From: an uncultured Arenicella sp.
Lineage (GTDB): Bacteria > Pseudomonadota > Gammaproteobacteria > Arenicellales > Arenicellaceae
Length of the DNA stretch: 44,660 bases
Assembly (NCBI GenBank): GCA_937922925.1
Contig: CALAKU010000060.1
Span: 1-44,660 of the forward strand
Reading direction: 5' to 3'
Notes under the pieces: model-generated
Database searches by the model: none
The model's input: the letters and a program-made list of their open reading frames with translations, nothing else
Told to the model about the DNA's origin: nothing
Position numbers and translations under genes: made by a program
Shown: piece by piece, positions 1 to 44,660 of the stretch
Layout: the number at the start of each line of letters is the position of its first letter
Numbering within the stretch: position 1 is the stretch's first letter

Positions 1-302
1 ATCGTAGCTTGATCGGCTTCACTTAAAGCATCATCTATTCTGGTTTGCAGAGATTCCAATTTAGACAGCAATTGTTCTTGGCCTTGCGTTTCACGTTGCA
101 ATTGGAGTAGGTCGTTGGTGATATTCAGCGCAGCCATAATCGCAGTTCGCTCTGTGCCGATAATCTTGCCTGTTTTTTGAATCACCTTCATGCTGTCGTC
201 GAGATACTTTGCGGCTTTGAGCAAATCCTCTTGTTCTTCAGGAGGGCAGGCTACTGAAAAGTCGCGGCCTAAGATGGTGATGTTGACGCCTTTGTTTTGC
301 AT
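1..302 (-). CDS. zapA: Cell division protein ZapA (C-terminus cut by window edge)
   Basis: About 100 residues are visible; the rest lies beyond the left edge. The protein opens MQNKGVNITILGRDFSVACP and continues with the ZapA pattern of a short beta domain followed by a long helix (EEQEDLLKAAKYLDDSMK, then a glutamine-rich coiled coil). ZapA binds FtsZ at midcell and stabilises the Z ring. The start is an ATG 13 bases after the stop of the small coiled-coil gene upstream, so the two are probably co-transcribed. This family and gene order (zapA with a TIGR02449 gene, divergent from ygfB) are usual in Gammaproteobacteria. Confidence 0.9.
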   Translation of the reverse strand, partial: MQNKGVNITILGRDFSVACPPEEQEDLLKAAKYLDDSMKVIQKTGKIIGTERTAIMAALNITNDLLQLQRETQGQEQLLSKLESLQTRIDDALSEADQAT

Positions 303-315
303 GAGTGTGGTCGCT

Positions 316-519
316 TTATTGGTCTTCGAGCAGGCGAAGTTTTTCGACAATTTTTTCCAATCGGTTACAGGCCAATCGGTTCTTTTCTTGTAGCTGAGTT
401 TTTTCAGACAATAACGATTGCTGCTCCGACTTCAGAGATTGGTTCTCTGAACTCAAGCGGCGGCATTCGTTGATCAAGGTTTCAACACGTTGTTCCAAAC
501 CTGAAAAGCTGGCTTGCAT
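316..519 (-). CDS. TIGR02449-type small coiled-coil protein next to zapA
   Basis: A 67-residue protein starting MQASFSGLEQRVETLI. It is almost entirely a heptad-rich coiled coil (LEQRVETLINECRRLSSEN, then repeated L/K/E/Q blocks) and resembles ZapB in design. A longer reading from position 582 exists, but the internal ATG at 519 gives the family's usual length of about 65-70 residues. The position immediately upstream of zapA is typical. The role is inferred from context: a partner in Z-ring organisation. Confidence 0.8.
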   Translation of the reverse strand: MQASFSGLEQRVETLINECRRLSSENQSLKSEQQSLLSEKTQLQEKNRLACNRLEKIVEKLRLLEDQ

Positions 520-565
520 TAGGCAACCCCCATGTCTTTTACTTTGTAGTGTATTTATAGCCTTA

Positions 566-595
566 ATAGTAGGGCGCGGCACTGGGCGGCGTCAA
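566..595 (-). promoter_or_regulatory. Predicted sigma70 promoter for the coiled-coil gene and zapA
   Basis: On the minus strand there is a TTGACG -35 (positions 590-595) and a TACTAT -10 (566-571) separated by 18 bases. The -10 lies about 45 bases before the ATG at 519. It is the best-matching promoter I see in the divergent region with ygfB. This is a sequence match only. Confidence 0.5.
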
Positions 596-698
596 CTCGG
601 GCACGGCTTCATTGTTGCACAATGTAGTGAGCGCTAGGGCCTTGAACAAGGTAAAATCGGGCTCCTCAGCTTATTTTCACCTTTTTTGGGAAGTAGTA

Positions 699-1271
699 AT
701 GACAAGTGGCGATGACCGTAACGGCCAAATTGAGGCGGTATTGGATTTAGCGCAAATTGAACATCAAACCGGCAGTGAGGTGCATGGCATGATTGTGGGC
801 GCCATTTGCAATCATTTGAAAACCGGTTTAACGCCTGATTTACTGCATTTGCTAGAGCCGCAAGCGTCTTCGCAGGAGTCGCGCTTTAAACCCGTTGAGA
901 AAATGCTTTACGATTTGTACCGTGACAATTCAGAGCAATTGTTTGAACACAATGAGGGTTTCAACCTCGTTCTGCCGGATGAGTCGGCCTCTCTTGAAGA
1001 GCGTACGATGGGCATTGCGACTTGGTGCAAAGGGTTTTTACTCGGCTTGTTGTATAACGATAAAGTAAGTGTTGACCAACTGTCAGAAAGCGGCCCAGAA
1101 ATCGCTCGTGATTTTATGGAGATATCCGAAGCTGGTGTGGGTGACGAGAGTGAGCAGCAAGAAGAGTGGGCGTTAGCCGAGCTTGAAGAGTACGTCAAAG
1201 TAGGTGCGCAATTAATCTTTGAATTTATCTACACAGAACGCGCGGCCGATGCGCCACAACAAGCGCACTAA
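699..1271 (+). CDS. ygfB: UPF0149 / YgfB family protein
   Basis: A 190-residue soluble protein beginning MTSGDDRNGQIEAVLDLAQ. It carries family features: an early EVHGMIVGAICN segment (about residues 25-36), the central RTMGIATWCKGFLLGLLY, and an acidic C-terminal helix ending in FIYTE. The ATG at 699 is preferred over the upstream one at 612 because GGGAAG lies just before it and the length then matches the family (about 190). It stands first in ygfB-pepP-ubiH. Its function is not settled; in some gammaproteobacteria YgfB is linked to regulation of cell-wall amidase or stress genes. Confidence 0.85.
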   Translation: MTSGDDRNGQIEAVLDLAQIEHQTGSEVHGMIVGAICNHLKTGLTPDLLHLLEPQASSQESRFKPVEKMLYDLYRDNSEQLFEHNEGFNLVLPDESASLEERTMGIATWCKGFLLGLLYNDKVSVDQLSESGPEIARDFMEISEAGVGDESEQQEEWALAELEEYVKVGAQLIFEFIYTERAADAPQQAH

Positions 1272-1300
1272 GTCGCCGAGTTAGTCTTGCGAAACAACAA

Positions 1301-1336
1301 TAATAAAAGAAACTGTAATAACAAAAGAAACCGTTT
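1301..1336 (+). repeat. 18-bp tandem duplication in the pepP leader
   Basis: Two adjacent 18-base units (1301-1318 and 1319-1336) of the form TAAYAAAAGAAACYGT plus two bases agree at 14 of 18 positions. The second unit ends directly at the pepP ATG. Each unit supplies a purine-rich AAAAGAAA stretch, the only ribosome-binding-like sequence before the gene. It is one of several junction duplications in the window. Confidence 0.6.
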
Positions 1337-2644
1337 ATGAGCCAGGATGTTTACGCGCGTCGTCGCGCAGATTTAGTCAATCAATTGGGCGATAACGATA
1401 TCGTGATCGTGCCAACGGCACCGATAAAATCACGCAATAGCGATGTCGAATATCTTTTTCGCCCCGACAGCGATTTTTACTATCTATGTGGCTTTGAGGA
1501 GCCAGAGGCAGTATTGGTGATTAGCCCCGGGCGCGAGCAGGGTGAGGTGATTATCTTTTGCCGTGAACGCGACCCATTTAAAGAAATGTGGGATGGTCGC
1601 CGCGCTGGTTTGGAAGGCGCGGTTGAGCGCTTTGGCGCGGATGACGCGTTCCCCATTGACGACATTAACGACATTCTTCCCGGAATGATGGAAGAGAAAG
1701 ACAAAGTCTTTACCACCGTCGGGCGTTATCCCGATTTCGATGCGCAACTACTCAGTTGGGTTAACAAGATTAAAGAAGACTGCAAACGCCGGGGCAAACA
1801 CGCGCCCTATGAATTGGTGGATTTGAATCATCTCTTACACGAGATGCGTTTGTTTAAGCGGCGAGATGAAATCGCCCTGATGCGTAAGGCGGGCAAAATG
1901 TCAGCCCAAGGCCATATTCGGGCGATGCAAGTTTGCCGCCCGGGGATGTTCGAATACCAAGTTCAGGCTGAAATGGAGTGCGAGTTTCGCAAAGCGGGAA
2001 GCCATTACAACGCCTATCCATCGATTGTTGCCGGTGGCGAGAACGCCTGCATTTTGCATTACATCGAGAACAATGCCGAACTCAAAGGCGGCGATTTATT
2101 GCTGATCGATGCCGGCGCAGAATTCGGTTGTTATGCCGCGGACATCAGCCGTACCTTTCCAGTCAATGGCAAGTTCAGCGGCGAGCAAAAAGCCTTATAC
2201 GACATTGTGTTGGCGGCGCAGCTAAAGGCATTTGAAAAATGTCACGCAGGCTGTAGCTGGAACGAACCTCACGATGCTGCCGTAGAAATCATAGCCCAAG
2301 GCCTTTTGGATGAAGGCTTATTGCAAGGCAGCTTGGCCGAGGTTTTAGAAAAGCAGAGCTATACCCAGTTCTATATGCATCGCACTGGTCATTGGCTGGG
2401 GCTGGATGTTCACGATGTTGGTGACTACCAGATTGATGAGTCATGGCGTGAATTGGAGCCAGGTATGGTGTTTACCGTGGAGCCGGGTATTTACGTTAGC
2501 CCGGCGGATTCAGTTGACGCTCGTTGGCACAATATTGGTATTCGAATTGAAGACAATATCTTGATCAGAAAAGAAGGCTATGAAAACCTGACGGAAAATG
2601 CGCCAAAAACCGTTGCTGATATTGAGGCCTTGATGGCCGCCTAA
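1337..2644 (+). CDS. pepP: Xaa-Pro aminopeptidase (AMP_N + M24)
   Basis: A 435-residue cytoplasmic metallopeptidase that removes the N-terminal residue before proline. It has an N-terminal AMP_N domain (about residues 1-140) and a C-terminal pita-bread M24 domain. The five metal ligands are visible: D258 and D269 (in LLIDAGAEFG...ADIS), H352 (HRTGHWLGLDVHDVG), E382 (FTVEPGIYV) and E405 (GIRIEDN). The length matches E. coli PepP (441). It is followed after one base by ubiH, giving the conserved ygfB-pepP-ubiH operon. There is no clear Shine-Dalgarno, only the duplicated purine-rich leader. Confidence 0.96.
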   Translation: MSQDVYARRRADLVNQLGDNDIVIVPTAPIKSRNSDVEYLFRPDSDFYYLCGFEEPEAVLVISPGREQGEVIIFCRERDPFKEMWDGRRAGLEGAVERFGADDAFPIDDINDILPGMMEEKDKVFTTVGRYPDFDAQLLSWVNKIKEDCKRRGKHAPYELVDLNHLLHEMRLFKRRDEIALMRKAGKMSAQGHIRAMQVCRPGMFEYQVQAEMECEFRKAGSHYNAYPSIVAGGENACILHYIENNAELKGGDLLLIDAGAEFGCYAADISRTFPVNGKFSGEQKALYDIVLAAQLKAFEKCHAGCSWNEPHDAAVEIIAQGLLDEGLLQGSLAEVLEKQSYTQFYMHRTGHWLGLDVHDVGDYQIDESWRELEPGMVFTVEPGIYVSPADSVDARWHNIGIRIEDNILIRKEGYENLTENAPKTVADIEALMAA

Positions 2645-2645
2645 C

Positions 2646-3866
2646 ATGTCACAGCAAGCCGACATTATGCAAGCCGATATAGTTCAAGCCGACATAGTTC
2701 AAGCCGACATAGTTATTGTAGGCGCAGGTACATTAGGTGCGGCCTTAGCCTTGCGTTTAGCGCAGGTCACCGATTTTTCAATCAAGGTAATCGAACGCGG
2801 CCCAGCATTGGATGAAGCATCAGACCCAAATCAACGAGTTTTTGCGCTAGGCCAATGCGCCGCAACGTTACTTGAGCAGATAGGCGTGTTCAAGCTGCTT
2901 GGTTCTGAGTCTTGTCATCCTTACCAGTCGATGTGCGTTTGGGATGCAGGATCGGCTGGGCAGCTAAATTTTTCGGCGAGTGAAATCGAGCAAACACAGC
3001 TTGGTTGGATGGTCGATGCACAAAAGCTAACGCGGCTGCTGCAACAAGAGCTGGCTAAAACAGCGCGAATCTCCGTAGTTTATGAGCATGAGCTAACAGA
3101 ATTTAAACGTGCCGCCGACACCGCTAAGGTAAGTAGTCAAACGCTCAGTGTGACGACGCCTCTTGCCATCGCAGCCGACGGCGCCAATTCCTGGTTGCGC
3201 CGCGCGGCGAAGATCTTTTCTAATCGAATGCCCTATGGTCAGGCTGGCATCGTCGCTCGTATTTGTACAAGTGAGCCTCATCAACATTGTGCTTGGCAGC
3301 GCTTTTTAGATACTGGCCCGGTGGCGGTTTTACCTTTAGCGAATGGCGATAGCTCGATTGTATGGAGCGCTGATCAACACTATGCAGATCAGTTAATGGC
3401 ATTATGTGAGACTGATTTTGAAATCGCGCTCAGTAAAGCGCTGGATCAACGTCTTGGCGCGGTGAAGTTGAAGACCCAACGCCAATGCTTTCCGTTGGTT
3501 TCGCAATCGGCTAGCCGATATTACCAAGCCAATGTCGCTCTGATTGGCGACGCCGCGCACAGTATTCATCCCTTGGCGGGGCAGGGGGCTAATCTAGGTT
3601 TCAAAGACATAGAGCTGTTAGCGGCTTTGTTAAGCGAGCATTCAACAGAGCAACTAAGGCAAAGGAGTATGTTGGCATTATTGCAGCGTTATCAGCGAGG
3701 CCGAGAAAAAGACAATCGCCAAACCGACTTATTGATGACGGCGCTCTACCAAACCTACAAGGCGAACAACCCTCTCTGGGCATCCTTGCGCGGTCTGGGC
3801 ATGAGCTTGGTCGATAACACGCCAGTCTTGAGAGAGTTATTAGCACGCCAGGCTATGGGTCTGTGA
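2646..3866 (+). CDS. ubiH: UbiH-family FAD monooxygenase with repeat-extended N-terminus
   Basis: A 406-residue flavin hydroxylase of ubiquinone synthesis (UbiH/UbiF/UbiI family). It has the FAD dinucleotide motif IVIVGAGTLG (residues 23-31), a DG motif (AADGANSWL, about 177) and the family signature GDAAHSIHPLAGQGANLG (301-318). Context after ygfB-pepP favours UbiH, the C6 hydroxylase, over its paralogues. Residues 4-23 consist of four copies of QADI(V/M) encoded by a 15-bp tandem array. The natural start was probably MSQQADIVIVGAG, so about 15 residues look like in-frame repeat growth. Confidence 0.88.
   Translation: MSQQADIMQADIVQADIVQADIVIVGAGTLGAALALRLAQVTDFSIKVIERGPALDEASDPNQRVFALGQCAATLLEQIGVFKLLGSESCHPYQSMCVWDAGSAGQLNFSASEIEQTQLGWMVDAQKLTRLLQQELAKTARISVVYEHELTEFKRAADTAKVSSQTLSVTTPLAIAADGANSWLRRAAKIFSNRMPYGQAGIVARICTSEPHQHCAWQRFLDTGPVAVLPLANGDSSIVWSADQHYADQLMALCETDFEIALSKALDQRLGAVKLKTQRQCFPLVSQSASRYYQANVALIGDAAHSIHPLAGQGANLGFKDIELLAALLSEHSTEQLRQRSMLALLQRYQRGREKDNRQTDLLMTALYQTYKANNPLWASLRGLGMSLVDNTPVLRELLARQAMGL
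2655..2714 (+). repeat. 15-bp coding tandem array, four copies, at ubiH start
   Basis: Four head-to-tail 15-base units (starts 2655, 2670, 2685, 2700) of CAAGCCGACATAGTT. The last two are identical; the first differs at the 3' end and the second by one base. They encode QADIM-QADIV-QADIV-QADIV just before the FAD-binding strand. The period is a multiple of three, so the frame is kept. Confidence 0.95.
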
Positions 3867-3890
3867 TCTGGGGGGCTGTAATCTGGTGGA
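3861..3890 (+). repeat. 15-bp tandem duplication over the ubiH stop codon
   Basis: CTGTGATCTGGGGGG (3861-3875) is followed by CTGTAATCTGGTGGA (3876-3890). The first copy contains the ubiH stop TGA. The pair is imperfect (12 of 15 positions match). Confidence 0.6.
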
Positions 3891-3906
3891 TGCGATCGAG
3901 TTTTAT

Positions 3907-4764
3907 CTAGCGGCCCCAGAACGGCTCTAACAGCTCACTCAAATTTACCGGGTAATCATCCGCTGCCGCGGGGTTTAATCGGTCGCCATTGCTGAAGCGT
4001 TTTAATGCCGGGGTTAAAATGTCGACAGCTTCGCTGGAGCGTAAAAACTGGCTAAGTTTTGCGCTCACTACCTCGGGCTGAGCAACCCATACATAGGGAG
4101 GGTAATTTATGCTTTGTTGCAAGCGAATCAATCGCTCGGGATACTTTTTATTGTAGGCTTGAAACACGTGATTGGTCGTGGCGAAGGCAGCGCACTCTTG
4201 CGGCGTTTCGTTAATGGCTGCTTCTTTTTCTATTAACTTGGCGACATTAGAGAAGGTGCGTGTTCGTGCAGAGTGCAGCGGGTTTGTGAACGCGCCTGAG
4301 ATTAGTAAAAAGTCGAGATTGAGGCCGGGTTGCACGCACACATTGCGACCATTTAAATCGGCCATCTCAAACACAGACAGGTCTCGCCTGCGAGCAGCGA
4401 CCACATAACTGATGTCATCCTCGAGTTTCAAGACGGGAACAAAACTGTGCTGATGTATCGCCCAACTCGCAAAATGCGGGGCGGCTAGATAAATGCCTTT
4501 ACGGCCCATGCGCAGGCCTTGTTGGTATTGATGCCAATAGTCAGTGGTCTGTGCCCGATAGTGTGACAATCCAGCCTGCGCTAAAGCGATATTTAAATCG
4601 CGACTTAGATTTGGGAAATCCTCACCTGATACAGGAATATAAAGCGGTAAAGAGCCCGAAGGTTCTGGGTTACTTTGATCGGCCGCCACTGTACCGCACT
4701 TAAAAATAAGGGCGGTAGAAAAGGCGATTAGTGCAAAATAAGCAAGATGAGAAAGACGGCTCAT
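3907..4764 (-). CDS. PhnD-like periplasmic substrate-binding domain protein
   Basis: A 285-residue secreted protein: residues 1-29 look like a signal peptide (MSRLSHLAYFALIAFSTALI, ending near VAA). The mature part has the layout of the phosphate/phosphonate PhnD-like periplasmic-binding fold: an early YIPVSGEDFPNLSRDLN, a central VVAARRRDLSVFEMADLNGRNVC (a 'loop then conserved G' hinge region) and an ECAAFATTNHVFQAY segment. No ABC permease or ATPase lies beside it, so it may be an orphan sensor or scavenging component. The assignment rests on fold-like features only, and the ligand cannot be named. It is divergent from fur. Confidence 0.55.
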   Translation of the reverse strand: MSRLSHLAYFALIAFSTALIFKCGTVAADQSNPEPSGSLPLYIPVSGEDFPNLSRDLNIALAQAGLSHYRAQTTDYWHQYQQGLRMGRKGIYLAAPHFASWAIHQHSFVPVLKLEDDISYVVAARRRDLSVFEMADLNGRNVCVQPGLNLDFLLISGAFTNPLHSARTRTFSNVAKLIEKEAAINETPQECAAFATTNHVFQAYNKKYPERLIRLQQSINYPPYVWVAQPEVVSAKLSQFLRSSEAVDILTPALKRFSNGDRLNPAAADDYPVNLSELLEPFWGR

Positions 4765-4890
4765 AATAAAAAGTGTGATCGGGGCTCTAGGGACTATACA
4801 GATCTGTGTTTAAAAGCCAAAATTTGCCGATGGATAAGGCTCAAAAACTGTTAAAATACACGGCCCGTAATAACGCACCTGCAAAATCTA

Positions 4891-5307
4891 ATGGCGAGTA
4901 GCAAAGACTTAAAAGACGCTGGGCTTAAAACCACCTTGCCTCGACTTAGAATTTTGTCGATTCTCAGCGAAAGCGAAGAACGTCACTTTACTGCCGAGGA
5001 TGTGTACAAAGCGCTGTTGGATGCGGGCGAAGAAATTGCGTTTGCGACGGTTTATCGTGTCTTAACGCAATTTGAAAATGCCGGCTTGGTCTTGCGGCAC
5101 AATTTTGAAGGTGGCCGAGCTGTTTTTGAAATCGATGACGGCAAACATCATGATCACATGGTGTGCGTCAAGTGCAACACGGTGACCGAGTTTTACGATG
5201 CCGAAATCGAAGAACGCCAGCACAGAGTTGCCGAAGAGTATGATTTTGAACTGCAAGATCACTCTTTGTATCTGTACGGGATTTGCGCTAATTGTCGGAA
5301 CGCATAA
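4891..5307 (+). CDS. fur: Ferric uptake regulator Fur
   Basis: A 138-residue iron-responsive repressor. The N-terminal winged helix includes LKTTLPRLRILSIL and the recognition helix FATVYRVLTQFENAGLV (about 51-67). The metal and dimer domain shows HHDHMVCVKC (residues 86-95) and a C-terminal CANC, giving two CXXC pairs (C92/C95 and C132/C135) as in structural-zinc Fur proteins. Its 3' end overlaps the convergent iron permease gene by 20 bases. A matching Fur box lies before the iron-transport operon at 8049-8069, so Fur sits beside its likely target. Confidence 0.96.
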   Translation: MASSKDLKDAGLKTTLPRLRILSILSESEERHFTAEDVYKALLDAGEEIAFATVYRVLTQFENAGLVLRHNFEGGRAVFEIDDGKHHDHMVCVKCNTVTEFYDAEIEERQHRVAEEYDFELQDHSLYLYGICANCRNA

Positions 5308-6937
5308 ATCGAGTTAGTAATATCACAGGGATCAAGCCTGCTGCAACAATCGCCAGTGATGGCAGCGCTGCATCGGCGAGTCTTTCATCGCCAGCGAGTT
5401 CATAGGCCCGCACTGCAAGAGTGTCGAAATTAAAAGGCCGCAGCACTAAGGTCGCTGGCAGCTCCTTCATCACGTCGACAAACACGAGAATAAAGCCGGT
5501 TAAAATGCTATTGCGTAACAACGGCATATGCACTCGTCGAATCACACCAAACGAATTTTCCCCGAGTGAGCGAGCAGACTGTTCCATGCTTGGATGAATA
5601 CGGGCCAAACCGGCTTCGGCGTTGTTAACACCTAAGGCTAGAAATCGCGCTATATAGGCGACGACTAAGGCCACAAGACTGCCGCTAAGGAGTAAGCCTG
5701 TTGAGGTATTCAAATGGAGTCTTGCCCATGCATCAAGCTGGTTATCAAACCAAGCTAACGGTATGAGTACGCCGACGGCGATTACCAAACCGGGTATGGC
5801 GTAGCCTAGGCTCGAAATAGATCGGCACAGTCGAGTAAACCGATTGGGAGAAAATCGAGCGGCGTAGCTTATCAATAGAGCCAGAGCAAGTGTGATACCG
5901 GCGGTGATGCCTGCCAGGCTCAAGGTGTTGCTAAGCAGCTCCCAAAATCGAGCCTGCCAAATCCCATCGATACGCTGTACAGCCCAGAAAAGCAATTGTG
6001 CCATGGGCACCACAAAACCTAATACGAGTGGAATGCAGGTAAGCGCCATGGCTAGCCATTGACGCCAACCATGGAGGGTAATTCGATTGTCCTCGCGACT
6101 CGGCGACTGAGAAAAATAGGCAGCTCGTCGCCGAGCGGCTTTTTCCAGAATCATCAACAGAACAACGAGGCTTAGCAGCATCAGCGACAATTGCGCAGCT
6201 GATTCCACACTGTCTAAACCAAACCAGGTTCGAAAAATGCCAGTGGTAAAAGTGCTAAGGCCAAAATAGCTCACGGCTCCGTAGTCGGCTAAGGTCTCCA
6301 TAATGACTAAAGCCAAGCCTGCGACAATGGCTGGGCGCGCGAGAGGAATGCTGACACGAAAGAAAAACTGGCGTCGATTCGCGCCACTGCTGGCAGCGGC
6401 GTAAGACAGGTTTACCGATTGTTCGCTTAAGGCTGTGCGCGCTAAGAGATACACGTAGGGGTAAAGAACACAGCCCAGTACGAAAATGGCACCGGGCAAA
6501 GAGCGGATGGCCGGGAACCAATAGTCGCCTACTTGCCAACCAAACACAGCGCGAAGTTGTGATTGAATTGGCCCGCTGACATCCAATAAACCGGTATAAG
6601 AATAGGCGGTAATGTAGGCCGGGCTAGCCAGTGGCAAGAGTAAGGCCCAGCTTAAAATGCTTGCGCCGATGAAGCGAAATTGACTGATCGCAATAGCGCT
6701 GGCAACTCCTAAAACGAGGCTTAGAATTGCAACCCCAATCACCAAGATCGCCGTAGTCGATACGTAGTCAGCGAGTACCGTAGTGCGAAGATGCTGCCAA
6801 ATCTGTGGATCGGCTGAGAGGCTTAGTTTGAGTAAGGTAAGTATCGGCAGCACCACGAGCAAGGCCACCAGTAAAGCGCACGCAGGCCATATCAAGCGGG
6901 ATGCGTCGACACGCAGCGGTAACATGATCGGAGCCAT
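5288..6937 (-). CDS. fbpB: Fe(III) ABC transporter permease, fused two-domain FbpB type
   Basis: A 549-residue inner-membrane protein with about twelve hydrophobic helices and two homologous permease halves. This is the fused layout of FbpB/SfuB/FutB ferric permeases. EAA-like loops for the ATPase are visible in each half (near YAAASSGANRRQFFFRVSIPLARPAIVAG and, in the second half, ARSLGENSFGVIRRVHMPLLRNS). It starts 20 bases after the stop of the binding-protein gene. No ATPase gene (fbpC) follows; instead the 3' end runs 20 bases into convergent fur. The partner ATPase must be encoded elsewhere. Confidence 0.92.
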   Translation of the reverse strand: MAPIMLPLRVDASRLIWPACALLVALLVVLPILTLLKLSLSADPQIWQHLRTTVLADYVSTTAILVIGVAILSLVLGVASAIAISQFRFIGASILSWALLLPLASPAYITAYSYTGLLDVSGPIQSQLRAVFGWQVGDYWFPAIRSLPGAIFVLGCVLYPYVYLLARTALSEQSVNLSYAAASSGANRRQFFFRVSIPLARPAIVAGLALVIMETLADYGAVSYFGLSTFTTGIFRTWFGLDSVESAAQLSLMLLSLVVLLMILEKAARRRAAYFSQSPSREDNRITLHGWRQWLAMALTCIPLVLGFVVPMAQLLFWAVQRIDGIWQARFWELLSNTLSLAGITAGITLALALLISYAARFSPNRFTRLCRSISSLGYAIPGLVIAVGVLIPLAWFDNQLDAWARLHLNTSTGLLLSGSLVALVVAYIARFLALGVNNAEAGLARIHPSMEQSARSLGENSFGVIRRVHMPLLRNSILTGFILVFVDVMKELPATLVLRPFNFDTLAVRAYELAGDERLADAALPSLAIVAAGLIPVILLTRFMRSDN

Positions 6938-6957
6938 CGATACGGAGCGGCTTCGGT

Positions 6958-7998
6958 TTACTTCCAGCCTGCTTGATCCATCAATTTGAGAGCCTCTGCA
7001 TTTTTCTCCCCAAGAATATTCAGCGCAATGGTATCGGCTTTAAATTCTCCAAAACCGGTTAACACCGGATGCAGTTCAATGCCGGCGATAACCGGATATT
7101 CAAAATTGCGTTCAGCGTAAATTTGCTGTGCTGAATCGGAGGCCAAAAACTCGATCAGCTTGATCGCATTCTCAGGGTTTGGCGCATTTGTTAAGACCCC
7201 CGCGCCGCTGATATTTACGTGGGTACCACGCCCGCTTTGATTTGGCCAAACGATGCGTATTTTGCTGGCTGCGGCGAAATCATCGGTCTCGGGATCGTCG
7301 CCCAAAAGCCGTGCCAAATAATAAGAATTTGCCACTGCGATTGAGCAGGCTCCCGCGGCCGCGGCTCTTATTTGATCGGTGTCTCCGCCTTGTGGAGATC
7401 GAGCGAGATTCGCAACCAAGCCTTTGGCCCACTCTAGCGTTGCTTGCTCCCCGGAATGGTGTAGCAAAGATGCCGTAAGCGATTGATTGTAGATATTACT
7501 CGATGAGCGTATGCAAATTTGGCCTTGATATGCTGGGTCTGCCAAGGCTTCGTAAGAGTCAATTGAGATTGTGTTCGCCGGATCATTAAGCAAAATCAAA
7601 CGTGCACGCAAGGAGAGCCCAAACCATTGCTGGTCTGGATCGCGATAGCGCGCGGGGATTCTATTAAGCTCACTCGAATTGATCGCTTTAAGCACACCTG
7701 CTGCTTTGGCTCGGTGTAATCGGCCCGCGTCGGTTGTTAGTAGCACATCGGCTGGGCTGTTCGCGCCCTCCGATTGGATGCGGCTTAACAAAGCGTCGGC
7801 TTTACCGCTAATCAAATTTACTTTGATTCCTGTCTGTTGAGTAAACTCGTTGAGCAAAGGAGCCATTAGCGCTTCCTTGCGTGCAGAATAAATATTTACC
7901 TCGCCGGCGGACGCTGTGCCGTCTCGCTGAGCGCCCTGCGGGTCAGCCTGACAGGCCGCAAGGCTAAGCAGTAATACAAAAAAGGCCGCGCGTTTCAT
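6958..7998 (-). CDS. fbpA: Fe(III) ABC transporter substrate-binding lipoprotein, FbpA/FutA type
   Basis: A 346-residue periplasmic iron-binding protein. The chosen ATG (MKRAAFF) is preceded by AGGTG at six bases; a GTG nine bases upstream is less likely. Residues 1-16 form a lipoprotein signal with lipobox LAAC (C16), so it is probably anchored to a membrane. Expected iron-ligand tyrosines are present: Y37 in VNIYSARK and the YY pair at 226-227 in NSYYLARLLG. It is first in a two-gene operon with the fused permease, and a Fur box 50 bases upstream indicates iron repression. Confidence 0.92.
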   Translation of the reverse strand: MKRAAFFVLLLSLAACQADPQGAQRDGTASAGEVNIYSARKEALMAPLLNEFTQQTGIKVNLISGKADALLSRIQSEGANSPADVLLTTDAGRLHRAKAAGVLKAINSSELNRIPARYRDPDQQWFGLSLRARLILLNDPANTISIDSYEALADPAYQGQICIRSSSNIYNQSLTASLLHHSGEQATLEWAKGLVANLARSPQGGDTDQIRAAAAGACSIAVANSYYLARLLGDDPETDDFAAASKIRIVWPNQSGRGTHVNISGAGVLTNAPNPENAIKLIEFLASDSAQQIYAERNFEYPVIAGIELHPVLTGFGEFKADTIALNILGEKNAEALKLMDQAGWK

Positions 7999-8048
7999 TA
8001 GGGACACCTATGGTTAAAGCTGAGATCGAAACTCAATTAGTAAAATGT

Positions 8049-8069
8049 AAATGAGAACCGTTCGCATTT
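8049..8069 (-). promoter_or_regulatory. Fur box upstream of fbpAB
   Basis: Two ten-base arms, AAATGAGAAC and GTTCGCATTT, flank one central C. Nine of ten arm positions are complementary. This is the GAGAAT-N-ATTCTC type of Fur box. It lies about 50 bases before the fbpA ATG on the minus strand and about 150 bases before gcvH on the plus strand, so fbpA is the probable target. Confidence 0.85.
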
Positions 8070-8217
8070 TCAGGAAAGTCGTAAAGGATTGCAAGATAAT
8101 TGTTCAATACAAACAAAAAAAGAGGCTGCATTCACTATAATACGCGTGTTTTGACAAAACCAAATTCCAATTCACGAAGGTCAAAGCGATCAATGTCTGC
8201 AATAAGAGGATAAAACG

Positions 8218-8604
8218 ATGAGCGACACTCCCAACGAACTAAAGTACGCAAAATCTCACGAATGGGCCCGTGCTTTGCCCAACGACATTATTGAAGTCGG
8301 TATTTCTGACTACGCTCAAGAGTCTTTGGGAGACGTAGTGTATGTAGAACTACCTGATATAGGCGATAGCGTCACGGCAGGTGAAGAATGCTGTGCAGTT
8401 GAATCGGTGAAAGCGGCGTCGGATATATACGCGCCAGTCAGTGGTGAAATCGTAGAAGTGAACTCGAGTCTCGACGACGAGCCCGAGCTGTTGAATCAAT
8501 CGCCGTATGGCGATGGTTGGATGTTTCGAATTAAAGCCTCGGCCCTAGAAGATTTAGATGCGCTAATGGACGCCGACGCGTACGAGAATCAAATCGCTGA
8601 TTAA
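8218..8604 (+). CDS. gcvH: Glycine cleavage system H protein
   Basis: A 128-residue lipoyl-carrier protein. The lipoylated lysine is K65 in [14 protein letters not shown]; the surrounding hammerhead fold and YGDGWMFRI segment are typical. It shuttles the aminomethyl group between GcvP, GcvT and lipoamide dehydrogenase. AGAGGA sits at a good distance from the ATG. gcvT and gcvP are not in the window, so here gcvH stands alone with a kinase gene downstream. A TATAAT at 8136-8141 may be its -10, but no convincing -35 pairs with it. Confidence 0.97.
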
Positions 8605-8650
8605 TTCTAAAAGTCTAAAAAAACTCGAAGTGGAAGAATTAGAAATAACG

Positions 8651-8709
8651 AAAGCTCTAAAAACCAAAGCTTTAACAACAAAAGACTAATTAGCAAAGCA
8701 TGAAAAACA
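8651..8709 (+). repeat. Degenerate 15-bp AAAG-led repeats before the kinase gene
   Basis: AAAG-led units begin at 8651, 8666, 8681 and 8695, and the last contains the ATG of the kinase gene. Beyond the AAAG lead the match is loose. I report it because the same spacing class recurs at other junctions; alone it could be chance in A-rich DNA. Confidence 0.3.
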
Positions 8710-9638
8710 CATTGATAACGGGCTCAATGGCCTACGACACTATCACGGTCTTTGAAGATCGTTTTAAGAACCACATTCTGGCCGATCAAATTCATCGCCT
8801 AAATGTGTGCTTTTTGGTGCCAGAAATGACGCGCCATCTGGGCGGATGCGCAGGCAATATTGCCTACAGCCTAAAATTATTAGGGGGCGAGCCATTGATC
8901 ATGGCCGCCGTAGGTGAAGATTTTGGGCCTTACGCGCGCTATCTTGATGGCCTCGGTTTAGATCGCCGTTATATCAAAGAAGTTCAAGATACGTTTACCG
9001 CACAAGCGTATTTCACTACCGATTTAGACAACAATCAGATTATTAATTTTCATCCGGGCTCAATGAATCACGCCCACTTGAATAAAATCGATCAAGTGTC
9101 TGAAGACATTGAGCTGGCCATTATTGGGCCCAATGGAAAAGACGCCATGATTGCTCACGCCAGTGAAATGGCGGCCGCGAATATGCCATTTATATTTGAT
9201 CCGGGTCAGCAACTGCCTTTGTTTGACGGTGAGGAATGTTTAACCTTTTTAGAGCAAGCCACCTATGCGATTGTTAACGACTATGAAAGCGAATTGTTGC
9301 TGTCTAAAACCGAGTTAAGTTTAGAAGCCATGGCTGAAAAGTTGGATGCCTTAATCGTTACACGCGGTGGCGATGGGTCTCAGATTTTTGTCAACGGCGA
9401 ACGGCTTGATGTGGGCGTGGCGCCAATCTCCAAGTCGGTTGATCCAACCGGCTGTGGCGACGCGTATCGTGCTGGGGTAATGCATGGCCTATTAGAAGGT
9501 CGAGACTTGCAGGTTGCTGGGCAAATGGGCGCTGTTTGTGGCGCCATTCAAATTGAACACGAAGGCACGCAAAGCCATTCGTTTACTCAAGACGAATTTG
9601 CAGCGCGCTACGAAGCAGCGTTTAAGCAAAGCTTGTAA
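8700..9638 (+). CDS. PfkB-family carbohydrate/adenosine kinase
   Basis: A 312-residue ribokinase-fold kinase. It has an N-terminal substrate lid region with the LGGCAGNIAYSLKLLG motif (47-62) and the C-terminal PfkB signature DPTGCGDAYRAG (248-259), with D254 as the catalytic base. The opening ITGSMAYDTI is like bacterial proteins annotated as adenosine kinase. The substrate could be adenosine or a sugar; sequence alone does not decide. It lies between gcvH and lgt, and its start is about 95 bases after gcvH. Confidence 0.88.
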   Translation: MKNTLITGSMAYDTITVFEDRFKNHILADQIHRLNVCFLVPEMTRHLGGCAGNIAYSLKLLGGEPLIMAAVGEDFGPYARYLDGLGLDRRYIKEVQDTFTAQAYFTTDLDNNQIINFHPGSMNHAHLNKIDQVSEDIELAIIGPNGKDAMIAHASEMAAANMPFIFDPGQQLPLFDGEECLTFLEQATYAIVNDYESELLLSKTELSLEAMAEKLDALIVTRGGDGSQIFVNGERLDVGVAPISKSVDPTGCGDAYRAGVMHGLLEGRDLQVAGQMGAVCGAIQIEHEGTQSHSFTQDEFAARYEAAFKQSL

Positions 9639-9684
9639 CGCTTGCCTAGAGACGTCGTTGTTTAACGCTGCGCTAAAGTAAGTC

Positions 9685-10485
9685 ATGCTAGTTCACCCCA
9701 ATTTTGATCCGGTTGCGATCTCGATATTTGGTCTCGAGATTCATTGGTATGGCCTAATGTATGTGGCTGGTTTTTTAAGCTGCTATTTTTTATGGGTACA
9801 TCGAGTCAAACGTTATGCTTTCCTGCAAAAAAGTATCTGGAATCCCGAGAGTATTTCCGATCTGATTTTTTACGGCGCTTTAGGCGCTGTCATTGGTGGA
9901 CGCCTTGGATATATCTTGTTCTATAAACCAGGTGATTATTTGGCTAATCCTTTAGCCATAGTTCAGGTTTGGGAAGGCGGTATGTCTTTTCACGGTGGCT
10001 TGTTAGGCGTAATAGTTGCGCTTATGTTGTTTGCTAAGCGTCATCGAGTTTCGTTTTTCGCTGTAACCGATTTTGTTGCTCCAGTGGCGCCCATAGGGTT
10101 GTTCTGGGGGCGCATAGGCAACTTCATCAACCAGGAGTTATGGGGCAAGCCGACTGACCTACCTTGGGGTATGGTTTTTAGCAATGGTGGGCCACTAGCG
10201 AGACATCCCTCAATGTTGTACGAGGCTTTTTTAGAGGGCTTATTACTGTTGATCGTGTCTTGGTGGTTAGCAAGCAAGCCGCGGGCCGCCGGATTTATGT
10301 CTGGCGTCTTTTTGATTGGCTATGCTGGTGCTCGAATTCTGGTGGAATTTGTTCGCGTGCCCGACGAGCACTTAAACTATTTGTTATTTGATTGGGTCAC
10401 CATGGGCCAAGTGTTAAGCTTGCCAATGTTGATATTGGGGCTTTTCTTAGTGCTGCGCACGCCACCGCGTCCATTGGTGTCTTAG
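9685..10485 (+). CDS. lgt: Prolipoprotein diacylglyceryl transferase
   Basis: A 266-residue inner-membrane enzyme that attaches diacylglycerol to the lipobox cysteine. Seven hydrophobic segments are visible. Key residues match E. coli numbering: HGGLLG (103-108), R143 in GRIGNFINQE and E151. The downstream genes are a small secreted protein and lnt, so the first and last steps of lipoprotein maturation are encoded close together here. A local substrate is the FbpA-like lipoprotein. Confidence 0.97.
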   Translation: MLVHPNFDPVAISIFGLEIHWYGLMYVAGFLSCYFLWVHRVKRYAFLQKSIWNPESISDLIFYGALGAVIGGRLGYILFYKPGDYLANPLAIVQVWEGGMSFHGGLLGVIVALMLFAKRHRVSFFAVTDFVAPVAPIGLFWGRIGNFINQELWGKPTDLPWGMVFSNGGPLARHPSMLYEAFLEGLLLLIVSWWLASKPRAAGFMSGVFLIGYAGARILVEFVRVPDEHLNYLLFDWVTMGQVLSLPMLILGLFLVLRTPPRPLVS

Positions 10486-10533
10486 GGCTGTTGTTTAGCA
10501 CCATTTTGTTGGGGATATTACGAGGTAAACCTA

Positions 10534-11160
10534 ATGCAGATTAAATCTACTCACTTGTCGGGCTTGCTAGTTGTACTAACGCTCAGTTACAGCCAGCAGG
10601 CATGGGCAATCAAGAAGTGCCAAGACGAAAATGGTAAATGGCACTACGGAGACATTGCGGTCACGGCATGCAAAAAATCCGAAGTAACAACGCTCAATGA
10701 GCGAGGTTTTATCGAGAGTAAGCAAGATAAAGCTAAAACCCAAACAGAATTAGCAATTGAAGCGCAAGAACGGGCTGAGGCGGAAGAAGAAGCTCGTAAA
10801 GAGCGGGCCGCCGAAGAGGAACGGATTCGTATCTTAAGTGTTTACGAAACCGAAGAAGATATTGATCGGCAACGCGATAACCAATTGAGTACCGTCCAAA
10901 CCAGTATTGCGGTGCACGAAACCTATATTAAGCAATTATCATTACAAAATAAGCGATTGGAAAAAAAGCTTCCGAATCAGCGTGCTCGCCGACTGGAAAC
11001 GACCAAAGAGAACATCGCGAGCAATAACCTTAAAATTGAAGAATCTAAAGCCGAGTTGATTTCGTTGGCTAAGCAAAAACTGGACGTTACCGAGAAGTTT
11101 GAAAAGGAAAAGGAGTTGTTCAGAAGCTTAAAGTCAGAATTATCCAAAACCGAATCGTGA
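10534..11160 (+). CDS. DUF4124 periplasmic coiled-coil protein
   Basis: A 208-residue protein with a signal peptide (about residues 1-25, ending QQAWA). It then has the DUF4124 pattern IKKCQDENGKWHYGDIAVTACKKSE, with two cysteines that could form a disulphide. The rest (about 60-208) is a charged coiled coil rich in E, K, Q and R. It lies between lgt and lnt with short gaps. The function is unknown; envelope location is inferred from the signal peptide. Confidence 0.75.
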   Translation: MQIKSTHLSGLLVVLTLSYSQQAWAIKKCQDENGKWHYGDIAVTACKKSEVTTLNERGFIESKQDKAKTQTELAIEAQERAEAEEEARKERAAEEERIRILSVYETEEDIDRQRDNQLSTVQTSIAVHETYIKQLSLQNKRLEKKLPNQRARRLETTKENIASNNLKIEESKAELISLAKQKLDVTEKFEKEKELFRSLKSELSKTES

Positions 11161-11173
11161 CTGATTTGGAGTG

Positions 11174-12730
11174 ATGTCAGACCAAACGAGTAAAGCGCAG
11201 GGGGCGGCACAGGCTTTTCAGGAGCGCGCACAAATTTTTTTTGAATCGCATCCCAAGCTGGCATTAATGGCCAGCTTTTTGTTGGGCGGGCTAACCATCT
11301 TGAGCTTCGCGCCGTTTTTATTGTGGTGGCTGGCCTTTTTCACATTAGCCGGACTATTTTATCTACTTAGTTTCGCCCGCCCCATGGCGGCCGCTAAGAT
11401 TGGTTTTGTGTTCGGCCTGGGTTTGTATTTGTTTGGTGTGTCTTGGGTCTATATTTCTCTGTCGACTTACGGCGGTATGCCCTTGTGGATGGGCAGCATC
11501 GCGGTGTTAGGGTTTGCTTCGATCTTGAGCTGTTTTACCGCGATGGTTGGATGGCTTGCTGCGTGGTTAGCTCCTCAGGGATCGCTCAAGCGCTGTTTCG
11601 CTCTCGCTATTCTTTGGCCGCTGTTCGAATGGCAAAAGAGTTGGGTTCTCACAGGCTTTCCTTGGTTGGATATTGGCTATACCCAAATACCGACTTGGTT
11701 ATCGGCGTGGGCGCCGATAGGTGGTGTGTATCTGGTTTCATTTTCGGTGGTGGTGTTCAGCCTAGGCCTTAGCTTACTTGGTAGGCGATTTCGGTTGGCA
11801 AGTATGGTGTTACTTGCACTCGTTGCTTCGTCTTACCTTCTCAACGCTTACCAATGGGTAGAAGACTCAGGCGAGCCTTTATCAATTGGGGTTGTACAGG
11901 GCAATATCCCGATTGAGAAAAAATGGCCTGCTCAGTATCGCCAAGGTGTGATCCAACACTATCGCACATTGAGCCAGCGGCTTGCGAATAAGGGCAAGCT
12001 AGACTTAATTGTCCTTCCAGAAACAGCACTGCCACTTTATTTTCAGCAGACAGATCAGGCGTTTTGGCAGAATTTCGCGCCGGATAATACGGCTGTTTTA
12101 GCCGGAGTGCTCGACAACGTTTACAGCGAACAAGTCGATCAATCCGTCGTGTATAACGCCGCGGTATTGGCCTGTGATGGTCAAGCACAAGTGTATCGAA
12201 AACGCCATTTAGTGCCATTTGGCGAATACATGCCGCTCAGATTTGTATTCGGCTGGGTGTTAGACTACTTGCAGCTGCCTATGAGTGATATGGGGGCGTG
12301 GCAAGGCGAGCAAGAACTTAAGTGTCAAAACGGCTTGAATGTCGGCTTATCGATTTGCTACGAAGATGCGTTTTCAGGGGAGTTACAACGCCATTCAGGT
12401 GACGCAGGTATTTTAGTGAATATCAGTGAGGACGCTTGGTTTGGCGATTCATTAGCGCCACATCAACGCCAGCAAATGGCGCAAATGCGGGCAAGAGAGC
12501 TGGCGAGGCCAATGGTGCGAAGCGCCAATTCTGGGCCGTCTACGTTTATTGACCACTTAGGGCGTATTCAAAAAGTCACTCCGCAGTTTGAATCGGCGAT
12601 GATGAGCCATGCGGTTCAAGCCAAACAAGGTGACACTCCGTTTAAACGTTATGGTGAATGGTTTGCCTACTGTTGCCTGCTCATTCTGATGGGCTTGATC
12701 GGTATGCGATTGAGGTTAGCAAAAGAATAA
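11174..12730 (+). CDS. lnt: Apolipoprotein N-acyltransferase
   Basis: A 518-residue inner-membrane enzyme that adds the third acyl chain to lipoproteins. Several N-terminal transmembrane segments (about residues 30-225) are followed by a periplasmic nitrilase-like domain. The catalytic triad is present: E283 (VLPETALPLY), K343 (YRKRHLVPFGEYMPLR) and C395 (LSICYEDAF). A C-terminal helix follows. Start choice: ATG at 11174 directly after GGAGTG; the GTG at 11171 is an alternative. Confidence 0.96.
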   Translation: MSDQTSKAQGAAQAFQERAQIFFESHPKLALMASFLLGGLTILSFAPFLLWWLAFFTLAGLFYLLSFARPMAAAKIGFVFGLGLYLFGVSWVYISLSTYGGMPLWMGSIAVLGFASILSCFTAMVGWLAAWLAPQGSLKRCFALAILWPLFEWQKSWVLTGFPWLDIGYTQIPTWLSAWAPIGGVYLVSFSVVVFSLGLSLLGRRFRLASMVLLALVASSYLLNAYQWVEDSGEPLSIGVVQGNIPIEKKWPAQYRQGVIQHYRTLSQRLANKGKLDLIVLPETALPLYFQQTDQAFWQNFAPDNTAVLAGVLDNVYSEQVDQSVVYNAAVLACDGQAQVYRKRHLVPFGEYMPLRFVFGWVLDYLQLPMSDMGAWQGEQELKCQNGLNVGLSICYEDAFSGELQRHSGDAGILVNISEDAWFGDSLAPHQRQQMAQMRARELARPMVRSANSGPSTFIDHLGRIQKVTPQFESAMMSHAVQAKQGDTPFKRYGEWFAYCCLLILMGLIGMRLRLAKE

Positions 12731-12800
12731 TTAACCACGCCACACAAAGAGCGCTAAAAGCAAAAGCCAATCAAACACAAAAGCCTAGAGTCTTAAGAGT

Positions 12801-12850
12801 TTAAATCTCTAACAGCTTAAATCTCTAACCACTTAGAGTTACTTAGAGAA
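12801..12850. repeat. Tandem repeats in the convergent lnt / GspC-like gap
   Basis: Two 16-base units, TTAAATCTCTAACAGC and TTAAATCTCTAACCAC (12801-12832), are followed by two ten-base units, ACTTAGAGTT and ACTTAGAGAA (12831-12850). TCTCTAA and TTAGAGA are complementary, so the gap can also form a hairpin. It lies where two convergent genes end and may act as a weak bidirectional terminator. Confidence 0.5.
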
Positions 12851-12873
12851 ATTTATAGGTGTTTAAGAGGAGC

Positions 12874-13575
12874 TTAGCCTTCACCGAGCTTTTCTAGCGC
12901 GCGATCAAGGCCTGAAAAATTTGGTTTGCGAACCTTTCTGGGGCGATTAGCTCTAGGCGTGCTTGAGCTTTGCCCGCGCTCAAAACTGGAAGTCGATGTT
13001 TCTTGCGGTGACGAGGGTAAACTGAAACTTGCTCTTGAAATCTCAGCTGACGAGCCATCGACGTAACTAATAATGTCGCCGCCCCCAGCCAATTTATTCA
13101 GGGGCAAACTCTCTGACGCGCCATTGCGATCAAGAATCACTTCATTGTTTCTGATTTCTTTGACTGAGGCACCAGCGCCGGCGATACGTTCGCCGATCGA
13201 ATAGAGTTTGGTCTTACCTCTACCCGATTGAATGATTGCCCGCGCGACGCCGTCTTGAGTGGCCCACAAGAGACCTTGCAGTTTTAGATCAAGGGTTGTC
13301 TTGGGCGCTTGCTTAACGACTGGTGTCGGAGTGGGGTCGCCAAACAGATTGGCGCCTATGATATCGCTCATGCGATAGCTGGGGCCTTTTCGAGCGACGA
13401 TTGTCTGTGCTTTTTGAGGAGCGTAATCTCGTTCTTTAGCCACGATGTCTGAGCGTATTTGCCAAGCAATACTGATTAAAACCAGCAGCAAGCAAATACA
13501 AGCAAAAGCCCACGCAGCCTTAACGCCATGTCGAGACAGCGAGCGTGAAATCGTGTTGGTGTCAAATCCATTCAT
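12874..13575 (-). CDS. Type II secretion GspC-like protein (orphan)
   Basis: A 233-residue bitopic membrane protein. It has a short cytoplasmic N-terminus, one transmembrane helix (about 17-39), and a periplasmic region with a GspC homology-region-like block (about 93-160: DLKLQGLLWATQDGVARAIIQ, then YSIGERIAGAGASVKEIRNNEVIL). A serine/proline-rich basic tail (to 233) replaces the PDZ domain of classic GspC. In secretion systems this region links the outer-membrane secretin to the inner platform. No other gsp gene is present, so it is an orphan here and its system must lie elsewhere. Confidence 0.72.
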   Translation of the reverse strand: MNGFDTNTISRSLSRHGVKAAWAFACICLLLVLISIAWQIRSDIVAKERDYAPQKAQTIVARKGPSYRMSDIIGANLFGDPTPTPVVKQAPKTTLDLKLQGLLWATQDGVARAIIQSGRGKTKLYSIGERIAGAGASVKEIRNNEVILDRNGASESLPLNKLAGGGDIISYVDGSSAEISRASFSLPSSPQETSTSSFERGQSSSTPRANRPRKVRKPNFSGLDRALEKLGEG

Positions 13576-13681
13576 AGCCTATAGTTTACCTGACGAGTTC
13601 AAAAAGCCCTAAATTTGTTACATTAATAAATTCTATAATTCACTAAGTTTTACCTAATAATGCTTTGTCTTTAAGCTCATT

Positions 13682-14170
13682 ATGTTGAAAAAAGTAAAGC
13701 CTTTTCAAAGACTTAATATCAATCAGTGGGTATGGCTGTTTGAGGCGTACTGGCGTCTTTGGATTGTTGTTATACGGATTAAAGTTAAGCAAGAAAATTG
13801 GTTACAAGACCAAATTAAGATCGTTGCGATAAACCAAGTAAATAAGGCGGGTAGCAACGAAGAATCGGATTTGGGGCTCGCGATGCATGAATCGGTTCGT
13901 TTGGCCGCTCGCTTGCATTTTCTTTCGGCGCAATGTCTGCCTCGCGCGATCACACTAGCCAATATGCTCGTGGCGCGGGGCTACGATGCTCAGGTCATCT
14001 TAGGCGTCGCCAAAGTTGTTGAAAACTGCGTTGCCAGACACAGCGAGAACGGCGTTGCCGAAATAGAGCGACGCCTGAGCAGCCACGCTTGGGTTGAATT
14101 AAATGACGTGATGCTCGGCGAGCCCGAATCCGTCAAACACGATTTTGTATCTCTTGGTTCAAGACGATAA
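13682..14170 (+). CDS. Lasso-peptide-B2-like transglutaminase-fold protein (orphan)
   Basis: A 162-residue protein matching the Transglut_core3 / McjB C-terminal pattern. The core is HFLSAQCLPRAITLANMLVARGYDAQVILGVAK and, after a variable loop, SSHAWVEL. The likely catalytic Cys is C85 and His is H135; the third acidic residue is uncertain (D142 or E147). In lasso peptide clusters such proteins cut the leader peptide. No precursor, RRE protein or lasso cyclase is nearby, so an orphan protease or unrelated transfer role is as likely. It is divergent from the GspC-like gene. Confidence 0.7.
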   Translation: MLKKVKPFQRLNINQWVWLFEAYWRLWIVVIRIKVKQENWLQDQIKIVAINQVNKAGSNEESDLGLAMHESVRLAARLHFLSAQCLPRAITLANMLVARGYDAQVILGVAKVVENCVARHSENGVAEIERRLSSHAWVELNDVMLGEPESVKHDFVSLGSRR

Positions 14171-14223
14171 CGTTCTGATTAACATCGGGGGGGGTAGAGT
14201 GCTCAACTTAGATGGATCGAAAG

Positions 14224-14255
14224 CAATTAGGACTCAAAACAACTAGGACTCAAAG
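14224..14255 (-). repeat. 16-bp tandem duplication over the mgtE stop codon
   Basis: Two adjacent plus-strand units, CAATTAGGACTCAAAA (14224-14239) and CAACTAGGACTCAAAG (14240-14255), differ at two positions. The mgtE stop (minus strand TGA, 14250-14252) lies inside the second unit; the first repeats it downstream. Confidence 0.75.
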
Positions 14256-15590
14256 CAAAATCAGCGTGGCCAAACCTAAGACCGAAAAGTAGCCGACCAC
14301 ATCGGTGACGGTGGTCAGCGCTACGCCACCGGCTAACGCTGGGTCGATATTCATTCGCTCAAGAAAAATTGGGATGCACACGCCGGCAATCGCGCCCATG
14401 ACCAGATTGGCGATCATGGCGGCAGCTATAACTAAGCCCAAGATAATGTCTTGATACCATAGCCCAGCGATAATGGAGATTGCCGCGGCCCAAATCAGGC
14501 CATTTAGAACACCGACCATTGATTCTTTTTTAAGCACATTAAGCATGTTGCCACGGGAGATCGTGCCCAAGCTCATACCGCGAATAACCACCGTCAGTGT
14601 TTGTGTTCCGGCGTTACCGCCCATGCTGGCGACAATCGGCATCAGGACTGCTAGCGCCACCAACCGTTGAATAGAACCTTCAAATTGGCCAATAACCCAT
14701 GAGCCCAATAGCGCGGTCAACAAATTAACGGCTAACCAAATAGTACGATCGCCCGTTGTTTTGGTGACTGGTGCAAAGATATCCTCTTCTTCTTTTAGGC
14801 CTGCTGCGGCCATGATGTCGTGTTCGGCTTGTTCCCGAATTACGTCAACCACGTCGTCGATGGTAATACGACCCACGAGCTTTTGATTTTCATCAACTAC
14901 GGGTGCAGAAATCAAGTCGTAATCGGTAAAGGCTTTTGCGACTTGTTCTTCATCGTCTAAGATTTGAAAAATCACGGGGCTCTCAACCATGTGGCCGCGA
15001 GCTTGGTCGCCGCCACGCTGGGTAATGATTCGATCTAAAGGCAAAATCCCAGTCAGTTGATTGGCTCGGTTCACCAAATAGACGGTGTCGGTATGTTCTG
15101 GCAACTCGGTTTTTAGACGCAGATAATGCAAGACCACATCAAGTGATATGTTGTCGCGCACTGTGATGAAATCCAAATCCATCAAGCCGCCGGCGCTGTC
15201 TTCGGGGTAACTTAGTACCTCGCCAAGATTGGCTCGGGTTTCCGTGTCGACCGCGAATAAGACATCGGCCAACAGCGACTCGGGTAAATCAGGTATCAAG
15301 TCAGCGATGTCATCCGTGTCGAGCACTTTAATGGCATTGACTAGATCTCTGTTGTCGAGCTCCTCGGCAAGGTTGCGAAATACGCCTTCGTTGAGCTCAC
15401 TTAGAACTTCGCCTTTAGCATCCTTGGGGATGTGCAACCAAGCGGCAGGGCGTTTTTCTGGCGTAAGCCTCTCTAGCGCATCGGCAATATCAGCGGGATG
15501 CGCTTCTGCAAACATCGCTGCCACAGCATCGTCGTTACCGGTATCGAGTAACTCAACGACGTTAGTGATAGGAGACAGCGGTGTTTGCAT
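14250..15590 (-). CDS. mgtE: Magnesium transporter MgtE
   Basis: A 446-residue Mg2+ channel/transporter. It has the cytoplasmic MgtE N domain of helical repeats (about 1-120, with HPADIADALERL), a CBS pair (about 125-250) and a five-helix membrane domain (about 275-446) with the conserved GGNAGTQTLTVVIRG and ALAGGVALTTVTDVVGYFSVLGLA segments. The cytoplasmic domains sense Mg2+ and gate the pore. It is followed by no close gene on its strand; its 5' leader holds a 14-base palindrome. Confidence 0.95.
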   Translation of the reverse strand: MQTPLSPITNVVELLDTGNDDAVAAMFAEAHPADIADALERLTPEKRPAAWLHIPKDAKGEVLSELNEGVFRNLAEELDNRDLVNAIKVLDTDDIADLIPDLPESLLADVLFAVDTETRANLGEVLSYPEDSAGGLMDLDFITVRDNISLDVVLHYLRLKTELPEHTDTVYLVNRANQLTGILPLDRIITQRGGDQARGHMVESPVIFQILDDEEQVAKAFTDYDLISAPVVDENQKLVGRITIDDVVDVIREQAEHDIMAAAGLKEEEDIFAPVTKTTGDRTIWLAVNLLTALLGSWVIGQFEGSIQRLVALAVLMPIVASMGGNAGTQTLTVVIRGMSLGTISRGNMLNVLKKESMVGVLNGLIWAAAISIIAGLWYQDIILGLVIAAAMIANLVMGAIAGVCIPIFLERMNIDPALAGGVALTTVTDVVGYFSVLGLATLILL

Positions 15591-15605
15591 TACGATGTTT
15601 TGTGA

Positions 15606-15619
15606 GCTGAGCGCTCAGC
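15606..15619. promoter_or_regulatory. Perfect 14-bp palindrome before mgtE
   Basis: GCTGAGCGCTCAGC reads the same on both strands and ends 16 bases upstream of the mgtE ATG. It could be an operator or an mRNA hairpin over the ribosome-binding region. No regulator can be assigned. Confidence 0.3.
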
Positions 15620-15706
15620 AAATGATCTTGTGTTCGCCTAGTATAACGGCAGGCACTAATGAACGCATTAAAGCTTAACCGGGCTTGGTTTGGCCTGCCC
15701 AGTTGA

Positions 15707-17440
15707 TCAGCTTTTGTTCAGTTGCGTTAAGTAGTCGCGGGCAGCGCTAGGTGTTTCGGCGCGGCTGATTTTGCCAACCCAGTAATTCAGTTTTTGCGTG
15801 TCGGTGCCCAAGATGTGCTCTTTTACATCCAAAATGTAAGTCGCGTCCATACTAAAGTGGCGCAGGCCAAGCCCAAGTAGGAGGCGGGTATAGCGAACAT
15901 TACCCGCCATTTCGCCGCACAAAGATACTGGTATACCTGCACGCCGACATGCTCCAATAGTTTGACGAATCATCTGTAATACGGCCGGATGAATGGGGTC
16001 GTACAAATAATTAACCGCGTCGTCTACTCGATCTATAGCTAGGGTATATTGAATAAGATCGTTTGTGCCAATCGATAAAAAGTCGAACTTTTTAGCAAAC
16101 AAATCAGCCATGATTGCGGCGGCTGGCACTTCGATCATCGCACCGATTTTGATGCGTGAATCAAAAGCGATGCCTTCTTGCTTTAACTCGCTCTTAGTTT
16201 GCTTGATGAGGCTGACCACTTGGTTAACTTCATCCATATTGCTCACCATCGGAATCATCAACGAGACTTTGCCAAAAGCAGAAGCCCGAAGTATCGCGCG
16301 CAGCTGCGGTTTAAAAAGATCAACATGGTTTAAGCACAAACGTACGGCGCGCAAGCCCAGTGGCGATTCGCTGGAAAGTTTGTCTGGATAACCGAAGGTA
16401 AGTTGTTTATCGCCACCAATGTCGAGCGTTCGAATCACCACCGGTTTGTCGATGGCCGTCACCATGCGTTTATAGGCTTTAAATTGTTCCTGCTCGCTTG
16501 GCGCTTGAGCGCGATTCATAAAAAGGTATTCGGTTCGATACAGCCCAATGCCGCCGGCGTTAACACGCTTGACCTCTTTTAGTTCTTGAGCGGTTTCGAC
16601 GTTCGCCATTAAATGAATGCGTTCGCCGTCGAGCGTTTTGCTGGTCTTACGAGTTAAATTGAAAAGCTGCTTTTCACGTTTGCGAATGCGATTTTGCAGC
16701 GCTTTGAATTCTTTTAAAACAAGCGCATCGGGGTTCACGATAATGATGCCGCGCATGCCATCAACGATAAGCAGATCGTCTTCTTGAATGTATTTCGTAC
16801 TCCCGTGTAAGCCAACCACCGCCGGCAATTTAAGGCTGCGGGCAGCGACCGCAGTGTGCGATATCTGGCTGCCTAGGTCCGTTACAAACGAGGCGACTTT
16901 GCGGTCTTTGATAAACAGTGTTTCAGCCGGGCTTAAGTCTTTTGCGATAATGACCCGGCCTTTCAAATCCTCATGATTAAATTGGTCAAGATTGTGTGAC
17001 ACGATACCTAGGAGTTTGCGTAGCACGCGATTGGTCACGTGCTGGACATCTTCTTGCTTGGCGCGCAGGTAGGCATCTTCCATCGCGTCGAAGACTTGAA
17101 TCAAATTATTGGCCTGGGTTTGCAGTGCGTGCTCTGCATTGATGCGCTCAGCTCTGATTATTTTTTTTGTTTCATTAACCAAGACCGGATCGCGCAGCAT
17201 CAAGGTGTGGGCTTCGATAAACGCCGCGCTCTCTTTTGGTGCCGACTTAGGTAGGTTGCGAACCAGTTCTTGGTAGCTTTGTTGCGTGGCTTTTATGGCA
17301 TTGTTCAGCCGTTCTATTTCGCCTCGCACTTCATTCGATTCGATTTGAAATTGCGGTATTTCGATATCGCTATTGCGCAGCACATAGGCCTTGCCAATGG
17401 CAATGCCTCGACCAATCCCTGCGCCAAATAGGCTAAGCAT
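15707..17440 (-). CDS. ptsI: PTS enzyme I (phosphoenolpyruvate-protein phosphotransferase)
   Basis: A 577-residue enzyme that autophosphorylates from PEP and passes phosphate to HPr. The order is a PEP-utilizer N domain, the phosphohistidine loop GSQISHTAVAARSLKLPAVVG (H195) and a C-terminal PEP-binding barrel with MIEVPAAAIMAD and SLCGEMAGN (C508). There is no GAF domain, so it is not a PtsP-type enzyme INtr. Its start is two bases after the ptsH stop and is covered by a perfect palindrome. No sugar-specific EII genes are present, which suggests a regulatory phosphorelay. Confidence 0.95.
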   Translation of the reverse strand: MLSLFGAGIGRGIAIGKAYVLRNSDIEIPQFQIESNEVRGEIERLNNAIKATQQSYQELVRNLPKSAPKESAAFIEAHTLMLRDPVLVNETKKIIRAERINAEHALQTQANNLIQVFDAMEDAYLRAKQEDVQHVTNRVLRKLLGIVSHNLDQFNHEDLKGRVIIAKDLSPAETLFIKDRKVASFVTDLGSQISHTAVAARSLKLPAVVGLHGSTKYIQEDDLLIVDGMRGIIIVNPDALVLKEFKALQNRIRKREKQLFNLTRKTSKTLDGERIHLMANVETAQELKEVKRVNAGGIGLYRTEYLFMNRAQAPSEQEQFKAYKRMVTAIDKPVVIRTLDIGGDKQLTFGYPDKLSSESPLGLRAVRLCLNHVDLFKPQLRAILRASAFGKVSLMIPMVSNMDEVNQVVSLIKQTKSELKQEGIAFDSRIKIGAMIEVPAAAIMADLFAKKFDFLSIGTNDLIQYTLAIDRVDDAVNYLYDPIHPAVLQMIRQTIGACRRAGIPVSLCGEMAGNVRYTRLLLGLGLRHFSMDATYILDVKEHILGTDTQKLNYWVGKISRAETPSAARDYLTQLNKS

Positions 17441-17449
17441 GCTTAGCCT
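17430..17449 (-). promoter_or_regulatory. Perfect 20-bp palindrome across ptsH stop and ptsI start
   Basis: AGGCTAAGCA is followed directly by its exact reverse complement. The palindrome includes the ptsH TAA (17443-17445) and is centred on the ptsI ATG (17438-17440). In mRNA it could fold into a stem of about eight pairs that hides the ptsI start, opened by ribosomes finishing ptsH. This is inference from the sequence. Confidence 0.6.
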
Positions 17450-17712
17450 TCCTCATCGAAGTAGTTGTTGATCAAATCCGATACTGCCTCTAAGGCTTGA
17501 TTTTCATCCGAGCCATTGCAACGCACCGTTACCGTGCTGCCCTGAGACGCGGCCAGCATCATGACCGACATAATGCTTTTAGCATCCGCTGTGTGGCCGC
17601 CAAACTCAACCATGGTTTCGCTAGCAAAACGTGCTGCGGTGTTGACCAGCTTGGCGGCCGCGCGTGCGTGCAGGCCGAGCTTGTTGATAATTTCGATGCG
17701 CGCTTCAATCAC
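17443..17712 (-). CDS. ptsH: HPr-family phosphocarrier protein (HPr/NPr)
   Basis: An 89-residue phosphocarrier. H15 in NKLGLHARAAAKLV is the phosphorylated histidine; S46 in DAKSIMSVMML matches the regulatory serine position, although no HPr kinase is in the window. The start is GTG, overlapping the rapZ stop as GTGA, so translation is coupled. It lies between rapZ and ptsI and probably relays phosphate from enzyme I to IIANtr (ptsN). Confidence 0.95.
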   Translation of the reverse strand: MIEARIEIINKLGLHARAAAKLVNTAARFASETMVEFGGHTADAKSIMSVMMLAASQGSTVTVRCNGSDENQALEAVSDLINNYFDEEG

Positions 17713-18575
17713 TGTTGTATCTCTCGATGCCGAACCAAGGTGCGAATGTTTTCATTTTTATCGAAGTGTTCTTTAAGTAAGCTGCTCAGATAAACCGATC
17801 GGTGTTGGCCGCCGGTGCAGCCGATCCCGAGGGTAATATAGTTGCGATTGTCGGCAATAAAATGAGGCAGCCAATATTCGATAAAATCACGAATCTGCTC
17901 GAACATTGCTGTGCAAGCCGGTTGCTCGCCAAGAAAAGTTCTAACCTGGGCATCGAGGCCGGTAAGAGGTTTGAGTTCGGGATGCCAATGCGGGTTAGGA
18001 AGGCAACGAACGTCAAACATAAAATCGGCGTCGTCTGGGTTGCCATACTTAAATCCAAAAGATTGAACTTGTAAGGTGAGTGCGTGCACTCCGCCTTGTT
18101 CACTTTCGTCTCTAATCAGGCTGCGTAATTCATGCGGTGTTGAAGTGCTGGTGTCTATTCGCCGATGCGCGACTTTAGCAATCTCGCCTAATATTTTTCG
18201 TTCTTTAGCAATCGCTTCAGCCAGTGATGTCGTCGCGTCAGAAAGCGGATGTTTGCGTCGAGTTTCGCTGTATCGTTTGAGTAGCGTCTTGTCATCAGCA
18301 TCCAAAAAGAGAACTCGAGTCTCCATATTAAACGCTTTGAGACTATCGAAATTACTCTGCAAGTTCGTCAGAGAATCGTGGTTTCGAGCGTCAATGCTGA
18401 TAGCGCAATTATGCTCAACCGTATCGTTAGATAAGACTCTTGCAGCCAGCTCGGTTACCAATGATGCCGGTAGATTATCAATGCAATAAAAGCCTAAATC
18501 CTCGAGAGCTTGTAAAGCGATGCTCTTGCCGGAGCCTGAGGTTCCGCTAATGATAAAGAATTTGGGCGCTTGCAT
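17709..18575 (-). CDS. rapZ: RNase adapter protein RapZ
   Basis: A 288-residue protein with an N-terminal P-loop GTSGSGKS (residues 11-18) and the conserved C-terminal block ITLGIGCTGGQHRSVYL, which binds small RNA and amino-sugar signal in E. coli RapZ. There it guides RNase E to GlmZ and controls glucosamine-6-phosphate synthesis. Its start overlaps the ptsN stop (TAATG) and its stop overlaps the ptsH start. This rapZ-ptsN-hpf-rpoN order is the standard gammaproteobacterial one. Confidence 0.96.
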   Translation of the reverse strand: MQAPKFFIISGTSGSGKSIALQALEDLGFYCIDNLPASLVTELAARVLSNDTVEHNCAISIDARNHDSLTNLQSNFDSLKAFNMETRVLFLDADDKTLLKRYSETRRKHPLSDATTSLAEAIAKERKILGEIAKVAHRRIDTSTSTPHELRSLIRDESEQGGVHALTLQVQSFGFKYGNPDDADFMFDVRCLPNPHWHPELKPLTGLDAQVRTFLGEQPACTAMFEQIRDFIEYWLPHFIADNRNYITLGIGCTGGQHRSVYLSSLLKEHFDKNENIRTLVRHREIQQ

Positions 18576-19060
18576 TAGTTTGGCTCAGGCAATTGCGACC
18601 AATTAATGATCAGGTCTCGCAATGATTGCGCGCTTTGAGCCTGAACTAATGCGGCTTTTTTGTCGGTATCGCTGACCAGGCGCGCGATATCCGCCAGCAA
18701 GTTGAGGTGAGCTTGATTTGCTTCTTGAGGCACTAATAGGCCGAAGGCAAGATCAACGTTTTGGCGATCACTGGCGTCGTAATCTACCGGGTCATCGAGC
18801 GTTATAATTGCTATGACGGCGTCGCTAGTTTGATTGGTTCGTGAGTGAGGTAATGCAACTCCATTGCCAATGCCGGTGTTGCCAAGCTTCTCGCGCTCCC
18901 AGAGCTGTTGATAGATTTCTTTTTCTCGAACCTCGTCGTCTAAAGCGCTACACAGCAAGCTCGCCATATGTTGGAGCAACTTCTTACGGCTACTGATTTC
19001 GGCTCGAATCAAAATGCGTTCTTGCGTTAGGCAGTTCGCCAGTAAAGAAGTGTTGTTCAT
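18575..19060 (-). CDS. ptsN: PTS IIA-Ntr regulatory protein
   Basis: A 161-residue EIIA domain of the nitrogen-related PTS. The phosphorylated histidine is H72 in GIGNGVALPHSR. It usually acts as a regulator of potassium and metabolic functions, not sugar uptake. The ATG at 19060 gives the normal length and the typical opening; a TTG 24 bases upstream is possible. There is no obvious Shine-Dalgarno. With ptsH and ptsI in the same block, the whole relay is encoded together. Confidence 0.94.
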   Translation of the reverse strand: MNNTSLLANCLTQERILIRAEISSRKKLLQHMASLLCSALDDEVREKEIYQQLWEREKLGNTGIGNGVALPHSRTNQTSDAVIAIITLDDPVDYDASDRQNVDLAFGLLVPQEANQAHLNLLADIARLVSDTDKKAALVQAQSAQSLRDLIINWSQLPEPN

Positions 19061-19196
19061 TTTAAGGTTAGCAAGTTGAGGCAAGGCTTTAGTATGGCTG
19101 GCCTATTCGTTCGTTTACAGTCAAATACGTTTGCGCTTGTGGACGCGTTTTACCCAGCCTGCTTTTCGAGCCGGCCTTAAAGCAGAGAATCCTAAC

Positions 19197-19218
19197 TCGG
19201 CGCTAACAGCAGCGCCGA
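19197..19218 (-). other. Hairpin between hpf and ptsN
   Basis: TCGGCGCT and AGCGCCGA pair across a six-base loop. On the minus strand no T-run follows, so it is not a standard terminator. It may be a processing or attenuation hairpin inside the operon. Confidence 0.35.
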
Positions 19219-19252
19219 ATCAGGAAAATTACTTTGGTAATTGTAACAACTT

Positions 19253-19603
19253 TTACTGCGAGAGTTCTTCTGTCTCAGGCACCATTTGCAAACCTTTGAT
19301 ACCGCCTTCTCGTTGATGATGATCGGTCACTTTTTCCTTGTGTTTTCTCACTTGCGAATCGAGCTTGTCAGCGAGCTCATCAATAGTCGCGTACATATTA
19401 TTTGAATCTGCATGGGCATGCATGGTTACGCCTTTGGCATTGACGGTGGCTTCGGCTTTGTGATGAATTTTTTCTACGTGTAATACAACATCAATGCTAT
19501 TTAGGTGGTCAAAATGTCGTTCGATTCGCTCCATTTTTTCACCAATATAATTTTTCATAGAATCGGTGAGATCGATTTGATGTCCAGAAATAGTCAATTG
19601 CAT
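19253..19603 (-). CDS. hpf: Ribosome hibernation promoting factor HPF
   Basis: A 116-residue protein of the HPF/RaiA fold: MQLTISGHQIDLTDSMKNYI, then the second strand-helix with IHHKAEATVNAKGVTMHAHADSNN and a basic helix KLDSQVRKHKEKVTDHH. It is slightly longer than short HPF (95) but lacks the long-HPF C-terminal domain. It inactivates ribosomes in stationary phase. AGGAGT lies before the ATG. It is located between rpoN and ptsN. Confidence 0.94.
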   Translation of the reverse strand: MQLTISGHQIDLTDSMKNYIGEKMERIERHFDHLNSIDVVLHVEKIHHKAEATVNAKGVTMHAHADSNNMYATIDELADKLDSQVRKHKEKVTDHHQREGGIKGLQMVPETEELSQ

Positions 19604-19741
19604 AGCGTACTCCTATGTTGAAGCGGCACATACATGGCTGGCCGCGATAGCCTCTGCATATTCGTTTCACTCTAAGGCGCCGTGCGCTGTTTCGTGCTGT
19701 GCTTAGTTTTCGTTTATCGAGAGCCTGCTAACTCGATTAAT

Positions 19742-21238
19742 TCACAATACTTTGCGCTGACTTGACGGCGCAATCTGTAAGCTTTCACGATACTTGGCGA
19801 CGGTGCGGCGAGCCACAATATGCCCCTGTTGCTCTAGCTGCTTGGCGATTTTACTGTCGCTCAGCGGTTTGTTCTTGTCTTCGTTGTCGACCATTGTTTT
19901 TATCAAAGATCGAATTGCTGTGGAGCTAGAGGTCGTGCCCTCAGTATTACTTAAGGCACTTGAAAAAAAGTATTTCAATTCAAATAGACCGCGCGGGCAA
20001 AGCAAGTACTTACCAGCTGTTGCACGCGAAATCGTCGATTCGTGTAATTCCAATGTCTCTGCGATGTCTGCAAGCACCATGGCCTGCATAGCTTGTTCGC
20101 CTTGCTCAAAGAACGCTTGTTGGCGTTCAACGATGGCTTGCCCGACCAATAGCAAAGTGTCGTAGCGGCTCATCAACCCTTTGATGAACATTTTTGCTTG
20201 GGCCATATGCGACTGAATGTATTCGCTATCGGACTCATTCAGCGACTCCTCTTTGCCCTGTTTTAGTAAACTAGCATAGAGATCGTTAACACGAAGTCGA
20301 ATCTGGTTGTCTGGATTGACCTGAACAACCCATTGGTCTTTGTCTTTCCCAACGATAAGATCGGGGACAACGTGGTCTTGCTTGTCTTGGCTGAATTGAA
20401 GGGCAATGCGCGGTTGCAGGCTTGTTATAAGTTCGATTGCCGCGACCATATCGTCTTGGGATACATTCAGCGCCTTTTTGATTTTGATGAATTGGCGGCT
20501 GCCCAATAGGTCAAGGTAATCATCAATTATGTTCGTAGCCAGCGCATAGGCACTCTGCTCGGTGCATTGGCCAAGCAAAATAGTCAGGCGCTCTTTAAGG
20601 TTTGCGGCACCAACGCCTAGCGGATCAAAGGTTTTGATCAGGCTCAATACGGCCTGAATTTCATCCTCTTCAATATCAATTAGATGGTTTAAATGCCGAT
20701 GGATTTCTTCAACCGAGACGGTTAGATAGCCGTCTTCATCCAAATTGTGGATCAGCGTTCGCCCGATTTCTTGATCCCGCTCGGACAAGGTGGTCATTTG
20801 TAATTGCCACAATAGATGGTCTACTAAAGTTTCCGATTGGCCTACAAGTTGCGCGATCTCGAAATCACTGCTCGCAGCGCTTGGAGTGGGGCGTTGACTA
20901 CCAAAGTCGTGAAAATTTTCTTGTAAATTTAGCGCCAGATCTTGCTCTGGCGCCAAGTTGTCGGTGCGTTCCATCTCGGCTTCAGGCTCGGATGACTCGC
21001 CGATTGGCTGCGGGATGTTGTTATCTCGCAGCGGCGTATGCTCTGGCGGCAGCTCGTCTTTGCTGAGTTCTTTTTCGACTTTTTCAAGAAGAGGGTTGGC
21101 TTCTAACTCGGTTTGAACTTCCTGCTCCAAATCAAAGGCCGATAACTGTAATAGTTTTAAAGACTGCTTTAATTGAGGGGTTAGCGTAAGCTGCTGTGAG
21201 GTAGTAAGAGAAAGGCTTTGCTTCATTGGAAAAACCAT
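19742..21238 (-). CDS. rpoN: RNA polymerase sigma-54 factor
   Basis: A 498-residue sigma-54. Region I is the glutamine- and leucine-rich start (MKQSLSLTTSQQLTLTPQLKQSLKLLQL). An acidic region II (about 55-110) follows, then the core-binding and DNA-binding domains, and the RpoN box ARRTVAKYRE near the end. ATG at 21238 is preferred because GAGTG precedes it by six bases; ATG at 21226 and GTG at 21247 are alternatives. Position between lptB and hpf is conserved in the class. Confidence 0.97.
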   Translation of the reverse strand: MVFPMKQSLSLTTSQQLTLTPQLKQSLKLLQLSAFDLEQEVQTELEANPLLEKVEKELSKDELPPEHTPLRDNNIPQPIGESSEPEAEMERTDNLAPEQDLALNLQENFHDFGSQRPTPSAASSDFEIAQLVGQSETLVDHLLWQLQMTTLSERDQEIGRTLIHNLDEDGYLTVSVEEIHRHLNHLIDIEEDEIQAVLSLIKTFDPLGVGAANLKERLTILLGQCTEQSAYALATNIIDDYLDLLGSRQFIKIKKALNVSQDDMVAAIELITSLQPRIALQFSQDKQDHVVPDLIVGKDKDQWVVQVNPDNQIRLRVNDLYASLLKQGKEESLNESDSEYIQSHMAQAKMFIKGLMSRYDTLLLVGQAIVERQQAFFEQGEQAMQAMVLADIAETLELHESTISRATAGKYLLCPRGLFELKYFFSSALSNTEGTTSSSTAIRSLIKTMVDNEDKNKPLSDSKIAKQLEQQGHIVARRTVAKYRESLQIAPSSQRKVL

Positions 21239-21413
21239 TAACGGCACTCAATAATGGGCGTCGCGTGGTCGAAACACTGTGTGCGTGGTTCGCTCTGCTC
21301 TATAAGTAATTGGGAGCCACTTCCTGTAGCTTTTGATAAAGGTAAATCAGGTAAACCAAACACACTCATGAAGTCATTCTAGACTGAGTTTGTGGTCTTA
21401 GCCAGCGATTAAA

Positions 21414-22139
21414 CTAAATTTTAAATTTGGTGCCCAGATAGACATCGCGCACACCTTGGTGAGCGAGTATTTGTTTTGCTGTACCTTCGGTTAACACTCG
21501 GCCTTCAGTCAAAATATATGAGTGGTCACAAATATCTAGAGTTTCGCGAACATTGTGGTCAGTAATAATAATGCCGATCCCGGTGCTGCGAAGATAGTCG
21601 ATAATTTGTTGAATATCACCAACCGAGATTGGATCGATCCCGGCAAATGGTTCATCAAGCAAAATAAAATAGGGGTTGAGGGCGATGGCTCGCGCGATTT
21701 CGGCGCGTCGTCGCTCGCCCCCCGATAAAGAAATACCGAGTGTGCTGCGTTTGTGGCCTATATTGAATTCTTCTAGCAGTTGCTCGACCCGGCGTTTCCT
21801 GTGTTGTGGGCTCAGGCTTTTGTCGGTTTCTAACACCGCCATTAAATTTTCTTCCACCGTGAGCTTGCGAAAGATCGATGGCTCCTGCGGTAAATACCCA
21901 ATGCCCAGTTTGGCGCGTGAATGCATGGGTAAATGCGATATGTCTTGACCGTTCAGCAGTATACGCCCGCTGTTGCTGCGTACTAAACCAACCACCATAT
22001 AAAAACTGGTGGTTTTGCCGGCACCATTTGGGCCGAGCAGGCCAACAACTTGGCCGCTCTCTACCGAGATATTAATCTTTTTCACAACCTGTAGGCCGCG
22101 ATAGCTTTTACTCAGGTCGCGAGTCTCTAAAATGCTCAT
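21414..22139 (-). CDS. lptB: LPS export ABC ATPase LptB
   Basis: A 241-residue ATPase. Walker A is GPNGAGKT (36-43), the signature is [15 protein letters not shown], Walker B is [12 protein letters not shown] and the switch histidine is in IIITDHN. It drives extraction of lipopolysaccharide from the inner membrane with LptFG and LptC. It lies downstream of lptA and lptC in the conserved cluster. Confidence 0.97.
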
Positions 22140-22183
22140 GCGTGTCTGTATATTCCTAGATTAAGTCGGCTGACTAGACAACA

Positions 22184-23014
22184 CTAATTGTCGGACTCGG
22201 CAGACGATTCTGTCTCATCGTCGTCGTTTTTGTCATCATCTTCGTCGTCATCGCCGTCTTTATCGTCTTCGTCCGTGGTTTCCTTTGCAGGCTTTTTCTT
22301 TTTGGGCCGTAAAATCAATCGCGAGCGCCCGCTGCTGGTTGGCGCAACATATGGTGTGTTAGCGTCGTCGTCATTGCTGGGTTGATCTTCGTTTGCCTTA
22401 ATCGTCGTGTTAGACGGCGGTGGCGGCTCTGGTAGATCGTCATTCGCGAACGGGTCTTTGAGTTTTTTATTCGGGCGCGCCTGGCCAGTGGCACCGCCAG
22501 AGCCAATTTTAGCGCCGCCTTTGACGTTCAGCGTGTCGTTGGCCATGTTGTATATAATGGTCTCGCCCCGCGCGGTATCTGGGCCTTGTTGCAATGCTGC
22601 TTGGCCTATCAAGGTAATGGTATTGGCCTGTTGATCAACGATCATCTTCTTGGCCCAGCCTTGTACATCGTAGTCTTTGCCATCGGGGCGTTGCTTGAAG
22701 CGCGCTAAGGAGCCCCACATGGTTGCCTTTTGTAAGTCGTTGTTGGCGTAAATAGCAATGAGCTTATCGGCTTTCAAGCGCATGGTGCCTTGCACCGCAA
22801 GGACATTGTTAATGTAGGTTCGAGTTCCCTTCTTGAAGTCGAACTCGATGTCGTCGGCTTGGATGTCTGCGGGCTGGTCGCGGTCGGTTTTTAATGCCGA
22901 GGCGGGCGTCGCAAACAATAGGCACGCCGCTGCTAAAGCGGCAATTGCGAAGAACAAAACTGGGCGGCCCGGAACAGTAGCGGCCTTCTCAAGAGCGACG
23001 TGCGATCGATTCAT
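22184..23014 (-). CDS. lptA: LPS bridge protein LptA with long acidic tail
   Basis: A 276-residue periplasmic protein, about 90 residues longer than E. coli LptA (185). It has a signal peptide (about 1-40, ending TPASA) and the OstA/LptA beta-jellyroll (about 48-175: QADDIEFDFKKGTRTYINN, MRLKADKLIAIYANN, GETIIYNMANDTLNVKGGAKI). A proline- and Asn-rich linker leads to GRSRLILRPKKKK, which looks like the usual C-terminal end of LptA. Residues 246-276 add a run of D and E. The tail may bind cations or simply be disordered. Confidence 0.92.
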   Translation of the reverse strand: MNRSHVALEKAATVPGRPVLFFAIAALAAACLLFATPASALKTDRDQPADIQADDIEFDFKKGTRTYINNVLAVQGTMRLKADKLIAIYANNDLQKATMWGSLARFKQRPDGKDYDVQGWAKKMIVDQQANTITLIGQAALQQGPDTARGETIIYNMANDTLNVKGGAKIGSGGATGQARPNKKLKDPFANDDLPEPPPPSNTTIKANEDQPSNDDDANTPYVAPTSSGRSRLILRPKKKKPAKETTDEDDKDGDDDEDDDKNDDDETESSAESDN

Positions 23015-23119
23015 GTTTGCTTTGGTTTTAGTCTATTCTTATTTTGGTGAGAATATATCACACAAGCTGACTGCCAGCTGAACGCCAACGGCAAGAACAC
23101 AAGCGTTTTATCGAATGAT

Positions 23120-23575
23120 TTAGAACAAATTATCTTTGGTGTCTTTGTCGAGCAGAATGCGCAGGCGCTGGCTGCGCTGAGTGCCCCCCGGGCCGCGGGA
23201 GTCAGCTTCAAAAACGACCTTAACGTTACCCGTCATCAATATCTCATCGCCGGTGGACGACATCCAGCCAGAGTCGGCATAAGTGTGCCTTGGCGCAAAG
23301 CCTTCCTCGTACTGAATGACGTGAGGCTGATCAAAGAGCGCGGTGTCATCATCCGGGAAATGTGCCATGCGATCAGCCTTGATTACAAAGCGGCGTTGGC
23401 CGTTTTTATCTAAACCCGTTGCGATGAAGTTTTCGATGTAATAGTCAGGGTCGTGACGGTTGTCAAAGTCTTGTACTTCTTCGGGGTCGTCTATCATGGC
23501 CGTTTGCATATAAATGCCGCCAAGGCCCACAAACCCCAGTATTGTGATGTAAAGAAGTGATTCGATTTGTTTCAC
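23120..23575 (-). CDS. lptC: LPS export protein LptC
   Basis: A 151-residue bitopic protein: one N-terminal transmembrane helix (about 6-24) then a periplasmic LptC jellyroll including IENFIATGLDKNGQRRFVIKADRMAHFPDDDTALFDQPHVI and the STGDEILMTGNVKVVFE segment. It is somewhat shorter than E. coli LptC (191). It receives LPS from LptBFG and hands it to LptA, the next gene. Confidence 0.93.
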   Translation of the reverse strand: MKQIESLLYITILGFVGLGGIYMQTAMIDDPEEVQDFDNRHDPDYYIENFIATGLDKNGQRRFVIKADRMAHFPDDDTALFDQPHVIQYEEGFAPRHTYADSGWMSSTGDEILMTGNVKVVFEADSRGPGGTQRSQRLRILLDKDTKDNLF

Positions 23576-23614
23576 TATCGTCTAACCCAAACAATAATTA
23601 ATGCTCTGCGGAGT

Positions 23615-24163
23615 TCATTGAGTTGAACTCTGCCCCAGAGGATAGGTTCCCTGAGCGTAGAGTATCAGATCGCAGATGGCTCTCACGGCGCCATTACCGC
23701 CCCTTAATGGAGCGATCCAGTCGGCTATATCACGAACAATAAAATGGCCATTTTCCACAGAAAACTTAAGCCCGCATTTTTGCATAACGGCTAAGTCGAT
23801 CACGTCGTCACCAGTGAAACAACATTGCTCGGCTTGCAGTTGGTGTTTTGCTAACAAGGCTTCAAAAACCGATAGCTTGTCGCTAACACCTAAATGGCAT
23901 TCGGCAATACCTAAATCACTCAAGCGTTTCTGCAAGGCCTGGGATGCTCTCGCGGAAATCACCACCACTTGAATGCCAGCGATTTGGAGCATCTTTAACC
24001 CGTGGCCATCAAGGGCATGAAAAACCTTTAGTTGTTCCCCATCTTTACCATAATGGAGTTGACCGTCAGTTAAGACGCCGTCGACATCAAAGGCCGCCAA
24101 TTTGATGTTGGCTGCTTTTTCTCGCAGCGCGTCACTCACTTGATAGGGCAGAGGTGGCAGCAT
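23615..24163 (-). CDS. kdsC: 3-deoxy-D-manno-octulosonate 8-phosphate phosphatase
   Basis: A 182-residue HAD phosphatase of the KdsC type. It has the nucleophile motif FDVDGVLTDG (D26, D28), motif II VVISARAS and motif III CCFTGDDVIDLAVM. It removes phosphate from KDO-8-P in the synthesis of the LPS inner core. Its start overlaps the kdsD stop as TAATG. Confidence 0.95.
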   Translation of the reverse strand: MLPPLPYQVSDALREKAANIKLAAFDVDGVLTDGQLHYGKDGEQLKVFHALDGHGLKMLQIAGIQVVVISARASQALQKRLSDLGIAECHLGVSDKLSVFEALLAKHQLQAEQCCFTGDDVIDLAVMQKCGLKFSVENGHFIVRDIADWIAPLRGGNGAVRAICDLILYAQGTYPLGQSSTQ

Positions 24164-25128
24164 TACAGAACTCCAGCGCGCAGCAAACTTTGCATATTCA
24201 AAGCGCCGACAACTTGCTTGTTTTCGGTGACTAACATGGCGCTGATTTGATGGTCTTGCATGATTCTCACTAACTCCGCTGCCAATAAATTTGCTTGAGC
24301 GGTGATTGGCTCGCGCGTCATCACGTCGCGGATTGGTGTCTCTAAATTAACTTTCTCGGCCAAGGTGCGGCGCAGATCGCCGTCAGTATAAATGCCAGCT
24401 AAGCATTTGTTTTGATCGATGACACCGGTCATTCCTAAACCCTTTGATGTCATTTCAACCAAGGCGTCAGAGAGTTTGGCTTGTTCGCTTACCAAGGGGA
24501 TATCAGTGCCCGTTAGCATGATGTCTTCAACATACAATAAGAGTCGTTTTCCGAGTGCGCCGCCCGGATGCGAGCGAGCAAAATCGGCCTCATTAAAATC
24601 GCGAGCATTCAGTACAGCGATTGCCAGAGCGTCGCCCATTGCGAGGGTTGCCGTGGTGCTGGCGGTAGGCGCTAGGTTCATTGGGCAGGCTTCTTTACTA
24701 ATTGGCACATTAATATACACATCGGCCAATTGTGCCAAGGTTGACGAGGGCACGCTTGCAAGCCCGATCAGAACAACGCCCATGCGTTTGATGATCGGCA
24801 ATATTGAAAGTACTTCAGAGGTTTCTCCAGAATTGGAAATCGCCAACACCAAATCCTTTGATGTGATCATGCCTAAGTCGCCATGGCTGGCTTCGCCGGG
24901 ATGAACGAAGAAAGAAGGCGTTCCAGTGCTGGCGAGTGTGGCTGCGATTTTGCCCGCGATATGGCCTGATTTGCCCATGCCGGTTACGATCACACGACCT
25001 TCGCAGCTTAAAATTTTAGCGCAGGCGTTCTCAAATGTGTGATCCAAGGTCGAGAGTTGGCTAGAAATAGCCGAGGCTTCGATCTCCAGAACCGCTTTCG
25101 CGCTGTCTATAAAGGCCGTGTTTTTCAT
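24163..25128 (-). CDS. kdsD: D-arabinose-5-phosphate isomerase
   Basis: A 321-residue enzyme with a SIS sugar-isomerase domain (about 25-190; GRVIVTGMGKSGHIAGKIAATLASTGTPSFFVHPGEASHGDLGM) and two CBS domains (about 195-321). It makes arabinose-5-phosphate, the first KDO precursor. The ATG at 25128 gives the family length; a TTG 36 bases upstream is open. The conserved order yrbG-kdsD-kdsC-lptC supports the call. Confidence 0.96.
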   Translation of the reverse strand: MKNTAFIDSAKAVLEIEASAISSQLSTLDHTFENACAKILSCEGRVIVTGMGKSGHIAGKIAATLASTGTPSFFVHPGEASHGDLGMITSKDLVLAISNSGETSEVLSILPIIKRMGVVLIGLASVPSSTLAQLADVYINVPISKEACPMNLAPTASTTATLAMGDALAIAVLNARDFNEADFARSHPGGALGKRLLLYVEDIMLTGTDIPLVSEQAKLSDALVEMTSKGLGMTGVIDQNKCLAGIYTDGDLRRTLAEKVNLETPIRDVMTREPITAQANLLAAELVRIMQDHQISAMLVTENKQVVGALNMQSLLRAGVL

Positions 25129-25193
25129 CTGCGAGAGAGTAGCCGCACGCGCGGCAAAGATCAAACAGCTTAAAGCGAGCGTGTCGCGCTAAA

Positions 25194-26183
25194 TTAGATG
25201 GCGATTGATATCAAATATGACAAATAGCCGAAGTAACCGATCATCAAAAGGGTTCCCTCAAAGCGGCTAAACGCTCCTTTTGTGAGAGCAAAGACAAACA
25301 TCAAGATGGTGAAACCAAACATGATTGGGAAGTCTCTGGCAAGGGCCGCGGTATCAATGTCAGTGACTTTAATCGCGCCGGTCAGCCCCAAAACTCCCAA
25401 TGTATTGAAGACATTTGAGCCGATGATGTTGCCGATGATCATGTCATGCACACCTTTGCGGGCGGCGGCAACGGCGGCCGCAAGCTCAGGTAAGCTAGTG
25501 CCAATTGCGACGATGGTGAGCCCGATGATTAATTCGCCAACACCGAGATAGGCGGCGATTTTGACGGAGCCAATCACCAGCATGCGTGAGGCCACTAATA
25601 ACAAAACGATCCCGATAACCGTGAACAGAGCAGCCGTTTTAGTGGACGCTCCGCGGGGATGATCAAGATGGCTTAGATCCAAATCATGAGGATGTGCGGC
25701 CAGTTTCTCTAGTGGTGGTTCGCCACCAGCGCCTTCTGAATTGCGTGCCGACCAAATCAAGTAACAAATGAGCACGGCCAACAAGATAAAACCATCAACA
25801 TGGGACAAGACACCGTCGAGCACCAAGACAATGGCCAGTAAACCAGTGCCGATTACCAACGGCAACTCAATGCGGGCTGTATTGTTGGCCACCGGCAGTG
25901 CGCGCAACATGGCAGCACTGCCCAAGACCAAGCCTATATTTGTGATGTTGGAACCCAATGCGTTACCAAGGGCCAAATTGCCTTTGTCTTGGATGGCGGC
26001 CATCGCTGAGACAAAGAGTTCTGGTGCTGAGGTGCCGAAGCCGACAACGATGATGCCGACCAGAAAAGTAGAGATTCCTAATTGAGATGCTAGGGCCGAG
26101 GCGTTATCCACGAGCATGTCGGCGCTCCATATCAACAGAAGAAAACCTGCGATAACCAACGCGATCGGTACTAGTAATTCCAT
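25194..26183 (-). CDS. yrbG: Calcium/sodium antiporter YrbG family
   Basis: A 329-residue inner-membrane exchanger with about ten helices in two inverted halves. The alpha repeats are visible: VGFGTSAPELFVSAMAA in the first half and VAIGTSLPELAAAVAAARKG in the second. A hydrophilic loop with His and Asp sits in the middle (about 150-180). It is the first gene of the kds-lpt cluster, as in E. coli. The transported ions are inferred from the family. Confidence 0.92.
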   Translation of the reverse strand: MELLVPIALVIAGFLLLIWSADMLVDNASALASQLGISTFLVGIIVVGFGTSAPELFVSAMAAIQDKGNLALGNALGSNITNIGLVLGSAAMLRALPVANNTARIELPLVIGTGLLAIVLVLDGVLSHVDGFILLAVLICYLIWSARNSEGAGGEPPLEKLAAHPHDLDLSHLDHPRGASTKTAALFTVIGIVLLLVASRMLVIGSVKIAAYLGVGELIIGLTIVAIGTSLPELAAAVAAARKGVHDMIIGNIIGSNVFNTLGVLGLTGAIKVTDIDTAALARDFPIMFGFTILMFVFALTKGAFSRFEGTLLMIGYFGYLSYLISIAI

Positions 26184-26464
26184 TCTTTAAGGCTTGTGGT
26201 TAGTTGCTCGGGCACTGCGAGTCAATAAGAGAGCGTATTGGCGCGTAGTTTGTTGTGTTCGACTGCAAAATGCAACTGCAAGGGCCAGGATTTACAGTTT
26301 ATAACGTAATTATCAAAATGGGCCGCTATACTTAGACTGCATTGCGCCTTGCTAAGCATACTCATCAACGTGTTAGTCATTTGTAAAGGCACGACTGAGT
26401 CTGGTCAAAGCCAGTAGACTGCAATGTTTCGTTTCGCTGACCAAATTAAAGTCGAGGGGTCGAT

Positions 26465-26824
26465 ATGTTAGATAAAATTAATGATTTTTTAGCTGAACCG
26501 CTACCACGCCGCATTTTGTTTTTTGACGAAATGCTGACACCAAGCTTGATTCGAACCGCCTACTGGTTAGGTTTGCTTGCGGTTGTTTGGACGGGGCTTG
26601 GGCACTTATTTTCAAATGGCTTTTTAGGCATTTTTGAAGGGCTCATCTACATAGCTATTGGGGTTATTGTGCTGCGCGTTATCGCTGAGCTGGTGATGTT
26701 GCTGTTTAAATTGAACGAAAACATGGAAGCCGTTGCTCAGAATACGAGCGCGCCCAAAGCCAGCACAGCCGTTAAGAAAACCAGCAAAAAAACATCGAAG
26801 AAAGTGGCAAAGAAAGCCAGTTAG
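26465..26824 (+). CDS. DUF4282 membrane protein with lysine-rich tail
   Basis: A 119-residue protein. Residues about 15-85 match the DUF4282 layout: FDEMLTPSLIRTAYWLGLLAVVWTGLGHLF, then a second helix IAIGVIVLRVIAELVMLLFKLNENM. The C-terminus (about 97-119) is a Lys/Ser/Thr/Ala-rich tail (KKTSKKTSKKVAKKAS) like a histone-H1 tail, which may bind DNA, RNA or acidic lipid heads. Function unknown. It is divergent from yrbG across 281 bases. Confidence 0.75.
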   Translation: MLDKINDFLAEPLPRRILFFDEMLTPSLIRTAYWLGLLAVVWTGLGHLFSNGFLGIFEGLIYIAIGVIVLRVIAELVMLLFKLNENMEAVAQNTSAPKASTAVKKTSKKTSKKVAKKAS

Positions 26825-27318
26825 CCAACTCAGCGCTTAGGGCGAAAGGGCCGCCAATCTAATAGTTTAGTAAGGCTTTACCCATTTGCCTTCGATTTGG
26901 TGGATAGTAATAGCTCGCCAAATTTAATCGATAACGTCGTGCTCGGTGAATCTGACATCGCGCCACAAGAGCCATGGCTTGGATAATAACCGTCTGAAAA
27001 AAGTGCTCCGAGTTTGCTTGTTTTTGGCAATTTCATCGTCATATATCAATACGATTCGGGAGGTTCGTAACGGCAGCGCCCGGAGACTGGAAATAGCCGA
27101 GCGGCTCAAGATTTGAAATAGCCGCTTTCGCATTCAGGCAAGGTTCATTTTGCATGTGTATGCTAGTGATGAATGTTAATCATTAGCTAAATTGCGTTGA
27201 TTGACTAACACTCGTTTTGCTTCGTGGAAAACGGCTAATTAAAAACCAAAAAGCAGTAAGTTTTTGCGATGCTAAGGCGGTCTCTTACTACTAGTTAAAC
27301 TCTATATCTTCCTTGATT
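26825..27318. other. Intergenic region, no supported gene
   Basis: About 490 bases between the DUF4282 gene and mlaC. In related genomes mlaF, mlaE and mlaD precede mlaC; I find no recognisable remnant of them. A 69-codon minus-strand reading frame (26924-27133) has no ribosome-binding site or recognisable domain. GAAATAGCCG occurs twice about 25 bases apart near 27090-27125, and AGCGGCT/AGCCGCT could form a small hairpin. Confidence 0.5.
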
Positions 27319-27954
27319 ATGAAAAAAATTCTATCGACATTTTTGATCTACACAAGCTTGGTGTTTGCATTAGTGGCTAACGCATCTACCGCGAAGGCAC
27401 CAGACCAGGTCGTGCGGCAGACTTTTGATACAGTGGTCGGCGAAATCCAGGCAAATCGAGATCTCTATCAAAATGACAGCAAGGCGCTTTACGCCATGCT
27501 TGAAGAGGCACTGGTTCCCTCGTTGAACATCTCTTTCATGATGGATCTCATTCTTGGGAAAGAACTCGCGACGAAAACGCCTGCTGCCAAACGAGACATG
27601 TTGGTTTCTGAGTTTAAAACGCTGTTATTGCGTACTTACGCCAGCGGTATTTTGTATGCCACCGGCGACGAAAAGGTGGTTTATGAACCACTAAAACTAG
27701 GCTCAGATGCCTACCGAGCGGATGTGATGGTGAAATTAGTCACCGCAGAAGGTGGTGAATTCCCGATCAAACTTCAGATGACGACTCGCGAAAGCCGTTG
27801 GAATAAAAACGACACAGGCAAATGGCGAGCGTATAATCTTGAAGTGGCAGGGCAAAATATCGCCCGCTTGTACAGGGCGACCTTCGCTCGCACTTTGAAA
27901 GAACAAGGCGTTGATGGTTTGATCGCCAGTTTACGAAGCCGAAACTCGGCCTAA
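27319..27954 (+). CDS. mlaC: Phospholipid-transport periplasmic protein MlaC
   Basis: A 211-residue secreted protein with a signal peptide (about 1-24, ending ANA). It shows the MlaC/Ttg2D pattern APDQVVRQTFDTVVGEIQANRDLY, the helix VPSLNISFMMDLILGKELATKT, VSEFKTLLLRTYASGIL and a C-terminal WRAYNLEVAGQNIARLYR...F. It ferries phospholipid between the outer-membrane MlaA-porin complex and inner-membrane MlaFEDB. The latter genes are absent here. The ATG is chosen over a TTG six bases upstream. A strong terminator follows. Confidence 0.92.
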   Translation: MKKILSTFLIYTSLVFALVANASTAKAPDQVVRQTFDTVVGEIQANRDLYQNDSKALYAMLEEALVPSLNISFMMDLILGKELATKTPAAKRDMLVSEFKTLLLRTYASGILYATGDEKVVYEPLKLGSDAYRADVMVKLVTAEGGEFPIKLQMTTRESRWNKNDTGKWRAYNLEVAGQNIARLYRATFARTLKEQGVDGLIASLRSRNSA

Positions 27955-27989
27955 ATTTTTCACGCATATCGGCGTGGTAACCGCGCTTT

Positions 27990-28018
27990 AAAAGGTGAGG
28001 CATTTAGCCTCGCCTTTT
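27990..28018 (+). terminator. Rho-independent terminator after mlaC
   Basis: AAAAGGTGAGGC pairs with GCCTCGCCTTTT across a five-base ATTTA loop (one T-G wobble), ending in T-rich DNA. It starts 36 bases after the mlaC stop and separates mlaC from the ABC exporter genes. Confidence 0.85.
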
Positions 28019-28055
28019 CTCGTTTTAACCTCTTATTTTTGATAGGCGATTTATT

Positions 28056-28982
28056 TTGGCCAAGCAACCCGCCGTTTCGGTCCAACATGTCAGCAAGGCG
28101 TTTGGGTCTTTGCAAGCATTGAGCGATGTTAGTTTTGATATCCCACAGGGGGAGTTCTTTGGCCTCTTGGGGCCCAATGGCGCAGGTAAGTCGACCTTAA
28201 TCAGTGCCTTGGCGGGGCTGTTGCAAGCCGACTCAGGCCAGTTAAGTATATTAGGTGCCGATGTGAGTCGTGATTATCGCGAGGCGCGCAAAAATATTGG
28301 CGTGGTGCCTCAAGAATTGGTGATGGACCCATTTTTTTCGGTACGCGAAACCTTGGCGTTTCAGTCGGGTTACTTTGGGCTGCGTAACAACGATGCGTGG
28401 ATAGACGAGTTACTAGAGCAGTTAAATCTGAGCGACAAAGCCGATACCAATATGCGCAAACTCTCTGGCGGCATGAAACGACGAGTTTTGATCGCCCAAG
28501 CATTGGTGCATAAACCGCCGGTGCTGGTGCTTGATGAGCCCACCGCAGGAGTAGACGTCGAATTGCGTCAAACGCTGTGGCGTTTCGTGCGGCGCTTACA
28601 TCAAAGTGGTCACACGATTGTACTAACAACGCATTACCTAGAAGAAGCCGAGGAGTTGTGTGATCGCATCGCGATTATCGACCAAGGCCAAATGATTGCC
28701 TTAGAGACCAAAGATGATTTGCTGGCACGCGGCCTTGGCAGCAAGTTATTGATAAGGGCGGCGCATGACATCACGGCGGTTCCTGAATCGTTAATGCCAA
28801 AAGTGACGCGCCAAGAAGGTCGCGAGCTTGAGCTTGTGTTTAACCGAGAGAAAGATTCGATGATGGACATACTCGACGGTTTGCGCGGCGCGGCCAATCA
28901 TATTGAGTTTGTAAGCGTTTTAGAAGACCGTCTCGAAGACGTGTTCGTGAGATTAACAGCCAACAACGAGGCGCAGCGATGA
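28056..28982 (+). CDS. ABC-2 exporter ATP-binding protein (YadG-like)
   Basis: A 308-residue ATPase. Walker A is GPNGAGKS, the signature LSGGMKRRVLIAQAL, Walker B VLVLDEPTAGVD and the switch histidine is in VLTTHYLEEAEEL. The C-terminal extension (about 225-308) is typical of the CcmA/DrrA/YadG group. The start is TTG with only a weak AGG upstream; no in-frame ATG lies before the P-loop. Its stop overlaps the permease start (ATGA). The substrate is unknown; this pair often precedes bolA-murA in related genomes. Confidence 0.92.
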   Translation: MAKQPAVSVQHVSKAFGSLQALSDVSFDIPQGEFFGLLGPNGAGKSTLISALAGLLQADSGQLSILGADVSRDYREARKNIGVVPQELVMDPFFSVRETLAFQSGYFGLRNNDAWIDELLEQLNLSDKADTNMRKLSGGMKRRVLIAQALVHKPPVLVLDEPTAGVDVELRQTLWRFVRRLHQSGHTIVLTTHYLEEAEELCDRIAIIDQGQMIALETKDDLLARGLGSKLLIRAAHDITAVPESLMPKVTRQEGRELELVFNREKDSMMDILDGLRGAANHIEFVSVLEDRLEDVFVRLTANNEAQR

Positions 28983-29752
28983 ATACCATCAATTGGATTG
29001 CCTCTTACACCTTATTGCGCAAAGAGGTGGCGCGCTGGGTAAAAGTTTGGTTGCAAACCGTGATGGCGCCAGTGATGACGTCACTTTTGTATGTACTGGT
29101 TTTTGGCCATGTGCTTGAAGGGCGTCTAGAAGTTTTTCCAGGGGTTAGTTACACCGCGTTTCTCATCCCCGGCCTGCTGATGATGTCGGTGATCCAAAAT
29201 GCCTTTGCCAACACTTCGTCGAGCCTAATCCAGTCTAAAGTGATGGGCAGTATCGTGTTTATACTACTGCCACCGTTTTCAGCGCTTGAAATGTATTTGG
29301 CCTACATTGGCGCGGCGGTTTTGCGGGGCTTTGCGGTGGGCTTGGGCGTATTTTTATTGGCCGTGTTCTATGTCAATGTGCCGATCAATAATATTGGTAT
29401 TGTGATTGGCTTTGCCTTGCTTGGCAGTGTGTGTGTTGGCTCGCTCGGTATGATTGCAGGTATGTGGGCTGAAAAATTTGATCAAATCTCGGCGTTTCAA
29501 AACTTCTTCATTATGCCGCTGACGTTCTTAAGTGGTGTGTTTTACTCAATTAACTCCTTGCCGCCATTTTGGTTTCAGTTATCTCGTTTTAATCCGTTTT
29601 TCTACATGATAGATGGGTTTCGCTATGGCTTTTTTGGCCAATCAGACCAGCCTGTAATGACCAGTTTTGCCATTATGTTGGTGGCAACTTTGGTGTTGGC
29701 GGCGATAACGATACGCATGCTGGCGAATGGGTATAACTTGCGCGATCAATAG
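28979..29752 (+). CDS. ABC-2 type permease (YadH-like)
   Basis: A 257-residue membrane protein with about six helices and the ABC-2 motif region FQNFFIMPLTFLSGVFYSINSLPPFWF followed by RFNPFFYMIDGFRYGFFG. It forms the channel of an exporter with the preceding ATPase. The four-base overlap with that gene shows coupled translation. Confidence 0.92.
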   Translation: MNTINWIASYTLLRKEVARWVKVWLQTVMAPVMTSLLYVLVFGHVLEGRLEVFPGVSYTAFLIPGLLMMSVIQNAFANTSSSLIQSKVMGSIVFILLPPFSALEMYLAYIGAAVLRGFAVGLGVFLLAVFYVNVPINNIGIVIGFALLGSVCVGSLGMIAGMWAEKFDQISAFQNFFIMPLTFLSGVFYSINSLPPFWFQLSRFNPFFYMIDGFRYGFFGQSDQPVMTSFAIMLVATLVLAAITIRMLANGYNLRDQ

Positions 29753-29863
29753 GGTTGATCTAAACGCTGATCTGAGCCCCGTTGTGGTTGTTGAACAGGG
29801 TTTCAGGTATTCTACCAAGCTATCAAAAGACGCTCTATTTAGGCGTAAATAAATCGAAACACT

Positions 29864-30097
29864 ATGGTTACTCCCGAACAATTAAAAACTTGGATTGAAA
29901 GCGGTTTTAACGGCGCAACGGTGAGTGTTGAAGGCGATGGTCATCACTTTGAAGCCGTTATTGTGGCCTCAGAGTTTGAGTCTAAAAATCGCATTCAGCG
30001 ACACCAACTTGTGTATGCGGCCTTGGGCGATAAGATGAAAGCCGAAGTCCATGCTTTATCCATGAAAACCCTAACTCCGGCCGAAGCGGAGCAATAA
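29864..30097 (+). CDS. ibaG: BolA-family protein IbaG
   Basis: A 77-residue BolA-like protein with the helix-strand core VTPEQLKTWIESGFNGATVSVEGDGHHFEAVIVASEFESKNRIQRHQLVYAALGDKM. The conserved histidine in RHQLVYAAL can ligate an Fe-S cluster with a monothiol glutaredoxin. Fittingly, the next gene encodes such a glutaredoxin. In E. coli ibaG precedes murA. Confidence 0.93.
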   Translation: MVTPEQLKTWIESGFNGATVSVEGDGHHFEAVIVASEFESKNRIQRHQLVYAALGDKMKAEVHALSMKTLTPAEAEQ

Positions 30098-30235
30098 GGC
30101 TAAGCAATAGCTCGCCGCGATAAAAGCCATCCAATTTTGATGAACCACAATTGCTGCTGACAGCGACCACGTTCGAAACGTGATTACGAACCAAGTACTC
30201 GTGATTCACTAAACGCTACTGTAAAGGTGACAAAA

Positions 30236-32513
<2,278 letters not shown>

Positions 32514-32542
32514 GACAGTCTTAACAGTATTGGGAGACAGTC

Positions 32543-32615
32543 GTGAACGTTAATAGAAGAAAGTCGTGAACGTTAATAGAAGAAAGCCATGAACGTTAAT
32601 AAAAGAAAGCCATGA
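32543..32615 (+). repeat. Four 23-bp repeats forming three stop-start mini-ORFs before hisD
   Basis: A unit with a start codon recurs at 32543 (GTG), 32566 (GTG), 32589 (ATG) and 32612 (the hisD ATG). The 23-base period shifts the frame each time. The first three starts each open eight codons: (M)NVNRRKS, (M)NVNRRKP and (M)NVNKRKP. Each ends in TGA that overlaps the next start (GTGA, ATGA, ATGA). GGGAG six bases before the first GTG is the best ribosome-binding site; later units have only AGAAAG. This is visible directly; its effect on translation is inferred. Confidence 0.93.
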
Positions 32616-33916
32616 ACGTTGATATCAAACGTCTAAACAGCGCGCACGACTCCTTTGATGCTGACCTTGCGAGTCTGTTAAACCGTCAGCAAGCCAGCGA
32701 CCAAGATGTTGAGCAAACCGTTGCCGAAGTGCTTGGCCATGTTGCGCGTAACGGCGATAGAGCACTCTATCATTACACTCAGCAATTCGATGGTTTTGAT
32801 GCTGAGGCGCGCGGTCTGGAAGTTCGTCAAGATCGCCTAAATCTGGCGCTTGAAAATATCTCGCCCAAAGATCGTGAAGCCTTAGAGTTCGCCGTCGAGC
32901 GAGTGCGCGAGTATCACCAGCATCAAATGCAAGAGTCGTGGCAATACGAAGAAGCCGATGGCACCATTTTGGGCCAGAAAATCACGCCGCTACAACGCGC
33001 TGGCCTATATGTCCCAGGCGGTAAAGCCACTTATCCCTCATCGGTTATCATGATTGCCGTCGCGGCCAAGGTGGCCGGCGTACCAGAGTTAATCATGACC
33101 TCGCCAACACCAAACGGCGAATTCAACGATATGGTACTGGCGGCGGCAAAGCTATCTGGTGTCGACCGTGTATTCCGCGTTGGAGGTGCTCAAGCCATTG
33201 GAGCAATGGCCTATGGCACCGAGACAATCCCTAAGGTCGATAAGATCGCTGGGCCCGGCAATATTTATGTGGCTACGGCCAAACGCCAAGTGTTTGGCCG
33301 AGTTGGCATCGACATGATTGCCGGGCCTTCAGAGGTTTTAGTGGTTGCCGATGACTCGGTTGAACCCGACTGGATTGCCATGGATTTGTTCGCGCAGGCC
33401 GAGCACGATGAGTTGGCGCAATCGATCTTGCTCACCAACAGTGAGCTGTTGGCCGAGCGCGTGCAGCAATCTATCGATCGCTTATTATCCACTATGGAGC
33501 GCGCCGATATAATTCGGGCTGCGTTAAAAGATCATGGCGCTATTATTGTTACCCAGACCCGTCAACAGTTGATTGATGTCGCCGATAAAATCGCCGCAGA
33601 GCATTTGGAGATATTCACTGAAGACGCTGAGGCGCTCGCGCACGAGATCAGCCATGCTGGTGCGATGTTTATTGGCCCATACAGCTCTGAATCTTTAGGC
33701 GATTATTGCGCTGGCCCGAACCATGTTTTACCGACGGCCGGGACAGCACGATTTAGTTCGCCATTAGGCGTTTACGACTTTCAAAAACGCAGCAGCATCA
33801 TTAAGGTTTCCGAGCAAGGCGCACAAGAGATGGGCAAACGCGCATCCATTCTCGCTCGTGGAGAATCACTCACTGCCCACGCGCGCGCAGCTGAATACCG
33901 ACTCAAGGACGACTGA
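32612..33916 (+). CDS. hisD: Histidinol dehydrogenase
   Basis: A 434-residue zinc enzyme for the last two steps of histidine synthesis. Conserved blocks are [71 protein letters not shown] and [23 protein letters not shown]. The start is the fourth in a series of duplicated start sites and is in a different frame from the three before it. hisC, common next, is replaced by a GMC oxidoreductase gene. Confidence 0.97.
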
Positions 33917-33921
33917 TCAAG

Positions 33922-35535
33922 GTGGAAAATAGTCAGGCCCAGCACTATGATTTTATTGTTATCGGTGCGGGTTCCGCCGGTTGTGTGTTGGCCAATCGGC
34001 TCTCTGAAAATCCAAATCACAAAGTCTTACTGCTGGAAGCGGGCGGCGAAGCCACTAGCCCGTGGCTGCATATTCCCATTGGCTACTTTAAGACCATGCA
34101 CAACCCAAAGTGGGATTGGTGTTATCGCACGCAAGGCGAGTGGGGCACAGCTGGGCGTCAATTGGAGTGGCCGCGAGGCAAAGTATTAGGAGGGTCTAGT
34201 GCCCTGAACGGTCTGTTGTATGTGCGCGGTCAAGCGCAAGACTATGACGATTGGGCCGCGTTAGGCAACGACGGCTGGGCTTATCACGATGTACTTCCTT
34301 TGTTCAAACGTTCAGAGAAAAATGAGCGAGGCGGCGATGACTATCACGGTGGTGAGGGCGAGCTGGCGGTCTCAGACATTCGTGTTCGTCGCCCAATCTG
34401 CGATGCCTTTATCGAGGCTGCCGCTGAGGTTGGCATCCTTAAAACCAACGATTTCAATGGCAAGAGCCAAGAAGGAGTAGGCTACTTCCAACTAAACATA
34501 GATCACCGCGGTTTGCGTTGCAGTGCCGCCACCGCCTTCTTAAAGCCAATCCGCTCTCGCCAGAATCTGGAAATAAAAACAAATGCTTTAGTTGAAAAAA
34601 TAAACATCGTCAATGGCGTGGCCGTTGGGGTGTGTTTCAATCAAGGCGGCGACTCGTTTCGAGCCAATGCGGCGAGTGAAGTCATTGTCTCAGCTGGGGC
34701 AATTGCGTCGCCACAGTTGTTAATGATGTCAGGTGTGGGCGATGCGCAAAGTCTGCGCGATCACGAAATCCCCGTTAAAGCCAACTTGCCCGGAGTAGGG
34801 CAAAACCTACAAGACCATCTGCAAGTTCGAAGCATTTACAAATTGAACCAGCCGCTTAGCCTCAACGATGAGCTGAAAAAACCATTGGGTAAGTTGTCGA
34901 TGGCCTGGGAGTACCTGCGCCGCCGCACTGGCCCCTTAACCATGGCCGCCAGCCAAGTTGCCATTTTCACCGATTCCAAACAGCAAGGGGCTCGCCCCGA
35001 TGTACAATTTCATTTTCAACCACTAAGCGCCGACAAGCCCGCCGATGGTACACATGATTTTTCGGCAGTTACCTCATCGATATGCCAATTACGCCCAAGC
35101 AGCCGCGGCTATTTGAGTTTGCAAAGCGCCGATGTGCGGGAGCCATTGGCAATCCATCCTAATTACTTGGCGAGCGATTTAGATCGCCAAGTGGTAATTG
35201 ATTCGGTTCGATTGTCACGTAAAATTGCCGCCGCGCCCGCAATGGCTGGTTTTGTGGAGTCGGAATATGAACCCGGCGAAGAACTGCAAAGCGACGATGA
35301 AATTTTAGAGTTTGCTCGTCATCGCAGCGCCACCATTTATCATCCGTCAGGCACCTGTAAAATGGGCTTAGCAAGCGATACGTCTGCGGTGGTGGATGCA
35401 AAGTTGCGAGTGCACGGCATCAAAAACTTACGGGTTGCCGACTGTTCAATAATGCCAAATTTGGTCTCAGGCAATACTCATGCTGCGGCTGTCATGATTG
35501 GCGAAAAAGCGGCGGAAATGATCTTGAGTAGCTAG
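33922..35535 (+). CDS. GMC-family FAD oxidoreductase (choline/alcohol dehydrogenase-like)
   Basis: A 537-residue flavoenzyme. The FAD motif is [18 protein letters not shown] (about 10-27), signature 1 [18 protein letters not shown] and signature 2 [15 protein letters not shown]. The catalytic His pair region is [10 protein letters not shown] and GNTHAAAV (H520). It resembles BetA and AlkJ-type primary alcohol dehydrogenases; substrate unknown. The start is GTG six bases after the hisD stop, with AAGG abutting it, so it may be coupled to hisD. It ends beside the palindromic repeat array. Confidence 0.9.
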
Positions 35536-35588
35536 GTTATTATTTTTTAGGTAACCGCTGGCGATCAAGCTAGTTTCTGAGTCAGTCT

Positions 35589-35935
35589 GAATCCGCGGCT
35601 AAGCCGCTGACAATTCATTCTGAACCCGCCACTAAGTCGCTGATAAGTCATTCTGAGCTTGATTCAGAATCTTCTAAGCTTTCGTGCGGTTTCCGGCCCA
35701 ATAGGTTCTGACTTTCGTCAGAATGACTTTTTTTGGCTAGCTCGTTCTAAGCCCTGAAATAAGATATTTCGAACCCACCATTAAGTTGCTACCAAGTCAT
35801 TCTGGCCCCGCCACTAGGTTGGTGATAAGTCATTCTGAACTTGATTCAGAATCTTCTTAGCCTTTGTACGGTTTCCGGCTCAATAGATTCTGACTTCCGT
35901 CAGAATGACTTTTGGGCTAGCTCATCCTAAGTACC
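35589..35935. repeat. Two direct copies of a 182-bp-period palindromic repeat
   Basis: Copy A (from about 35589) and copy B (from 35771) are similar over about 165 bases. Each holds AAGTCATTCTGA (35645 and 35827) and its reverse complement TCAGAATGACTT (35718 and 35900), 73 bases apart. Each half is itself a small hairpin. The right hairpin of copy A ends in seven T's, so it could terminate the GMC gene transcript. Inverted copies of the same hairpins occur at 38729-38877. This fills most of the gap between the GMC and surface-protein genes. Confidence 0.9.
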
Positions 35936-35952
35936 AGCATCCAGCAAGCAAT

Positions 35953-37512
35953 TTAGTTAGGCACCACCACAGCACGATCTCCAGGTAGAGGAATCACGAA
36001 AAAGCCGCTGGTGTCTTCGATCACCTCTACTGCACCAATAAAGCAGGTCTCGGTGCCGCGCGGCTCATTTCGTTGATCTACACCAAAAACCGGTTCTGCT
36101 GAACAACTAAAAGGGTTGCCGGTGTCGATCAATGGTGAGCCAGGTAAAGGCGCGTGTGAGAGGGTTGAGCCGCCGTTATTGGCAAGGTCTCCAAGCATTG
36201 GATCACCAAAGGCAGTACCGATACAGCTGTCGTCTTCAATCCAGTTAGATCCACCATTTAAGAAAATGCGATTGCAATCACCGCCGCTATTCGAAGCAAT
36301 CACGTTGTTCACGCCAATGATAAAATTGCCAAGATTTTCGGCATAAAGGCCGCCCGAGAGGTTTTGTGACGCGGTATTGTTGACAATAGTCGAATTAAAA
36401 AAGGTGAACTGGCTGTCGCCCTGAGAGCTAATCGCCCCTCCTCTTGCGGCGCTATTACCCGAGAAAGTAGTGTTGACAATGTCAACATCGACGAAATAGC
36501 CATCATTCAAAGGTGCACCATCAAAAGCGTAACTATAGATCGCTCCACCACTTAGAGTAGTCGCCTGATTCCCACTAAAACTACTGGCTTGGATGATTAA
36601 TCTTAACGTCTCTTCCTGGGTTGATAGCAAGTCGATAGCACCACCGGTATATGCTGAATTATTAATAAAGCTCGTTCCCGAAATACTGGAATTGTCTCCC
36701 AAATTACCCCGCAAGCGCATGGCACCGCCGCTAACCCCCGATGAATTGCCTACAAACCGACTGTCGACAACGTCAATCGAAGAGTTAACCGCGTAGATGG
36801 CACCGCCGCCATCGCCGGCCGTGACTTCATTGTCAGAAAGTAGGCTGTTTTCTAATCGTAAGCTACCGCCATTTACACTAATAGCACCACCAGCTGATCC
36901 GCTTAGATTATTGATAAAAGAAGAATTCTCAATCGTGATTGCACTGGAACCGTTGATCGCGCCTCCGGTGCTAGTCGCTGCTGTATTGTCTCGCAGCTCA
37001 CTGTTGACTATTCGCAAAGAGTCGCTACTGCTAATAATCGCGCCGGCGTAATTGGCTGTACCATTAATGAGCCTTAGATTGTTAAGCGTTAAACTGGTCG
37101 CAGCGCTATAAAAAATCCGCGAGTTCTTCTGAGCGTCGATAGTGACTCGATCTGCCAGAGCGCTAGCATCAACGCTAAGTGACTGGCCAGAGTTGATGGT
37201 TATCTGCCCCAAGAATTCGTCTAATTGAATCGTTTGCCCGCTTAAGCTCGAATCAAATAGAATGGTGTCGTTGTCTCCAAAATCCTCAGCTGGAACACTA
37301 TTCGAACAGCCGCCCTGTGGCTCGCGTGTATTAATCGACTGAACCGCCTCGCGTAAAGTGCAATTTGCGCCATTGTCTTGGTTGCTGGTGACGACGATGG
37401 TTGCCGCATGGCTTACCGTGTGGCTGAGCCCCATGCCAAATAGGCAAGTGGTGATGGCTTTGCTAAGAGTGGATCGCGTAAACGGCTGCGAAGGAGTGGG
37501 CTTGATTTTCAT
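35953..37512 (-). CDS. CSLREA-type secreted beta-helix protein
   Basis: A 519-residue exported protein. Residues 1-36 form a signal peptide (ending VSHA). A CSLREA-like motif follows (NCTLREAVQSIN, about 50-61). The middle (about 130-440) has many GGAI and F-x-N-N-x-A repeats, as in polymorphic outer membrane protein / parallel beta-helix proteins. The end has LPGSPLIDTGN, DQRNEPRGTETCFIGAVE and FFVIPLPGDRAVVVPN, like choice-of-anchor Q domains. It is probably an adhesin or surface protein. It lies between inverted repeat clusters and may be accessory. Confidence 0.8.
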   Translation of the reverse strand: MKIKPTPSQPFTRSTLSKAITTCLFGMGLSHTVSHAATIVVTSNQDNGANCTLREAVQSINTREPQGGCSNSVPAEDFGDNDTILFDSSLSGQTIQLDEFLGQITINSGQSLSVDASALADRVTIDAQKNSRIFYSAATSLTLNNLRLINGTANYAGAIISSSDSLRIVNSELRDNTAATSTGGAINGSSAITIENSSFINNLSGSAGGAISVNGGSLRLENSLLSDNEVTAGDGGGAIYAVNSSIDVVDSRFVGNSSGVSGGAMRLRGNLGDNSSISGTSFINNSAYTGGAIDLLSTQEETLRLIIQASSFSGNQATTLSGGAIYSYAFDGAPLNDGYFVDVDIVNTTFSGNSAARGGAISSQGDSQFTFFNSTIVNNTASQNLSGGLYAENLGNFIIGVNNVIASNSGGDCNRIFLNGGSNWIEDDSCIGTAFGDPMLGDLANNGGSTLSHAPLPGSPLIDTGNPFSCSAEPVFGVDQRNEPRGTETCFIGAVEVIEDTSGFFVIPLPGDRAVVVPN

Positions 37513-37650
37513 TTTTTTTTTGCCTTTTCGTCCTACAGTTGATCTGAATTTTTGCTGATCTATTTTTCTGCTGGTCTAGTACGGTGATCACCTACGAGTC
37601 GGATTCTAGTTTAAATCAGTTTTTGTCCTAAATCGACTGGTTGTTGGAGG

Positions 37651-38664
37651 TTAGTGTGAAGACTCGCGACGAGTTACATCTGTTTCGAATGGATAACGCA
37701 AGCCAATAGTCTCGCGGACAGCATCCATAATGCTCACAACGCGAAGGCTGTTTTCTGGGGTAAATAACGGGTTTTCACACAAGTTTTGGTCTAAGCTATC
37801 ATGGGCCGCCTCGATCTCATACTCGTAGCCGTTTACGCAATGAGGCAATGAGACGGTGTTTGGTTTTTGTCCGAGTCGATATAGAGTTGCCGACTCGGCG
37901 CACCAAAAGTTGGGTATTTGGATTTTACCTTTGCTGCCAAACAGCCAACCTTGATTGTCGAGTTCGCCATTAGCACTGCAAAGTAAGGATGCGATAACAC
38001 CGCTTTCGTAGTCAAGATGAATGGCGGTAGTGGCATCCACGCCAGTCGGGCTGATTTTGGCGGTTGCTTTGATTGATTTTGGTATCTCGCCCGTGGCCCA
38101 ATCGCTTAGAGTGATGGGGTAGATGCCCAAATCCAGTAAAGCGCCTCCGGCTAAATCTGGATTATTAATTCGATGTTTGGGGTCGGCGAATGCAGGGATA
38201 CCAAACGAAGCCTTGATCGACTGTAACTCGCCAATGTCATTTTTAAGCCAGTGTTGAACGGTTTGATAAATAGGTAGAAAGCGCGTCCAAACGGCTTCTA
38301 GGTAAAAACAACCAGATGTATTGGCGGCCTCAATAATCGCCTTACCTTCTCGTGAGTTAACGGCGAAAGGTTTTTCACACACCACATGATTGCCGGCCAG
38401 CAGCGCTTTTATCGATTGCTCTGCATGACAGTGGTGAGGCGAGGCAATGTAAACCACATCAAGATCGGGGTCACTGAGAAATTTGTCTAGCGTATCGGTG
38501 GCTTGCGCGATATCGAATCTGGATGCAAACGCCTGCGCACGTGAAATGTCGCGGCTTACAACGCTATGGATTCGTGCTCGCTTACTTGAGTTTAGAGCCT
38601 GAGCAAATTGCGCTGCAATATTGCCCGGCGCAATGATTCCCCAGTTGTATCGTTTGTTGTTCAT
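37651..38664 (-). CDS. Gfo/Idh/MocA-family oxidoreductase
   Basis: A 337-residue NAD(P)-dependent oxidoreductase. It has an N-terminal Rossmann fold (WGIIAPGNIAAQFAQAL) and the family motif HVVCEKPFAVNSREGKAI, with catalytic lysine. The C-terminal domain begins with an SIKASFGIPAF strand and contains GGALLDLGIYPITL. It resembles dihydrodiol-dehydrogenase/sugar-oxidoreductase members; substrate not deducible. It lies inside the repeat-bracketed segment, upstream of the surface protein gene on the same strand. Confidence 0.85.
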   Translation of the reverse strand: MNNKRYNWGIIAPGNIAAQFAQALNSSKRARIHSVVSRDISRAQAFASRFDIAQATDTLDKFLSDPDLDVVYIASPHHCHAEQSIKALLAGNHVVCEKPFAVNSREGKAIIEAANTSGCFYLEAVWTRFLPIYQTVQHWLKNDIGELQSIKASFGIPAFADPKHRINNPDLAGGALLDLGIYPITLSDWATGEIPKSIKATAKISPTGVDATTAIHLDYESGVIASLLCSANGELDNQGWLFGSKGKIQIPNFWCAESATLYRLGQKPNTVSLPHCVNGYEYEIEAAHDSLDQNLCENPLFTPENSLRVVSIMDAVRETIGLRYPFETDVTRRESSH

Positions 38665-38728
38665 AAGTGTCGTTGTGTTTGCGAAAATAGAGAGTAGTTC
38701 TGACCACGCCTGCGGGTAAGTATAGATA

Positions 38729-38877
38729 GATTCTGAATCAAGTTCAGAATGACTTAGGTTGTGGTGTCTGCCTTGAGAACGGAGTCATTCTTGATTCCAA
38801 AAGAAGTCATTCTGGATTCTAAAACAAAGCCATTCTGGATTCCAAAACGAAGTCATTCTGACGAAAGTCAGAATCCA
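38729..38877. repeat. Inverted copy of the palindromic repeat with 22-23 bp tandem units
   Basis: Positions 38729-38755 are the exact reverse complement of 35827-35853. The hairpin at 38852-38876 is the reverse complement of that in copy A. Between them, four GTCATTCTGGATTCC-like units start at 38784, 38806, 38829 and 38852 (period 22-23). The right end reaches the stop codon of the homocysteine methyltransferase gene, whose TAG lies in the shared GAGCTAGC edge. Confidence 0.88.
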
Positions 38878-38878
38878 G

Positions 38879-39754
38879 CTAGCTCGCGTACCGTCTTACT
38901 AGTTCCTTGATGTGCGCAGGGCCCACTTCGCAGCAACCGCCGATTAGGCTTGCGCCATGGTCGATCCATTGTTGAGCAAAGTCAGCGTACTTTTGTGGGT
39001 TCAAGTCTTGTCTTGCTTCGAGTGAAGAGACGGTTCCTTTGAGTTCTTTGAACTCATCACTAATTTTCGTAAAGCCATTGGCGTAAGCGCCGAACGGAAT
39101 GTCGATGGCACTGATGTGTGCAATTGCGGTGGTGATGGCCTCAGGGATCGAGCAATTAAATAATAGGGCATCTACTGGCTCGCGTACTAGCATCTCAAGC
39201 AAATCGCTTATGGGTTCACCAGACCGAAGTTTGCTGCCGTCTTGGTCATCAACGGTGACGGATAGCCAGACCGGCTTGCCATTGGTTTTAGCGCCTTTCG
39301 CTGCACCTTCTGCTTGATCAACCGAGGCTAAGGTTTCAAGTAGATAGAAATCAACAAACGGCGCTTGTAGCGCGGTGACTTCGGCAAACAGTTCGGCACT
39401 TTGTTCAACGTTCTTTGCCAGATCAGGGCGATACGATTTGCCGTTGGGGCCAATGCCGCCGGCCACTAAACCAGAGCCGAACTTATCGCGTGCGCGACAG
39501 GCAATTTCACAAGCGGTAATATTTAAAGATTCGAAAAGATGCTCGGCGTCATTTTGTGCTAGCCGGTCTCGATGCAAAATATAACTATTGGTAGTAGCGA
39601 TTTGTGCTCCGGCATTAAAGTAATCCATGTGTACCGCTTCAACTAAATGTGGTTCGTCGCGCATGGTAATCGCCGACCAGAGTGGCTGAGGGTCGGCTTT
39701 TGAGCGCGCCATTAATTCTTGGCCAAGGCCTCCGTCGAGAATAGTAATGGTCAT
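38879..39754 (-). CDS. Homocysteine S-methyltransferase
   Basis: A 291-residue TIM-barrel enzyme that methylates homocysteine (MmuM/BHMT family). MTITILDGGLGQEL is the conserved start. The three zinc cysteines are C201 (FNCS) and C274/C275 (IGGCCEVGP). ATG at 39754 overlaps the stop of lpxO (TAATG); a longer reading upstream would run into that gene. Methyl donor unknown (S-methylmethionine or a betaine-type compound). Its stop codon lies in the edge of a repeat element. Confidence 0.9.
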   Translation of the reverse strand: MTITILDGGLGQELMARSKADPQPLWSAITMRDEPHLVEAVHMDYFNAGAQIATTNSYILHRDRLAQNDAEHLFESLNITACEIACRARDKFGSGLVAGGIGPNGKSYRPDLAKNVEQSAELFAEVTALQAPFVDFYLLETLASVDQAEGAAKGAKTNGKPVWLSVTVDDQDGSKLRSGEPISDLLEMLVREPVDALLFNCSIPEAITTAIAHISAIDIPFGAYANGFTKISDEFKELKGTVSSLEARQDLNPQKYADFAQQWIDHGASLIGGCCEVGPAHIKELVRRYAS

Positions 39755-40719
39755 TAGAACAACCAGAACAAGAAATTGAGCACGCCCCATACAAGCAGAG
39801 CCAGCAACACGAAAAGAGTTGTGTTAACGGTATATTTAAGCGCTTTGTAGGCGGGTAGATTGGTCTCTTTTAGACCTTTGGCTTTTTCTAAAATTGGCAC
39901 TAAGGAGCTAAAGGTGCGATTCGCAAAACCGCGTTTATCCTCATCGGTATTTGGCACAACTGTAGCTCGCATTAACCATTTATACGGCGCATTGAGGATG
40001 CGGCCTACAATAGACATCGGCCGTTCAATGTCGCACATTAAAATCAAGCGTGATTTATCCGCGTCGTTATGTGCGAAATGTAAAAAGGTCACATCAAACA
40101 AGAGCGGCTCGCCATCGCGCCATGAATACTTTTGATCGTCTACCGAGATATAACAGCGATCATCGTTTGGAGTATCCAAGCCTAAGTGATAACGCAGCGA
40201 GCATGCGACTGGGTCTAAATGCCTGGTTAACTGGCCGCCCGGCGGTAATACCGAGAACATGGCTCCGTTAACTTGTGGAATTTTGCTCAATAGCTCGATG
40301 GTTTTTGGACAGCTCCGTTTGGCCGATTCATGTGTGTAGCCATACCAGTTTAAGTAAAATTTGGTCCAGCCATATTTATAGAACGTGCGAAAGCCGATGT
40401 CGTAGTAGGAGGCGGAATCTTTGTCGGTGATTTTTTCAAAGCCGCCATCAGCCATTAAGTCGATGGCTTCTTCACGAATCATTTCCCAGTTGTCGGCCAG
40501 CTCTTTAAGCTCGGGAAACTCTGCCATATTCATAATCGCGGGGCGAGCCTTGCGTTCAGTGAACAAATACAACAGGCAGTTGAACGGCGTAAAAATGGGC
40601 CAGCCTTTACGCACGTACTCGCCAAAGCCACTCCATCGCGCTTGCCCACGAAACGCATACGCGTAGGTCAGTGACCCTGCGCAAAATAGCCCAATGGCAA
40701 TCATTATTAAGGTGCTCAT
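39754..40719 (-). CDS. lpxO: Lipid A 2-hydroxylase, LpxO type
   Basis: A 321-residue membrane-associated Fe(II)/2-oxoglutarate dioxygenase of the aspartyl/asparaginyl hydroxylase family. It has an N-terminal transmembrane helix (1-22), then IFTPFNCLLYLFT, FPELKELADNWEMIREEA, RHLDPVACSLRYHLGL and FDVTFLHFAHN, and a C-terminal helix. The iron ligands are H167, D169 and H214. These blocks match Salmonella LpxO, which 2-hydroxylates lipid A myristate. It overlaps the methyltransferase gene, which has no obvious functional link. Confidence 0.87.
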   Translation of the reverse strand: MSTLIMIAIGLFCAGSLTYAYAFRGQARWSGFGEYVRKGWPIFTPFNCLLYLFTERKARPAIMNMAEFPELKELADNWEMIREEAIDLMADGGFEKITDKDSASYYDIGFRTFYKYGWTKFYLNWYGYTHESAKRSCPKTIELLSKIPQVNGAMFSVLPPGGQLTRHLDPVACSLRYHLGLDTPNDDRCYISVDDQKYSWRDGEPLLFDVTFLHFAHNDADKSRLILMCDIERPMSIVGRILNAPYKWLMRATVVPNTDEDKRGFANRTFSSLVPILEKAKGLKETNLPAYKALKYTVNTTLFVLLALLVWGVLNFLFWLF

Positions 40720-40867
40720 AGCGAACTCGTCAGCAATTACTCTGAGCGCAATATAGCGTAATTCTGGATGTGACCCCAGTGTAAACCATGAGATTTTAAA
40801 CCGGTGATTGATGACTTATCGTGGCCTTGATAGGCTTAGCACAAAGATCACGCCCAAGTAGAAAATC

Positions 40868-41521
40868 ATGCGAATCCCTCTTAACTTTGAAGAGCTAAGC
40901 GAAGCCGATATGCTGGCCGAGTCTGAACGTTTTTATCACACGGCGGCTCGTCGTCGAAGCGTGCGAGCGTTTTCAAACCGGCCCGTGGATCGACGAGTGA
41001 TTGAAAATGCGATTCGCGCTGCGGGTTCGGCGCCAAGTGGTGCCAATAAGCAGCCGTGGCACTTTGCGGTGATTGAAAGCCCTGAAGTTAAGGCGCAAGT
41101 AAGGCATGCCGCCGAGCAAGAGGAGCATGAATTTTATCATCGTCGCGCACCGCAAGCTTGGCTGGACGATTTGAAAGTCTTTGATACCGATGAACACAAG
41201 CCGTTTTTAGAAACAGCGCCCTACTTAATCGCAGTGTTCTTACAACGCAATACAGTGGACGAGACGGGCAAGACTCATAAGAACTATTACATGCCCGAAT
41301 CCGTTGGCATTGCGACTGGCATGTTAATTTCGGCCTTACATTTTTCAGGCTTAGCAACGTTAACGCACACGCCCAGCCCGATGAAGTTTTTGTCTGAGAT
41401 TTGCCAGCGCCCGGCCAACGAAAAAGCGTATATGTTAATTGTTGCGGGATACCCCGAAGAGGGCGTCACTGTACCCGATATCACTCGCAAATCCTTAAGC
41501 GAAATTATGTCGTGCTTCTAA
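40868..41521 (+). CDS. Iodotyrosine deiodinase (IYD) homologue, nitroreductase fold
   Basis: A 217-residue flavin enzyme. FMN-binding features include RRRSVRAFSNRPVD and GSAPSGANKQPWHFAVIE. The substrate-lid residues known from mammalian IYD are all kept in spacing: E86, Y90 and K111 (EEHEFYHRR...DEHKPFLETAPYLI), where they hold the amino acid part of a halotyrosine. The end GYPEEGVTVPDITRKSLSEIM also matches IYD. It likely removes halogen from mono- or dihalotyrosine. It is convergent with the carboxyltransferase gene (four-base overlap). Confidence 0.88.
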   Translation: MRIPLNFEELSEADMLAESERFYHTAARRRSVRAFSNRPVDRRVIENAIRAAGSAPSGANKQPWHFAVIESPEVKAQVRHAAEQEEHEFYHRRAPQAWLDDLKVFDTDEHKPFLETAPYLIAVFLQRNTVDETGKTHKNYYMPESVGIATGMLISALHFSGLATLTHTPSPMKFLSEICQRPANEKAYMLIVAGYPEEGVTVPDITRKSLSEIMSCF

Positions 41522-43275
41522 GCGTTAGTGTTTGCCAGTAAATCACTTAAGCGCTGCCGGGTTTCGGCTGGCTCGATCACTGCATCGACCTCTAAGACGC
41601 TTGCGACCTCGGTGGCTTGGCCACGTTCGTATAGTTGTTCCAGCAATTCATCAAAGAGTCTTTGGCGCGCTGCATGATCGGTGGCCGCTTCGAGTTCTTT
41701 ACTAAAACCCAATTTTACTGCGCCCTCCAAGCCCATTGGGCCAAATTCGCCACTAGGCCAAGCCAACGTCGCGTCCGGTCTAGAGGTGGAACCGCCAAGA
41801 AGGGCTTGAGCACCTAGGCCATAGCACTTACGTAACACCACGGCATAGAGCGGAATACGCATTTGCGCGCCGATGCGAAACATCTCGGCAAGCCGTCTTA
41901 CCGCTCCGAGTTCCTCGTGCTGTGGCCCCACCATGAATCCCGGTGTATCGCATAAAGCCACCATGGGTATGGCGAATTGATCGCATAAACTCATAAATGA
42001 GGAGGCTTTTTCTCCGGCAGGCACATCGATGGCGCCGCCTAAGACCATGCAATCGCTGGCGAGCAAGCCAAAGCGATGGCCATTGATGCGGGCAAATCCT
42101 GTGACAAGGCTGCCGCCATAATCTTTTTTTAGTTCAAGAAAAGAATTGGTGTCGCAGAGAATATTAATAATCTCTCGAACGGAATAGGTTTGGCGTCGAT
42201 TCGCCGGCATGCTTTGATTTAGTTCAGATTGATCATCGCTGTCGACATGGCGTATGTGCTTGTGAGTAAAAAAGTGCAGTAACTTGAGTGCTGCCTTGGC
42301 CGCTTCTTGTTCATCAGCGACGACCACGTCGACCGTGCCATTGTGCGATTGCACATCAATTGGGCCGATGTCTTTAGGCGCAAAAATGCCAAGTCCACCG
42401 CCTTCGATCATGGCTGGGCCTGCCATGCCGATGTACGAGTCTTGCGTTGCGATGGTGATGTCGGCTGCGCCAAATAAAGCGGCATTGCCTGCGAAGTTGT
42501 AGCCGTGGGCGACTGAAATGCGCGGCACGATCCCAGATAAGCCCGCCCACGCCCCGAACGAAGTGCATTGCAAGCCAGAGTTAACAACGCTAACGTCAGT
42601 GTCACCAGGGCGGCCGCCTCCGCCCTCGGTGTACATGATTATTGGCAGCTCGCGTCGTTTGGCGATCTCAAGCATCCGATCAATTTTTTGATGATGGAAA
42701 AAGCCCTGCGTACCGGCCAGCACGGTGTAGTCATTGATGATCAGCGCTACGGCATTGCCGTTGATCTGGGCAATGCCGGTGATTACACCATCGGCGGCTG
42801 TCGCTGTCTTTAGCTCATCATAGTCGCGACGTCGACGTTGAGCGGCCACCGCCAATTGACCGTATTCTTGAAAGCTCGCCCTATCACACAATAAAGCGAG
42901 ATTTTCTCGAGCGGTTAAGCCGCCACGATGATGTCGTTTTGATACAGCGTTTGGGCGTGATGAGTCGAGGCTCAAATTTACGCGCTCTTGAAAACTATCG
43001 ATCAAGGGATGTGGCGCTTTCTGTGTGTTTTGCGGCGCGGCGACTGTAGTTTCGCTCGACTGTTTGATTTGAATTAGTGGGCTGCCACGCTCGACTTGTT
43101 GATCGCAGACAATATTAAGGTCGATGACCTCACCGGCGCATTCCGCTTCGACTCGAACTTGTACCTTCATGGATTCGAGCGTGGCCAGTAGCTCGCCCAC
43201 CTCGACCTGTTGGCCGAGCTCTACGCAAACTTCCAAGACTCGCCCGGCTAAAGGCGCGGTAACTATGGTGGTCAT
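41518..43275 (-). CDS. Biotinyl-carboxyltransferase fusion, acyl-CoA carboxylase type
   Basis: A 585-residue protein. Residues 1-68 are a biotinyl domain with the biotin lysine K37 in ATLESMKVQV. After a linker (about 70-100) a full carboxyltransferase follows: RGGLTARENLALLCD, the oxyanion region TEGGGGRPGD, the second crotonase half LVTGFARINGHRFGLLASD and MVALCDTPGFMVGPQHE. It would move CO2 from biotin to an acyl-CoA. Biotin carboxylase is not in the window. The start overlaps the PQQ dehydrogenase stop (ATGA). Confidence 0.88.
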   Translation of the reverse strand: MTTIVTAPLAGRVLEVCVELGQQVEVGELLATLESMKVQVRVEAECAGEVIDLNIVCDQQVERGSPLIQIKQSSETTVAAPQNTQKAPHPLIDSFQERVNLSLDSSRPNAVSKRHHRGGLTARENLALLCDRASFQEYGQLAVAAQRRRRDYDELKTATAADGVITGIAQINGNAVALIINDYTVLAGTQGFFHHQKIDRMLEIAKRRELPIIMYTEGGGGRPGDTDVSVVNSGLQCTSFGAWAGLSGIVPRISVAHGYNFAGNAALFGAADITIATQDSYIGMAGPAMIEGGGLGIFAPKDIGPIDVQSHNGTVDVVVADEQEAAKAALKLLHFFTHKHIRHVDSDDQSELNQSMPANRRQTYSVREIINILCDTNSFLELKKDYGGSLVTGFARINGHRFGLLASDCMVLGGAIDVPAGEKASSFMSLCDQFAIPMVALCDTPGFMVGPQHEELGAVRRLAEMFRIGAQMRIPLYAVVLRKCYGLGAQALLGGSTSRPDATLAWPSGEFGPMGLEGAVKLGFSKELEAATDHAARQRLFDELLEQLYERGQATEVASVLEVDAVIEPAETRQRLSDLLANTNA

Positions 43276-44477
43276 TCTGGTGCGTTAGATGAACTAACTT
43301 TATTCGATGGGCTCTCTTTGGGCAGCTGAATAAGCTCGGCATTGTGTCCGTCGGTCAACACGTATAAATGCCCATCTGGCCCGCTGGCGATATCGCGCAA
43401 TCGCTCATCCACTTCCGGGAATACCGGGCCGTGGTCAATCAGGTGGCTGTCATCGATTTGAATTTTTCGAACTCGGCCTTCAACAAGCGAGGTGACATAA
43501 AGGTCGCCTTCGTGAAAGGCCATTGACGATGGTGCAATAGACGGCGTCCAGTCAATTCCTGGTTGCTCCATGCCCTCGTATTCTTGATAAGGCGTTATTT
43601 GCGCACCATTGTAGTCGATGCCTTGAGTAATCACCGGCCAGCCATAATTGTTGCCAGGCGTGAGACGGTTCACCTCGTCACCACCTTTTGGCCCGTGTTC
43701 ATTCTCGTATACGTGCTGGCCAGCCAAAGCCAAGCCTTGTTGATTGCGGTGCCCGTAGCTCCATATCTCTGGCAGGGCATCATTGCGATCATAAAAAGGA
43801 TTGTCGTCTGGCACCGTGCCATCGTTATTGATGCGAATGACTTTGCCAAAATGATTGTCCAGCGTTTGCGCTTGCTCGCGAAAATCAAAGCCGTCGCCAA
43901 CAGTTGCCAATAAGGTGCCGTCAGCGAGTTGCAATAAACGCCCAGCATAGTGGTGGCTGGTATCTTTCAACGGTTGTGCGGTAAACAAGATTTGCTGTTC
44001 GCGCAATTGCATTCCATCTAATTTGGCCGACATGATGCGCAAGGCATTGGCACCGCGCTCGCCCCAAGCATAGCTTAGATAAAGCCGTTGATTGGTAGCA
44101 AAATCACGATCGATCATGACATCCAAAAGCCCGCCTTGGCCCGCATAGAAAACGTCTGGAATGCCGGAAATATCGGCGCCCATTAGCGCTCCATTTTGAA
44201 TTACTCGAAGCTTGCCCTTGCGCTCGGTAACAAGAATGTCGCCATTAGGCAGAAAGTCAAAAGCCCAAGGAGAGTCTAGGCCTTTGGCGATTGTTTTTGA
44301 TACCGGTGGAGCTGGGCTCAGTGACGTTTGAGCAAAAACACAATGACTAAACGCTGAGGCTAGAACCAAAATAAATCTAGTCGGAACCGAAAAGAAGTTA
44401 ATGGGAACCGAAAAGAGGTTAATGGGAACCGAAAAGAGGTTAATGGGAACCGAAAAGAGGTTAGAGAGTTGTCGCAT
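43272..44477 (-). CDS. PQQ-dependent aldose sugar dehydrogenase (YliI-like) with repeat-extended signal peptide
   Basis: A 401-residue periplasmic beta-propeller. Typical blocks are GLDSPWAFDFLPNGDILVTERKGKLRVI, DTSHHYAGRLLQLADGTLLATVGD, RNQQGLALAG and GPKGGDEVNRLTPGNNYGWPVIT. It oxidises sugars with PQQ. ATG at 44477 gives a signal peptide; a GTG-type start at 44549 would overlap the upstream gene by 89 bases. Residues 6-33 are four copies of N-(L/F)-F-S-V-P-(I/T) from a 21-bp tandem array, placed before the hydrophobic core FILVLASAFSHCVFA. Confidence 0.88.
   Translation of the reverse strand: MRQLSNLFSVPINLFSVPINLFSVPINFFSVPTRFILVLASAFSHCVFAQTSLSPAPPVSKTIAKGLDSPWAFDFLPNGDILVTERKGKLRVIQNGALMGADISGIPDVFYAGQGGLLDVMIDRDFATNQRLYLSYAWGERGANALRIMSAKLDGMQLREQQILFTAQPLKDTSHHYAGRLLQLADGTLLATVGDGFDFREQAQTLDNHFGKVIRINNDGTVPDDNPFYDRNDALPEIWSYGHRNQQGLALAGQHVYENEHGPKGGDEVNRLTPGNNYGWPVITQGIDYNGAQITPYQEYEGMEQPGIDWTPSIAPSSMAFHEGDLYVTSLVEGRVRKIQIDDSHLIDHGPVFPEVDERLRDIASGPDGHLYVLTDGHNAELIQLPKESPSNKVSSSNAPE
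44383..44466 (-). repeat. 21-bp coding tandem array, four copies
   Basis: Four 21-base units start at 44383, 44404, 44425 and 44446. The middle two are identical, one base differs in the first, and the last diverges at its end. They encode the N-L-F-S-V-P-I repeats in the signal peptide. The last unit also contains the stop codon (TAA, 44461-44463) of the upstream gene, so the array lies exactly on the gene junction. Confidence 0.95.
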
Positions 44478-44660
44478 GTGACTGTTCGATTTTTTCTCGA
44501 TTAGCTTTGTTTTTACCACCAAGGGCAAAGACTGCGCCCCCAAGTGCACCAGCGAGCGTTTGTAAGCTCAAGCCTGCAAGCGTACGTGCGCCGGCAACTG
44601 GAGAGAGCTGCAATTGCCAACGCATAATCAAGAGCGTACTTAAAAAGGCGCTTCCACCGG
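44461..44660 (-). CDS. C-terminus of an unidentified membrane protein (partial)
   Basis: Sixty-five residues are visible, ending at TAA. They include a hydrophobic stretch (GGSAFLSTLLIMRWQLQL), a Gly/Ala/Leu-rich segment (LAGLSLQTLAGALGGAVFAL) and a basic, polar tail GGKNKANREKIEQSHATTL. No family is recognised. It overlaps the start of the PQQ dehydrogenase gene by 17 bases in another frame, supporting co-transcription. The amino end lies beyond the right edge. Confidence 0.6.
   Translation of the reverse strand, partial: GGSAFLSTLLIMRWQLQLSPVAGARTLAGLSLQTLAGALGGAVFALGGKNKANREKIEQSHATTL

Follow-up and report, generated by a model that had tools for sequence, protein, structure and literature searches.

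Short tandem duplications in an uncultured Arenicella genome lie mainly in non-coding DNA, without preference for gene starts and stops

Bacterial minisatellite-type tandem repeats, or VNTR loci, arise by slipped-strand mispairing. The tandem arrays of the uncultured Arenicella sp. described here are like these loci in their unit length, in their copy number (2-7), in their intergenic or in-frame location and in having mutually unrelated units, and they are unlike them in being several times as dense as the arrays of most congeners. Among the systems compared, the closest described case is the Borg repeats. In the portion of the Borg account that was considered (PMC9879509), the tandem repeats are pervasive and independently formed, virtually all units are unique, and the repeats are found between genes or in ORFs, with unit lengths divisible by three in ORFs and mostly not divisible by three between genes. 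Borg repeats were counted there only if they were perfect and had at least three units and at least 50 nt, and they are A-rich (48.4 percent A). Set against that portion, the Arenicella arrays also have unique units, keep the frame in ORFs and are free of it intergenically, whereas they mostly have fewer than three copies, are imperfect and belong to a bacterial chromosome bin. The A enrichment of the Borg type was not found, as the arrays have 31.0 percent A compared to 28.5 percent in non-coding DNA, counted on the contig plus strand rather than the gene strand and without a significance test. A second case is known from marine Beggiatoaceae, where the part of the account considered describes TAACTGA direct repeats with one fixed 7-base unit (PMC4679880). 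The Beggiatoaceae and the Arenicella genome are alike in having many short direct repeats between the genes of a gammaproteobacterium, but a single 7-base unit is repeated in the Beggiatoaceae and the units are unrelated here. For Arenicella, such repeats were described in no publication among the matches listed, which are a small share of the total and do not prove absence.

The window, a stretch of 44,660 nucleotides, is contig C60 of a draft genome of 2,692,836 bases in 104 contigs that is 87.6 percent complete. Arrays were counted with TRF at a period of at least 10 and a score of at least 50, with a score of at least 40 as a second threshold. Eight arrays were found in the window at the first threshold, compared to a mean of 0.15 and a maximum of 1 in 20 dinucleotide shuffles, and 12 at the second, compared to a mean of 1.05 and a maximum of 2. 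The head-to-tail copies of a unit of ~10-60 bp, which are of minisatellite type, exceed chance. All seven arrays listed in that annotation are present in the sequence and six are also reported by TRF; in the degenerate pair at pepP, 16 of 23 compared bases over 1299-1339 are identical. The list was selective, since it named six of the 12 window arrays (score of at least 40) and favoured gene edges. Its gene names are supported by Pfam for pepP, lnt, the GspC-like gene, mgtE, hisD and the dehydrogenase, while ubiH encodes a FAD_binding_3 monooxygenase, an assignment that does not fix the exact name. The arrays are collected in Table 1.

Table 1. Tandem arrays of the window, with their location and source.
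Array	Coordinates	Strand	Location	Remark
degenerate 18-bp pair	1299..1334 (approx.)		directly upstream of pepP start (1337)	unreported by TRF at score 30
15 bp x4.0	2655..2714	+	in frame, N-terminus of UbiH-like protein, QADIV repeats	reported by TRF
15 bp x2.0	3857..3886		across ubiH stop codon (gene end 3866)	reported by TRF
15 bp x2.5	8647..8684		short gap ahead of PfkB-family gene	not in initial annotation
16 bp x2.2	12801..12835		gap between lnt and T2SSC (GspC-like) gene	reported by TRF
16 bp x2.4	14220..14258		across mgtE stop codon (minus-strand gene 14250-15590)	reported by TRF
array	22239		within gene, 74 bp before gene end	not in initial annotation
array	27075		275 bp away from a gene	not in initial annotation
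23 bp x3.5	32544..32624	+	hisG-hisD gap, hisD start codon copied	reported by TRF
array	35580		intergenic, built from dispersed palindromic repeat	not in initial annotation
16 bp x2.4	37540..37578		intergenic, short gap	not in initial annotation
array	38778		intergenic, built from dispersed palindromic repeat	not in initial annotation
21 bp x3.9	44383..44463	-	start of GSDH-family (PQQ-type) dehydrogenase, in frame, NLFSVPI repeats	reported by TRF

The two in-frame arrays are peptide repeats added to protein N-termini. The QADIV repeats stand ahead of the FAD-binding motif of the UbiH-like protein, and the NLFSVPI repeats precede a hydrophobic, signal-peptide-like stretch of the dehydrogenase. 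Each 23-bp copy ahead of hisD (32543-32614) forms an 8-codon mini-ORF (GTG or ATG, then AAC GTT AAT and further codons) whose TGA overlaps the start of the next copy by four bases (GTGA or ATGA), and the series ends at the hisD ATG at 32612. Judged from this arrangement, translational coupling across the mini-ORF copies of the hisG-hisD gap is conceivable.

The units of the arrays are mostly unrelated to one another. Only 26 of 2,556 unit pairs share at least nine bases, compared to 8 in one shuffle, and apart from a few shared families nearly all units are unique. This agrees with the remark in the initial annotation that the units differ and that no single mobile repeat accounts for them, as most unit pairs share no more than shuffled ones. 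An origin of the arrays from a single family of mobile or dispersed repeats is scarcely credible: the excess of 26 over 8 pairs and the palindromic GTCATTCTGA-type repeat common to the window arrays at 35580 and 38778 fit such an origin, but the similarity of most pairs is that of shuffled units, and the arrays that had been listed initially do not group together at nine bases. A single mobile repeat was rejected as the source because the units are mostly unrelated. The dispersed palindromic repeat (GTCATTCTGA...TCAGAATGAC) is found at 35580-35656, 35700-35740, 35820-35920 and 38720-38880, and it presumably resembles the dRS3-like repeats of Neisseria. In 652 kb of the source genome, 12 copies of its 10-base core or of the complement are found (11 non-coding), compared to three in 200 kb of G015 and none in G013. 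Additionally, array units at L015 10272-10517, L089 9420-11020 and L006 15166-15207 share AAGCGAG/GCGAGCGCC-like words and, on the basis of these words, may form a small dispersed family. Longer 20-bp arrays stand at contig ends (L077 4-230, L078 4-438, L079 18015-18161) and probably mark assembly breaks; the units of L077 and L078 look similar to each other and are on opposite strands.

For the distribution of arrays along the genome, a sample of 651,702 bases (~652 kb) was used that consists of the window together with at most the initial 20 kb from each of contigs C1-C40, a non-random draw. Gene starts were taken from a simple home-made coding-potential caller. When the caller was checked on E. 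coli, 19 of 20 first calls were identical to the annotation and secM, yacG and yacM were missed; this check was run at a threshold of 10, which was afterwards lowered to 6. The genes of congener G008 were called with a pooled model. The sample contains 72 arrays (score of at least 50, no end mask), and masking 300 bp at the ends of each stretch removes four non-coding and two coding arrays.

The arrays avoid coding DNA, and those within it keep the reading frame. In the source genome, 23 of 24 coding arrays have a period that is a multiple of three, compared to 10 of 42 non-coding ones; at a score of at least 40, these counts are 42 of 48 and 19 of 65. Coding arrays are not clearly biased in frame in G008, where the corresponding counts are 4 of 6 and 5 of 14, and 8 of 13 and 6 of 18 at the lower threshold. 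Most non-coding arrays of the source genome have periods of 12-17 bp (28 of 42, and 48 of 65 at a score of at least 40), and 28 of the 42 have fewer than three copies, in a range from 2 to a maximum of 6.7. The copies within arrays have diverged to varied degrees.

The initial annotation had suggested that placement at start and stop codons is non-random. This was not borne out. Without an end mask and at a score of at least 50, gene interiors have 4.4 arrays per 100 kb, and the outer 60 bp of coding DNA next to a start or stop have 5.7. In non-coding DNA, the density is 64.4 up to 60 bp from a codon and 56.8 at greater distances. A density near codons no higher than in random intergenic DNA is the outcome that the annotation itself had named as contradicting its claim. 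When arrays were compared to 1,000 random placements across non-coding bases with 300-bp end masks, 22 of the 42 non-coding arrays of the source genome were no more than 60 bp from a start or stop codon, where 21.2 are expected, and 12 spanned such a codon (10.6 expected, p 0.36). At a score of at least 40, 34 of 65 lay within 60 bp (32.8 expected) and 17 spanned either codon (14.1 expected). Coding arrays are near gene edges as often as expected by chance, with 3 of 24 at the first threshold, where 3.0 are expected, and 6 of 48 at the second, where 6.0 are expected. The impression that gene edges are favoured arises from the compactness of this genome, in which about half of all non-coding bases are no more than 60 bp away from a start or stop codon. 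The observations do not support start and stop codons as special sites for arrays, and repeats can seem to be targeted to gene starts and stops through compact gene spacing combined with selection.

A process directed specifically at start and stop codons, for example one tied to the boundaries of translation or transcription, would explain why six of the eight window arrays (score of at least 50) are found no further than 60 bp from the end of a gene, as counted by overlap with the edge class. It would also agree with stop codons being spanned slightly more often than expected: 9 arrays compared to 5.5 (p 0.089) in the source genome, 4 compared to 2.0 (p 0.13) in G008 and, at a score of at least 40 in the source genome, 12 compared to 7.3 with a nominal p of 0.045, reached at one of two thresholds and uncorrected for several tests. 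Binomial P values assume independent arrays. Start codons, however, are spanned less often than expected (3 compared to 6.1, and 5 compared to 8.0 at a score of at least 40), there is no excess within 60 bp, and coding edges are like gene interiors. Such a process is very unlikely and already largely refuted; arrays may lean weakly towards stop codons.

The arrays are probably best explained by tandem duplication of the slippage type, at a rate that depends on the lineage and filtered by purifying selection. Short stretches, mostly of 12-17 bp and some of 20-25 bp, would occasionally be duplicated in tandem, either as replication slips or in a comparable local event, and some duplications would then grow to 3-7 copies through further slippage. 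Duplications within genes would be purged unless they keep the reading frame, so that the survivors gather in non-coding DNA and as in-frame protein repeats. A duplication over a stop codon would be nearly harmless because the first stop stays in place, while one over a start codon would change the translation leader, and this would account for the slight lean towards stops. Of the earlier suggestion that slippage or a repair process is limited to gene edges by selection, we retain slippage-like duplication limited by selection and not the confinement to gene edges. No system beyond duplication and purifying selection need be assumed, and nothing indicates a function for most arrays. Four observations run counter to this account. 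One is the nominal excess of arrays over stop codons in the source genome, given above. The coding arrays of G008 have in-frame periods in 4 of 6 cases and are near an edge in 3 of 6 (0.7 expected; 3 of 13 with 1.6 expected at a score of at least 40), although these numbers are small. Classic slippage predicts repeats or homology at the duplication ends, but the match extends at most two bases past the duplication in 22 of 32 non-coding pairs with a period of 12-30, in a weak test since the allowed mismatches shorten the measure. Finally, core genes whose loss would raise slippage are present in the source genome.

Arrays are more abundant in two genomes of the genus than in the others. The non-coding density (score of at least 50) is 60.5 per 100 kb in the source genome (42 arrays in 69,447 bases; bootstrap over stretches 39-82), 64.4 in G008 (14 in 21,736; 33-98) and 16.9 in the 16 other congeners pooled (23 in 136,353; 11-24). 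The window had been picked for its arrays, and without it the source genome still has 36 arrays in 64,856 non-coding bases. The non-coding segments of the source genome hold 38 arrays compared to 0-1 in ten shuffles. The congener samples are uneven, with 1,360 to 34,133 non-coding bases each, and individual counts include 2 in 3,166 bases (G003), 5 in 14,536 (G012), 3 in 8,801 (G014) and several of zero. Without an end mask, non-coding counts in a comparison set are 1 in 32,951 bases for G019, 3 in 30,854 for G024 and 0 in 29,067 for E. coli. Coding density differs less than non-coding density (24 arrays in 557,655 bases of the source genome compared to 27 in 977,958 over 17 congeners, P 0.075). 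The arrays are of an ordinary kind and their amount is moderately unusual, and the high density in the two genomes may be due to a raised duplication rate or to weaker selection. The genus, whose species differ several-fold in array density, offers a usable comparison for studying how the rate of short tandem duplication is set in bacteria.

An assembly or amplification artefact of the metagenome bin is most improbable as the cause of the arrays. The draft is fragmented into many contigs and incomplete, and some arrays are at contig ends, but the copies carry substitutions, coding arrays stay in frame and the excess persists when the outer 300 bp at both ends of every stretch are masked.

It is possible but rather unlikely that this lineage owes a raised rate of 12-25 bp tandem duplication to a mutator-like defect, or else to some special polymerase or nuclease. 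The difference in density between the two array-rich genomes and the 16 congeners is consistent with such a defect, as is a size spectrum that hardly exceeds simulation at 9-11 bp: with 10 percent mismatch permitted, a scan gave none at 9 bp, five at 10-11 bp (near simulation) and 30 of 44 at 12-20 bp. The 8-bp class, however, is likewise above simulation (6 in the same scan), and relaxed selection or population size could produce the same picture. Self-similarity below the array threshold also argues against a defect of this lineage. In autocorrelation without a threshold, the source genome has an excess of 9, 9, 12 and 10 per thousand at 12, 14, 15 and 20 bases, and the pooled congeners have 9, 7, 6 and 5 per thousand at 12-15 bases; over periods 12-15 the ranges are 4-12 and 5-9 per thousand. 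Since the same signal is found in congeners and masking the TRF arrays scarcely altered it in the source genome, autocorrelation does not single this genome out.

The repair genes point the same way. MutS, MutL, RecJ and XseA genes are present in the source genome with scores above the family cut-offs, which are calls of presence and not of function. Loss of mismatch repair or RecJ was rejected as the cause given that MutS, MutL and RecJ genes are present, and loss of ExoVII given that XseA is. Duplications made by NHEJ were rejected because Ku was found in none of the 18 genus genomes, the source genome being 87.6 percent complete. The ExoI C-terminal domain was found in only one of the 18 and, being absent from 17 of 18 congeners, does not distinguish the source genome. 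A bolder version is improbable, in which 12-25 bp tandem duplications would arise in the non-coding chromosomal DNA of at least two Arenicella lineages by a process that is raised and specific to the lineage, with little end homology and with mismatch-repair, RecJ and XseA genes intact. This process would be the bacterial equivalent of the formation of Borg repeats, with an undescribed enzyme behind it. Slippage-type duplication under purifying selection is preferred to both.

The same loci were compared in congeners. Matches to the UbiH-like protein begin inside the array in all 17 congeners, at residues 12-20 (18-20 in 15 of 17), and no array was found at any of the 17 ubiH starts examined. 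At the hisD start, 15 loci in 13 other genomes gave a single TRF array, a different one of 17 bp in G012. The ubiH and hisD arrays, absent or different at the same sites of congeners, thus arose separately. For the dehydrogenase, the best match starts past the array, at residue 33 or beyond, in 14 of 17 congeners, and at residues 10-23 in G001, G009 and G011. Taken over the three loci, these comparisons indicate that the arrays are local and lineage-specific.
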